Notes under the pieces: model-generated
What the model was told of the DNA's origin: nothing
The model's database searches: none
Seen by the model: only the letters and a program-made list of their open reading frames with translations
Part shown: positions 1 to 64,000 of the stretch, piece by piece
How positions within the stretch are numbered: the stretch's first letter is position 1
Layout: every line of letters starts with the position of its first letter
Origin: Micromussa lordhowensis
Lineage: Eukaryota > Cnidaria > Anthozoa > Scleractinia > Lobophylliidae
Direction of reading: 5' to 3'
Length of the DNA stretch: 64,000 nucleotides
Assembly: GCA_964020085.1 (NCBI GenBank)
Contig: OZ026601.1
Span: forward strand, 20,478,930-20,542,929
Made by a program: the position numbers and the translations under genes

Positions 1-122
1 ATCAGTTCTGGAGTACATGTACCACTAGTGATGCATAAATTGACGTAAATTTCGGGTAACAATGTCGTATTGTACAGCGTGTTAAAAAAAATTGTGTTTA
101 TTTTGAACTTTTATTTGGCAAT
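1..122 (+). repeat. Direct repeat, copy 1, in the Helentron left region
   Basis: Bases 1-122 match 338-453 with scattered substitutions and small gaps. Shared blocks include gttctggagtacatgtac, ttgacgtaaatttcgg and ttttatttggcaat. The window starts inside or exactly at this copy, so its true left border cannot be seen. Confidence 0.8.
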
Positions 123-337
123 TACCAATTACGCAACCATGCAAAGAATGTGAAATAAAATGTCTTGAGCCAACTTTGAATCAGCCAATTTCTATTGTTT
201 GCAATGGGTAATGTTTATTCGCAAAACGTTGTTACGTAATGTTTCTATGCAGATTTTTGTTCAATGAGAATTGGTTTTTATAACAAATTAACCATTTCGT
301 GCCTGAATGGAAAGGATACACCTTATTGCTTTTAAGG

Positions 338-453
338 ATCGGTTCTGGAGTACATGTACAGTGGTGCGCTTGACGTAAATTTCGGACAACAATACCAAAT
401 CGTGCAGCGTATTAAAGAAAATTGTGCTTGTTTTAAAGTTTTATTTGGCAATG
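338..453 (+). repeat. Direct repeat, copy 2, in the Helentron left region
   Basis: Second copy of the 1-122 block, starting 337 bp later in the same orientation. It could be a duplicated left end of the Helentron or a nested truncated relative. Identity is high but not perfect, so the duplication is not very recent. Confidence 0.8.
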
Positions 454-578
454 ACCTACAGTCATTGATTGAGCTATAATTGTCCGAGTGCTTTTCGTAT
501 TGTCCGCCACTCCGCTTTTTGTAGCAATGATCGGTTTTGGATATTTCTGTTTTATTTTCCCAGTTTTTAGTTGGGGAG

Positions 579-845
579 GTATGTTTTTTTGTTTTGGTTT
601 AGATTTGTTTCGTAAGGTTTGTTTCTATTTATTTTAAGTGTATGTTCATGTCTTTCATAATTGTATAATTTATCTTATGTTCATGATTGTATGTCTGGTT
701 TCATTTATGGATAATATTTACGGTTTGTAATTTCGTGTAGGCTTAAAAAAGATTGATTGCAGTTATATTGTTTATTGATAGGTTTCTGTCTTCATTCCTT
801 CAAATAGCTTCGATTTTAATTGTTTTTTCCTTTTGTTTTTTTTAG
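579..845 (+). other. Candidate 5' UTR intron of the Helentron gene
   Basis: A donor GAG|GTATGT at 579 and a pyrimidine-rich acceptor ending TTTTTTTTAG at 845 enclose a T-rich stretch upstream of the ATG at 1093. Both borders match animal splice consensus. The intron is inferred only from these borders; no transcript evidence is available. Confidence 0.35.
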
Positions 846-914
846 GGTTCAAGATACCTATTGCAGTTGATCTACGAGTTTATGGGTGAAGGATCACCCT
901 GTTCGTCCTAACAC

Positions 915-1010
915 AAAAAACGACTGAAGTTGAAACAAAAGCAAACAAAAGTAAACCAAAGCAAACAAAACTCAACAAAAGCAACTGAAGTTGTGATAAA
1001 ACTGTAAAAT
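915..1010 (+). repeat. Low-complexity CAAA-rich leader
   Basis: A run of degenerate caaa/gcaaacaaaa units is bracketed by two copies of actgaagttg, directly upstream of the polyprotein start. It probably lies in the 5' UTR. Confidence 0.6.
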
Positions 1011-1092
1011 ATACATTGAACAATATTCGAATGAATACTGCATCAGAGGGTGCGTAGCGAGGAGGTCAAGTTATCCAACGCAGATACTTATA

Positions 1093-4000
1093 ATGGAGAT
1101 AATAAAAGAAAGTTGTTGTCGATCTCGGTTTGCATTGTTTATTTGTAATGTCGCCAGTCGAACGAAAGGTAAAAAACGACGCTTTAGAGAACCAAGTAGG
1201 CTGCCTGTGAAACATTTGAAACAGTTTTGGAAAAAGAGAAAACTAAGGAAAAGAATTCGAAATTATGTATCAAAAAACTTGCCCAGGTCATCAAGATTTT
1301 ATCAAATTATCCGCACTCCTTTTTTTCGCAAAAGAGTTGTTTTTAGGAATGGTGAGCATATAACAGAAGTCAACGAGTTTAGGATGAATAAAAAATACCC
1401 CTTGAGAAGTAGTTGTAAAGTGTTGTCATTCGGGACTAAAACGGTGTACAAGACTTTAAATCACAAAATAAACAATATTGCTAGTAAGCTCTCTGGGGAT
1501 ATTGAGACAAATCCTGGTCCATTTGTGGTAGATTCTTCCAAAACCATTCATGCTCCATATAGTCAAGGAAATAGTTTTGTTTTCGGTCGAAATGCGGGCA
1601 AACAATGTGTGGCAATGAGCTTGATAGCAATATTATTTGACTTCATTTATTCAATAAAATCATCCTCAGATCTTGGAGAAATATTGAATGTTGGTAATGA
1701 GTTATATACACGGCTATCACAGTCGGCAGGACAGGATTTATTAATGTTGACAGAGTTACCTGAAGTATTGTGTCTAAGGGATACTATGTATAGATTGAAA
1801 TACAGTGAAAGCTACTTTGGAAGTGTGCACAATTGTAATGACTGTACAATAGAAAGTCATTGTTTACCTTTGATCGAAGCGTTTGAATTATTACTAAGAG
1901 ATGATTTTACATCGTTTATCCTCACAATTACGACTTCTACGGTAGCCATTCTTATGAAAAGCAATGGCATTTTTAAAGTTTTCGATTCGCATAGCCGTGA
2001 TTCTCAAGGAATGTTTGATCCTTGTGGAACCTGTGTACTCGTGGAGATAACTTCTATTAACAAACTAGTAGAGTATTTTGTAAACTTATACCTTGGAATT
2101 ATAGATGCAGTTTATGAATTAAAAGGCCTTGAGATATCAACACATGTGACTGAAAGCCGCTATTGTGAAACTACACCTGAAGCCTGTGTACCAGTAAATA
2201 TTGAGAATTTAAATAGAACTGAATTAATTTCAGATAGTTCACTAGGAAGTGATACCGCGACGTTATTCTGTTCGTGTGGAGGGTGTTGTTTTGTTTGTTT
2301 CTATGCAATTTGTTTTTCAATCTTAAAGGAAATTAATTATTGGAATGAAAATACATTGGATGCCATAATTGAAAATAGTAACTACATTCACGAGAACATG
2401 ATGTTGAAAGAACATTGCACTGTATCTGATCTTCCAACCTCTCTTGTAATAGACGTTGCTAACATCGAAGCAAGTTTCAATGTCGTATACAAAGGGAGAG
2501 AAAAAAAGCAAGAATCTTTATTTGTCATACAAGAAATGAAAACAGTTATAACAGAAAATCAAGAACACAATACCGGTTTTTTGATGTCCATGTCTCAGTC
2601 AAAGTGCTATATTTGCTGCATTTTTAAAAGAGGGAATTTGGGGAAGAAAAGTTACGCTGTATTTGGACTTGACAATAAAGAGTCGAAAGGTTATGTTTAT
2701 AAAATTGTCGAAAATGTAACCAGTGCTATCGAACTTCTTGTTAGAATGCTAAGGGATAAAACGAGATTAGAGGCAAAAACGTATGAAATGCAGTTTATCA
2801 AATGCAATTGTGACCTGTTAGAAAAGGATCGCAAGAAAATTATCAGAAAACACATATCAATAAAACAGAAAGAGAAACTTGCTAAACAACGGAGAGAAAA
2901 CTATGCTGCAATGGAATCAACGAAAAAACGAGCTTGTTTAGATAATTGCGCTGCAAAGTATGCTAACATGGAATCCTATAAAAAGAAAGCCTTAACGATT
3001 GGAAAGGCCGAAAAATACCGACTTATGGAGCCGACTAAAAAGCGAAAATTGAGTATTCAAAATACTGAGAAATACAAACTTATGGAGCCGAATAAAAAGC
3101 AGGAATTAAGAATTCACAATGCTGAGAAATACAGAATTATGGAGTCGAACAAAAAGCAACAATTGAGTGTTCAAAATGCTGAGAAATATAGACTAATGGA
3201 TTCTAGCGAAAAGAAGGAGGTAATAAAACAAATAGTAACTAGGCGAAAAGAATTAAAAGAGGAGAAATGTTCCTTTACACATTCACTGCACTATTACATC
3301 CAGCAATTCAATCGAGCGATAAGGGAAGGTCCTTATTATATCTGTGTAGTGTGCAATAGACTTTTGTACAGAAAAACTATATTGGAATTTAAGAAGGACA
3401 ATTACAACTCCAGTTCCTGTTTGTTTACAAATGTCACGTCATTTAACGGAAATATGTACATTTGCAACACTTGTCACGTCACAATCAAAAAGAAAAATAA
3501 AACTCCGTGTCAAGCAGTGTACAACAATCTCGCCGTTGATGATGTGCCACCTGAGCTTGCAAGTTTAGAAAAACTTGAGCAAATATTGATTTCGAAACGA
3601 ATCGTATTTCAGAAAATTGTTGTGATGCCAAAAGGCCAGCAAAAGAAAATTAAGGGAGCAATTTGCAATGTCCCAGTGTCCTGTGAAGAAACCTGTCATG
3701 TTTTACCAAGGCCACCTGATAGTTCTGGAATTATTATGTTAAAATTAAAGAGGAAATTGCAATTCAGAGGTCATGTTTACTTTCAGGCAGTGCGTCCAGA
3801 GGTAGTGCTACATGCTCTCCAGTGGCTTAAACGGAATAATGAATTATATGAAAATGTAGCCATTAACCTTGAAAACATTGATCGTGAACTATCGAATCTT
3901 TGTGATCATGAACAGGAAACCGAATCGGGCATCACAAGCTATTCTCAGACTAGAATTTTAGCTAGTGCTTGTGATGACAATGATGCCCATTGTGGGGAGG

Positions 4001-5727
4001 AACACGGAGTTAACGAGCAAGTTGGAAAAGACAAGGGACATTGTTCTCAGGATGGAAACTTAGATAGTGATGCTTCTGGGGATTATGATGACGATTGTGA
4101 GAGGGAAGACCCACTTAATGAACACAGAGCAGCGACTTGTGAAACGTGTTTACAGTCCATTATCCCAGATTACCCTATAATATCTGATGAAGAGGGAAAG
4201 CAGAAGTCTGCAGGAAGTGAAATATTCAGTGTTGCTCCTGGAGAAAATAAGCATCCCGTGTCTATGATGACTGACAAACATTGTGAAGAATTAGCCTTTC
4301 CAGTTCTTTTTCCTAAAGGTAGATTTGGGTATAAAATGGACAGAAAAGAGAAATTAACACCGGTCAGATACTTTAATGCTCGTTTACTTCACTGTAGCGG
4401 GAGATTTGCTATGAATCCCGAATATCTTTTCTTTGCGCAATTTATCATTGAACAAAAAAAAGTTTCGGATAGCATCAACATTGCTTTAAAAAAGCTACAT
4501 GGGCAGCCCCTAACAGCATCACAATTTAGATCAAATGAACAATGTGTGAAAAATCTTATATTTAGGGACCAGGCATATCTTTTTCTGAGAGGTATCCCAG
4601 GTAGTCCACCATATTGGCAAAAATTTATGTACGAAGTAATAGCAATGGTACAACAACTTGGAATCCCAACGTGGTTTTTGACTTTATCATGCGCTGACCT
4701 TCGATGGCATGAACTTTTTCACATACTGTCTTGTGTGAGAGGAGAAAATATCACAGATGAGGAAATAGACAATTTGTCATATAATGAAAAATGTTCTTTG
4801 CTTAACTTAAATCCTGTTATTGTTGCTAAGCACTTCCAACACAGAGTAGAGACATTTTTCAAGAATGTATTATTGAGCAATGCGAAACCTGTGGGAAAGA
4901 TTGTGTATTATGCGCTTAGAATTGAATTTCAAATGCGAGGTTCTCCACATTTACACTCACTGATATGGACTTCAGATTGTCCTGAACTCAAAGATGGCAG
5001 CAAAGAAGCTTACACAAGGTACATTGATAAACATGTACAAGGAAGTCTTCCAAATAGGGAAAATGACTGCCAATTTCATGACTTGGTAAACATGTACCAA
5101 AAACATACACATTCTAGAAGTTGTAAAAAGTATAGGAACATTCCATGCAGATTTAACTTTGGGCAATTTTTCACTAGCAAAACAGTTGTGTCCAAGCCAC
5201 TGCCGGAAGACATGCCTGATGAACAAAAAGTAGTAGTCTTGAAAAGGCGTAATGAGATCTTATGCTGTGTAAAAGAGAAAATTAATGAAAAATTAGATCC
5301 AAGTAAACCTGATTATGATTCAAGCACAAGTGCAGAGGACGTGTTGGCTATGTGTAAAGTTTCCAAAGACGAGTACAATTGGGCTTTATCTATTTCTGCG
5401 GATTCCGATTTTGAGCTGCATCTTAAAAGAGCAGTTGACAGTTGCTTCATCAATAACTACTTTGAAGCAGGAATAAAAGGTTTCAGAGCTAATGTGGATT
5501 TGCAACCTGTTTTTAATCATTACAAATGCATAACATACGTGTGCTCCTATTTCTCAAAAGACGAGACCGAATGTTCTCAAGCAATAATGAACGCAGCAAG
5601 GGAAGCTAAAGACAATAACCTGAACATAAGAGAAACCTTGAGAAAGGTTGGTACAGCATTTTTGTCGTGTAGAGAAGTTAGCGCTCAAGAATGCGTTTAC
5701 AGATGCATGCCAGAGCTTTGGTTATGA
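1093..5727 (+). CDS. Helentron polyprotein, N-terminal part: 2A peptide, C76-like peptidase, HUH Rep nuclease
   Basis: 1544 codons from ATG to an in-frame TGA. Residues 1-142 are a very basic leader ending in a 2A motif (GDIETNPGP, skip between G142 and P143). A C76/herpesvirus-tegument-like cysteine peptidase follows, with Q171-C172 and D298-S-H300 as likely catalytic residues. Six 19-residue repeats lie at about 604-717. A Cys-rich segment found in animal Helitrons (DUF6570-like) comes next, then a Helitron-like N domain. The Rep core shows the metal-binding HUH pair H1286-L-H1288 and the nucleophile region with Y1482 and Y1486 followed by K1489. The Rep would nick and join element ends during rolling-circle transposition. 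The frame continues without shift into the helicase part at 5746, so this is one gene cut by one stop codon. Domain names are from motif recognition, not a search. Confidence 0.88.
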   Translation: MEIIKESCCRSRFALFICNVASRTKGKKRRFREPSRLPVKHLKQFWKKRKLRKRIRNYVSKNLPRSSRFYQIIRTPFFRKRVVFRNGEHITEVNEFRMNKKYPLRSSCKVLSFGTKTVYKTLNHKINNIASKLSGDIETNPGPFVVDSSKTIHAPYSQGNSFVFGRNAGKQCVAMSLIAILFDFIYSIKSSSDLGEILNVGNELYTRLSQSAGQDLLMLTELPEVLCLRDTMYRLKYSESYFGSVHNCNDCTIESHCLPLIEAFELLLRDDFTSFILTITTSTVAILMKSNGIFKVFDSHSRDSQGMFDPCGTCVLVEITSINKLVEYFVNLYLGIIDAVYELKGLEISTHVTESRYCETTPEACVPVNIENLNRTELISDSSLGSDTATLFCSCGGCCFVCFYAICFSILKEINYWNENTLDAIIENSNYIHENMMLKEHCTVSDLPTSLVIDVANIEASFNVVYKGREKKQESLFVIQEMKTVITENQEHNTGFLMSMSQSKCYICCIFKRGNLGKKSYAVFGLDNKESKGYVYKIVENVTSAIELLVRMLRDKTRLEAKTYEMQFIKCNCDLLEKDRKKIIRKHISIKQKEKLAKQRRENYAAMESTKKRACLDNCAAKYANMESYKKKALTIGKAEKYRLMEPTKKRKLSIQNTEKYKLMEPNKKQELRIHNAEKYRIMESNKKQQLSVQNAEKYRLMDSSEKKEVIKQIVTRRKELKEEKCSFTHSLHYYIQQFNRAIREGPYYICVVCNRLLYRKTILEFKKDNYNSSSCLFTNVTSFNGNMYICNTCHVTIKKKNKTPCQAVYNNLAVDDVPPELASLEKLEQILISKRIVFQKIVVMPKGQQKKIKGAICNVPVSCEETCHVLPRPPDSSGIIMLKLKRKLQFRGHVYFQAVRPEVVLHALQWLKRNNELYENVAINLENIDRELSNLCDHEQETESGITSYSQTRILASACDDNDAHCGEEHGVNEQVGKDKGHCSQDGNLDSDASGDYDDDCEREDPLNEHRAATCETCLQSIIPDYPIISDEEGKQKSAGSEIFSVAPGENKHPVSMMTDKHCEELAFPVLFPKGRFGYKMDRKEKLTPVRYFNARLLHCSGRFAMNPEYLFFAQFIIEQKKVSDSINIALKKLHGQPLTASQFRSNEQCVKNLIFRDQAYLFLRGIPGSPPYWQKFMYEVIAMVQQLGIPTWFLTLSCADLRWHELFHILSCVRGENITDEEIDNLSYNEKCSLLNLNPVIVAKHFQHRVETFFKNVLLSNAKPVGKIVYYALRIEFQMRGSPHLHSLIWTSDCPELKDGSKEAYTRYIDKHVQGSLPNRENDCQFHDLVNMYQKHTHSRSCKKYRNIPCRFNFGQFFTSKTVVSKPLPEDMPDEQKVVVLKRRNEILCCVKEKINEKLDPSKPDYDSSTSAEDVLAMCKVSKDEYNWALSISADSDFELHLKRAVDSCFINNYFEAGIKGFRANVDLQPVFNHYKCITYVCSYFSKDETECSQAIMNAAREAKDNNLNIRETLRKVGTAFLSCREVSAQECVYRCMPELWL
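1492..1521 (+). other. 2A-like ribosome-skipping motif
   Basis: Codons 134-143 read SGDIETNPGP, which fits the D-[VI]-E-x-N-P-G-P signature of 2A sequences exactly. In known 2A peptides the ribosome fails to form the Gly-Pro bond. This would release a basic leader of 142 residues and start a second product at P143, directly before the peptidase domain. Activity is inferred from the motif. Confidence 0.85.
2902..3243 (+). repeat. Six in-frame 57-bp repeats encoding 19-residue units
   Basis: Units start at 2902, 2959, 3016, 3073, 3130 and 3187, an exact 57-bp spacing with no indels. Each encodes a variant of Y-[RK]-x-M-[ED]-x-x-K-K followed by a basic, Gln/Asn-rich tail. The charge pattern suggests a helical nucleic-acid-binding or coiled region; the function is not known to me. 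Confidence 0.9.
5725..5727 (+). other. In-frame TGA interrupting the Helentron polyprotein
   Basis: The codons on both sides (PELWL before, KTFPCTVFVNT after) form continuous Helitron-type sequence in the same frame, with no base gained or lost. One substitution explains the break. A CGA to TGA change, the usual outcome at a methylated CpG, would be the simplest, because related Helitron proteins as I remember them have Arg here. Confidence 0.85.
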
Positions 5728-5745
5728 AAGACCTTTCCTTGCACA

Positions 5746-8694
5746 GTGTTTGTAAATACTGGTTTACCGGAAGAAAGATGCCGAGTGGCAAAATCTCAAG
5801 AGGAAATTAACGCTCTGGAAGATGACAGTACTGACATTTTCATGTCAAATATAATCGTACGATACAGTGATCGGCCAAATATTGTTGACCAGTTATGCTT
5901 AGCGGAGTTTGCAGCTTATTACTATAAAGATTATAAAAAAGACCCTTATGAATTTAATGATGTTCAACCTAATGTTCTTTCTGACGATTTAGTAGAATCA
6001 AACCATTTCTCTAATTGTGAATCTGTTTTTCCACCAATGAATATTAAGCTCAATAACGGACAAGAAATAATGAAGCGTCGTAAGATTAAGGCTGTAATAA
6101 GGTTCCATACACCCAGTAAAGCAAAAGAGTCTGAAAAATTTTACCACCATTTACTAATGCTTTACTTTCCATGGCGAAAAGAGACTGATCTTCTTGGTGA
6201 TGATCAATTATATTTAACAAAATTCCAGGAGCCTGAAGTTTTTAGTAAAGTAGAAACAAACAGGAAAACGTTTGAACCAAACGTTGAGGCTATCGATACC
6301 GCATTACAGATGCTTAGGGAGAATCAAGTGAGAGATGTTCAATCATATGATCCTATTAATGATCAAGAAAACGACGACTTGTCAAGAGAAGCAATGAATA
6401 GCATAGATGATGAATGTGATGACGATTTTCCTGGGGAAGTGGTATCACTGCCACCTCAATCAGGCCAAACATTTGTAGGAATAGCTACTTATAACCAGCC
6501 ATCAGCTATTAGAGATGACGAACTACGTGATGCTGTAAGATCTTTAAATGTAAAACAGCGTATTACGTATGATGTCGTGCTGTCTTGGTGTAGAAACTCC
6601 ATTAAAAATGTTAATTGCCTCAATAAGGAAACTATTGAGCCGATACATATATTTATCACTGGTGGTGGTGGTGGTGGTAAGAGCCACTTAATTAGAACAA
6701 TTTATCATACTGCAGTGAATATGTTTAAGTACAGTGCAGTGAATCCGTCTTTACCAACAGTTCTACTAATGGCACCAACAGGGGTTGCAGCTGTTAACAT
6801 TAGTGGCACGACTGTAAATACAGGTCTAGCTATTCCAAAACACGCTGGAATTAATTTACCTCCGTTACCAGATCAAAAGAAAACGTTGTTAAGACTCAGT
6901 TTAAGTGAACTGAAACTGTTGATTATTGATGAAATATCGATGGTTTCTAATAACAGACTATTGAATATCCATCAAAGACTAAGGGAAATTTTTGGAACTT
7001 CAAGCTCAAAGATATTTGCTGGTATAAGCATTATTGCTGTGGGAGATTTACATCAACTACCACCTATTCAACAAAAACCTATTTTCTGTAGATATGGTAA
7101 TGATGTATACAATTTGTCACATCCATGGCACGAATTCAAAATGATAGAACTGGTTGAAATCATGAGACAAAAGGACGATCAACCTTTTATTGAGCTCTTA
7201 AACAGAGTGAGGGTTGCACAACACACAGAAGCTGACATACACACTATTCAATCTAGGGCAGTTGATGTAAATGACAAAAATAATTATCCTTTCAATGAAT
7301 TGCATGTTTGGGCTGAAAATAAGCCTGTAATGGACTACAACAATCAACGACTTCAAGAAATTTTGATGCCTTTACATGTTCTTCAGGCAGTGGACCAATA
7401 TCCAAAGAATGTATCAAGGCATGAAATTGGAAGAGTTCTTTCAAAAGGCCGTTCTTACACGGGTGGTCTAGATTTGGAGGTATTTATTAAAGAAGGAGCC
7501 CGTGTCATGTTAACAAACAATGTTGATATCTCTGACAGACTCATAAATGGACAGTTAGGTACTGTGGCTCGAATCTTTGTAAATGAAGTGACTCACAAGC
7601 CCACTATTGTGTATATTAAGTTTGATGATGAAGATGCCGGTAATTTGGTTATTGATAAATCTGGTGATATCTTTGCTACAGAAAACAAAGTTGTCCCAAT
7701 TAAACCAATCTTAGCTAAAATAAAGTTGAATCCTGGGAAGCGTTCTTCACCAGAAATACAAAGATTGCAGTTTCCATTAGCTTTGGCATGGGCATGTACT
7801 GTTCATAAAGTTCAAGGATTGACTTTAAACAAAATTATTATAAGTTTTGAATTATTTAAACAAAGGTCATTTAATTATGGGCAAACTTATGTTGCCTTGA
7901 GCCGTGCCACTTCTCTTCAAGGTCTTTATGTTCTTGGAAAATTAGAACACAAACATATCAAAGCAGATCCAAGAGTAATTGAAGAGTATGAGAGACTGCG
8001 AAATACATCACTGCTAAAGGAGAATGTTCATTTTCAAGTACAGGAAGATGACCCTAACGTATATATTGTCCTGTTAAATATCAGATCACTTCGAAAGCAC
8101 AGTATTGACATAAAATTTGACACTAACATTTTCAACTGTGATATGTTGCTTTTAACAGAGACTCAACTTACACCATCTGATTCAGACAATGATATTCAAG
8201 ATCACCTATATCCTTTTACATTAAACAGGCAAGACAGTGATGATAGATATTCTAGCCTAGCTTTCTGTAACAAAACAACATTGCACATCAAAGAGAAAGA
8301 GTATCTTTCAGTCATAAATGGTTTGATGCTAACAATAGTTTTTACTAGCAAAGAGAATTGTGAAATGAGATTTTTGTTACTTTATAGAAAACAAGCTTCA
8401 AATGTACATGATTTTGTTAACAATCTAAATCATATCATTAATTCGTACACAATTGATGTAATACTTGGAGATTTTAATATCAATTACTTTGATGAAAAAG
8501 AATCAAACAATATAAAGAACATATTGGAAGGTACACTGGGTTATCAGCAAATTGTACGCAAACCAACATTTTTATCAGGAAGTCTTCTTGATCATGTTTA
8601 CATCAAATCACATAAATTTAAAAGTGTTTATAATAACGTGGTTGGGATTTACTATTCAGATCATGATGCAGTTAAAATCCTCTTTCATTTATGA
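5746..8694 (+). CDS. Helentron polyprotein, C-terminal part: Pif1-type helicase and AP-endonuclease-like domain
   Basis: 982 codons counted from the GTG at 5746, which is not a real start: the frame is open from the stop at 5725-5727. An N-terminal linker precedes a superfamily 1B (Pif1-like) helicase with Walker A GGGGGGKS (306-313), Walker B IIDEIS (393-398), a GDLHQLPP motif, ACTVHKVQG and a terminal VALSRA motif. From about residue 772 an endonuclease/exonuclease/phosphatase fold follows: N778, E805 in TETQ, GDFN (908-911) and SDHD (971-974). In Helentrons the helicase unwinds the donor strand; the endonuclease's role in transposition is not settled. The protein ends in a normal TGA just after the SDH motif, so the C-terminus looks complete. 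Only the upstream stop disables this copy. Confidence 0.88.
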   Translation: MFVNTGLPEERCRVAKSQEEINALEDDSTDIFMSNIIVRYSDRPNIVDQLCLAEFAAYYYKDYKKDPYEFNDVQPNVLSDDLVESNHFSNCESVFPPMNIKLNNGQEIMKRRKIKAVIRFHTPSKAKESEKFYHHLLMLYFPWRKETDLLGDDQLYLTKFQEPEVFSKVETNRKTFEPNVEAIDTALQMLRENQVRDVQSYDPINDQENDDLSREAMNSIDDECDDDFPGEVVSLPPQSGQTFVGIATYNQPSAIRDDELRDAVRSLNVKQRITYDVVLSWCRNSIKNVNCLNKETIEPIHIFITGGGGGGKSHLIRTIYHTAVNMFKYSAVNPSLPTVLLMAPTGVAAVNISGTTVNTGLAIPKHAGINLPPLPDQKKTLLRLSLSELKLLIIDEISMVSNNRLLNIHQRLREIFGTSSSKIFAGISIIAVGDLHQLPPIQQKPIFCRYGNDVYNLSHPWHEFKMIELVEIMRQKDDQPFIELLNRVRVAQHTEADIHTIQSRAVDVNDKNNYPFNELHVWAENKPVMDYNNQRLQEILMPLHVLQAVDQYPKNVSRHEIGRVLSKGRSYTGGLDLEVFIKEGARVMLTNNVDISDRLINGQLGTVARIFVNEVTHKPTIVYIKFDDEDAGNLVIDKSGDIFATENKVVPIKPILAKIKLNPGKRSSPEIQRLQFPLALAWACTVHKVQGLTLNKIIISFELFKQRSFNYGQTYVALSRATSLQGLYVLGKLEHKHIKADPRVIEEYERLRNTSLLKENVHFQVQEDDPNVYIVLLNIRSLRKHSIDIKFDTNIFNCDMLLLTETQLTPSDSDNDIQDHLYPFTLNRQDSDDRYSSLAFCNKTTLHIKEKEYLSVINGLMLTIVFTSKENCEMRFLLLYRKQASNVHDFVNNLNHIINSYTIDVILGDFNINYFDEKESNNIKNILEGTLGYQQIVRKPTFLSGSLLDHVYIKSHKFKSVYNNVVGIYYSDHDAVKILFHL

Positions 8695-10020
8695 CGTAAA
8701 CAATAATTAAAAGCTCAAGATGAGAGTTTTCTAAAGACTGTAAAATACATGTTGCATGGATTTTCAATTTTACACCAAAAAAAAATGCAATAATATCATT
8801 TAATGTGAACAATGAATTTAAAAAATTAAGTGAATATAGTGGATGCAGTGAGTAACACAGAAATCCCATTCCAGTGTACAGCAGTCAATACTGTGCACAA
8901 TGTGTAGAAACATGAGGCCTGGACCACCACCAAGGTAAGTCTCATCTTCAATTTACAACTTATACTGACTTTTAAAGTCAAAATGTGCTTTGGATTATTG
9001 AAACTATTGAATAGTTTTGAATTATATTCATTTACTTATATGGCCATTTATGTTTAAATTAAGGCACATGTATTTGTCTAGGATTCATAAGATGTCATAT
9101 TTTCTTGGCAACTTATTTTTTGTTATTAGTAATTGGAACAAATACTCTACTAGCTATTCAAAGTGTGGAGAGAGTGTAATGCAATACTTAACTTTTGATT
9201 TCTATCACAATCTTACATATCTACACCTGTAAGTCAATAGTTTTCCTTGTCAAAATAGCAAAAATTAAATATGTTGTTCTCTGATTGTTATAACTTGCAG
9301 ATTGAGGGAATTGCACCACAATGTGTCACTTTGTCAGTAATGAATAAAGTATGCATGTAACCAAAAGCAAGTGAAAATCAAGTACAAAATGAACACAATG
9401 AACATCTCAATCAGCACAGAAACACTACTGGTGCATCCAAATGTGGAATCATCAAGACTTATTCTAGTCAAACAATTGGTGGTCCAGTTTACCTCAAGAC
9501 AACAAAAGGAAATTCTATAGAAAAACTATTTGACACATAACAAAGTGAAGATGAAGCCATAGTCCAAAGTACAATATTCAAGGCTACTGGAATCACAGTT
9601 TCCTTAGCAGAATTACATTCTGCATTAATCTGCAAGCTTAGTTATATTTCAACAATGAATGTTTGCTGAACCGATTCCATACGACATTTGCATCTACTTT
9701 GACATTTTTCTAGATCACTTTGAGGAAAGTAAAATCTGTACTTACTCCATGCTTAGCACATTAATAACTGTACTTAAAGCTACTGTTAGAAAAAGACGGC
9801 ATGCTGTTGATAATTAACAATATTCAATAGAGTATTTGGATGACATTATATCCTGTATAATTTACTATTTATTGATATCCTTCTCTCTCTATGGAAAATA
9901 GAAATGTAAAATTTAAAAGAAAGAGTATATTATAATAAATGTCAAATTATATATCAATAAATTGTGAATGGTATACAAACTGACCAATCATATGAATGTT
10001 GGTAGCAAATTAAAATTTGT
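8695..10020. other. Helentron 3' flank, no gene recognised
   Basis: AT-rich DNA. A stop-free stretch of about 60 codons lies around 9363-9540 on the + strand but lacks an ATG and has no recognisable domain. The element's right end should fall in this interval, but I could not place it. Confidence 0.5.
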
Positions 10021-10118
10021 TTTTGCATTTTAAAGCCTTAGGGCACATTCGTTTGTGATCAATCGGGAATAAGAATAACTGAAATAATACGAGCGTTTGG
10101 AAGCTGATAACAACGAGT

Positions 10119-10262
10119 ATGGTAGCAGAAAATCCAAACTTCATCGCACGACCAGAACAGGTTGAGGAAAAGTGGAAATCATTGACACTTGCTTTTCACA
10201 AGTGTTGTGACCACAACAGTTACCTAACTAGCATACTAGTTTTTCAAATGTTTCTGGAGTAA
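10119..10262 (+). pseudogene. PIF/Harbinger Myb/SANT-like protein fragment
   Basis: A 47-residue frame whose first half contains RPEQVEEKWKSL, the spacing of a Myb/SANT-like DNA-binding domain of the kind carried as the second gene of Harbinger elements. Its tail runs antisense into the transposase fragment that starts at 10228. Opposite orientation of the two genes is usual in Harbinger elements, which supports the call. Only one helix pair of the domain survives. Confidence 0.4.
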
Positions 10263-10488
10263 GCCTAAAGTGCTCACGAAAAGTAGACAGAGAACAATTT
10301 GGAACAACTTCCTCGGCAAAACCTTGAATACGAACAGCCCTCTCACGACTTTTAAACTTATCTTCTAATAGGAAGAATCGTACCATGTCGCTGTCAGTTT
10401 CACACTCATATTCTGCCAACTCGTCGGTGCAAACAGACAACAGAATAGCTCGTATTCCGGCCATATCCACATCCACAATGGACGCCAT
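10228..10488 (-). pseudogene. PIF/Harbinger transposase (HARBI1-like) N-terminal fragment
   Basis: 86 residues. The C-terminal half, STFREHFRLTPETFEKLV, has the pattern found in the N-terminal region of HARBI1-type nucleases, ahead of the catalytic domain. The DDE catalytic region is absent; sequence homology stops at the fragment's end. The fragment starts with a plausible ATG at 10488 and an acidic leader. It is taken as a deletion derivative of a Harbinger element. A possible left terminus, gggcacattcgtttg after a TTA, lies near 10039, but no matching right terminus was found. Confidence 0.6.
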
Positions 10489-10565
10489 TTTGAAAAATCA
10501 CGCCCCTTTTCTTAGCCTGCAAGTTGCCAAGCGACAAAAAGAAAATCAACTCACCACTTTGTGTA

Positions 10566-10608
10566 ACCATGGATTATAAAATGACTGGGTCATTTTATAA
10601 TCCATGGT
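10566..10608. repeat. Perfect palindrome, 20-bp arms with 3-bp centre
   Basis: 10566-10585 is the exact reverse complement of 10589-10608, with tgg between. The heptamer gtgtaac occurs on both sides (10561-10567 and 10607-10613). It can form a strong hairpin. Confidence 0.95.
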
Positions 10609-11188
10609 GTAACAGACAGTAAGTGCATTAGAATATCCAGAATATGAGGAATAATCGTTCGTTTGGCAAACAAAAAACTCACCTATTCTGGAATATATTC
10701 TTATTCCGGAATAATCGTACTAACTTCACCAGAAGCGACGGTAAATAATTTATCTCTAATTTTGCCAGTATTTCTTGTGTAACCCTAATGTTTTAAGCTG
10801 TTTATTAACAGCGTTATTAATTTCCTTTTTTATATAAAATGAGCGTAAGCTCACACCGAAATGTAACTCGTCTTTTCCAAAGATGAATAAAGTAAAATAA
10901 AACGTAACTCGTCGTTTGAACCCAGAAAACAGAAAGTGTTCAGCAATGTACTTGTTTTTAATCTGTTTTAATACTGTTTACTCACCTCGCCATGCCTGCC
11001 CATGCGACGTGCAACCGAGCAAGTAGTTTGACTCAAACTGGATCCCCTCTTTTCCGTTTAATGCCATAAAAGTCTTCATTTATACATGGTAAGGCATCAG
11101 CGTAATGATTCATCCACGAGAAAAAATAGACGCAACAATATTTCGTTCACAAACAAAAGCGCAGTTCGTTAAGAGTTCGTAGAGAAAC

Positions 11189-11374
11189 ATGAAGACTTGT
11201 GTTTTTATCGTGATAGTTGTCGTTGGTCTCTCTGGGGGCATATTTTCACATGAGAAAGGCTGTTGCCTAAGCAATAAAACTTGGGAAAAGAACGTTTGTA
11301 GCGGTAGAATGATTGAACTTAGTACCGAGATGCCTCATGTGGCGGAGGTTGACCGTGGAAATTTTATGGGATAA
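11189..11374 (+). CDS. Possible short secreted peptide or first exon with signal peptide
   Basis: 61 codons. Residues 1-20 (MKTC then a hydrophobic FIVIVVVGL run, then SGGIFS) have the form of a cleavable signal peptide. The remainder is short with three Cys and no recognisable family. A GT at about 11304 inside the frame could be a splice donor, so the true product may differ after about residue 38. No confirmed promoter or neighbouring exon was found. It could be a chance frame; the signal-peptide shape is the only support. Confidence 0.3.
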   Translation: MKTCVFIVIVVVGLSGGIFSHEKGCCLSNKTWEKNVCSGRMIELSTEMPHVAEVDRGNFMG

Positions 11375-11913
11375 AGAGGGAAAGTGACCGGAAGTGCTTA
11401 AACTCGCGCGTGTTCACGCGAGTGCCCAGTCGTCGCAGCCTTTGGCGCCTTTCTAGATCTAGACCCAAAAACTCCTCTTTTTTGCGTAGTAAGAAAAGCT
11501 TTAGGGAACTAAACAACTAAAATCAGACGATATTCCGCGAAATTAACCAGGATAATTGTTTAGTTAGTGAATATCCAGTGACATGAGAGTAAGCAGAAAA
11601 TATTTGATACATTATTGTAAAAACAATAACTGTATAACGTTAATGCAAAACGGAAATTAAATGTAACCTCAGTAGTCTTTATGATTGTGTTCTTTACGGT
11701 AGACTATAAAACACTAATGGGCAATAATTTACATGGTAAAGTCTTAACACAAATTACATAACATCAAAAAATCCTCCAAGTTTGTGAGCATAAAAATGAC
11801 TGAAAGATGTAAAGTTATCGTAGAATAAGCCAATTTGCGAAAAGAAAGATATGAAATATAAAGGAGAAGACAGACACGAGATAATGGCAATGTGGGGTTA
11901 GGGGACCCATAAA

Positions 11914-12314
11914 TTAAGCATAAAATTGTCGAAAGACGACCCACGCACGTTCATACGATCTCCGGGTTCCTTCAGTTTTTGCTGAGCTCCACAAGCCACT
12001 CAAATTAGAGAGCAACTCTTGGGCAATAGGTTGTCTGGTATTGTGGTTGGATTCTAGTCTACATCTGGTGAAAGTTCCTTGAACTTTGCTACTTGAGAAC
12101 GTGAAATGTAATCGGCGCGAGTATTGTAAAACCCCGAAATGTGTTTTGCGTGAAATAACACATTGTGTCGGAGACAACTTAACACTAAATCCCTGATTAG
12201 CACCATAATACCCTGATGTTTGGATGTCTGCTGATTGATTATGTCAACAACGGCAGCGTTATCAGTAAAGAAGATAATACACTTGTCAGCCATTAAATGA
12301 CCCCAGATGTGCAA
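11914..12314 (-). pseudogene. DIRS-type retrotransposon remnant: RNase H and start of tyrosine recombinase
   Basis: Two overlapping - strand frames. The frame at 12054-12314 encodes FFTDNAAVVDIINQQ and NVLFHAKHISGFYNTRADYI, the RNase H core seen in DIRS/Ngaro elements, including the D and the late H/N/D positions. The frame at 11914-12177 carries SAKTEGTRRSYERAW, typical of the N-terminal core-binding domain of the DIRS tyrosine recombinase. In an intact element these lie one after the other on the same strand, as here; the two parts are in different frames, so a frameshift separates them. Reverse transcriptase and the recombinase catalytic domain are missing. Confidence 0.65.
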
Positions 12315-12434
12315 TTACATAACATAAACACTAAACAATTTGTTTTATTTCTAGTGCAATAATAATATAAAAAAATGTCTCCACACAAGTTCAAATGTGA
12401 CTACTGGATCGTTTTCTTATAGTAGCAATGAGTC

Positions 12435-12847
12435 AAGTTCAGGGCCATAGCCAAACTTAAGAACAAGACGAGGCAAACTTTGAGCTCCCAAGGCCTAAGA
12501 ATCTAGAGGGGTGTGGGGGCATACTTCTCCACCCCTGTCAAATTTTAGAAATTCACTTTTTTATTACAGAACGATACTGGTGTCAAGTTCATGACTATCT
12601 GTATTCAAATGTTGTAACACGTATTATAACAATGAATCCACAACAGTAGTCAACATTTATGGATTTTATACTATAAATAACTTAGAAAAGTCTTAGACAA
12701 CATTTTTTTGAAGTTAATTCTTAGATATTCAAAATCACGATCACTTATCAAACTAATTAACCTCATTAAAATGATTTTCCTTTCAATTCATCCACCAAAG
12801 AGAAAATGATCCACGTTTTGCCTCATGCTAGCTACGGCCCTGAACTT
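12435..12847. mobile_element. Degraded hAT-like MITE
   Basis: A 17-bp terminal inverted repeat with one mismatch: aagttcagggccatagc at 12435-12451 against gctacggccctgaactt at 12831-12847. The core CAGGGCC...GGCCCTG has the form of hAT termini. I see no convincing 8-bp target duplication, so borders are approximate. No coding sequence inside. Confidence 0.55.
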
Positions 12848-14039
12848 AACGCCATTATGACCAGGAGTTCGACTGCTGTACACTTAATATTGACACTAAT
12901 TCATCTATTAACATTAAAAAAAAACATATTAAGACTTCCAAATCTATTTTAATTATGACACCTGTCTCTCATATTTTAATTGTTAACTTTACACTTTAAT
13001 CTATGGCCATTGACCAAGTTCAGTTATAATGCATTCATCAACAATTGATTGCGCTAAAAAATTTAATTACTGCCAATGTAATTTATGTAAAATAGAAAAG
13101 TGTTCTAATCTTACAACCATTAATTATTGATTGTAATGTTTATTTTGTGCAATAAGTTCATTTTTTATGTTTACTGTGTTAAATAATTTATTTAATTATT
13201 AAAATACTTTTAAAATTTTTTTTAATTAACTTATTTAAGACAAATTAATTAATTAGTTGATAAGCAATTTTACTTTAATTAATTAAATTAAAATTGATTA
13301 AAAATAAAGTTATTTTTTCTCTTTTCTCTCCGAATCAAAGTTTACACAAGTCATGATCAACTAAAAGTTCCATACATTAAAGTGTAGCTAACCCCCAACT
13401 TTTTTTTTTGGGACAAGATGAAACTTTGCAATATTCACCTAAAGATTTGATAATATTGTCACTACCTGCTAATTTTAAGGGCTTTAAAACTTAACAGTAA
13501 ACAGCTGAAATTGGTTATCAATTAGTTCACAACTGAGCTACCAAGGGCCTGGCTCTATTCCTGATTTGAGGTCACAGACACATTTTTTGTAAACATACGT
13601 ACAAAACAGTTTTTAATGTCAAAACACAAATAAACTCATGCCCTCCATCAGCTCAGTCATGACATAAAAAATATCAAAATTTCACGTTGTATTGCAGCTT
13701 GAAAAAAATTAAGTTGCTTTGGAAACAGTTTCAAATTTGCATTAATTTATACAGAAATAATATTTGGGGTTAGATGCACCTTAAGTTCTTTAGTAAACTA
13801 CACACTCAGCGCAAAAAAGAATAAGAAACTTGATTTTGATTAAAATTTATGATAACAACTAAGTAAAAGCATCCCCCAAATGGTTCCTGGCTAACTGCTT
13901 CATTTAGGATACCCCATGATGATCATGTCCTTCCAAGTAACATTGCACATGAGTTCGACAGTAAAGACCACTGGATGTTGTCCAAAACAGGTAGTAGGTT
14001 CGTAACCGCGCATGAACAAGACAACGACATGGTCAAGAG
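12848..14039. other. AT-rich intergenic stretch
   Basis: No coding frame or structured repeat recognised. 13140-13320 is an extreme run of A, T and taatt motifs. Confidence 0.6.
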
Positions 14040-14155
14040 TATATAAGTGGCGCAATTAGTCTTTGATATTGCAACAAAGAGTCCTGGTGGCGCAGTCAGT
14101 CTTTGCTCACGTAGAGCTTCTCAAACACAACAACTGATATACTGCAACAAAGAGA
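14040..14155 (+). promoter_or_regulatory. TATA motif followed by an imperfect duplication
   Basis: TATATAAG at 14040-14047 is followed by two related blocks beginning tggcgca(a/g)t(t/c)agtctttg and ending ttgcaacaaagag or ctgcaacaaagag. The second block is about 35 bp longer. The layout resembles a retroelement LTR promoter edge, but no LTR pair or primer-binding site was established. Confidence 0.25.
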
Positions 14156-14204
14156 TATCAATTAATTTATCATAGTTTATATATTAAGCAAATATAATAT
14201 AACT

Positions 14205-14210
14205 CTATTT
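14205..14210 (-). terminator. Candidate polyadenylation signal AATAAA (- strand)
   Basis: On the - strand gttgtataataaatagag contains AATAAA, about 90-170 bp downstream of the two possible stop codons of the small gene at 14427-14536. Confidence 0.3.
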
Positions 14211-14426
14211 ATTATACAACAGACAACAATAAGTATGATAGTAATACTAATAATGTACTCACTATTCTCAACATATTATACATCACGGGTGTCAATGCTC
14301 ATAACTCTTGACCCCCGTGCTCCTCAGCTCTGTTGAAAACACAACTCTACATAAGCATTTCTTTGAAAAGAACTAGAAAAAATCTCTGAAACAAAGAAAA
14401 ATAGTGCCAATGGTAATTCTACTCAC

Positions 14427-14536
14427 TCTATCTCGATCCCACCAGTTTCCTGAATCGGAAAAGGTAGCTCCTCCCCTCCGAGCTCTAAAGCTCGAAGGAG
14501 AGCAGCTACTAAAACAATAAGATGTAAAAATGGCAT
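14427..14536 (-). CDS. Candidate coding exon of a small secreted acidic peptide
   Basis: On the - strand an acceptor TTTTGCAG sits directly before an ATG at 14536, and a donor GTGAGT follows at 14426. The exon reads MPFLHLIVLVAALLRALE, a signal-peptide-like start, then an acidic stretch (GGEELPFPIQETGG). Two good acceptors lie downstream on the same strand. The one ending at 14386 would finish the protein at a stop at 14373-14375 (about 40 aa); the one ending at 14330 would finish at 14299-14301 (about 46 aa, ending AEEHGGQEL). A TATA motif and a GTAAGT donor lie upstream (see 15465-15552). All parts are inferred from sequence signals; no homolog is recognised. Confidence 0.35.
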
Positions 14537-15464
14537 CTGCAAAATTGAGAGTAGAAAAATAAATTAGAATTGGTGTAAATATTTTGAATATCAATTTAAC
14601 CATAACTTCAATTGGATTTACTAATAAGCTTTTCTATATAATCTAGCTGTTTTTTACCCATACACTGCTATGTACTTTGCTCAGTTAATGCTTATTCTAA
14701 ATGTATTATGAACTAAAACAGGCTAAAAAACAATTGAATATATATACACTCAAATGTCACTGATACCAAGAAAAGGGCATTCGAAGATTTTTACTGTATT
14801 TGTAAAGAAAATTACAATTCTGTTAACTATTTAATCTAAAAAGTATCAACTACAATTTTGAATGACGACAATGACGTTGAAATCATTAAATAATTATGAT
14901 TTTTCCTTATTTTTGTAAACAGATTTCAAGGTGTACATGAGTACAAGAGAAATAACAATAACGTTTGAGAAATTTCTATTTTTCCAGAAGCTAATATTTA
15001 CACTGTTACCGAAAAGATCCACATGGAACTTAAGACACTTAGTACCTAATTAACAAACGCGACGACATTTCGTTAAATTTGTGCGAAGTTGAATCTGCTG
15101 ACTAAACAGAAAAACTTTAAAGGATTGAAATTGATGTTTTAACGTGCCGCCTTCTCCTACAATTTTACAACAAAAACTTAGCCATTGTGTAAACTCATGC
15201 ACTTATGATAGTGCAGTATTATCTTCCCAATCCGTAGTTACTACAATTAATGCATTGCATACTGGCAACAATACTTTTTTCGCACTTGAAATGGTTTAGA
15301 TCAACGTATCAGTTTTACGATTTGATACCATTTCGTAAATAAAACGAAACAATTCGCACGATTAAAATGACTCCTACTATTGACTCTAACGTTGATTTAG
15401 TCACGCACTCACAACTATTCACCCTTTCGACAAACAATGATTAATAAATTATTCATCTACTTAC

Positions 15465-15552
15465 GTGTTTTTTTCTTTTCTAAATCACACAACACACTCT
15501 ACAAAATTCTCCCACCGCGAAATTCTAGAAGGCTTCCCATTGGTCTTATATA
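15465..15552 (-). promoter_or_regulatory. Candidate promoter and non-coding first exon for the 14427-14536 gene
   Basis: On the - strand TATATAAG (15545-15552) is followed about 80 bp later by a GTAAGT donor whose first base is 15464. A transcription start about 30 bp below the TATA would give a short 5' UTR exon spliced to the acceptor at 14537. Supported only by motif order. Confidence 0.3.
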
Positions 15553-15559
15553 CATTGTA

Positions 15560-17260
15560 TTGTGTAATCCCTTACCATAAAAGACATTGATGTCATTGAC
15601 ACATCATATCCCATCATGTCTACGTCCGGTTTCTAACTGGTTCACGAAAATAGATCACGTACTATACCATCTACCAACTTGTGAATACAACATCCAAACA
15701 CGTCTTCCGAAAAGTTTTTACTTCGTGATTGTTTTCGTTGAAAAGAGTGGATATTCCCTTCATGTTAGTGTGAATATGTTGCTATTGGTTGTTAGTTGGA
15801 ATCTCTGTTAATAATTCTGTTATTAACCAACAATGCAACAATCAACGATGTCGAATCTTCTAGTGTATTTTTACTTGTCTACCGAAGAATCTACACCTCC
15901 TCATTTCACTGTCATTGAAAATTAAAGGGACAATATGATGACTCATATAACAATACGGCCCTCGAAACTATAGTACAGGTAAGTGAAAAATAGTACTACT
16001 GTTAGGCCATTTTGAAATCTTCTCGATTTTATGTAGATTAATCCTCACATTTTCCAATTCCTCTCTCCTCCCCGAGACTCCATCATATTTCACCTAACTC
16101 CAACTCTAAATAGACTCAAAAAGCAGCTATCAAAATTATTTATACACCTCTTTTTTTCAAAAACGCCATAAAAACAAAGACCTCTCCAAAGCGGCAAAAA
16201 TAAACATCAGCATCTGAAATAAACTCTAATCTTCTTGATCGCTACTACCTTACTCGAACCTTACCTGAAGTTAAAATAACAAAGCAAATAATTTAACTTA
16301 TCTTTAAAACATGCAACCATGTGCATCAAAAACTCAATCACTCCTGATCTAAAATATGAATTGTCTAAGGTCGGAACTACTCTCCACATTTAAGCACTTC
16401 CAAATCACTATGTATCCCGAGTCTTTTTGAAATTTGAAGGAGAGAAAGGACCAAGAAGATTTTTTACCTACAACTACGCTACAAATTGTATTATCAAATA
16501 AAAAAGTCCTCCTTACTTACTAATTTTGATAAGCTTATTCCAATCCTATAACAGATACGTCTTTATTTAGATGTTGGATTTCAATAACATATACTTTTGT
16601 TATCTTGTTCACCATTTTCAATTCTTCAAAACAACTTGAGATTTCACAACAATCTCACTTAGAAACTATTGTAACAAAATAAACATAAAATCTATTTTCC
16701 AAATTATTTCTTATACCAGAGTACCCTACTAAACTCACCCACCTATTAAGTTGTATGCATTATGAAAAGAAACACATTGGACAAATAATTACAATACCTT
16801 CATTAGTATAAGCTTTAATTTCTTCTTATTTGTATAAAACATGGCCATATATCTTGCATTCTTGTTTAATGTAGGATCTTTCTTTCATTATTTCATCTGT
16901 AACAAAAAATTAATAACATAATAATCTTACCAAGAACACAAAAACTAACCATCTGTTACATTGTTATGTCAGACACAATAGACCATTTTACAGTTGTCAG
17001 AAAACCTTACTTTAATGCAGACCTCTCTGCTTTTATCATGTAAAAACACCTAGTTAGCATTACAACAACTTGATTTACACAACAGAAGCAGTTAACTATA
17101 GGTTTGTATAAATTCAAGGTCACCTCCAACCTCACTGCCATTTAAAGACCAGATCACTAAGCACATAACTGTAAAATGGTCCATTACATATCACCTTAAC
17201 TGTAATATGTTTACCTGTTTCAAAATTACAACTTCACTCATTACTCATTGATTTTTCATT
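15560..17260. other. AT-rich intergenic or intronic DNA
   Basis: No domain-bearing frame. A + strand frame of 74 codons at 15587 has no recognisable features. A GTAAGT donor-like site follows ACAG at 15978 on the + strand, but the sequence before it has stops in the only ATG frame. Confidence 0.5.
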
Positions 17261-17264
17261 TCAG

Positions 17265-17311
17265 CAATGCTTTTACAAAGAACTTAACAAAATGTAATAA
17301 CAAAAGACCAG
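17265..17311 (+). other. Exon-like 47-bp segment with consensus splice borders
   Basis: Acceptor ttttcatttcag before 17265 and donor CAG|GTAAGC after 17311. One frame is open (NAFTKNLTKCNNKRP). Too short to identify; could be chance. Confidence 0.25.
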
Positions 17312-17502
17312 GTAAGCAATTACTGTATAGGTATTTCTACCTGGAGTTTTGAAAAAGGGGTCTGTTAATTGTGCTGCAAAATTATTTTTTTCCTAAACTT
17401 TTCAAACCACTTTGACTTAATCAATAGTCCCTTGGATTTTCTCATTTTCAAATCTAGATTTTTAACAGAGACTATAATATAAGCTTATAGAGAAATGTTA
17501 GT

Positions 17503-20500
17503 AACTCCTTGATAACTGAAGTCACTAGGTTTCTAACAGGGACATTTAGATTCCTTTGCTATTGTTTTCATGTAGTCTCCAAAGACAGAATTAAGCAAAA
17601 GATTAGTTTCATAAGCTTATAGAGAGATGTTTGGAAACTTCTGAAAGTTAAACACAGTAAAGCAGCAATTTGTTAGTGGTGAACAAGTGCTGTACTAAAA
17701 TTTGGCAACTTTTAGTCTATCAATTAGGAGTGCATTCTAGAACACCAAGTTCCCTAGACATTCTGCATACATATGTTCTGTAGCCTGAGGTCATTAATGG
17801 GGTTAGGTTACGATATTGTCAATAACTCCTTTATAACTGAAGTCACTAGATTTCTAACAGGGACATTTAGATTCCTTTGCTATTGTTTTACTGTAGTCTC
17901 CAAAGACAGAATAAAGCAAAACAATTAGTTTCATAAGCTTAGAGAGAGGTGTTACTTCTAAAAGTTAAACGCAATAAAGCAGGGATTCATAGTGGTGACC
18001 TAGTGCTCTACTAAACTTTGACAACTTTCGATCTATCACTTAGGAGTGCATTCTAGAACACCAAGTTCCCTAGACATTGTGCATACATATTATGTTCTAT
18101 AGCCTGAGGTCACTAATGGGGTTAGGTTAAGATATTGTAAGTAAATCCTTTAAAAAAGAAGTAAATAGATTTCTAACAGGGACTTTTAGATTCCTTTGCT
18201 ATTGTTTTACTGTAGTCTCAAAAGACAGAATTAAGCAGAAAAATTAGTTTCATAAGCTTATAGAGAGATGTTTGGAAACTTCTGAAAGTTAAACGCAGTA
18301 AAGCAAGGATTTGTTAGTGGTGACCTAGTGCTCTACTAAACTTTGGCAACTTTTAATCTATCACTTAGGGGTGCATTCTAGAACATCAAGTTCCCTAACA
18401 TTATGCATACATATGCTCTGTAGCCTGAGGTCACTAATGGGGTTAGGTTAACATATTGTCACTAACTCCTTTATAACTGAAGTCATTAGGTTTCTAACAG
18501 GGACTTTTAGATTCCTTTGTTGTTATTTTAATGCAGTCTCCAAAGACAGAATTAAGCAAAAGAATTAGTTTTCTAAGCTTATAAAGACATCTTTGGAAAC
18601 TTCTGAAAGTTAAACACAGTAAAGCAGCAATTTGTTAGTGGTGAACTAGTGCTGTACTAAATTTCACAACTTTCACTCTATCACTTAGGTGTGCATTCTA
18701 GAACACCAAGTTCCCTAGACATTCTGCATACATATGTTCTCTACCCTGAGGTCACTAATGAGGTTAGGTTAAGATATTGTTAGTAACTCCTTTATAACTG
18801 AAGTCACTAGGTTTCTAACAGGGACATTTAGATTCCTTTGCTATTGTTTTAATGTAGTCTCCAAAGACAGAATTAAGCAAAACAATTAGTTTCATAAGCT
18901 TAGAGAGAGGTGTTTGGAAACTTCTAAAAGTTAAACGCATTAAAGCAGGGATTCATAGTGGTGACCTAGTGCTCTACTAAACTTTGACAACTTTCGATCT
19001 ATCACTTAGGAGTGCATTCTAGAACACCAAGTTCCCTAGTCATTGTGCATACATATGTTCTATAGCCTGAGGTCACTAATGGGGTTAGGTTAAGATATTG
19101 TAAGTAACTCCTTTAAAAAAGAAGTCGATAGATTTCTAACAGGGACTTTTAGATTCCTTTGCTATTGTTTTACTGTAGTCTCAAAAGACAGAATTAAGCA
19201 GAAAAATTAGTTTCATAAGCTTATAGAGAGATGTTTGGAAACTTCTGAAAGTTAAACGCAGTAAAGCAGGGATTCGTTAGTGGTGACCTAGTGCTCTACT
19301 AAACTTTGGCAACTTTTAATCTATCACTTAGGGGTGCATTCTAGAACATCAAGTTCCCTAACATTATGCATACATATGCTCTGTAGCCTGAGGTCACTAA
19401 TGGGGTTAGGTTAACATATTGTCACTAACTCCTTTATAACTGAAGTCATTAGGTTTCTAACAGGGACTTTTAGATTCCTTTGCTGTTGTTTTAATGCAGT
19501 CTCCAAAGACAGAATTAAGCAAAAGAATTAGTTTTATAAGCTTATAAAGACATCTTTGGAAACTTCTGAAAGTTAAACACAGTAAAGCAGCAATTTGTTA
19601 GTGGTGAACAAGTGCTGTACTAAAATTTGGCAACTTTTAGTCTATCAATTAGGAGTGCATTCTAGAACACCAAGTTCCCTAGACATTCTGCATACATATG
19701 TTCTGTAGCCTGAGGTCATTAATGGGGTTAGGTTACGATATTGTCAATAACTCCTTTATAACTGAAGTCACTAGATTTCTAACAGGGACATTTAGATTCC
19801 TTTGCTATTGTTTTACTGTAGTCTCCAAAGACAGAATAAAGCAAAACAATTAGTTTCATAAGCTTAGAGAGAGGTGTTTGGAAACTTCTAAAAGTTAAAC
19901 GCAATAAAGCAGGGATTCATAGTGGTGACCTAGTGCTCTACTAAACTTTGACAACTTTCGATCTATCACTTAGGAGTGCATTCTAGAACACCAAGTTCCC
20001 TAGACATTGTGTATACATATGTTCTATAGCCTGAGGTCACTAATGGGGTTAGGTTAAGATATTGTCAGTAACTCCTTTAAAAAAGAAGTCAAGAGATTTC
20101 TAACAGGGACTTTTAGATCCCTTTGCTATTGTTTTACTGTAGTCTCAAAAGACAGAATTAAGCAGAAAAATTAGTTTCATAAGCTTATAGAGAGATGTTT
20201 GGAAACTTCTGAAAGTTAAACGCAGTAAAGCAGGGATTCGTTAGTGGTGACCTAGTGCTCTACTAAACTTTGGCAACTTTTAATCTATCACTTAGGGGTG
20301 CATTCTAGAACATCAAGTTCCCTAACATTATGCATACATATGCTCTGTAGCCTGAGGTCACTAATGGGGTTAGGTTAACATAAAAATTATTGTCACTAAC
20401 TCCTTTATAACTGAAGTCATTAGGTTTCTAACAGGGACTTTTAGATTCCTTTGCTGTTGTTTTAATGCAGTCTCCAAAGACAGAATTAAGCAAAAGAATT

Positions 20501-20940
20501 AGTTTTATAAGCTTATAAAGACATCTTTGGAAACTTCTGAAAGTTAAACACAGTAAAGCAGCAATTTGTTAATGGTGAACTAGTGCTGTACTAACTTTGA
20601 AAACTTTCACTCTATCACTTAGGTGTGCATTCTAGAACAGCAAGTTCCCTAGACATTCTGCATACATATGTTCTGTACCCTGAGGTCACTAATGAGGTTA
20701 GGTTAAGATATTGTTAGTAACTCCTTTATAACTGAAGTCACTAGGTTTCTAACAGGGACATTTAGATTCCTTTGCTATTGTTTTACTGTAGTCTCAAAAG
20801 ACAGAATTAACCAAAAGAATTAGTTTCATAAGCTTATAGAGAGATGTTTGGAAACTTCTGAAAGTTAAACACAGTAAAGCAGCAATTCGTTAGTGATGAA
20901 CTAGTGATGTACTAAACTTTGGAAACTTTCAATCTATGAC
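17503..20940. repeat. Satellite of ~320-bp monomers with a three-monomer higher-order repeat
   Basis: Monomers begin (at the taactcc block) at 17503, 17823, 18143, 18463, 18784, 19105, 19426, 19748, 20069, 20397 and 20718, the last cut at about 20940. Spacing is 320-322 bp, except 328 bp where an 8-bp insertion occurs near 20380. Three monomer types alternate A-B-C from 17823 onward. For example, B has ctttaaaaaagaagt instead of ctttataactgaagt, and C has gaagtcattagg. A-type monomers at 17823, 18784, 19748 and 20718 lie 961, 964 and 970 bp apart. No coding potential. Confidence 0.95.
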
Positions 20941-22400
20941 ATTATCTTTCAAAAGGCCTATCTTATCTGAAGTCTAGACAGGACAAAGGGGTGCACACTC
21001 GGGGGAAGATTTTAAAAAACTTTAGTTTGCTGTCATGAAGGCAAGCTTGCTAAGAGCTTTTATCTGATATAATGACACTTAAAACCAAATTCATCCACAA
21101 GTGGCCAAGAAATTCTTATGTCATTTCCTTTGTACACTAGATGAGACATAAACTACAGAAATTGGCAAATGCTGCTTACATGACTAATTTAGACACTAGG
21201 TGTGATTATCCTCTTCAAACCTTGTTTTGAAAACTTCAGGTATATTTAAACGTGAACTTTGTACTAATCATTTCATTAACCTTTAGCTAAAATCACTCTA
21301 ATATAATGAAAAAAATCCCTGTAGATTCTTACAAAGTTTTACGAACACAACAACATTCCCTTTCAGATTAAACAAATTTCAAACAATATCTTGAACTCCT
21401 TACCATTCAACCAAAATGTCAAAGAACTTTCAAAAAAAACACATTCACTTGATTTGGTTACTCTGTTGAAATGATTTATGCTCAACTCTCCTGATTACCA
21501 GTTTTTCACTTTCCATCCTAGTGTAAAGTCAATCAATGCATTTATCAATTCCTTCATATTGTAAGAGTCGCATAGGCTAGTCAACCTCATTTTACACTTG
21601 TGCAAATCATACTCTAAAGACAAAGAAAACAAATTTGCGCACAACAGGAGTCATGCAGGCCTGTCACAACTTTTTAATTTCTATACATTTGCAACTTGGA
21701 AAACAAATACAAAATGTAAGTATAATGTAGCTCAAAAAGTGCAAAGAACCAAATCCATCAATCGCTTCATCTTCATCACTCGTATGAGCTAACACTTCAT
21801 CCATGTAAGGTTGGACTTGTCCAAGAACCTCCATTTCTTCTCATAAATCGTTACTAGACAACTGCTCATCGCTTAACATAGATGCAAAAGATGATATGTA
21901 ATCATAACTTTCAACAATAGTTACATACATTGAAGCCCAGAAAAGCAATGCAAATAGAGTACTTCGACACAGACATTCTCACTCTGCAGCACAAAAAACC
22001 AAGTGTAAACAAAGCAATCAACCCACCAATTACCTAATCACTGCTAAATCCGTTCCCAGTTTCCAAAGTAGTAGTAGTAGCAAACTTTATTTCAACTCAA
22101 ATTAAAGAGTAGCGCATAAGCGCAAATATCTCCAAGAAAAGAAAGTATTTGACGGACTTCAACCAACCAACAAGCGAATTTACTTTTCTTTTCATGAAAT
22201 TTCTTTTGTTATTTCACAATAAGGACATAATGAACTACAAAATTATGCCAAAAAACTTTTTGCCTCATAGCCACTTTAAAAAATTTAATTACAATGCAAT
22301 GACCACTGCCCTCATGCATAAGCATATTATTAAAAAACTAAACCGGTATAATCAGTCTACAAAAAGCAACCAAAAACTTGATCCGCACCCTGTGTCTTAC
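20941..22400. other. AT-rich stretch, one decayed reading frame
   Basis: On the - strand from about 21978 to 21664 a frame runs through a possible TM-like segment, then SDEQLSSNDL, a TGA, then MEVLGQVQPYMDEVLAHTSDEDEA in the same frame. It could be a decayed acidic exon or chance. Nothing else stands out. Confidence 0.3.
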
Positions 22401-22549
22401 CAGAGTTTCATATAAGAAGTTCAAATTGGTTCTTGCAAATAGCTGTTCTTTTGCACACCAAATTCGATCACTGAATGTTATCAAACCATGGCTACCCTCT
22501 GAATAAATACCACATCCACAAAATAAACAAGCAATGATCACACAATTAC
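22401..22549 (-). other. Candidate internal exon of an unidentified gene
   Basis: On the - strand a pyrimidine-rich acceptor TTTTTTTCTAG precedes 22549 and a donor CTG|GTAAGA follows 22401. The 149-bp segment has one open frame containing GLITFSDRIWCAKEQLFAR and NLNFLYETL, which looks protein-like, but I recognise no family. Alternative acceptors inside it would shorten the exon. No start or stop exon was confirmed. Confidence 0.35.
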
Positions 22550-22807
22550 CTAGAAAAAAATATTTAAATCCCAAAATTGGAATAAAATATTGTTCAAAGT
22601 TGCTACCATAATATTATCTTTATTTTCTTTACAACTTTAAAATATCCATTAGCATTCATAACCCCACAACATTTACATTCTTTAAGCACTTTTCATGTAT
22701 GCATCTTTTCATTATCTGCTTGCTCTCACTTGAATATTATAGTTGTTACTACAGTGTTTATCTGAATTAAATGCAGATGCTCAAGATTAATATACTTGCC
22801 TTTCTAA

Positions 22808-22819
22808 CCCCCCCCCCCA
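22808..22819. repeat. Poly-C run
   Basis: A homopolymer of C in otherwise AT-rich DNA. Confidence 0.9.
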
Positions 22820-23579
22820 AACCCTTAATAACGATAAGCTACTTACATAACTATGCAGTGTCCTAGTGTATTTCTTTCTTTTCTAAAAAGAGTTTAAGAA
22901 AAGAAATGCAAGTTATTGTGTAATACCTTTGCTAAAGAAACATTGAGACTAAAATGATCCTTTAAACCTGGAAAAATGTATTGTCATGTACAACATCTGT
23001 ACATTCCAACAGTTTTCATGGATGCCAACGTCAACATATAGAAACGACACCAAAAGAATACTTCATCGGGAACAATTTTCAACTCTATAGTCTATGTAAT
23101 CTATTAATAAATTTCAAAATTTTTAATCAAATCTATGCTCTACTCCACCTTGGTGTATAAAGCATAAGTTGCTCTCTATAATAGTTTCCTAGGTTCTTAT
23201 CTTTATGGTAACTGATATATCGCATAATTTTAGCCTTCTTTCATTTCATTAGTTTCATGCCTCCTTAAAGTTTGTGTTCATTTTGGTCACATTCTGGGTT
23301 AGCAGTATTAGTCCAATTTGGATCATCATCACTGTTTTCCTCAAAATTAGTATATGGAACAAAACATTATAAAATTCTATTTAATGTGAACTATCAGGTA
23401 ACTTTTTAACCTTTTCCAGTTTCTTTATAAAAAATGTTCTTTTATCTAGGTTGAACTGCTTATAAACTAAACATTATAAAATAATAAAGATGAAGAGCTT
23501 CTTGAACACTGATTTCAACTACATTGAAAAACTTGTTTCTAATAAATCTAACTGAATTTATAATGCCTTTATTACCTAC

Positions 23580-23634
23580 CTTTGCTTCTTCACATACTTC
23601 TTCTAGAAATCTGCTCATATCTCGCTGGCCTTTT
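23580..23634 (-). other. Candidate short exon of an unidentified gene
   Basis: On the - strand, acceptor CTTACATTAG before 23634 and donor AAG|GTAGGT after 23580. The open frame reads KGQRDMSRFLEEVCEEAK. It is on the same strand as the candidate exon at 22401-22549, but their phases do not join directly, so another exon would have to lie between. Confidence 0.3.
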
Positions 23635-24189
23635 CTAATGTAAGACAGTATGTATGTATCACATTAATAGGGATCTAAGACATATTGTATGTCCAAGTTT
23701 CCTTGCCAGGCTTCAATTAAGTGAGTGTTGTAATTATTGATCGTTATTTATGACAGTGATCTATTAAGAAATAATGGAAACATAATAAGATACGTTAAAT
23801 ACTGGAGTTACCTACCTAACACAAGTTTGTCACAATGCTGCTGTCAATCCACATTTACCATCCATATTGTTGAAACGCCTTTACATTTTTGACAGATAGA
23901 CTTCAGAAACAACTTGTGGCCATAAGAAACTAGCGTTTCTTTTTTGCTACGCTCTCTTCATTTCATTTCCACCCAACACCAATCACTATCGTAACACCAA
24001 CTTATATCTTTACATTGTCACTTCATCCTCATTTCACAACAAGTTAATTTCTTTTTATAATAACCCAAGTCAAAATTGAAAATTGATAATCTTAAGAGGG
24101 AACAACTCTTCGTTAAGTACGTGCAATCATTTTATATCATGACCCGCTGATTTTCACTAAAAGCGATCGCAGGCTTCCATTACCTATTG

Positions 24190-24340
24190 CCCAATCCTCA
24201 CCTCTGTCAAGTTAAGGTGATTACCGGGTAAAAGAACACGCCATAGATTTCCGATGAAACTTGGTATGGTGTCATTACAGTACAAGGAGATGTTAAAAAC
24301 GTAATAAAAAGAGGGGGTAGCCGTGCTTGTTTTCATGCCA
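24190..24340 (-). repeat. Diverged interspersed repeat, copy 1
   Basis: Shares, in the same order, a gagcacggtgaccccc-like block and gaaatctatggc with 24590-24720. The 77-codon frame here is attributed to the repeat. Confidence 0.5.
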
Positions 24341-24589
24341 CGAGGCTGACAAATATGGTTATTTTGGTGACTTTTGGTTATCTCAGTGCGCAACAAATAA
24401 GCTCGATTATTTTTCAATGCGGCGTGTTATATCACACAGAATTCGACTGTCTTTGATTGCTTATTCATCTACGTCCCAGAAGAAATGGCTTCAAATACCC
24501 TGCATTATTAACTGATATTTTTATCCTTTAAAGGAAACATAATTTGGACTTGCTCTAATGGGCCCGTTACGTCTCTATCTGTACCATTT

Positions 24590-24720
24590 ATTTCATTTGC
24601 CAAAAAAGTAGCCATAGATTTCTGCCAAATTTTTTCTCAGTTATTGCGGATATTGTTCTCATTGAATTTATAAAATATAAAGTGGGGGTCACCGTGCTCG
24701 TTTAAAAGGAAATTAGCTTT
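24590..24720 (-). repeat. Diverged interspersed repeat, copy 2
   Basis: Partner of 24190-24340, about 400 bp away on the same strand. On the - strand it reads acgagcacggtgacccccac and, 80 bp on, cagaaatctatggc. Confidence 0.5.
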
Positions 24721-24852
24721 TATCTCGCTATCGAGCTTAGTTTGAACGAAATCTCTTATGTTTTGTACGCACGCGCGCTCATGTGCGCACGCTGATGACG
24801 CTAAATTAGTGCGCAGTAGGAATGCGCAATGCAAAACTCGGGAATCACCTTA

Positions 24853-25256
24853 AGGCCTATTTACACGCTGCAATGTGTTGTGCCGATTTGTCGGCCCCGA
24901 AAATCGGCGCGTTTATTTTGGTCTTAGTGGTAGGGATTAGTTCTGTCAAAAAAGCAGGGATAATGCGACCACTGTGATATAAGAAGGTTGATCTCCTTTT
25001 CATCAAAAGACCTTTTTTTCCTAGCAGGTTTATTTTTAACGTCCGCCATTTTGCGAAGGGATACGTACGCTTGGACTGTAAAATCGGCCCCGACGCGGAA
25101 AAATCTGTGAACCGATCACAGATTTTTTCCGAATCGGCCGACATGTCGGACTGAAATCGCGCGTGCATCAGGTCCAAATTTGCACGCCCCCATTTGCTTC
25201 ATGATTTCTCGAGGCCGAAAATTCGGCACAACAAGTCGCAACGTGTAAATAGCCCT
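24853..25256. mobile_element. 404-bp PIF/Harbinger-like MITE with TTA target duplication
   Basis: Ends are inverted repeats of about 35 bp with roughly six mismatches (AGGCCTATTTACACG... and ...CGTGTAAATAGCCCT, both running inward to tgttgtgccga). TTA flanks it on both sides (24850-24852 and 25257-25259), the target duplication of PIF/Harbinger. The interior holds further hairpins, for example around 25108-25141. A 106-codon - strand frame inside has no protein features. Confidence 0.85.
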
Positions 25257-25690
25257 TTATACTAAAGTTGAAGGAAAATGTATGGATTTATTATGAAAAA
25301 CTGTACATTAAATTTATACTAAAAAATCTAGTTTACTTTGCAAAAACAAACGCTTTCAATGGTTTCTAATATTAACAGAATTCAACCTCGTTCCCAGAAA
25401 TTACCCCTTTACCCACAACTCCCAATTACATAAAACCAAAAACCATAAAAACGAGGTTCAATAGAATTATGTACGATTTCAAAATAAAACTATGTTTCTT
25501 GGGACCTTGACTGACCAAACATAACTTACAAAATATGACTCTTCTTTATTTGTAGATTTAATCTCATTTATTTGAATTGCGCCTCATAACTAAATTATGT
25601 GTATAATTACCAATATCTCATTCTATGTTTTACTTGACAGAAAGAAACAAATTAAAAGAAAACCATTGTTGCTAAATGTTACATAATGTC
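25257..25690. other. Intergenic DNA left of the LINE array
   Basis: AT-rich. Near 25380 and 25453 the words caacctcgtt and aacgaggttcaa form a loose inverted repeat. No gene seen. Confidence 0.5.
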
Positions 25691-25775
25691 TTCACAAAAA
25701 AAGAATTAAAAAAGCGCGCTGTGAATCACGCAATCTCTACTGTTTCCAATGAGTAATGTTTACTTGCAAAACAGT
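25691..25775 (+). repeat. Segment related to the Helentron left region
   Basis: ctgtgaatcacgcaat and caatgagtaatgtttacttgcaaaac parallel ctttgaatcagccaat and caatgggtaatgtttattcgcaaaac at 178-228, about 80 percent identical by eye over 60 bp. It may be a relic of a related non-autonomous element. Confidence 0.5.
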
Positions 25776-25821
25776 GTTGCCAATTACTTAGAAAACAGTT
25801 CTATTTTAAAAGCGCGGTTAT

Positions 25822-25837
25822 AAGTTGTTAACAACTT
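25822..25837. repeat. Perfect 16-bp palindrome beside the array edge
   Basis: aagttgttaacaactt equals its own reverse complement. It ends 4 bp before LINE homology begins at 25842. Confidence 0.95.
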
Positions 25838-25841
25838 CTTG

Positions 25842-27397
25842 TTGGGAATAAGAGAGATTATTCCGCGCCGTTGACTGATCGACAGAGAACCTGACTGAAA
25901 AGCGAAGTGGAAACTAGCTAGCAGTTCGGTTCGCAACTCGGGCCAGAAAAATTGGTAGAATTCAGCTGAGAAACCGTCTGTGCCTGGTGTTTTGCATTTT
26001 TTGAAATCCTTTACTGCGTTTAGACATTCGGCCTCTGTAATTGGCCCGTCGCATAATTTTTGATCTTCGAGTGATAAAGGTGTTACCAATTCGGCTTTTA
26101 GGAAGTTACCTCCCTGGGGGATGTCTTTGTCACTTTCTTTGAGTTGATAAATTGTTTCGTAGAACTTTTTTTGTTCGTCTAGGATGGCTAATTGATCAAA
26201 AATGTACGTGTTATCGTTTATTTTCAACTTGTCAATGGCTTTTTTGGTTTGGGCACGGTTCTCTAAGCTATAAAAATATCTTGTATTACGTTCGCCTTCT
26301 TCATACCATCTTACCTTACTCCTGAGGATCGCGCCTTTTGTTTTGAAGTGCATGATTTTTTGCAAACGCAATTTTGCTGCGAGAAGCTCGTTTTGGGCGT
26401 GGTTATTGTTAGGATTTCTTTCTAGACTTAGTTGAAGCTCATTTATTTTATTTTGGAGTGTCATTTCTTCATTTCTGCGTTGTATTGCTTTCGTTTTGGC
26501 ATATTTTACAGTGAAACCCCTTATCTCCATTTTTATAAGATCCCATTTCAAACCTTTGTCTTCAACATTTTCGTATTTGACCTTGTACAGCTCGATGTTT
26601 TTGCGAAGAGCGATAACATAGTTGTCATCTACAAGTAAAGAATTATTAAATTTCCAGAAACCTGGGCCTCGGTGTTGTTTTTTAAGTCTGGCCTGGAGGT
26701 GTAAGGAAATTGCAGAATGATCCGTTTCGGGTGCATGAAAAATTTTACACGTCGCATGTAAATTAGCAAGCTCTTCTGAGATTAGAAAGAAATCTAATCT
26801 ACACTGTATCTTATGAGACTTATTTCTCCAAGTGTACGATTCGAGGAGAGGGTTTAACCGACGCCAGATATCGACTAAATTATAAGATGTACACAACTCT
26901 TCGATTTCCTTAATTACAGATACTTTCTGGGTGACTGCGTTTCCACCTTTTTTGTCTTTGTCCGATAAAGCACAATTAAAGTCGCCTCCGATAACAATAT
27001 TTTCCTGTGAAAAGTCTTGCAGCTGGTGATGAAGTGATCTAAAAAATTTGGATTGTTGGTTTAAGTCATTTGGGGCATAGATGTTGACTAAAGTTAAGCG
27101 TGTATCGTCAACTGATACGTCCAGAATGATATATCTTCCGCTTTTGTCAGAAATACACTTTTCTATTTTACAATCAAGTTTTGGGTTTATAAGTATCATT
27201 ACTCCCTTGCTGTTTGATGTACCATGACTGAAAAAAGCACCACCCCACTCAGCGGACCAAGTGTCTACGGTTAGCTTAGTGCTGTGGGTTTCTTGAAGAA
27301 ATATAAATTGAGCGTTTTGGTTATGGATCCACCTAAAAATGGAACGGCGCTTAATCGACTTATTGAGACCTCTTATGTTAATTGAGAGGCACTTCAT
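25842..27397 (-). pseudogene. LINE ORF2 copy 1, truncated at the array edge
   Basis: The first 518 codons of ORF2 (endonuclease and linker) remain; the frame then runs 19 codons into flanking DNA and stops at 25784. The reverse transcriptase core and zinc finger are absent. Lys54 is deleted (3 bp missing at about 27238), and it has the E437 haplotype. The lost part is the 3' half of the element, whereas ordinary LINE truncation removes the 5' side. Confidence 0.9.
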
Positions 27398-27756
27398 GTC
27401 CAGGTTTTCAATAGTGTCTATTGATGGTGTGAATAAATTGACTTAAGTTATGCGTAAGTAAGGCAACTTGAAGTGAGATACAGTTTTGACGGCTTTCTTC
27501 TATCCTCAGGGACTGGAGAAATTTGCATTTGTTGAAGTTTTTAGCATAATATAACAGAGTAAAATAAAATGGAAATAGATAAACACTACCTATAGATGAA
27601 AACACTATAACACTCAAGTAAACAAGGACTGGAATGTTAAAAACATACATCTAAATTTAAACAAGACCTTTTTAATGATCTTGAAAACGCACTAGTTGCG
27701 TTTCGGTCTGGGAATAGCGAATTTAGTTGGATTGGCTGTCAGTTGTTGACATTTGT

Positions 27757-28812
27757 CCGTCCGCTAAAACGAATTAGTGCACAAACAGCTAAATTAAAGC
27801 AGGGACAAATCAAGTGGCTCACCAACGGGCCATAATTTACCTCTAATATAAAGTTTATCAGGCTGAGACTTACTGAATGCGGCTTGGATTTTGTTCCTTT
27901 TTGCGAGTTTGAAAACGTCCATTTGTTTTCTTCTTCTCTCTACAATGCCGTGAGGCAAGTCTTGGTACATTCGGAATTCGGTGCCTTTCAGTCGGTGACC
28001 AAGAGAAAGAATGCGTTCACAATCCTTGTAACGCAAAAATCTGGCGATGATGGGCTTTGGTTTTGTATCATTGCTAGCGCCGGATTTCTTTCTGTTTAGG
28101 CGGTGTACACGTTGCAACTCGACCGATCTGGCGTTTTCGTAACCGAGGTGTGTTTCGAGGAAGTTACGAAGCACATTTTCAGTGTCTTCTTGGTGAGCGC
28201 CATGGCCGGTTTCTCCTTGGATATTCTCGAATTTAATGTTCTCTCGCCTGGAATATGCTTCTAGGTAGAGACTTTTATTTTCCAGCTCTTTGATGTTGCT
28301 CTCTAATTCATTATTTTTCTTAGAAAGTTCGGTCATTTTTAGGTTGGTCTGCTCCTTATATTTATCAAAGCTGTCAGTGGTTTTCCTTTGTTGTTCTTCA
28401 GCGAAATTCAAACTGTCTTTGAGATCGTTTATGACTTGGTTTGACGTGGCTTGAACACTTTCCAAGGCGCAAATTCGGTCGTCCATTCGAGCGAGTGTAT
28501 CTTGTAGGCCTTTGACAGACGTTTCAATTGCATCCAGCTTCTCTAGCTTCGATAAGATTGCTTCCAGTTTTACATCAAGGTTTGCCGGCATCTTTGGTGT
28601 TGTTAAGGAATTGTCGTCTCCTTCGTGGTCAGAAGTCGAGTCGAAATTGAAAGCAGAACTTTTTGGTTTTTTGCTGCTCTTCGACGTTCGGATGGGAGGT
28701 GAGGTTTCCTCCGAAGAAGAGGACAGAAATCTTTTCTTTTCTAATAATTTTTGTATAGTTTGTATAGTTTCAGCCATGAATGGCTGCAAAGTGTAGCTGT
28801 TTTAGCGGACGG
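27757..28812. repeat. 14-bp inverted repeat enclosing ORF1
   Basis: ccgtccgctaaaac at 27757-27770 and its exact reverse complement at 28799-28812 lie just outside the stop and start of ORF1. The same pair is present in every unit. Confidence 0.9.
27794..28789 (-). CDS. LINE ORF1 protein, copy 1
   Basis: 331 codons, ATG at 28789. A Ser/Lys-rich N-terminus is followed by a long coiled coil at about 70-175, then an L1 ORF1p-like RNA-recognition and C-terminal region that begins with SRRENIKFENI (180-190) and contains RVHRLNRKK and a late basic stretch. L1 ORF1 proteins trimerise through the coiled coil, coat the element RNA and act as nucleic-acid chaperones. It precedes ORF2 by about 400 bp on the same strand, the usual LINE order. 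This copy differs from the others by R107C. Intact by length; expression is unknown. Confidence 0.9.
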   Translation of the reverse strand: MQPFMAETIQTIQKLLEKKRFLSSSSEETSPPIRTSKSSKKPKSSAFNFDSTSDHEGDDNSLTTPKMPANLDVKLEAILSKLEKLDAIETSVKGLQDTLARMDDRICALESVQATSNQVINDLKDSLNFAEEQQRKTTDSFDKYKEQTNLKMTELSKKNNELESNIKELENKSLYLEAYSRRENIKFENIQGETGHGAHQEDTENVLRNFLETHLGYENARSVELQRVHRLNRKKSGASNDTKPKPIIARFLRYKDCERILSLGHRLKGTEFRMYQDLPHGIVERRRKQMDVFKLAKRNKIQAAFSKSQPDKLYIRGKLWPVGEPLDLSLL

Positions 28813-28908
28813 CCATAGAAGCACGTCTTTACGCCATTACGTCCCAGGCTCTCTCCCCATTAGACTTGTTGAACTCTTGGATGAGATTCTTGCTTTGGTG
28901 AGTATTCT

Positions 28909-29454
28909 GTGAGTGTCAACTACCACATGATTCTTCATTTACCTGAGCAAATTTTGAACTGGGGTCCTCCAACAGCATGGTGGTGCTTTCCATATGAGAG
29001 ACGAATTGGTGAGCTCAGTGACACCCTAACAAGTGGAAAATCAGTAGAAGAACAAATCTTTAACCACTTTTTCCTTCAACACTGTGCTGACCACCTACCA
29101 ATGCCGGTCCTCCCTTGCACAGTTAGTGAACAACTTCCAACCGCCATAACACCTCTTTTGGAAACTAAATCTTCGGATTGCACATCAGATTTCTATCAAG
29201 CAACATATCTTAGAAGAGTGGCCGAGCATTTTTTCACTGGAGAGGTAAGTTCCATCCACACCTTTGAGATAACACCGGGTGATCCGTTTGAGTTGGTCGA
29301 AAAGGAAGAAGTTTCCCCCTTCAAATTGCCTAACACTAATTACATAAGAATTTACAAATACTTTACAGTTTTAAGGAGCTTACACTATATAGCCACTTAC
29401 AGTACTTACAGAACGATACTACAGTACTTACGAAGAAATGTACTACAAATATAA
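28909..29454 (+). pseudogene. CACTA/EnSpm-type transposase exon fragment in the array spacer, copy 1
   Basis: Opposite in orientation to the LINE. The frame is open from 28885 (no ATG at the start; GTG at 28909). The N-terminal part, NYHMILHLPEQILNWGPP then WWCFPYERRIGEL, matches the pattern of the C-terminal (DUF4218-like) region of TNP2/CACTA transposases, where a GP..W.FPFER core is typical. A consensus splice donor GAG|GTAAGT at 29245 suggests the real exon ends at 29244 and the remaining codons are intronic. No catalytic domain is present. AATAAA motifs follow at about 29515. It may be host DNA that flanked the original LINE insertion and was amplified with it. Confidence 0.6.
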
Positions 29455-29614
29455 GCCTACCTCACTAATATGTAATTTACTTGTATTATTTAAATATAAT
29501 TTTATGTTTTAATATATAAATAAAATTGACAACTACAACAAAGATTTCGGCTGGCTTAAAGAAAAGTGCTACAATAAGTGTAAGTGAAAAGAAAAAAATG
29601 AAGTGAAGTGAAAT

Positions 29615-32600
29615 TTATAGTAGTTTTTCCCAGATGGTCAAGAATTTATGCAGCTTTCTTTGCGCGGTATAACTTTGCTTTAAAATATCAAGTTTGTCTT
29701 GGAGGCGAAGAAGAAAGCCTTCAAAACATAAGATGCCGTCACGTGAACTTGTCGCGAAGATGTGGAATTTTGCAATAAGAAGAGTGACATTAAGTGCCTG
29801 TTTGTTTTTGATATTATTATGCCAACCGTATAGGATATTAGATTCGGTCAAAAAGAGCACTTGATTAAATTTCTGGTACCACCAGCTGGTGAATCTATCC
29901 CAAAAAGCTTTAGATACGGTACAGTGGTACAGTAGGTGGTTTAATGTTTGCTTTTCAATGGCGCATAAGGAACAAATGTCACTTTCAGTAATACCGGCTC
30001 GAAAAAGGCTGGATTTGGTAGGTAAAATGTGGTGTATTATTTTAAACTGAAAGGCAATTAATTTCGAATCTTTAGTTGTTAGGAAAGGCAACGAGTACAC
30101 CTTATGGATGCTTTCCTTGGAGAAACCGTAATTTAGAATTCTATTCTCTGATGACGGTGGACTTACGTTGTTACTTAGAAGTGTAGCGTAGGCTATACGG
30201 GTTGACGGAAGGTCTTCAAGAGGGGCATTTTGGTACAAGTTGTTTTGACTTAACATAGTCTTCCATTCTGTAGGAATGGCAGCGATGAGGCCATAGTACA
30301 GTGTAAAAGGAATATTAATGTTTACTTTAAGAATGAGCTCGTCCAGTGAGAAAAAGGTGTTGTCTTCTTTTAAGAATTGTTTAATGCGTGTAACCTGAGC
30401 CTCAAAAAAGGGTTTGAAAAAAACTGGCTGGTCTCCGATTAGGATCCGACTATTATTTCAAATGATTTTGTTGTGAATACAGTGGTCTTCCGAAAATTTT
30501 TTAGCGTTGTATTCTTGCCAATACTTCAGTAGTGTGTGGTAAAAAGGTGGAAGGTTGTCAAGGCTGAGATATTTGATATCGTACTGACATTCTGTTAGAA
30601 AAGATAAGCCTCCGTATTTGGCAGCAGCGAACTCTGGTATTATTTTCCATGCTGAGTGAACGTGTTCAGTGATTCTCTTGATCCAAGCAATTTTCAGCGC
30701 TTTATTCATGATTTCAAAATCCATCATTCTTAATCCACCCTGACTTATGTCGCTTATTATGGTCTTTCGTTTTATTTTGGCTGGTTTCCCTTCCCATATA
30801 AAATTGAAAGTTAGTTTGTTTATTTCTTTGACGTAAGAATCGGGGATCTCGAGCACGGAGGTGTTATAAATTAGTTTCGACAAACCTAGAGTTTTCACTA
30901 TTTTGATTCTGCCATGGAGGGTAAGCTTCCTTCTTTTCCAGTTCTTAAGCGTATTTTCCAATTTGATAATTTTCTCTCCAAAATTCAGATTATTTGCAGC
31001 GTCGGAGTTATACGAAAAGAAAATCCCGAGAGCTTGAATCGGTTCTTGAGGCCATTTAAAATTATATGGCGTATCAGTTTTGTTTCTCCAAGCTCCAAGC
31101 CACATCGCTTCTGTTTTACTTGTGTTTATTTCTAGACCGGAGGTGTCTTTAAATTCATTTAGAAGTTTCAAAAGGTTGACAACAGACTGATGGTCTTTAA
31201 TGAATACTGTTGTGTCATCGGCGAATTGGGTTACTTTTATTTCCTTTCGGTCGACGGTGATGCCTTTGATGTCGTTGTTATTTTTCAAAGCCCTCGCAAG
31301 AAGCTCAATACCAATTACGAAAAGAAGCCCTGATAAGGGGCAACCTTGCCTGACGCCTCGATGCAGTTGAAAAAAAGGTGACGCGTGACCATTGTTTAGG
31401 ACACAGCTGGATACATTGTGGTAGATGACTTCTATCCATCTTTGAATATCTGGGCCAAAATTGAACAGTCTAAGCGTGGAAAATAGATATTTCCATTTTA
31501 TTGTGTCAAAAGCTTTTCGGAAATCTAAAAAAATTGCGATCCCTGGCATATTGAAGCGTTTAGTGAGAAACATGACATCTTGAATCAATCTGATGTTTTC
31601 GCCTATATAGCGGCCTTTTACATATCCGGTTTGGTCGGGATTGATGATTTTGGGCAAGGTTTTTTCTAATCTTTTGGCAATAACTTTGGTAAGTATTTTA
31701 TAATCAACATTCAATAACGAGATCGGGCGTAGATTTTCTAGTATGGATTTATCTTTGTTCTTTTTGGGAATAAGAGAGATTATTCCGCGCCGTTGACTGA
31801 TCGACAGAGAACCTGACTGAAAAGCGAAGTGGAAACTAGCTAGCAGTTCGGTTCGCAACTCGGGCCAGAAAAATTGGTAGAATTCAGCTGAGAAACCGTC
31901 TGTGCCTGGTGTTTTGCATTTTTTGAAATCCTTTACTGCGTTTAGACATTCGGCCTCTGTAATTGGCCCGTCGCATAATTTTTGATCTTCGAGTGATAAA
32001 GGTGTTACCAATTTGGCTTTTAGGAAGTTACCTCCCTGGGGGATGTCTTTGTCACTTTCTTTGAGTTGATAAATTGTTTCGTAGAACTTTTTTTGTTCGT
32101 CTAGGATGGCTAATTGATCAAAAATGTAGGTGTTATCGTTTATTTTCAACTTGTCAATGGCTTTTTTGGTTTGGGCACGGTTCTCTAAGCTATAAAAATA
32201 TCTTGTATTACGTTCGCCTTCTTCATACCATCTTACCTTACTCCTGAGGATCGCGCCTTTTGTTTTGAAGTGCATGATTTTTTGCAAACGCAATTTTGCT
32301 GCGAGAAGCTCGTTTTGGGCGTGGTTATTGTTAGGATTTCTTTCTAGACTTAGTTGAAGCTCATTTATTTTATTTTGGAGTGTCATTTCTTCATTTCTGC
32401 GTTGTATTGCTTTCGTTTTGGCATATTTTACAGTGAAACCCCTTATCTCCATTTTTATAAGATCCCATTTCAAACCTTTGTCTTCAACATTTTCGTATTT
32501 GACCTTGTACAGCTCGATGTTTTTGCGAAGAGCGATAACATAGTTGTCATCTACAAGTAAAGAATTATTAAATTTCCAGAAACCTGGGCCTCGGTGTTGT

Positions 32601-33322
32601 TTTTTAAGTCTGGCCTGGAGGTGTAAGGAAATTGCAGAATGATCCGTTTCGGGTGCATGAAAAATTTTACACGTCGCATGTAAATTAGCAAGCTCTTCTG
32701 AGATTAGAAAGAAATCTAATCTACACTGTATCTTATGAGACTTATTTCTCCAAGTGTACGATTCGAGGAGAGGGTTTAACCGACGCCAGATATCGACTAA
32801 ATTATAAGATGTACACAACTCTTCGATTTCCTTAATTACAGATACTTTCTGGGTGACCGCGTTTCCACCTTTTTTGTCTTTGTCCGATAAAGCACAATTA
32901 AAGTCGCCTCCGATAACAATATTTTCCTGTGAAAAGTCTTGCAGCTGGTGATGAAGTGATCTAAAAAATTTGGATTGTTGGTTTAAGTCATTTGGGGCAT
33001 AGATGTTGACTAAAGTTAAGCGTGTATCGTCAACTGACACGTCCAGAATGATATATCTTCCGCTTTTGTCAGAAATACACTTTTCTATTTTACAATCAAG
33101 TTTTGGGTTTATAAGTATCATTACTCCCTTGCTGTTTGATGTACCATGACTGAAAAAAGCTTTACCACCCCACTCAGCGGACCAAGTGTCTACGGTTAGC
33201 TTAGTGCTGTGGGTTTCTTGAAGAAATATAAATTGAGCGTTTTGGTTATGGATCCACCTAAAAATGGAACGGCGCTTAATCGACTTATTGAGACCTCTTA
33301 TGTTAATTGAGAGGCACTTCAT
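29615..33322 (-). pseudogene. LINE ORF2 copy 2, W955 nonsense
   Basis: Full-length frame of 1235 codons except that the TGG for W955 is TGA (30458-30460). The first product would keep endonuclease and reverse transcriptase but lose the C-terminal 280 residues, including the CCHC zinc finger. It also carries L839F and the K437 haplotype. Confidence 0.95.
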
Positions 33323-33718
33323 GTCCAGGTTTTCAATAGTGTCTATTGATGGTGTGAATAAATTGACTTAAGTTATGCGTAAGTAAGGCAACTTGAAGTG
33401 AGATACAGTTTTGACGGCTTTCTTCTATCCTCAGGGACTGGAGAAATTTGCATTTGTTGAAGTTTTTAGCATAATATAACAGAGTAAAATAAAATGGAAA
33501 TAGATAAACACTACCTATAGATGAAAACACTATAACACTCAAGTAAACAAGGACTGGAATGTTAAAAACATACATCTAAATTTAAACAAGACCTTTTTAA
33601 TGATCTTGAAAACGCACTAGTTGCGTTTCGGTCTGGGAATAGCGAATTTAGTTGGATTGGCTGTCAGTTGTTGACATTTGTCCGTCCGCTAAAACGAATT
33701 AGTGCACAAACAGCTAAA

Positions 33719-34714
33719 TTAAAGCAGGGACAAATCAAGTGGCTCACCAACGGGCCATAATTTACCTCTAATATAAAGTTTATCAGGCTGAGACTTACTG
33801 AATGCGGCTTGGATTTTGTTCCTTTTTGCGAGTTTGAAAACGTCCATTTGTTTTCTTCTTCTCTCTACAATGCCGTGAGGCAAGTCTTGGTACATTCGGA
33901 ATTCGGTGCCTTTCAGTCGGTGACCAAGAGAAAGAATGCGTTCACAATCCTTGTAACGCAAAAATCTGGCGATGATGGGCTTTGGTTTTGTATCATTGCT
34001 AGCGCCGGATTTCTTTCTGTTTAGGCGGTGTACACGTTGCAACTCGACCGATCTGGCGTTTTCGTAACCGAGGTGTGTTTCGAGGAAGTTACGAAGCACA
34101 TTTTCAGTGTCTTCTTGGTGAGCGCCATGGCCGGTTTCTCCTTGGATATTCTCGAATTTAATGTTCTCTCGCCTGGAATATGCTTCTAGGTAGAGACTTT
34201 TATTTTCCAGCTCTTTGATGTTGCTCTCTAATTCATTATTTTTCTTAGAAAGTTCGGTCATTTTTAGGTTGGTCTGCTCCTTATATTTATCAAAGCTGTC
34301 AGTGGTTTTCCTTTGTTGTTCTTCAGCGAAATTCAAACTGTCTTTGAGATCGTTTATGACTTGGTTTGACGTGGCTTGAACACTTTCCAAGGCGCGAATT
34401 CGGTCGTCCATTCGAGCGAGTGTATCTTGTAGGCCTTTGACAGACGTTTCAATTGCATCCAGCTTCTCTAGCTTCGATAAGATTGCTTCCAGTTTTACAT
34501 CAAGGTTTGCCGGCATCTTTGGTGTTGTTAAGGAATTGTCGTCTCCTTCGTGGTCAGAAGTCGAGTCGAAATTGAAAGCAGAACTTTTTGGTTTTTTGCT
34601 GCTCTTCGACGTTCGGATGGGAGGTGAGGTTTCCTCCGAAGAAGAGGACAGAAATCTTTTCTTTTCTAATAATTTTTGTATAGTTTGTATAGTTTCAGCC
34701 ATGAATGGCTGCAA
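33719..34714 (-). CDS. LINE ORF1 protein, copy 2
   Basis: 331 codons, R107 form, identical in protein sequence to copies 3, 5 and 6. Confidence 0.9.
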   Translation of the reverse strand: MQPFMAETIQTIQKLLEKKRFLSSSSEETSPPIRTSKSSKKPKSSAFNFDSTSDHEGDDNSLTTPKMPANLDVKLEAILSKLEKLDAIETSVKGLQDTLARMDDRIRALESVQATSNQVINDLKDSLNFAEEQQRKTTDSFDKYKEQTNLKMTELSKKNNELESNIKELENKSLYLEAYSRRENIKFENIQGETGHGAHQEDTENVLRNFLETHLGYENARSVELQRVHRLNRKKSGASNDTKPKPIIARFLRYKDCERILSLGHRLKGTEFRMYQDLPHGIVERRRKQMDVFKLAKRNKIQAAFSKSQPDKLYIRGKLWPVGEPLDLSLL

Positions 34715-34833
34715 AGTGTAGCTGTTTTAGCGGACGGCCATAGAAGCACGTCTTTACGCCATTACGTCCCAGGCTCTCTCCCCATTAGACTTGTTGAACT
34801 CTTGGATGAGATTCTTGCTTTGGTGAGTATTCT

Positions 34834-35379
34834 GTGAGTGTCAACTACCACATGATTCTTCATTTACCTGAGCAAATTTTGAACTGGGGTCCTCCAACAG
34901 CATGGTGGTGCTTTCCATATGAGAGACGAATTGGTGAGCTCAGTGACACCCTAACAAGTGGAAAATCAGTAGAAGAACAAATCTTTAACCACTTTTTCCT
35001 TCAACACTGTGCTGACCACCTACCAATGCCGGTCCTCCCTTGCACAGTTAGTGAACAACTTCCAACCGCCATAACACCTCTTTTGGAAACTAAATCTTCG
35101 GATTGCACATCAGATTTCTATCAAGCAACATATCTTAGAAGAGTGGCCGAGCATTTTTTCACTGGAGAGGTAAGTTCCATCCACACCTTTGAGATAACAC
35201 CGGGTGATCCGTTTGAGTTGGTCGAAAAGGAAGAAGTTTCCCCCTTCAAATTGCCTAACACTAATTACATAAGAATTTACAAATACTTTACAGTTTTAAG
35301 GAGCTTACACTATATAGCCACTTACAGTACTTACAGAACGATACTACAGTACTTACGAAGAAATGTACTACAAATATAA
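34834..35379 (+). pseudogene. CACTA-type exon fragment in spacer, copy 2
   Basis: Same 181-codon frame as at 28909-29454; spacer carries the T variant at ccccat(t/c)agac. Confidence 0.6.
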
Positions 35380-35539
35380 GCCTACCTCACTAATATGTAA
35401 TTTACTTGTATTATTTAAATATAATTTTATGTTTTAATATATAAATAAAATTGACAACTACAACAAAGATTTCGGCTGGCTTAAAGAAAAGTGCTACAAT
35501 AAGTGTAAGTGAAAAGAAAAAAATGAAGTGAAGTGAAAT

Positions 35540-38500
35540 TTATAGTAGTTTTTCCCAGATGGTCAAGAATTTATGCAGCTTTCTTTGCGCGGTATAACTT
35601 TGCTTTAAAATATCAAGTTTGTCTTGGAGGCGAAGAAGAAAGCCTTCAAAACATAAGATGCCGTCACGTGAACTTGTCGCGAAGATGTGGAATTTTGCAA
35701 TAAGAAGAGTGACATTAAGTGCCTGTTTGTTTTTGATATTATTATGCCAACCGTATAGGATATTAGATTCGGTCAAAAAGAGCACTTGATTAAATTTCTG
35801 GTACCACCAGCTGGTGAATCTATCCCAAAAAGCTTTAGATACGGTACAGTGGTACAGTAGGTGGTTTAATGTTTGCTTTTCAATGGCGCATAAGGAACAA
35901 ATGTCACTTTCAGTAATACCGGCTCGAAAAAGGCTGGATTTGGTAGGTAAAATGTGGTGTATTATTTTAAACTGAAAGGCAATTAATTTCGAATCTTTAG
36001 TTGTTAGGAAAGGCAACGAGTACACCTTATGGATGCTTTCCTTGGAGAAACCGTAATTTAGAATTCTATTCTCTGATGACGGTGGACTTACGTTGTTACT
36101 TAGAAGTGTAGCGTAGGCTATACGGGTTGACGGAAGGTCTTCAAGAGGGGCATTTTGGTACAAGTTGTTTTGACTTAACATAGTCTTCCATTCTGTAGGA
36201 ATGGCAGCGATGAGGCCATAGTACAGTGTAAAAGGAATATTAATGTTTACTTTAAGAATGAGCTCGTCCAGTGAGAAAAAGGTGTTGTCTTCTTTTAAGA
36301 ATTGTTTAATGCGTGTAACCTGAGCCTCAAAAAAGGGTTTGAAAAAAACTGGCTGGTCTCCGATTAGGATCCGACTATTATTCCAAATGATTTTGTTGTG
36401 AATACAGTGGTCTTCCGAAAATTTTTTAGCGTTGTATTCTTGCCAATACTTCAGTAGTGTGTGGTAAAAAGGTGGAAGGTTGTCAAGGCTGAGATATTTG
36501 ATATCGTACTGACATTCTGTTAGAAAAGATAAGCCTCCGTATTTGGCAGCAGCGAACTCTGGTATTATTTTCCATGCTGAGTGAACGTGTTCAGTGATTC
36601 TCTTGATCCAAGCAATTTTCAGCGCTTTATTCATGATTTCAAAATCCATCATTCTTAATCCACCCTGACTTATGTCGCTTATTATGGTCTTTCGTTTTAT
36701 TTTGGCTGGTTTCCCTTCCCATATAAAATTCAAAGTTAGTTTGTTTATTTCTTTGACGTAAGAATCGGGGATCTCGAGCACGGAGGTGTTATAAATTAGT
36801 TTCGACAAACCTAGAGTTTTCACTATTTTGATTCTGCCATGGAGGGTAAGCTTCCTTCTTTTCCAGTTCTTAAGCGTATTTTCCAATTTGATAATTTTCT
36901 CTCCAAAATTCAGATTATTTGCAGCGTCGGAGTTATACGAAAAGAAAATCCCGAGAGCTTGAATCGGTTCTTGAGGCCATTTAAAATTATATGGCGTATC
37001 AGTTTTGTTTCTCCAAGCTCCAAGCCACATCGCTTCTGTTTTACTTGTGTTTATTTCTAGACCGGAGGTGTCTTTAAATTCATTTAGAAGTTTCAAAAGG
37101 TTGACAACAGACTGATGGTCTTTAATGAATACTGTTGTGTCATCGGCGAATTGGGTTACTTTTATTTCCTTTCGGTCGACGGTGATGCCTTTGATGTCGT
37201 TGTTATTTTTCAAAGCCCTCGCAAGAAGCTCAATACCAATTACGAAAAGAAGCCCTGATAAGGGGCAACCTTGCCTGACGCCTCGATGCAGTTGAAAAAA
37301 AGGTGACGCGTGACCATTGTTTAGGACACAGCTGGATACATTGTGGTAGATGACTTCTATCCATCTTTGAATATCTGGGCCAAAATTGAACAGTCTAAGC
37401 GTGGAAAATAGATATTTCCATTTTATTGTGTCAAAAGCTTTTCGGAAATCTAAAAAAATTGCGATCCCTGGCATATTGAAGCGTTTAGTGAGAAACATGA
37501 CATCTTGAATCAATCTGATGTTTTCGCCTATATAGCGGCCTTTTACATATCCGGTTTGGTCGGGATTGATGATTTTGGGCAAGGTTTTTTCTAATCTTTT
37601 GGCAATAACTTTGGTAAGTATTTTATAATCAACATTCAATAACGAGATCGGGCGTAGATTTTCTAGTATGGATTTATCTTTGTTCTTTTTGGGAATAAGA
37701 GAGATTATTCCGCGCCGTTGACTGATCGACAGAGAACCTGACTGAAAAGCGAAGTGGAAACTAGCTAGCAGTTCGGTTCGCAACTCGGGCCAGAAAAATT
37801 GGTAGAATTCAGCTGAGAAACCGTCTGTGCCTGGTGTTTTGCATTTTTTGAAATCCTTTACTGCGTTTAGACATTCGGCCTCTGTAATTGGCCCGTCGCA
37901 TAATTTTTGATCTTCGAGTGATAAAGGTGTTACCAATTTGGCTTTTAGGAAGTTACCTCCCTGGGGGATGTCTTTGTCACTTTCTTTGAGTTGATAAATT
38001 GTTTCGTAGAACTTTTTTTGTTCGTCTAGGATGGCTAATTGATCAAAAATGTAGGTGTTATCGTTTATTTTCAACTTGTCAATGGCTTTTTTGGTTTGGG
38101 CACGGTTCTCTAAGCTATAAAAATATCTTGTATTACGTTCGCCTTCTTCATACCATCTTACCTTACTCCTGAGGATCGCGCCTTTTGTTTTGAAGTGCAT
38201 GATTTTTTGCAAACGCAATTTTGCTGCGAGAAGCTCGTTTTGGGCGTGGTTATTGTTAGGATTTCTTTCTAGACTTAGTTGAAGCTCATTTATTTTATTT
38301 TGGAGTGTCATTTCTTCATTTCTGCGTTGTATTGCTTTCGTTTTGGCATATTTTACAGTGAAACCCCTTATCTCCATTTTTATAAGATCCCATTTCAAAC
38401 CTTTGTCTTCAACATTTTCGTATTTGACCTTGTACAGCTCGATGTTTTTGCGAAGAGCGATAACATAGTTGTCATCTACAAGTAAAGAATTATTAAATTT

Positions 38501-39247
38501 CCAGAAACCTGGGCCTCGGTGTTGTTTTTTAAGTCTGGCCTGGAGGTGTAAGGAAATTGCAGAATGATCCGTTTCGGGTGCATGAAAAATTTTACACGTC
38601 GCATGTAAATTAGCAAGCTCTTCTGAGATTAGAAAGAAATCTAATCTACACTGTATCTTATGAGACTTATTTCTCCAAGTGTACGATTCGAGGAGAGGGT
38701 TTAACCGACGCCAGATATCGACTAAATTATAAGATGTACACAACTCTTCGATTTCCTTAATTACAGATACTTTCTGGGTGACCGCGTTTCCACCTTTTTT
38801 GTCTTTGTCCGATAAAGCACAATTAAAGTCGCCTCCGATAACAATATTTTCCTGTGAAAAGTCTTGCAGCTGGTGATGAAGTGATCTAAAAAATTTGGAT
38901 TGTTGGTTTAAGTCATTTGGGGCATAGATGTTGACTAAAGTTAAGCGTGTATCGTCAACTGACACGTCCAGAATGATATATCTTCCGCTTTTGTCAGAAA
39001 TACACTTTTCTATTTTACAATCAAGTTTTGGGTTTATAAGTATCATTACTCCCTTGCTGTTTGATGTACCATGACTGAAAAAAGCTTTACCACCCCACTC
39101 AGCGGACCAAGTGTCTACGGTTAGCTTAGTGCTGTGGGTTTCTTGAAGAAATATAAATTGAGCGTTTTGGTTATGGATCCACCTAAAAATGGAACGGCGC
39201 TTAATCGACTTATTGAGACCTCTTATGTTAATTGAGAGGCACTTCAT
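35540..39247 (-). CDS. LINE ORF2, copy 3: intact endonuclease-reverse transcriptase
   Basis: 1235 codons without interruption. Domains in order: AP-type endonuclease (N7, E36, G138-G-D-F-N142, D227-H228), a charged linker with a coiled segment, reverse transcriptase with the FADD catalytic box at 700-703 and GVRQGCPLSG upstream, then a C-terminal zinc-finger region (C1117-x2-C1120, H1129/H1133, C1134). The reverse transcriptase and the KGRYIGENIRLIQD segment suggest the Tx1 branch of the L1 clade. The enzyme would nick target DNA and prime reverse transcription of element RNA. The ATG starts the endonuclease fold directly (MKCLSINIRGLNK), which supports the start. The 3' untranslated tail is short and lacks a poly-A run; it shows ttcacttcactt repeats. 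Confidence 0.95.
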   Translation of the reverse strand: MKCLSINIRGLNKSIKRRSIFRWIHNQNAQFIFLQETHSTKLTVDTWSAEWGGKAFFSHGTSNSKGVMILINPKLDCKIEKCISDKSGRYIILDVSVDDTRLTLVNIYAPNDLNQQSKFFRSLHHQLQDFSQENIVIGGDFNCALSDKDKKGGNAVTQKVSVIKEIEELCTSYNLVDIWRRLNPLLESYTWRNKSHKIQCRLDFFLISEELANLHATCKIFHAPETDHSAISLHLQARLKKQHRGPGFWKFNNSLLVDDNYVIALRKNIELYKVKYENVEDKGLKWDLIKMEIRGFTVKYAKTKAIQRRNEEMTLQNKINELQLSLERNPNNNHAQNELLAAKLRLQKIMHFKTKGAILRSKVRWYEEGERNTRYFYSLENRAQTKKAIDKLKINDNTYIFDQLAILDEQKKFYETIYQLKESDKDIPQGGNFLKAKLVTPLSLEDQKLCDGPITEAECLNAVKDFKKCKTPGTDGFSAEFYQFFWPELRTELLASFHFAFQSGSLSISQRRGIISLIPKKNKDKSILENLRPISLLNVDYKILTKVIAKRLEKTLPKIINPDQTGYVKGRYIGENIRLIQDVMFLTKRFNMPGIAIFLDFRKAFDTIKWKYLFSTLRLFNFGPDIQRWIEVIYHNVSSCVLNNGHASPFFQLHRGVRQGCPLSGLLFVIGIELLARALKNNNDIKGITVDRKEIKVTQFADDTTVFIKDHQSVVNLLKLLNEFKDTSGLEINTSKTEAMWLGAWRNKTDTPYNFKWPQEPIQALGIFFSYNSDAANNLNFGEKIIKLENTLKNWKRRKLTLHGRIKIVKTLGLSKLIYNTSVLEIPDSYVKEINKLTLNFIWEGKPAKIKRKTIISDISQGGLRMMDFEIMNKALKIAWIKRITEHVHSAWKIIPEFAAAKYGGLSFLTECQYDIKYLSLDNLPPFYHTLLKYWQEYNAKKFSEDHCIHNKIIWNNSRILIGDQPVFFKPFFEAQVTRIKQFLKEDNTFFSLDELILKVNINIPFTLYYGLIAAIPTEWKTMLSQNNLYQNAPLEDLPSTRIAYATLLSNNVSPPSSENRILNYGFSKESIHKVYSLPFLTTKDSKLIAFQFKIIHHILPTKSSLFRAGITESDICSLCAIEKQTLNHLLYHCTVSKAFWDRFTSWWYQKFNQVLFLTESNILYGWHNNIKNKQALNVTLLIAKFHIFATSSRDGILCFEGFLLRLQDKLDILKQSYTAQRKLHKFLTIWEKLL

Positions 39248-39257
39248 GTCCAGGTTT

Positions 39258-39500
39258 TCAATAGTGTCTATTGATGGTGTGAATAAATTGACTTAAGTTA
39301 TGCGTAAGTAAGGCAACTTGAAGTGAGATACAGTTTTGACGGCTTTCTTCTATCCTCAGGGACTGGAGAAATTTGCATTTGTTGAAGTTTTTAGCATAAT
39401 ATAACAGAGTAAAATAAAATGGAAATAGATAAACACTACCTATAGATGAAAACACTATAACACTCAAGTAAACAAGGACTGGAATGTTAAAAACATACAT
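39258..39500 (-). CDS. Small hydrophobic ORF between ORF1 and ORF2
   Basis: 80 codons on the LINE sense strand, ending 10 bp before the ORF2 ATG. The N-terminal half is strongly hydrophobic (VYLSVIVFSSIGSVYLFPFYF) and could span a membrane. Identical frames lie at 27408-27650, 33333-33575, 46244-46486, 53078-53320 and 59003-59245. It may be chance in the inter-ORF region, or matter for reinitiation at ORF2; the near-identical units cannot test conservation. Confidence 0.25.
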   Translation of the reverse strand: MYVFNIPVLVYLSVIVFSSIGSVYLFPFYFTLLYYAKNFNKCKFLQSLRIEESRQNCISLQVALLTHNLSQFIHTINRHY

Positions 39501-39643
39501 CTAAATTTAAACAAGACCTTTTTAATGATCTTGAAAACGCACTAGTTGCGTTTCGGTCTGGGAATAGCGAATTTAGTTGGATTGGCTGTCAGTTGTTGAC
39601 ATTTGTCCGTCCGCTAAAACGAATTAGTGCACAAACAGCTAAA

Positions 39644-40639
39644 TTAAAGCAGGGACAAATCAAGTGGCTCACCAACGGGCCATAATTTACCTCTAATATA
39701 AAGTTTATCAGGCTGAGACTTACTGAATGCGGCTTGGATTTTGTTCCTTTTTGCGAGTTTGAAAACGTCCATTTGTTTTCTTCTTCTCTCTACAATGCCG
39801 TGAGGCAAGTCTTGGTACATTCGGAATTCGGTGCCTTTCAGTCGGTGACCAAGAGAAAGAATGCGTTCACAATCCTTGTAACGCAAAAATCTGGCGATGA
39901 TGGGCTTTGGTTTTGTATCATTGCTAGCGCCGGATTTCTTTCTGTTTAGGCGGTGTACACGTTGCAACTCGACCGATCTGGCGTTTTCGTAACCGAGGTG
40001 TGTTTCGAGGAAGTTACGAAGCACATTTTCAGTGTCTTCTTGGTGAGCGCCATGGCCGGTTTCTCCTTGGATATTCTCGAATTTAATGTTCTCTCGCCTG
40101 GAATATGCTTCTAGGTAGAGACTTTTATTTTCCAGCTCTTTGATGTTGCTCTCTAATTCATTATTTTTCTTAGAAAGTTCGGTCATTTTTAGGTTGGTCT
40201 GCTCCTTATATTTATCAAAGCTGTCAGTGGTTTTCCTTTGTTGTTCTTCAGCGAAATTCAAACTGTCTTTGAGATCGTTTATGACTTGGTTTGACGTGGC
40301 TTGAACACTTTCCAAGGCGCGAATTCGGTCGTCCATTCGAGCGAGTGTATCTTGTAGGCCTTTGACAGACGTTTCAATTGCATCCAGCTTCTCTAGCTTC
40401 GATAAGATTGCTTCCAGTTTTACATCAAGGTTTGCCGGCATCTTTGGTGTTGTTAAGGAATTGTCGTCTCCTTCGTGGTCAGAAGTCGAGTCGAAATTGA
40501 AAGCAGAACTTTTTGGTTTTTTGCTGCTCTTCGACGTTCGGATGGGAGGTGAGGTTTCCTCCGAAGAAGAGGACAGAAATCTTTTCTTTTCTAATAATTT
40601 TTGTATAGTTTGTATAGTTTCAGCCATGAATGGCTGCAA
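39644..40639 (-). CDS. LINE ORF1 protein, copy 3
   Basis: 331 codons, R107, no lesion. It pairs with the intact ORF2 at 35540-39247, so this unit has both proteins complete. Confidence 0.9.
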   Translation of the reverse strand: MQPFMAETIQTIQKLLEKKRFLSSSSEETSPPIRTSKSSKKPKSSAFNFDSTSDHEGDDNSLTTPKMPANLDVKLEAILSKLEKLDAIETSVKGLQDTLARMDDRIRALESVQATSNQVINDLKDSLNFAEEQQRKTTDSFDKYKEQTNLKMTELSKKNNELESNIKELENKSLYLEAYSRRENIKFENIQGETGHGAHQEDTENVLRNFLETHLGYENARSVELQRVHRLNRKKSGASNDTKPKPIIARFLRYKDCERILSLGHRLKGTEFRMYQDLPHGIVERRRKQMDVFKLAKRNKIQAAFSKSQPDKLYIRGKLWPVGEPLDLSLL

Positions 40640-40758
40640 AGTGTAGCTGTTTTAGCGGACGGCCATAGAAGCACGTCTTTACGCCATTACGTCCCAGGCT
40701 CTCTCCCCATCAGACTTGTTGAACTCTTGGATGAGATTCTTGCTTTGGTGAGTATTCT

Positions 40759-41304
40759 GTGAGTGTCAACTACCACATGATTCTTCATTTACCTGAGCAA
40801 ATTTTGAACTGGGGTCCTCCAACAGCATGGTGGTGCTTTCCATATGAGAGACGAATTGGTGAGCTCAGTGACACCCTAACAAGTGGAAAATCAGTAGAAG
40901 AACAAATCTTTAACCACTTTTTCCTTCAACACTGTGCTGACCACCTACCAATGCCGGTCCTCCCTTGCACAGTTAGTGAACAACTTCCAACCGCCATAAC
41001 ACCTCTTTTGGAAACTAAATCTTCGGATTGCACATCAGATTTCTATCAAGCAACATATCTTAGAAGAGTGGCCGAGCATTTTTTCACTGGAGAGGTAAGT
41101 TCCATCCACACCTTTGAGATAACACCGGGTGATCCGTTTGAGTTGGTCGAAAAGGAAGAAGTTTCCCCCTTCAAATTGCCTAACACTAATTACATAAGAA
41201 TTTACAAATACTTTACAGTTTTAAGGAGCTTACACTATATAGCCACTTACAGTACTTACAGAACGATACTACAGTACTTACGAAGAAATGTACTACAAAT
41301 ATAA
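40759..41304 (+). pseudogene. CACTA-type exon fragment in spacer, copy 3
   Basis: Same frame; this spacer has the C variant at 40709 (ccccatcagac), shared only with copy 4. Confidence 0.6.
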
Positions 41305-42914
41305 GCCTACCTCACTAATATGTAATTTACTTGTATTATTTAAATATAATTTTATGTTTTAATATATAAATAAAATTGACAACTACAACAAAGATTTCGG
41401 CTGGCTTAAAGAAAAGTGCTACAATAAGTGTAAGTGAAAAGAAAAAAATGAAGTGAAGTGAAATTTATAGTAGTTTTTCCCAGATGGTCAAGAATTTATG
41501 CAGCTTTCTTTGCGCGGTATAACTTTGCTTTAAAATATCAAGTTTGTCTTGGAGGCGAAGAAGAAAGCCTTCAAAACATAAGATGCCGTCACGTGAACTT
41601 GTCGCGAAGATGTGGAATTTTGCAATAAGAAGAGTGACATTAAGTGCCTGTTTGTTTTTGATATTATTATGCCAACCGTATAGGATATTAGATTCGGTCA
41701 AAAAGAGCACTTGATTAAATTTCTGGTACCACCAGCTGGTGAATCTATCCCAAAAAGCTTTAGATACGGTACAGTGGTACAGTAGGTGGTTTAATGTTTG
41801 CTTTTCAATGGCGCATAAGGAACAAATGTCACTTTCAGTAATACCGGCTCGAAAAAGGCTGGATTTGGTAGGTAAAATGTGGTGAATTATTTTAAACTGA
41901 AAGGCAATTAATTTCGAATCTTTAGTTGTTAGGAAAGGCAACGAGTACACCTTATGGATGCTTTCCTTGGAGAAACCGTAATTTAGAATTCTATTCTCTG
42001 ATGACGGTGGACTTACGTTGTTACTTAGAAGTGTAGCGTAGGCTATACGGGTTGACGGAAGGTCTTCAAGAGGGGCATTTTGGTACAAGTTGTTTTGACT
42101 TAACATAGTCTTCCATTCTGTAGGAATGGCAGCGATGAGGCCATAGTACAGTGTAAAAGGAATATTAATGTTTACTTTAAGAATGAGCTCGTCCAGTGAG
42201 AAAAAGGTGTTGTCTTCTTTTAAGAATTGTTTAATGCGTGTAACCTGAGCCTCAAAAAAGGGTTTGAAAAAAACTGGCTGGTCTCCGATTAGGATCCGAC
42301 TATTATTCCAAATGATTTTGTTGTGAATACAGTGGTCTTCCGAAAATTTTTTAGCGTTGTATTCTTGCCAATACTTCAGTAGTGTGTGGTAAAAAGGTGG
42401 AAGGTTGTCAAGGCTGAGATATTTGATATCGTACTGACATTCTGTTAGAAAAGATAAGCCTCCGTATTTGGCAGCAGCGAACTCTGGTATTATTTTCCAT
42501 GCTGAGTGAACGTGTTCAGTGATTCTCTTGATCCAAGCAATTTTCAGCGCTTTATTCATGATTTCAAAATCCATCATTCTTAATCCACCCTGACTTATGT
42601 CGCTTATTATGGTCTTTCGTTTTATTTTGGCTGGTTTCCCTTCCCATATAAAATTCAAAGTTAGTTTGTTTATTTCTTTGACGTAAGAATCGGGGATCTC
42701 GAGCACGGAGGTGTTATAAATTAGTTTCGACAAACCTAGAGTTTTCACTATTTTGATTCTGCCATGGAGGGTAAGCTTCCTTCTTTTCCAGCTCTTAAGC
42801 GTATTTTCCAATTTGATAATTTTCTCTCCAAAATTCAGATTATTTGCAGCGTCGGAGTTATACGAAAAGAAAATCCCGAGAGCTTGAATCGGTTCTTGAG
42901 GCCATTTAAAATTA

Positions 42915-43821
42915 CCGTATTTTCCGGTGTATAAGTCGACCTTTCAGGTCTTAAAAATCGCTCCAAAAAATCGCTCTCGACTTATACACCGACCAAAACT
43001 CAACAGTCGTTCAGCGAGTGGAAAAAATAACACTTCATTTGCATAACAATAGAATACAAAGTGAAGCACCAAAAGGCAACTAGCAACTACATCAACTACG
43101 CAATTAGTTTAAAAAAGAATATTTAATAGTAAGTAGTACAGTATTGAATAAAGAAAATATTTAGCAGTACACAGTTTGTTCCATGATTTGCCTCGTACGA
43201 TACGTTCAGCGTTCATTGACATTACACTTAACCTGTTCGTTGGTTCACATACCCCAATTTAACCTTGATATCTTCACAAAAGTCAGCACATTTCCTGCGA
43301 GTCCATTGGGTTTACTTCGTGATGTTATTTGATTGAGAAATTCTTCAATAAACTTGAGCAAAACCATCCTGTTTCTGCTTTTGCAATCGAGCAAGATCGA
43401 GCGTGATTCAGAGCATGTCATTGGCTTGGTAACCTCTCATCAAGTTTTTCATTACCAGGTTACTAAGTCATACAAGATGGCGGATTGTTTTCAACTTTTT
43501 TCATTTGCGTTTCGAATTCTGAAGTGTTTTGCGGTTTATCTTGGCATAAAAGGCTCCAAAACATCTCCTAAAAGTTTCAAGGTTTGTTAAAATACCTGTA
43601 TACTGAATGTATAGTATTGAATTTGCGGGATTTTTAACATAATTCTCGCTGCAGTTGTGTCACTCGATCGATGCAATTTTTTCGTTGAAACGTTTTTACA
43701 ACAAAATGCTAAGGATTTGGAACTCAGTTTACAGAGCAGAAAAAAGTAAAATCTTACATTTTAGGCTAAAAAAGTAGGGTAGACTTATACACCGGTTCGA
43801 CTTATACACCGGAAAATACGG
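42915..43821. mobile_element. 907-bp MITE with TA target duplication, copy A
   Basis: Inserted in ORF2 with TA on both sides. Termini are perfect inverted repeats of 25 bp starting CCGTATTTTCCGGTG. The motif gacttatacaccg recurs just inside both ends. No transposase; an 85-codon + strand frame at 43333 lacks domains. The TA duplication fits the Tc1/mariner-type group, but the family was not identified. Confidence 0.9.
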
Positions 43822-43997
43822 TATATGGCGTATCAGTTTTGTTTCTCCAAGCTCCAAGCCACATCGCTTCTGTTTTACTTGTGTTTATTTCTAGACCGGA
43901 GGTGTCTTTAAATTCATTTAGAAGTTTCAAAAGGTTGACAACAGACTGATGGTCTTTAATGAATACTGTTGTGTCATCGGCGAATTGGGTTACTTTT

Positions 43998-44138
43998 GAT
44001 GTAAGTATATATGAAATAATTCATATGAACTGCGGTTATAGATGAAAGTGAAGAATGATCCTCGCAGTGAGTTTTCCAATTTAAGCAACTGGAAAGAAGA
44101 AGCCTGAAAAAAAAAAAAAAAAAAATCAGGGCTTCAAC
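43998..44138 (-). mobile_element. 141-bp SINE fragment inserted in ORF2
   Basis: Flanked by 11-bp direct repeats gggttactttt (43987-43997 and 44139-44149). It contains gatcctcgcagtga and gaagcctgaaaa, words I associate with a common coral SINE, and a 19-A run at 44107-44125. It ends at ttcaac, where full copies continue into a tRNA-like region, so it is probably 5'-truncated and lies on the - strand. Confidence 0.75.
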
Positions 44139-46629
44139 GGGTTACTTTTATTTCCTTTCGGTCGACGGTGTTGCCTTTGATGTCGTTGTTATTTTTCAAA
44201 GCCCTCGCAAGAAGCTCAATACCAATTACGAAAAGAAGCCCTGATAAGGGGCAACCTTGCCTGACGCCTCGATGCAGTTGAAAAAAAGGTGACGCGTGAC
44301 CATTGTTTAGGACACAGCTGGATACATTGTGGTAGATGACTTCTATCCATCTTTGAATATCTGGGCCAAAATTGAACAGTCTAAGCGTGGAAAATAGATA
44401 TTTCCATTTTATTGTGTCAAAAGCTTTTCGGAAATCTAAAAAAATTGCGATCCCTGGCATATTGAAGCGTTTAGTGAGAAACATGACATCTTGAATCAAT
44501 CTGATGTTTTCGCCTATATAGCGGCCTTTTACATATCCGGTTTGGTCGGGATTGATGATTTTGGGCAAGGTTTTTTCTAATCTTTTGGCAATAACTTTGG
44601 TAAGTATTTTATAATCAACATTCAATAACGAGATCGGGCGTAGATTTTCTAGTATGGATTTATCTTTGTTCTTTTTGGGAATAAGAGAGATTATTCCGCG
44701 CCGTTGACTGATCGACAGAGAACCTGACTGAAAAGCGAAGTGGAAACTAGCTAGCAGTTCGGTTCGCAACTCGGGCCAGAAAAATTGGTAGAATTCAGCT
44801 GAGAAACCGTCTGTGCCTGGTGTTTTGCATTTTTTGAAATCCTTTACTGCGTTTAGACATTCGGCCTCTGTAATTGGCCCGTCGCATAATTTTTGATCTT
44901 CGAGTGATAAAGGTGTTACCAATTCGGCTTTTAGGAAGTTACCTCCCTGGGGGATGTCTTTGTCACTTTCTTTGAGTTGATAAATTGTTTCGTAGAACTT
45001 TTTTTGTTCGTCTAGGATGGCTAATTGATCAAAAATGTACGTGTTATCGTTTATTTTCAACTTGTCAATGGCTTTTTTGGTTTGGGCACGGTTCTCTAAG
45101 CTATAAAAATATCTTGTATTACGTTCGCCTTCTTCATACCATCTTACCTTACTCCTGAGGATCGCGCCTTTTGTTTTGAAGTGCATGATTTTTTGCAAAC
45201 GCAATTTTGCTGCGAGAAGCTCGTTTTGGGCGTGGTTATTGTTAGGATTTCTTTCTAGACTTAGTTGAAGCTCATTTATTTTATTTTGGAGTGTCATTTC
45301 TTCATTTCTGCGTTGTATTGCTTTCGTTTTGGCATATTTTACAGTGAAACCCCTTATCTCCATTTTTATAAGATCCCATTTCAAACCTTTGTCTTCAACA
45401 TTTTCGTATTTGACCTTGTACAGCTCGATGTTTTTGCGAAGAGCGATAACATAGTTGTCATCTACAAGTAAAGAATTATTAAATTTCCAGAAACCTGGGC
45501 CTCGGTGTTGTTTTTTAAGTCTGGCCTGGAGGTGTAAGGAAATTGCAGAATGATCCGTTTCGGGTGCATGAAAAATTTTACACGTCGCATGTAAATTAGC
45601 AAGCTCTTCTGAGATTAGAAAGAAATCTAATCTACACTGTATCTTATGAGACTTATTTCTCCAAGTGTACGATTCGAGGAGAGGGTTTAACCGACGCCAG
45701 ATATCGACTAAATTATAAGATGTACACAACTCTTCGATTTCCTTAATTACAGATACTTTCTGGGTGACCGCGTTTCCACCTTTTTTGTCTTTGTCCGATA
45801 AAGCACAATTAAAGTCGCCTCCGATAACAATATTTTCCTGTGAAAAGTCTTGCAGCTGGTGATGAAGTGATCTAAAAAATTTGGATTGTTGGTTTAAGTC
45901 ATTTGGGGCATAGATGTTGACTAAAGTTAAGCGTGTATCGTCAACTGATACGTCCAGAATGATATATCTTCCGCTTTTGTCAGAAATACACTTTTCTATT
46001 TTACAATCAAGTTTTGGGTTTATAAGTATCATTACTCCCTTGCTGTTTGATGTACCATGACTGAAAAAAGCTTTACCACCCCACTCAGCGGACCAAGTGT
46101 CTACGGTTAGCTTAGTGCTGTGGGTTTCTTGAAGAAATATAAATTGAGCGTTTTGGTTATGGATCCACCTAAAAATGGAACGGCGCTTAATCGACTTATT
46201 GAGACCTCTTATGTTAATTGAGAGGCACTTCATGTCCAGGTTTTCAATAGTGTCTATTGATGGTGTGAATAAATTGACTTAAGTTATGCGTAAGTAAGGC
46301 AACTTGAAGTGAGATACAGTTTTGACGGCTTTCTTCTATCCTCAGGGACTGGAGAAATTTGCATTTGTTGAAGTTTTTAGCATAATATAACAGAGTAAAA
46401 TAAAATGGAAATAGATAAACACTACCTATAGATGAAAACACTATAACACTCAAGTAAACAAGGACTGGAATGTTAAAAACATACATCTAAATTTAAACAA
46501 GACCTTTTTAATGATCTTGAAAACGCACTAGTTGCGTTTCGGTCTGGGAATAGCGAATTTAGTTGGATTGGCTGTCAGTTGTTGGCATTTGTCCGTCCGC
46601 TAAAACGAATTAGTGCACAAACAGCTAAA

Positions 46630-47625
46630 TTAAAGCAGGGACAAATCAAGTGGCTTACCAACGGGCCATAATTTACCTCTAATATAAAGTTTATCAGGCT
46701 GAGACTTACTGAATGCGGCTTGGATTTTGTTCCTTTTTGCGAGTTTGAAAACGTCCATTTGTTTTCTTCTTCTCTCTACAATGCCGTGAGGCAAGTCTTG
46801 GTACATTCGGAATTCGGTGCCTTTCAGTCGGTGACCAAGAGAAAGAATGCGTTCACAATCCTTGTAACGCAAAAATCTGGCGATGATGGGCTTTGGTTTT
46901 GTATCATTGCTAGCGCCGGATTTCTTTCTGTTTAGGCGGTGTACACGTTGCAACTCGACCGATCTGGCGTTTTCGTAACCGAGGTGTGTTTCGAGGAAGT
47001 TACGAAGCACATTTTCAGTGTCTTCTTGGTGAGCGCCATGGCCGGTTTCTCCTTGGATATTCTCGAATTTAATGTTCTCTCGCCTGGAATATGCTTCTAG
47101 GTAGAGACTTTTATTTTCCAGCTCTTTGATGTTGCTCTCTAATTCATTATTTTTCTTAGAAAGTTCGGTCATTTTTAGGTTGGTCTGCTCCTTATATTTA
47201 TCAAAGCTGTCAGTGGTTTTCCTTTGTTGTTCTTCAGCGAAATTCAAACTGTCTTTGAGATCGTTTATGACTTGGTTTGACGTGGCTTGAACACTTTCCA
47301 AGGCGCGAATTCGGTCGTCCATTCGAGCGAGTGTATCTTGTAGGCCTTTGACAGACGTTTCAATTGCATCCAGCTTCTCTAGCTTCGATAAGATTGCTTC
47401 CAGTTTTACATCAAGGTTTGCCGGCATCTTTGGTGTTGTTAAGGAATTGTCGTCTCCTTCGTGGTCAGAAGTCGAGTCGAAATTGAAAGCAGAACTTTTT
47501 GGTTTTTTGCTGCTCTTCGACGTTCGGATGGGAGGTGAGGTTTCCTCCGAAGAAGAGGACAGAAATCTTTTCTTTTCTAATAATTTTTGTATAGTTTGTA
47601 TAGTTTCAGCCATGAATGGCTGCAA
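46630..47625 (-). CDS. LINE ORF1 protein, copy 4
   Basis: 331 codons with E324K near the C-terminus, otherwise the common form. Confidence 0.9.
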   Translation of the reverse strand: MQPFMAETIQTIQKLLEKKRFLSSSSEETSPPIRTSKSSKKPKSSAFNFDSTSDHEGDDNSLTTPKMPANLDVKLEAILSKLEKLDAIETSVKGLQDTLARMDDRIRALESVQATSNQVINDLKDSLNFAEEQQRKTTDSFDKYKEQTNLKMTELSKKNNELESNIKELENKSLYLEAYSRRENIKFENIQGETGHGAHQEDTENVLRNFLETHLGYENARSVELQRVHRLNRKKSGASNDTKPKPIIARFLRYKDCERILSLGHRLKGTEFRMYQDLPHGIVERRRKQMDVFKLAKRNKIQAAFSKSQPDKLYIRGKLWPVGKPLDLSLL

Positions 47626-47744
47626 AGTGTAGCTGTTTTAGCGGACGGCCATAGAAGCACGTCTTTACGCCATTACGTCCCAGGCTCTCTCCCCATCAGA
47701 CTTGTTGAACTCTTGGATGAGATTCTTGCTTTGGTGAGTATTCT

Positions 47745-48290
47745 GTGAGTGTCAACTACCACATGATTCTTCATTTACCTGAGCAAATTTTGAACTGGGG
47801 TCCTCCAACAGCATGGTGGTGCTTTCCATATGAGAGACGAATTGGTGAGCTCAGTGACACCCTAACAAGTGGAAAATCAGTAGAAGAACAAATCTTTAAC
47901 CACTTTTTCCTTCAACACTGTGCTGACCACCTACCAATGCCGGTCCTCCCTTGCACAGTTAGTGAACAACTTCCAACCGCCATAACACCTCTTTTGGAAA
48001 CTAAATCTTCGGATTGCACATCAGATTTCTATCAAGCAACATATCTTAGAAGAGTGGCCGAGCATTTTTTCACTGGAGAGGTAAGTTCCATCCACACCTT
48101 TGAGATAACACCGGGTGATCCGTTTGAGTTGGTCGAAAAGGAAGAAGTTTCCCCCTTCAAATTGCCTAACACTAATTACATAAGAATTTACAAATACTTT
48201 ACAGTTTTAAGGAGCTTACACTATATAGCCACTTACAGTACTTACAGAACGATACTACAGTACTTACGAAGAAATGTACTACAAATATAA
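47745..48290 (+). pseudogene. CACTA-type exon fragment in spacer, copy 4
   Basis: Same frame, spacer C variant. Confidence 0.6.
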
Positions 48291-48450
48291 GCCTACCTCA
48301 CTAATATGTAATTTACTTGTATTATTTAAATATAATTTTATGTTTTAATATATAAATAAAATTGACAACTACAACAAAGATTTCGGCTGGCTTAAAGAAA
48401 AGTGCTACAATAAGTGTAAGTGAAAAGAAAAAAATGAAGTGAAGTGAAAT

Positions 48451-51400
48451 TTATAGTAGTTTTTCCCAGATGGTCAAGAATTTATGCAGCTTTCTTTGCG
48501 CGGTATAACTTTGCTTTAAAATATCAAGTTTGTCTTGGAGGCGAAGAAGAAAGCCTTCAAAACATAAGATGCCGTCACGTGAACTTGTCGCGAAGATGTG
48601 GAATTTTGCAATAAGAAGAGTGACATTAAGTGCCTGTTTGTTTTTGATATTATTATGCCAACCGTATAGGATATTAGATTCGGTCAAAAAGAGCACTTGA
48701 TTAAATTTCTGGTACCACCAGCTGGTGAATCTATCCCAAAAAGCTTTAGATACGGTACAGTGGTACAGTAGGTGGTTTAATGTTTGCTTTTCAATGGCGC
48801 ATAAGGAACAAATGTCACTTTCAGTAATACCGGCTCGAAAAAGGCTGGATTTGGTAGGTAAAATGTGGTGAATTATTTTAAACTGAAAGGCAATTAATTT
48901 CGAATCTTTAGTTGTTAGGAAAGGCAACGAGTACACCTTATGGATGCTTTCCTTGGAGAAACCGTAATTTAGAATTCTATTCTCTGATGACGGTGGACTT
49001 ACGTTGTTACTTAGAAGTGTAGCGTAGGCTATACGGGTTGACGGAAGGTCTTCAAGAGGGGCATTTTGGTACAAGTTGTTTTGACTTAACATAGTCTTCC
49101 ATTCTGTAGGAATGGCAGCGATGAGGCCATAGTACAGTGTAAAAGGAATATTAATGTTTACTTTAAGAATGAGCTCGTCCAGTGAGAAAAAGGTGTTGTC
49201 TTCTTTTAAGAATTGTTTAATGCGTGTAACCTGAGCCTCAAAAAAGGGTTTGAAAAAAACTGGCTGGTCTCCGATTAGGATCCGACTATTATTCCAAATG
49301 ATTTTGTTGTGAATACAGTGGTCTTCCGAAAATTTTTTAGCGTTGTATTCTTGCCAATACTTCAGTAGTGTGTGGTAAAAAGGTGGAAGGTTGTCAAGGC
49401 TGAGATATTTGATATCGTACTGACATTCTGTTAGAAAAGATAAGCCTCCGTATTTGGCAGCAGCGAACTCTGGTATTATTTTCCATGCTGAGTGAACGTG
49501 TTCAGTGATTCTCTTGATCCAAGCAATTTTCAGCGCTTTATTCATGATTTCAAAATCCATCATTCTTAATCCACCCTGACTTATGTCGCTTATTATGGTC
49601 TTTCGTTTTATTTTGGCTGGTTTCCCTTCCCATATAAAATTCAAAGTTAGTTTGTTTATTTCTTTGACGTAAGAATCGGGGATCTCGAGCACGGAGGTGT
49701 TATAAATTAGTTTCGACAAACCTAGAGTTTTCACTATTTTGATTCTGCCATGGAGGGTAAGCTTCCTTCTTTTCCAGCTCTTAAGCGTATTTTCCAATTT
49801 GATAATTTTCTCTCCAAAATTCAGATTATTTGCAGCGTCGGAGTTATACGAAAAGAAAATCCCGAGAGCTTGAATCGGTTCTTGAGGCCATTTAAAATTA
49901 CCGTATTTTCCGGTGTATAAGTCGACCTTTCAGGTCTTAAAAATCGCTCCAAAAAATCGCTCTCGACTTATACACCGACCAAAACTCAACAGTCGTTCAG
50001 CGAGTGGAAAAAATAACACTTCATTTGCATAACAATAGAATACAAAGTGAAGCACCAAAAGGCAACTAGCAACTACATCAACTACGCAATTAGTTTAAAA
50101 AAGAATATTTAATAGTAAGTAGTACAGTATTGAATAAAGAAAATATTTAGCAGTACACAGTTTGTTCCATGATTTGCCTCGTACGATACGTTCAGCGTTC
50201 ATTGACATTACACTTAACCTGTTCGTTGGTTCACATACCCCAATTTAACCTTGATATCTTCACAAAAGTCAGCACATTTCCTGCGAGTCCATTGGGTTTA
50301 CTTCGTGATGTTATTTGATTGAGAAATTCTTCAATAAACTTGAGCAAAACCATCCTGTTTCTGCTTTTGCAATCGAGCAAGATCGAGCGTGATTCAGAGC
50401 ATGTCATTGGCTTGGTAACCTCTCATCAAGTTTTTCATTACCAGGTTACTAAGTCATACAAGATGGCGGATTGTTTTCAACTTTTTTCATTTGCGTTTCG
50501 AATTCTGAAGTGTTTTGCGGTTTATCTTGGCATAAAAGGCTCCAAAACATCTCCTAAAAGTTTCAAGGTTTGTTAAAATACCTGTATACTGAATGTATAG
50601 TATTGAATTTGCGGGATTTTTAACATAATTCTCGCTGCAGTTGTGTCACTCGATCGATGCAATTTTTTCGTTGAAACGTTTTTACAACAAAATGCTAAGG
50701 ATTTGGAACTCAGTTTACAGAGCAGAAAAAAGTAAAATCTTACATTTTAGGCTAAAAAAGTAGGGTAGACTTATACACCGGTTCGACTTATACACCGGAA
50801 AATACGGTATATGGCGTATCAGTTTTGTTTCTCCAAGCTCCAAGCCACATCGCTTCTGTTTTACTTGTGTTTATTTCTAGACCGGAGGTGTCTTTAAATT
50901 CATTTAGAAGTTTCAAAAGGTTGACAACAGACTGATGGTCTTTAATGAATACTGTTGTGTCATCGGCGAATTGGGTTACTTTTATTTCCTTTCGGTCGAC
51001 GGTGATGCCTTTGATGTCGTTGTTATTTTTCAAAGCCCTCGCAAGAAGCTCAATACCAATTACGAAAAGAAGCCCTGATAAGGGGCAACCTTGCCTGACG
51101 CCTCGATGCAGTTGAAAAAAAGGTGACGCGTGACCATTGTTTAGGACACAGCTGGATACATTGTGGTAGATGACTTCTATCCATCTTTGAATATCTGGGC
51201 CAAAATTGAACAGTCTAAGCGTGGAAAATAGATATTTCCATTTTATTGTGTCAAAAGCTTTTCGGAAATCTAAAAAAATTGCGATCCCTGGCATATTGAA
51301 GCGTTTAGTGAGAAACATGACATCTTGAATCAATCTGATGTTTTCGCCTATATAGCGGCCTTTTACATATCCGGTTTGGTCGGGATTGATGATTTTGGGC

Positions 51401-53067
51401 AAGGTTTTTTCTAATCTTTTGGCAATAACTTTGGTAAGTATTTTATAATCAACATTCAATAACGAGATCGGGCGTAGATTTTCTAGTATGGATTTATCTT
51501 TGTTCTTTTTGGGAATAAGAGAGATTATTCCGCGCCGTTGACTGATCGACAGAGAACCTGACTGAAAAGCGAAGTGGAAACTAGCTAGCAGTTCGGTTCG
51601 CAACTCGGGCCAGAAAAATTGGTAGAATTCAGCTGAGAAACCGTCTGTGCCTGGTGTTTTGCATTTTTTGAAATCCTTTACTGCGTTTAGACATTCGGCC
51701 TCTGTAATTGGCCCGTCGCATAATTTTTGATCTTCGAGTGATAAAGGTGTTACCAATTCGGCTTTTAGGAAGTTACCTCCCTGGGGGATGTCTTTGTCAC
51801 TTTCTTTGAGTTGATAAATTGTTTCGTAGAACTTTTTTTGTTCGTCTAGGATGGCTAATTGATCAAAAATGTACGTGTTATCGTTTATTTTCAACTTGTC
51901 AATGGCTTTTTTGGTTTGGGCACGGTTCTCTAAGCTATAAAAATATCTTGTATTATGTTCGCCTTCTTCATACCATCTTACCTTACTCCTGAGGATCGCG
52001 CCTTTTGTTTTGAAGTGCATGATTTTTTGCAAACGCAATTTTGCTGCGAGAAGCTCGTTTTGGGCGTGGTTATTGTTAGGATTTCTTTCTAGACTTAGTT
52101 GAAGCTCATTTATTTTATTTTGGAGTGTCATTTCTTCATTTCTGCGTTGTATTGCTTTCGTTTTGGCATATTTTACAGTGAAACCCCTTATCTCCATTTT
52201 TATAAGATCCCATTTCAAACCTTTGTCTTCAACATTTTCGTATTTGACCTTGTACAGCTCGATGTTTTTGCGAAGAGCGATAACATAGTTGTCATCTACA
52301 AGTAAAGAATTATTAAATTTCCAGAAACCTGGGCCTCGGTGTTGTTTTTTAAGTCTGGCCTGGAGGTGTAAGGAAATTGCAGAATGATCCGTTTCGGGTG
52401 CATGAAAAATTTTACACGTCGCATGTAAATTAGCAAGCTCTTCTGAGATTAGAAAGAAATCTAATCTACACTGTATCTTATGAGACTTATTTCTCCAAGT
52501 GTACGATTCGAGGAGAGGGTTTAACCGACGCCAGATATCGACTAAATTATAAGATGTACACAACTCTTCGATTTCCTTAATTACAGATACTTTCTGGGTG
52601 ACCGCGTTTCCACCTTTTTTGTCTTTGTCCGATAAAGCACAATTAAAGTCGCCTCCGATAACAATATTTTCCTGTGAAAAGTCTTGCAGCTGGTGATGAA
52701 GTGATCTAAAAAATTTGGATTGTTGGTTTAAGTCATTTGGGGCATAGATGTTGACTAAAGTTAAGCGTGTATCGTCAACTGACACGTCCAGAATGATATA
52801 TCTTCCGCTTTTGTCAGAAATACACTTTTCTATTTTACAATCAAGTTTTGGGTTTATAAGTATCATTACTCCCTTGCTGTTTGATGTACCATGACTGAAA
52901 AAAGCTTTACCACCCCACTCAGCGGACCAAGTGTCTACGGTTAGCTTAGTGCTGTGGGTTTCTTGAAGAAATATAAATTGAGCGTTTTGGTTATGGATCC
53001 ACCTAAAAATGGAACGGCGCTTAATCGACTTATTGAGACCTCTTATGTTAATTGAGAGGCACTTCAT
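48451..53067 (-). pseudogene. LINE ORF2 copy 5, broken by the same-site MITE
   Basis: The N-terminal part includes the FADD box and runs 759 codons (50788-53067) into the MITE, where it stops. The last 448 codons resume at 48451-49797. R371H (CGT to CAT, a CpG change), E437, N794S. No SINE. Confidence 0.95.
49901..50807. mobile_element. 907-bp MITE, copy B, at the identical ORF2 site
   Basis: Same length, same TA site and same orientation as copy A, 6,986 bp away. Identity appears near complete, so it was copied with its host unit and not inserted separately. Confidence 0.9.
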
Positions 53068-53463
53068 GTCCAGGTTTTCAATAGTGTCTATTGATGGTGT
53101 GAATAAATTGACTTAAGTTATGCGTAAGTAAGGCAACTTGAAGTGAGATACAGTTTTGACGGCTTTCTTCTATCCTCAGGGACTGGAGAAATTTGCATTT
53201 GTTGAAGTTTTTAGCATAATATAACAGAGTAAAATAAAATGGAAATAGATAAACACTACCTATAGATGAAAACACTATAACACTCAAGTAAACAAGGACT
53301 GGAATGTTAAAAACATACATCTAAATTTAAACAAGACCTTTTTAATGATCTTGAAAACGCACTAGTTGCGTTTCGGTCTGGGAATAGCGAATTTAGTTGG
53401 ATTGGCTGTCAGTTGTTGACATTTGTCCGTCCGCTAAAACGAATTAGTGCACAAACAGCTAAA

Positions 53464-54459
53464 TTAAAGCAGGGACAAATCAAGTGGCTCACCAACGGGC
53501 CATAATTTACCTCTAATATAAAGTTTATCAGGCTGAGACTTACTGAATGCGGCTTGGATTTTGTTCCTTTTTGCGAGTTTGAAAACGTCCATTTGTTTTC
53601 TTCTTCTCTCTACAATGCCGTGAGGCAAGTCTTGGTACATTCGGAATTCGGTGCCTTTCAGTCGGTGACCAAGAGAAAGAATGCGTTCACAATCCTTGTA
53701 ACGCAAAAATCTGGCGATGATGGGCTTTGGTTTTGTATCATTGCTAGCGCCGGATTTCTTTCTGTTTAGGCGGTGTACACGTTGCAACTCGACCGATCTG
53801 GCGTTTTCGTAACCGAGGTGTGTTTCGAGGAAGTTACGAAGCACATTTTCAGTGTCTTCTTGGTGAGCGCCATGGCCGGTTTCTCCTTGGATATTCTCGA
53901 ATTTAATGTTCTCTCGCCTGGAATATGCTTCTAGGTAGAGACTTTTATTTTCCAGCTCTTTGATGTTGCTCTCTAATTCATTATTTTTCTTAGAAAGTTC
54001 GGTCATTTTTAGGTTGGTCTGCTCCTTATATTTATCAAAGCTGTCAGTGGTTTTCCTTTGTTGTTCTTCAGCGAAATTCAAACTGTCTTTGAGATCGTTT
54101 ATGACTTGGTTTGACGTGGCTTGAACACTTTCCAAGGCGCGAATTCGGTCGTCCATTCGAGCGAGTGTATCTTGTAGGCCTTTGACAGACGTTTCAATTG
54201 CATCCAGCTTCTCTAGCTTCGATAAGATTGCTTCCAGTTTTACATCAAGGTTTGCCGGCATCTTTGGTGTTGTTAAGGAATTGTCGTCTCCTTCGTGGTC
54301 AGAAGTCGAGTCGAAATTGAAAGCAGAACTTTTTGGTTTTTTGCTGCTCTTCGACGTTCGGATGGGAGGTGAGGTTTCCTCCGAAGAAGAGGACAGAAAT
54401 CTTTTCTTTTCTAATAATTTTTGTATAGTTTGTATAGTTTCAGCCATGAATGGCTGCAA
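53464..54459 (-). CDS. LINE ORF1 protein, copy 5
   Basis: 331 codons, common form, followed by a T-type spacer. Confidence 0.9.
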   Translation of the reverse strand: MQPFMAETIQTIQKLLEKKRFLSSSSEETSPPIRTSKSSKKPKSSAFNFDSTSDHEGDDNSLTTPKMPANLDVKLEAILSKLEKLDAIETSVKGLQDTLARMDDRIRALESVQATSNQVINDLKDSLNFAEEQQRKTTDSFDKYKEQTNLKMTELSKKNNELESNIKELENKSLYLEAYSRRENIKFENIQGETGHGAHQEDTENVLRNFLETHLGYENARSVELQRVHRLNRKKSGASNDTKPKPIIARFLRYKDCERILSLGHRLKGTEFRMYQDLPHGIVERRRKQMDVFKLAKRNKIQAAFSKSQPDKLYIRGKLWPVGEPLDLSLL

Positions 54460-54578
54460 AGTGTAGCTGTTTTAGCGGACGGCCATAGAAGCACGTCTTT
54501 ACGCCATTACGTCCCAGGCTCTCTCCCCATTAGACTTGTTGAACTCTTGGATGAGATTCTTGCTTTGGTGAGTATTCT

Positions 54579-55124
54579 GTGAGTGTCAACTACCACATGA
54601 TTCTTCATTTACCTGAGCAAATTTTGAACTGGGGTCCTCCAACAGCATGGTGGTGCTTTCCATATGAGAGACGAATTGGTGAGCTCAGTGACACCCTAAC
54701 AAGTGGAAAATCAGTAGAAGAACAAATCTTTAACCACTTTTTCCTTCAACACTGTGCTGACCACCTACCAATGCCGGTCCTCCCTTGCACAGTTAGTGAA
54801 CAACTTCCAACCGCCATAACACCTCTTTTGGAAACTAAATCTTCGGATTGCACATCAGATTTCTATCAAGCAACATATCTTAGAAGAGTGGCCGAGCATT
54901 TTTTCACTGGAGAGGTAAGTTCCATCCACACCTTTGAGATAACACCGGGTGATCCGTTTGAGTTGGTCGAAAAGGAAGAAGTTTCCCCCTTCAAATTGCC
55001 TAACACTAATTACATAAGAATTTACAAATACTTTACAGTTTTAAGGAGCTTACACTATATAGCCACTTACAGTACTTACAGAACGATACTACAGTACTTA
55101 CGAAGAAATGTACTACAAATATAA
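54579..55124 (+). pseudogene. CACTA-type exon fragment in spacer, copy 5
   Basis: Same frame, spacer T variant. Confidence 0.6.
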
Positions 55125-55284
55125 GCCTACCTCACTAATATGTAATTTACTTGTATTATTTAAATATAATTTTATGTTTTAATATATAAATAAAATTGAC
55201 AACTACAACAAAGATTTCGGCTGGCTTAAAGAAAAGTGCTACAATAAGTGTAAGTGAAAAGAAAAAAATGAAGTGAAGTGAAAT

Positions 55285-58200
55285 TTATAGTAGTTTTTCC
55301 CAGATGGTCAAGAATTTATGCAGCTTTCTTTGCGCGGTATAACTTTGCTTTAAAATATCAAGTTTGTCTTGGAGGCGAAGAAGAAAGCCTTCAAAACATA
55401 AGATGCCGTCACGTGAACTTGTCGCGAAGATGTGGAATTTTGCAATAAGAAGAGTGACATTAAGTGCCTGTTTGTTTTTGATATTATTATGCCAACCGTA
55501 TAGGATATTAGATTCGGTCAAAAAGAGCACTTGATTAAATTTCTGGTACCACCAGCTGGTGAATCTATCCCAAAAAGCTTTAGATACGGTACAGTGGTAC
55601 AGTAGGTGGTTTAATGTTTGCTTTTCAATGGCGCATAAGGAACAAATGTCACTTTCAGTAATACCGGCTCGAAAAAGGCTGGATTTGGTAGGTAAAATGT
55701 GGTGTATTATTTTAAACTGAAAGGCAATTAATTTCGAATCTTTAGTTGTTAGGAAAGGCAACGAGTACACCTTATGGATGCTTTCCTTGGAGAAACCGTA
55801 ATTTAGAATTCTATTCTCTGATGACGGTGGACTTACGTTGTTACTTAGAAGTGTAGCGTAGGCTATACGGGTTGACGGAAGGTCTTCAAGAGGGGCATTT
55901 TGGTACAAGTTGTTTTGACTTAACATAGTCTTCCATTCTGTAGGAATGGCAGCGATGAGGCCATAGTACAGTGTAAAAGGAATATTAATGTTTACTTTAA
56001 GAATGAGCTCGTCCAGTGAGAAAAAGGTGTTGTCTTCTTTTAAGAATTGTTTAATGCGTGTAACCTGAGCCTCAAAAAAGGGTTTGAAAAAAACTGGCTG
56101 GTCTCCGATTAGGATCCGACTATTATTCCAAATGATTTTGTTGTGAATACAGTGGTCTTCCGAAAATTTTTTAGCGTTGTATTCTTGCCAATACTTCAGT
56201 AGTGTGTGGTAAAAAGGTGGAAGGTTGTCAAGGCTGAGATATTTGATATCGTACTGACATTCTGTTAGAAAAGATAAGCCTCCGTATTTGGCAGCAGCGA
56301 ACTCTGGTATTATTTTCCATGCTGAGTGAACGTGTTCAGTGATTCTCTTGATCCAAGCAATTTTCAGCGCTTTATTCATGATTTCAAAATCCATCATTCT
56401 TAATCCACCCTGACTTATGTCGCTTATTATGGTCTTTCGTTTTATTTTGGCTGGTTTCCCTTCCCATATAAAATTCAAAGTTAGTTTGTTTATTTCTTTG
56501 ACGTAAGAATCGGGGATCTCGAGCACGGAGGTGTTATAAATTAGTTTCGACAAACCTAGAGTTTTCACTATTTTGATTCTGCCATGGAGGGTAAGCTTCC
56601 TTCTTTTCCAGTTCTTAAGCGTATTTTCCAATTTGATAATTTTCTCTCCAAAATTCAGATTATTTGCAGCGTCGGAGTTATACGAAAAGAAAATCCCGAG
56701 AGCTTGAATCGGTTCTTGAGGCCATTTAAAATTATATGGCGTATCAGTTTTGTTTCTCCAAGCTCCAAGCCACATCGCTTCTGTTTTACTTGTGTTTATT
56801 TCTAGACCGGAGGTGTCTTTAAATTCATTTAGAAGTTTCAAAAGGTTGACAACAGACTGATGGTCTTTAATGAATACTGTTGTGTCATCGGCGAATTGGG
56901 TTACTTTTATTTCCTTTCGGTCGACGGTGATGCCTTTGATGTCGTTGTTATTTTTCAAAGCCCTCGCAAGAAGCTCAATACCAATTACGAAAAGAAGCCC
57001 TGATAAGGGGCAACCTTGCCTGACGCCTCGATGCAGTTGAAAAAAAGGTGACGCGTGACCATTGTTTAGGACACAGCTGGATACATTGTGGTAGATGACT
57101 TCTATCCATCTTTGAATATCTGGGCCAAAATTGAACAGTCTAAGCGTGGAAAATAGATATTTCCATTTTATTGTGTCAAAAGCTTTTCGGAAATCTAAAA
57201 AAATTGCGATCCCTGGCATATTGAAGCGTTTAGTGAGAAACATGACATCTTGAATCAATCTGATGTTTTCGCCTATATAGCGGCCTTTTACATATCCGGT
57301 TTGGTCGGGATTGATGATTTTGGGCAAGGTTTTTTCTAATCTTTTGGCAATAACTTTGGTAAGTATTTTATAATCAACATTCAATAACGAGATCGGGCGT
57401 AGATTTTCTAGTATGGATTTATCTTTGTTCTTTTTGGGAATAAGAGAGATTATTCCGCGCCGTTGACTGATCGACAGAGAACCTGACTGAAAAGCGAAGT
57501 GGAAACTAGCTAGCAGTTCGGTTCGCAACTCGGGCCAGAAAAATTGGTAGAATTCAGCTGAGAAACCGTCTGTGCCTGGTGTTTTGCATTTTTTGAAATC
57601 CTTTACTGCGTTTAGACATTCGGCCTCTGTAATTGGCCCGTCGCATAATTTTTGATCTTCGAGTGATAAAGGTGTTACCAATTTGGCTTTTAGGAAGTTA
57701 CCTCCCTGGGGGATGTCTTTGTCACTTTCTTTGAGTTGATAAATTGTTTCGTAGAACTTTTTTTGTTCGTCTAGGATGGCTAATTGATCAAAAATGTAGG
57801 TGTTATCGTTTATTTTCAACTTGTCAATGGCTTTTTTGGTTTGGGCACGGTTCTCTAAGCTATAAAAATATCTTGTATTACGTTCGCCTTCTTCATACCA
57901 TCTTACCTTACTCCTGAGGATCGCGCCTTTTGTTTTGAAGTGCATGATTTTTTGCAAACGCAATTTTGCTGCGAGAAGCTCGTTTTGGGCGTGGTTATTG
58001 TTAGGATTTCTTTCTAGACTTAGTTGAAGCTCATTTATTTTATTTTGGAGTGTCATTTCTTCATTTCTGCGTTGTATTGCTTTCGTTTTGGCATATTTTA
58101 CAGTGAAACCCCTTATCTCCATTTTTATAAGATCCCATTTCAAACCTTTGTCTTCAACATTTTCGTATTTGACCTTGTACAGCTCGATGTTTTTGCGAAG

Positions 58201-58992
58201 AGCGATAACATAGTTGTCATCTACAAGTAAAGAATTATTAAATTTCCAGAAACCTGGGCCTCGGTGTTGTTTTTTAAGTCTGGCCTGGAGGTGTAAGGAA
58301 ATTGCAGAATGATCCGTTTCGGGTGCATGAAAAATTTTACACGTCGCATGTAAATTAGCAAGCTCTTCTGAGATTAGAAAGAAATCTAATCTACACTGTA
58401 TCTTATGAGACTTATTTCTCCAAGTGTACGATTCGAGGAGAGGGTTTAACCGACGCCAGATATCGACTAAATTATAAGATGTACACAACTCTTCGATTTC
58501 CTTAATTACAGATACTTTCTGGGTGACCGCGTTTCCACCTTTTTTGTCTTTGTCCGATAAAGCACAATTAAAGTCGCCTCCGATAACAATATTTTCCTGT
58601 GAAAAGTCTTGCAGCTGGTGATGAAGTGATCTAAAAAATTTGGATTGTTGGTTTAAGTCATTTGGGGCATAGATGTTGACTAAAGTTAAGCGTGTATCGT
58701 CAACTGACACGTCCAGAATGATATATCTTCCGCTTTTGTCAGAAATACACTTTTCTATTTTACAATCAAGTTTTGGGTTTATAAGTATCATTACTCCCTT
58801 GCTGTTTGATGTACCATGACTGAAAAAAGCTTTACCACCCCACTCAGCGGACCAAGTGTCTACGGTTAGCTTAGTGCTGTGGGTTTCTTGAAGAAATATA
58901 AATTGAGCGTTTTGGTTATGGATCCACCTAAAAATGGAACGGCGCTTAATCGACTTATTGAGACCTCTTATGTTAATTGAGAGGCACTTCAT
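55285..58992 (-). CDS. LINE ORF2, copy 6: intact endonuclease-reverse transcriptase
   Basis: 1235 codons, identical in protein sequence to copy 3 at 35540-39247, including K437, N794 and L839. With the ORF1 at 59389-60384 it makes a second unit that is complete in coding terms. Its 5' and 3' junctions are with neighbouring units, so whether it can be transcribed from its own promoter is unknown. Confidence 0.95.
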   Translation of the reverse strand: MKCLSINIRGLNKSIKRRSIFRWIHNQNAQFIFLQETHSTKLTVDTWSAEWGGKAFFSHGTSNSKGVMILINPKLDCKIEKCISDKSGRYIILDVSVDDTRLTLVNIYAPNDLNQQSKFFRSLHHQLQDFSQENIVIGGDFNCALSDKDKKGGNAVTQKVSVIKEIEELCTSYNLVDIWRRLNPLLESYTWRNKSHKIQCRLDFFLISEELANLHATCKIFHAPETDHSAISLHLQARLKKQHRGPGFWKFNNSLLVDDNYVIALRKNIELYKVKYENVEDKGLKWDLIKMEIRGFTVKYAKTKAIQRRNEEMTLQNKINELQLSLERNPNNNHAQNELLAAKLRLQKIMHFKTKGAILRSKVRWYEEGERNTRYFYSLENRAQTKKAIDKLKINDNTYIFDQLAILDEQKKFYETIYQLKESDKDIPQGGNFLKAKLVTPLSLEDQKLCDGPITEAECLNAVKDFKKCKTPGTDGFSAEFYQFFWPELRTELLASFHFAFQSGSLSISQRRGIISLIPKKNKDKSILENLRPISLLNVDYKILTKVIAKRLEKTLPKIINPDQTGYVKGRYIGENIRLIQDVMFLTKRFNMPGIAIFLDFRKAFDTIKWKYLFSTLRLFNFGPDIQRWIEVIYHNVSSCVLNNGHASPFFQLHRGVRQGCPLSGLLFVIGIELLARALKNNNDIKGITVDRKEIKVTQFADDTTVFIKDHQSVVNLLKLLNEFKDTSGLEINTSKTEAMWLGAWRNKTDTPYNFKWPQEPIQALGIFFSYNSDAANNLNFGEKIIKLENTLKNWKRRKLTLHGRIKIVKTLGLSKLIYNTSVLEIPDSYVKEINKLTLNFIWEGKPAKIKRKTIISDISQGGLRMMDFEIMNKALKIAWIKRITEHVHSAWKIIPEFAAAKYGGLSFLTECQYDIKYLSLDNLPPFYHTLLKYWQEYNAKKFSEDHCIHNKIIWNNSRILIGDQPVFFKPFFEAQVTRIKQFLKEDNTFFSLDELILKVNINIPFTLYYGLIAAIPTEWKTMLSQNNLYQNAPLEDLPSTRIAYATLLSNNVSPPSSENRILNYGFSKESIHKVYSLPFLTTKDSKLIAFQFKIIHHILPTKSSLFRAGITESDICSLCAIEKQTLNHLLYHCTVSKAFWDRFTSWWYQKFNQVLFLTESNILYGWHNNIKNKQALNVTLLIAKFHIFATSSRDGILCFEGFLLRLQDKLDILKQSYTAQRKLHKFLTIWEKLL

Positions 58993-59388
58993 GTCCAGGT
59001 TTTCAATAGTGTCTATTGATGGTGTGAATAAATTGACTTAAGTTATGCGTAAGTAAGGCAACTTGAAGTGAGATACAGTTTTGACGGCTTTCTTCTATCC
59101 TCAGGGACTGGAGAAATTTGCATTTGTTGAAGTTTTTAGCATAATATAACAGAGTAAAATAAAATGGAAATAGATAAACACTACCTATAGATGAAAACAC
59201 TATAACACTCAAGTAAACAAGGACTGGAATGTTAAAAACATACATCTAAATTTAAACAAGACCTTTTTAATGATCTTGAAAACGCACTAGTTGCGTTTCG
59301 GTCTGGGAATAGCGAATTTAGTTGGATTGGCTGTCAGTTGTTGACATTTGTCCGTCCGCTAAAACGAATTAGTGCACAAACAGCTAAA

Positions 59389-60384
59389 TTAAAGCAGGGA
59401 CAAATCAAGTGGCTCACCAACGGGCCATAATTTACCTCTAATATAAAGTTTATCAGGCTGAGACTTACTGAATGCGGCTTGGATTTTGTTCCTTTTTGCG
59501 AGTTTGAAAACGTCCATTTGTTTTCTTCTTCTCTCTACAATGCCGTGAGGCAAGTCTTGGTACATTCGGAATTCGGTGCCTTTCAGTCGGTGACCAAGAG
59601 AAAGAATGCGTTCACAATCCTTGTAACGCAAAAATCTGGCGATGATGGGCTTTGGTTTTGTATCATTGCTAGCGCCGGATTTCTTTCTGTTTAGGCGGTG
59701 TACACGTTGCAACTCGACCGATCTGGCGTTTTCGTAACCGAGGTGTGTTTCGAGGAAGTTACGAAGCACATTTTCAGTGTCTTCTTGGTGAGCGCCATGG
59801 CCGGTTTCTCCTTGGATATTCTCGAATTTAATGTTCTCTCGCCTGGAATATGCTTCTAGGTAGAGACTTTTATTTTCCAGCTCTTTGATGTTGCTCTCTA
59901 ATTCATTATTTTTCTTAGAAAGTTCGGTCATTTTTAGGTTGGTCTGCTCCTTATATTTATCAAAGCTGTCAGTGGTTTTCCTTTGTTGTTCTTCAGCGAA
60001 ATTCAAACTGTCTTTGAGATCGTTTATGACTTGGTTTGACGTGGCTTGAACACTTTCCAAGGCGCGAATTCGGTCGTCCATTCGAGCGAGTGTATCTTGT
60101 AGGCCTTTGACAGACGTTTCAATTGCATCCAGCTTCTCTAGCTTCGATAAGATTGCTTCCAGTTTTACATCAAGGTTTGCCGGCATCTTTGGTGTTGTTA
60201 AGGAATTGTCGTCTCCTTCGTGGTCAGAAGTCGAGTCGAAATTGAAAGCAGAACTTTTTGGTTTTTTGCTGCTCTTCGACGTTCGGATGGGAGGTGAGGT
60301 TTCCTCCGAAGAAGAGGACAGAAATCTTTTCTTTTCTAATAATTTTTGTATAGTTTGTATAGTTTCAGCCATGAATGGCTGCAA
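59389..60384 (-). CDS. LINE ORF1 protein, copy 6
   Basis: 331 codons, common form; belongs with ORF2 copy 6. Confidence 0.9.
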   Translation of the reverse strand: MQPFMAETIQTIQKLLEKKRFLSSSSEETSPPIRTSKSSKKPKSSAFNFDSTSDHEGDDNSLTTPKMPANLDVKLEAILSKLEKLDAIETSVKGLQDTLARMDDRIRALESVQATSNQVINDLKDSLNFAEEQQRKTTDSFDKYKEQTNLKMTELSKKNNELESNIKELENKSLYLEAYSRRENIKFENIQGETGHGAHQEDTENVLRNFLETHLGYENARSVELQRVHRLNRKKSGASNDTKPKPIIARFLRYKDCERILSLGHRLKGTEFRMYQDLPHGIVERRRKQMDVFKLAKRNKIQAAFSKSQPDKLYIRGKLWPVGEPLDLSLL

Positions 60385-60503
60385 AGTGTAGCTGTTTTAG
60401 CGGACGGCCATAGAAGCACGTCTTTACGCCATTACGTCCCAGGCTCTCTCCCCATTAGACTTGTTGAACTCTTGGATGAGATTCTTGCTTTGGTGAGTAT
60501 TCT

Positions 60504-61049
60504 GTGAGTGTCAACTACCACATGATTCTTCATTTACCTGAGCAAATTTTGAACTGGGGTCCTCCAACAGCATGGTGGTGCTTTCCATATGAGAGACGAA
60601 TTGGTGAGCTCAGTGACACCCTAACAAGTGGAAAATCAGTAGAAGAACAAATCTTTAACCACTTTTTCCTTCAACACTGTGCTGACCACCTACCAATGCC
60701 GGTCCTCCCTTGCACAGTTAGTGAACAACTTCCAACCGCCATAACACCTCTTTTGGAAACTAAATCTTCGGATTGCACATCAGATTTCTATCAAGCAACA
60801 TATCTTAGAAGAGTGGCCGAGCATTTTTTCACTGGAGAGGTAAGTTCCATCCACACCTTTGAGATAACACCGGGTGATCCGTTTGAGTTGGTCGAAAAGG
60901 AAGAAGTTTCCCCCTTCAAATTGCCTAACACTAATTACATAAGAATTTACAAATACTTTACAGTTTTAAGGAGCTTACACTATATAGCCACTTACAGTAC
61001 TTACAGAACGATACTACAGTACTTACGAAGAAATGTACTACAAATATAA
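60504..61049 (+). pseudogene. CACTA-type exon fragment in spacer, copy 6
   Basis: Same frame, spacer T variant. Confidence 0.6.
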
Positions 61050-61209
61050 GCCTACCTCACTAATATGTAATTTACTTGTATTATTTAAATATAATTTTAT
61101 GTTTTAATATATAAATAAAATTGACAACTACAACAAAGATTTCGGCTGGCTTAAAGAAAAGTGCTACAATAAGTGTAAGTGAAAAGAAAAAAATGAAGTG
61201 AAGTGAAAT

Positions 61210-64000
61210 TTATAGTAGTTTTTCCCAGATGGTCAAGAATTTATGCAGCTTTCTTTGCGCGGTATAACTTTGCTTTAAAATATCAAGTTTGTCTTGGAGG
61301 CGAAGAAGAAAGCCTTCAAAACATAAGATGCCGTCACGTGAACTTGTCGCGAAGATGTGGAATTTTGCAATAAGAAGAGTGACATTAAGTGCCTGTTTGT
61401 TTTTGATATTATTATGCCAACCGTATAGGATATTAGATTCGGTCAAAAAGAGCACTTGATTAAATTTCTGGTACCACCAGCTGGTGAATCTATCCCAAAA
61501 AGCTTTAGATACGGTACAGTGGTACAGTAGGTGGTTTAATGTTTGCTTTTCAATGGCGCATAAGGAACAAATGTCACTTTCAGTAATACCGGCTCGAAAA
61601 AGGCTGGATTTGGTAGGTAAAATGTGGTGTATTATTTTAAACTGAAAGGCAATTAATTTCGAATCTTTAGTTGTTAGGAAAGGCAACGAGTACACCTTAT
61701 GGATGCTTTCCTTGGAGAAACCGTAATTTAGAATTCTATTCTCTGATGACGGTGGACTTACGTTGTTACTTAGAAGTGTAGCGTAGGCTATACGGGTTGA
61801 CGGAAGGTCTTCAAGAGGGGCATTTTGGTACAAGTTGTTTTGACTTAACATAGTCTTCCATTCTGTAGGAATGGCAGCGATGAGGCCATAGTACAGTGTA
61901 AAAGGAATATTAATGTTTACTTTAAGAATGAGCTCGTCCAGTGAGAAAAAGGTGTTGTCTTCTTTTAAGAATTGTTTAATGCGTGTAACCTGAGCCTCAA
62001 AAAAGGGTTTGAAAAAAACTGGCTGGTCTCCGATTAGGATCCGACTATTATTCCAAATGATTTTGTTGTGAATACAGTGGTCTTCCGAAAATTTTTTAGC
62101 GTTGTATTCTTGCCAATACTTCAGTAGTGTGTGGTAAAAAGGTGGAAGGTTGTCAAGGCTGAGATATTTGATATCGTACTGACATTCTGTTAGAAAAGAT
62201 AAGCCTCCGTATTTGGCAGCAGCGAACTCTGGTATTATTTTCCATGCTGAGTGAACGTGTTCAGTGATTCTCTTGATCCAAGCAATTTTCAGCGCTTTAT
62301 TCATGATTTCAAAATCCATCATTCTTAATCCACCCTGACTTATGTCGCTTATTATGGTCTTTCGTTTTATTTTGGCTGGTTTCCCTTCCCATATAAAATT
62401 CAAAGTTAGTTTGTTTATTTCTTTGACGTAAGAATCGGGGATCTCGAGCACGGAGGTGTTATAAATTAGTTTCGACAAACCTAGAGTTTTCACTATTTTG
62501 ATTCTGCCATGGAGGGTAAGCTTCCTTCTTTTCCAGTTCTTAAGCGTATTTTCCAATTTGATAATTTTCTCTCCAAAATTCAGATTATTTGCAGCGTCGG
62601 AGTTATACGAAAAGAAAATCCCGAGAGCTTGAATCGGTTCTTGAGGCCATTTAAAATTATATGGCGTATCAGTTTTGTTTCTCCAAGCTCCAAGCCACAT
62701 CGCTTCTGTTTTACTTGTGTTTATTTCTAGACCGGAGGTGTCTTTAAATTCATTTAGAAGTTTCAAAAGGTTGACAACAGACTGATGGTCTTTAATGAAT
62801 ACTGTTGTGTCATCGGCGAATTGGGTTACTTTTATTTCCTTTCGGTCGACGGTGATGCCTTTGATGTCGTTGTTATTTTTCAAAGCCCTCGCAAGAAGCT
62901 CAATACCAATTACGAAAAGAAGCCCTGATAAGGGGCAACCTTGCCTGACGCCTCGATGCAGTTGAAAAAAAGGTGACGCGTGACCATTGTTTAGGACACA
63001 GCTGGATACATTGTGGTAGATGACTTCTATCCATCTTTGAATATCTGGGCCAAAATTGAACAGTCTAAGCGTGGAAAATAGATATTTCCATTTTATTGTG
63101 TCAAAAGCTTTTCGGAAATCTAAAAAAATTGCGATCCCTGGCATATTGAAGCGTTTAGTGAGAAACATGACATCTTGAATCAATCTGATGTTTTCGCCTA
63201 TATAGCGGCCTTTTACATATCCGGTTTGGTCGGGATTGATGATTTTGGGCAAGGTTTTTTCTAATCTTTTGGCAATAACTTTGGTAAGTATTTTATAATC
63301 AACATTCAATAACGAGATCGGGCGTAGATTTTCTAGTATGGATTTATCTTTGTTCTTTTTGTGAATAAGAGAGATTATTCCGCGCCGTTGACTGATCGAC
63401 AGAGAACCTGACTGAAAAGCGAAGTGGAAACTAGCTAGCAGTTCGGTTCGCAACTCGGGCCAGAAAAATTGGTAGAATTCAGCTGAGAAACCGTCTGTGC
63501 CTGGTGTTTTGCATTTTTTGAAATCCTTTACTGCGTTTAGACATTCGGCCTCTGTAATTGGCCCGTCGCATAATTTTTGATCTTCGAGTGATAAAGGTGT
63601 TACCAATTTGGCTTTTAGGAAGTTACCTCCCTGGGGGATGTCTTTGTCACTTTCTTTGAGTTGATAAATTGTTTCGTAGAACTTTTTTTGTTCGTCTAGG
63701 ATGGCTAATTGATCAAAAATGTAGGTGTTATCGTTTATTTTCAACTTGTCAATGGCTTTTTTGGTTTGGGCACGGTTCTCTAAGCTATAAAAATATCTTG
63801 TATTACGTTCGCCTTCTTCATACCATCTTACCTTACTCCTGAGGATCGCGCCTTTTGTTTTGAAGTGCATGATTTTTTGCAAACGCAATTTTGCTGCGAG
63901 AAGCTCGTTTTGGGCGTGGTTATTGTTAGGATTTCTTTCTAGACTTAGTTGAAGCTCATTTATTTTATTTTGGAGTGTCATTTCTTCATTTCTGCGTTGT
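61210..64000 (-). CDS. LINE ORF2, copy 7, running off the window
   Basis: The C-terminal 930 or so codons are present and open; the endonuclease and start lie beyond 64000. It carries P519H (63361-63363), unique in the array, at the entrance to the reverse transcriptase domain, and the K437 haplotype. Confidence 0.9.
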   Translation of the reverse strand, partial: QRRNEEMTLQNKINELQLSLERNPNNNHAQNELLAAKLRLQKIMHFKTKGAILRSKVRWYEEGERNTRYFYSLENRAQTKKAIDKLKINDNTYIFDQLAILDEQKKFYETIYQLKESDKDIPQGGNFLKAKLVTPLSLEDQKLCDGPITEAECLNAVKDFKKCKTPGTDGFSAEFYQFFWPELRTELLASFHFAFQSGSLSISQRRGIISLIHKKNKDKSILENLRPISLLNVDYKILTKVIAKRLEKTLPKIINPDQTGYVKGRYIGENIRLIQDVMFLTKRFNMPGIAIFLDFRKAFDTIKWKYLFSTLRLFNFGPDIQRWIEVIYHNVSSCVLNNGHASPFFQLHRGVRQGCPLSGLLFVIGIELLARALKNNNDIKGITVDRKEIKVTQFADDTTVFIKDHQSVVNLLKLLNEFKDTSGLEINTSKTEAMWLGAWRNKTDTPYNFKWPQEPIQALGIFFSYNSDAANNLNFGEKIIKLENTLKNWKRRKLTLHGRIKIVKTLGLSKLIYNTSVLEIPDSYVKEINKLTLNFIWEGKPAKIKRKTIISDISQGGLRMMDFEIMNKALKIAWIKRITEHVHSAWKIIPEFAAAKYGGLSFLTECQYDIKYLSLDNLPPFYHTLLKYWQEYNAKKFSEDHCIHNKIIWNNSRILIGDQPVFFKPFFEAQVTRIKQFLKEDNTFFSLDELILKVNINIPFTLYYGLIAAIPTEWKTMLSQNNLYQNAPLEDLPSTRIAYATLLSNNVSPPSSENRILNYGFSKESIHKVYSLPFLTTKDSKLIAFQFKIIHHILPTKSSLFRAGITESDICSLCAIEKQTLNHLLYHCTVSKAFWDRFTSWWYQKFNQVLFLTESNILYGWHNNIKNKQALNVTLLIAKFHIFATSSRDGILCFEGFLLRLQDKLDILKQSYTAQRKLHKFLTIWEKLL

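Follow-up and report, generated by a model that had tools for sequence, protein, structure and literature searches.

A tandem array of a nearly whole L1-type LINE and a CACTA fragment in the coral Micromussa lordhowensis

Introduction

Telomeric retrotransposon arrays of the HeT-A/TART type are located at chromosome ends, and McGurk and Barbash are said to have described in 2018 a route from TE double insertion to satellite arrays, in which the TE dimer serves as the substrate for unequal exchange. Among LINEs, R1 of Drosophila forms tandem head-to-tail arrays; the same odd junction recurs between units in D. melanogaster and is read as the amplification of one unique event, and unequal exchange was proposed for the arrays of the X-linked region (PMC2718515, PMC12400953). 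Satellites derived from LINE fragments include the cetacean, PROsat, and HinfI repeats, whose monomers resemble part of a LINE (PMC9659126). LINE-1-rich 'arrays' in the mouse are defined by LINE density and comprise many separate L1s, and none of the full-length L1s of the array studied had intact ORFs (PMC5848613). Among the titles and abstracts listed by phrase searches of the open-licence literature, 15–30 per search and in part off-topic, none described an entire L1-type LINE in tandem array, which does not establish its absence from print, and no LINE arrays were found in passages of a coral genome paper on tandem duplications (PMC10236652).

Here, we describe an array in Micromussa lordhowensis for which the R1 arrays are the nearest precedent. 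Both consist of head-to-tail LINEs, with one recurrent junction here as in D. melanogaster, but R1 is specific for 28S rDNA, with its arrays in or beside the rDNA, whereas the element described here is an L1-type LINE that is not tied to rDNA and carries a CACTA piece within its unit. Neither a 28S rDNA location (no Rfam match at gathering scores in the window) nor an R1 target duplication between copies was found, the spacer being CACTA-type. The array is situated at 20.5–20.6 Mb of the 37.8-Mb contig C7 and, unlike telomeric arrays, not at a chromosome end. The mouse arrays share long LINE-1-dominated stretches with our locus but are not one repeated unit, and the LINE-fragment satellites are likewise LINE-derived tandem repeats, whereas here the unit holds nearly the whole element.

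Results

The window, i.e., the whole 64,000-nucleotide stretch analysed, contains the left part of the array (25844..64000, minus strand), and full coordinates carry its numbering on rightward past 64000. In the assembly, the array comprises 18 head-to-tail copies, 16 of them complete, over 105.4 kb, and runs from 25844 to full coordinate 131219 (C7:20610148), 67 kb beyond the window. Each unit combines a minus-strand L1-type LINE with a foreign filler of ~40 bp and a 439-bp stretch from a transposase gene of the CACTA type. The sequence-only reading had described at least 38 kb of near-identical, complete LINE copies with a non-LINE spacer, all in one orientation and with an exact 5,925-bp period. 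The head-to-tail arrangement, single orientation, and near identity were confirmed from about 25844 to 64000, and the length proved to be an underestimate. The exact period did not hold, as consecutive copies inside the window are offset by 5922, 5925, 6986, and 6834 bp; over the whole array the spacing is 5,925 bp, the exceptions being three units with younger insertions and two with small deletions (3 bp in U00 and 2 bp in U07, the latter outside the window). With a kilobase-sized unit repeated head to tail at high identity at one locus, the array has, in this one assembly, the structure of a TE-derived macrosatellite.

The leftmost unit, U00 (25844..29331), is partial and is without the LINE 3' part. 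It is followed, all on the minus strand, by U01 (29332..35256; complete, 5925 bp), in which ORF2 is broken into 954 aa and 213 aa; U02 (35257..41181; complete, 5925 bp), with both ORF1 and ORF2 open; U03 (41182..48167; 6986 bp), carrying inserts A and B; U04 (48168..55001; 6834 bp), carrying insert A; U05 (55002..60926; complete, 5925 bp), with both frames open; and U06 (60927..64000), which is split by the window end and is whole in the genome, again with both frames open. On the left, the array is bounded by a Helitron-like element (1..25843, plus strand), which is not part of it and whose 3' terminus adjoins U00. Two further copies, holding both of its parts at matching positions, suggest that it extends over at least 25.8 kb, and it encodes Helitron_like_N, PIF1, and Herpes_teg_N domains; a palindrome is located 6 bp before its terminus, beside the LINE T run. 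When the remainder of U00 was sought just to the left of the array on C7, where the sequence is partly N, it was found neither with a LINE 3'-end query (among the best 40 of 53 candidates) nor with a mid-ORF2 query (among the best 40 of 256). The right end of the array is native CACTA flank, collinear with the paralogues, and the outermost right copy has zero private bases over its 4,145 bp.

In U02, ORF2 (35540..39247, minus strand; 1235 aa) is L1 ORF2p-like, with an AP endonuclease, a reverse transcriptase, and a zf-RVT domain (Pfam PF03372, PF00078, PF13966). Its best PDB match was L1 ORF2p (E 1.9e-110), ahead of R2, and by this ORF2, with its AP endonuclease and a reverse transcriptase closest to L1 ORF2p, the element is classed as L1-type. 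ORF1 (39644..40627, minus strand; 327 aa from the ATG) matched L1 ORF1p weakly in the PDB (E 7.5e-4) and, in Pfam, gave a sub-threshold BLOC1_2 match alone.

The spacer closing U01 comprises a 439-bp piece, termed AB, from a tnp2 transposase gene of the CACTA type (34818..35256, plus strand; PF02992, E 2.1e-15) and ~40 bp of filler between this piece and the LINE 5' end (34778..34817, minus strand), about 37 bp of which match coding-like sequence on contig C15. The spacer is non-LINE, as the sequence-only reading had it. Its identity as a LINE untranslated region was rejected, since 8/8 full-length dispersed 5' ends start no more than 9 bp from the filler's LINE side. A known structured RNA or tRNA is likewise unsupported, with no Rfam match in the spacer at gathering scores (three chance-level ones, E 1–5) and no tRNA by ARAGORN. 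At the founder junction (35256..35257), the LINE breaks off with ~90 bp of its 3' end still to come and passes directly into CACTA sequence with a 2-bp overlap (AG, by eye), which is weak evidence for the origin favoured below. This LINE-spacer-LINE junction is identical in 17/17 spacers and, among the best 40 of 66 candidates, was found only in the array on C7. When every candidate was scored, AB occurred, whole or in part, at 21 places, namely the 17 spacers, three paralogues, and one lone 66-bp piece. The three paralogues are uninterrupted CACTA copies that display the pre-insertion site, and in all of them AB is intact and runs straight on into the sequence that forms the right flank of the array. 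The 66-bp piece, termed A (35191..35256), is single there, and a further copy is located past the outermost right copy of the array (full coordinates 131154-131219). The absence of target duplications between units, claimed earlier, stands for short ones, with this recurrence of 66 bp of CACTA beyond the last copy to be added.

Dispersed copies of the LINE differ from the array in their 3' end. About 90 bp of extra 3' sequence were present in 9/9 dispersed copies examined and nowhere in the array region, so the array LINE is not complete as first described. An A-rich tail was found in eight of the nine, the ninth (L041, on C3) having been examined for the extra sequence alone. Seven dispersed copies were compared at both ends; six had exact target duplications of 10–16 bp, and none was found for L025. 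No array copy has the complete 3' end with tail and the short target duplication of an ordinary insertion. Seven dispersed copies diverge by 0.5–2.7% from the array unit, and the flanks are unrelated, except in three copies on C10 with a common 5' flank. At unit positions 110 and 297, the founder base occurs in every array copy covering the site and in 0/9 dispersed copies, and that at position 5051 in every covering array copy and 0/6 dispersed copies; column 5455, within the filler, had no counterpart among the dispersed copies. Ancestral states at key columns depend on one or two dispersed copies. With the array's diagnostic bases in 0/9, the array as the source of the examined dispersed copies is unsupported.

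Pairwise comparison of the 16 complete units gave, on average, 5.9 substitutions per 5,925 bp (range 0–12), and all four combinations of variants occur in 37 of 91 pairs of informative sites. Insert A, of 907 bp with inverted ends and a TA duplication, is located at 42915..43821 in U03 and 49901..50807 in U04, and is the same at 907/907 bases in these two and in U15, ~66 kb from U04; insert B (43998..44138; 141 bp, with an 11-bp duplication by eye) is found in U03 only. Exchange subsequent to the amplification is supported by the mosaic variants and by the insertion common to U03, U04, and U15. A Mantel test gave no significant excess of similarity between neighbouring units over distant ones (r 0.16; 972/10,000 permutations at least as high), so that growth from one neighbour to the next is not established.

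Discussion

The units most likely multiplied by errors of recombination and not by jumping. Without the usual 3' end and tail, they were probably propagated as DNA repeats and not as mobile copies, even though both reading frames are open in 9 of the 16 complete units. The shared junction in 17/17 spacers, the shared insertions, and the mosaic variants support the earlier proposal of a LINE-derived macrosatellite amplified at the DNA level. Considering the missing 3' end and the pre-insertion site in the CACTA copies, we infer, with a probability of roughly 60%, that one LINE insertion into CACTA, one tandem duplication, and unequal exchange made the array. One L1-type LINE would have entered the CACTA-type transposase gene by target-primed reverse transcription, acquiring ~40 bp of 5' filler. 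One tandem duplication, presumably through end joining, would then have linked the LINE, cut ~90 bp from its 3' end, to CACTA 439 bp upstream of the insertion, leaving two adjacent 5,925-bp segments of CACTA piece, filler, and LINE. Being long and identical, these segments could have reached a number of 18 through unequal exchange, sister or homologous, and their likeness may have been maintained by exchange or by gene conversion. A 1,714-bp deletion would later have shortened the outermost right copy, and the Helitron-like element would have inserted into the outermost left one. Unequal exchange also fits best among the three mechanisms first suggested.

The dimer could alternatively have arisen by the route of McGurk and Barbash, from a shortened LINE with a 66-bp target duplication and a full-length LINE inserted 439 bp away, followed by unequal exchange. 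The shortened right copy is bordered by exact repeats (66/66 bases) of the 66-bp piece that is single in the paralogues, and the later deletion, an extra step that counts against the favoured origin, would be unnecessary. However, the shortened copy would have to lack the ~90 bp present in 9/9 dispersed copies, and 66 bp far exceeds the 10–16 bp duplications of six dispersed copies. The right copy is also without a private base, against a dispersed divergence of 0.5–2.7%, although gene conversion could mask this. We regard this double insertion as rather unlikely, and a dimer from one insertion and one tandem duplication as the more probable. Circle-based amplification, in which a circle of LINE and CACTA piece underwent rolling-circle replication and returned to the genome, would account for the uniform unit and the one junction. 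With the right end in native CACTA flank, however, it is unnecessary, as integration by homology at the same place would be required, and exchange would have to explain the mosaic variants anyway; it may have served for first steps but is improbable as the origin of the array.

An assembly artefact, with fewer real units multiplied by the assembler, is suggested by hard-to-resolve exact self-matches of up to 11,061 bp and by complete units that are identical in two cases (U05 = U11, U06 = U08). This is very unlikely given 27 variable columns across the array, three units with large inserts, no exact repeat of a two-unit block, and differences between adjacent complete units in 15/15 comparisons, although the assembled copy number may still contain an error. 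Site-specific insertion of one LINE after another into each other's ends, as for ancestral-type R1, would produce the head-to-tail order, but it hardly deserves credence when every spacer holds the same 439 bp and ~40 bp, the LINE tail sequence is missing from the array region, and the dispersed copies, save the three on C10, lie in unrelated flanks.

Under the favoured origin, a LINE and a scrap of a second element were multiplied together, and a repeat that is otherwise dispersed became a young, satellite-like array. The emergence of a satellite from almost an entire LINE would have been caught early enough to read the founding event, through the pre-insertion site in three paralogues, the single founder junction, and later insertions marking exchanges. 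This would extend a route known from rDNA-bound R1 to an L1-type LINE elsewhere. It is conceivable, though we consider it a long shot, that a fixed macrosatellite locus with intact proteins and without the 3' end for mobility provides dispersed copies in trans with ORF1 and ORF2 protein, or feeds small-RNA silencing, its own copies multiplying by recombination alone. Because ATTAAA is still present in the 3' UTR of the array LINE, loss of polyadenylation in its units is uncertain.

Organization and coding content of the LINE array

In the assembly, the array consists of a partial unit at its left edge (U00), sixteen complete units (U01–U16), and a partial outermost right unit (U17). Reading the sequence rightward beyond the window (C7:20478930-20542929) placed its right limit at full coordinate 131219, in window numbering, for a total of 105.4 kb. 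Self-comparison of the window gave offsets of 5922, 5925, 6986, and 6834 bp at 99.7–100% identity. In the genome searched (580.8 Mb, 1,383 contigs), 17 whole LINE–spacer–LINE matches were identified, every one in the array, with 40 of 66 candidate places scored. The LINE lies on the minus strand. Its ORF2 (1,235 aa) contains AP endonuclease, reverse transcriptase, and zf-RVT domains and has L1 ORF2p as its closest PDB match, while ORF1 (327 aa) weakly matches L1 ORF1p. Neither frame is interrupted in 9 of the 16 complete units; U17 retains ORF2 and has lost ORF1. Among the 120 listed of 1,061 ORF2 relatives, the three with a species name come from the stony coral Oculina patagonica (46–61% identity), which points to a cnidarian source, probably a coral.

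The spacer is composed of two parts, of 439 bp and about 40 bp. The 439-bp part had 21 candidate places; all were scored and all matched, 17 being spacers, one an isolated 66-bp end, and three other loci, on C5 (98%), C9 (97%), and C8 (89%). At these three loci it is uninterrupted and contiguous with the sequence forming the array's right flank, and the C5 locus has an open frame with a match to the tnp2 transposase PF02992 (E 2.1e-15), a marker of CACTA elements; on this basis, the 439-bp part is, as judged from sequence, a fragment of a CACTA-type transposase gene. A DUF4218 match in the same frame was below cut-off. The remaining part, the filler, is neither CACTA nor LINE sequence: the LINE 5′ start lies at the filler's far edge, on its LINE side, or inside its last 9 bp in all eight full-length dispersed copies examined (six distinct flanks). 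A 37-bp stretch spanning the filler shares 92–95% identity with a coding-like sequence on C15 (retrieved locus L049 1-6001, C15:6491400-6497400), and the filler may have been copied at the LINE 5′ end while the LINE inserted. Full-length dispersed LINEs at three retrieved loci on C10 (L042, L045, and L046) share one 5′ flank, and are thus perhaps a duplicated segment.

Origin of the unit joint and of the right end

All nine dispersed copies examined carry about 90 bp of additional 3′ sequence, followed by an A-rich tail in all eight whose tail was viewed. Exact target duplications of 10–16 bp were present in six of the seven copies compared at both ends and not found in the seventh. Since this LINE end is absent from the array region, where LINE and CACTA sequence join with a 2-bp overlap, the joint is not a normal insertion end. 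One ATTAAA is still there in the array LINE 3′ UTR, so polyadenylation would be weakened and not necessarily lost. At C3:8747845-8748345, neighbouring fragments of a dispersed copy point in opposite directions, which may reflect a 5′ inversion.

At the right end, U17 breaks off in the inter-ORF region and is followed by 66 bp of the CACTA piece and then by the native CACTA flank. This arrangement can be explained by a second, shortened LINE with a 66-bp target duplication; however, the copy lacks the usual 3′ end, a duplication of 66 bp is outside the range seen in this LINE family, and no base is private to U17, though divergence from the array unit is 0.5–2.7% in seven dispersed copies. For these reasons, a deletion of 1,714 bp from the outer unit is preferred.

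The nearest precedent is the R1 arrays of Drosophila. PMC2718515 interprets those of seven species as insertions into the target duplication and those of D. melanogaster as the amplification of a single odd event. For the X-linked region, PMC12400953 puts forward unequal exchange together with higher-order blocks. The present array also resembles the amplification of one odd event; in contrast to the R1 arrays, its LINE is L1-type, it lies outside the rDNA, and its unit is composite.

Variation among units and consistency of the assembly

The units have 27 variable columns, 14 of them informative, and 37 of 91 informative site pairs show all four combinations. Insert A (907 bp, MITE-like, with inverted ends and a TA duplication; window 42915-43821 and 49901-50807) occurs only in the adjacent U03 and U04 and, about 66 kb off, in U15, with identical sequence, while U03 alone holds a further insert of 141 bp that shows an A run and a duplication of 11 bp (window 43998-44138). 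U03, U15, and U16 carry all of a five-site haplotype, of which U00, U04, U07, U10, and U17 carry a part, and the derived form is found in ten units; when each site is polarized with one or two dispersed copies, the haplotype looks ancestral. Old variants tend to persist near the array ends, as would be expected under unequal exchange, with exceptions (old variants in U03, U04, U07, and U10, and derived U01, U02, and U14 near the ends). No significant neighbour effect was found among the units.

All 15 adjacent complete-unit pairs differ and no exactly recurring two-unit block was found in the array, which argues against a simple assembly duplication; the copy number is provisional, being that of the assembly. 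Two pairs of complete units are identical, however (U05 = U11, U06 = U08), and exact self-matches extend to 11,061 bp.

The left neighbour

At the left boundary, LINE sequence starts where an interspersed repeat ends. Among the 45 left-flank matches listed, 40 share an end point to within 3 bp, with 40 of the 518 candidates scored, and at two other loci read the repeat terminus is followed by other sequence. Given the Helitron-type genes in the window (Rep/helicase ORFs at 1093-8694), the neighbour (window 1-25843, a predicted length of at least 25.8 kb), which also has a Herpes_teg_N domain, is read as a Helitron-like element that entered U00 at a T run. A 3′ palindrome and TT targets are reported for Helentron termini (PMC4067079). 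The window's first kilobase is 99% identical in two further copies, one on C2 (from 40734134 to 40759487 or beyond) and one on C8 (from 16991368 or earlier to 17014046); compared at that kilobase and at the 3′ end, they span 25.4 and 22.7 kb from that match to the matching 3′ end. The window's left part also holds a 321-bp tandem repeat of 10.7 copies with a higher-order spacing of about 963 bp (window 17496-20937), and a short element with inverted ends, recognized by eye (window 24856-25256).
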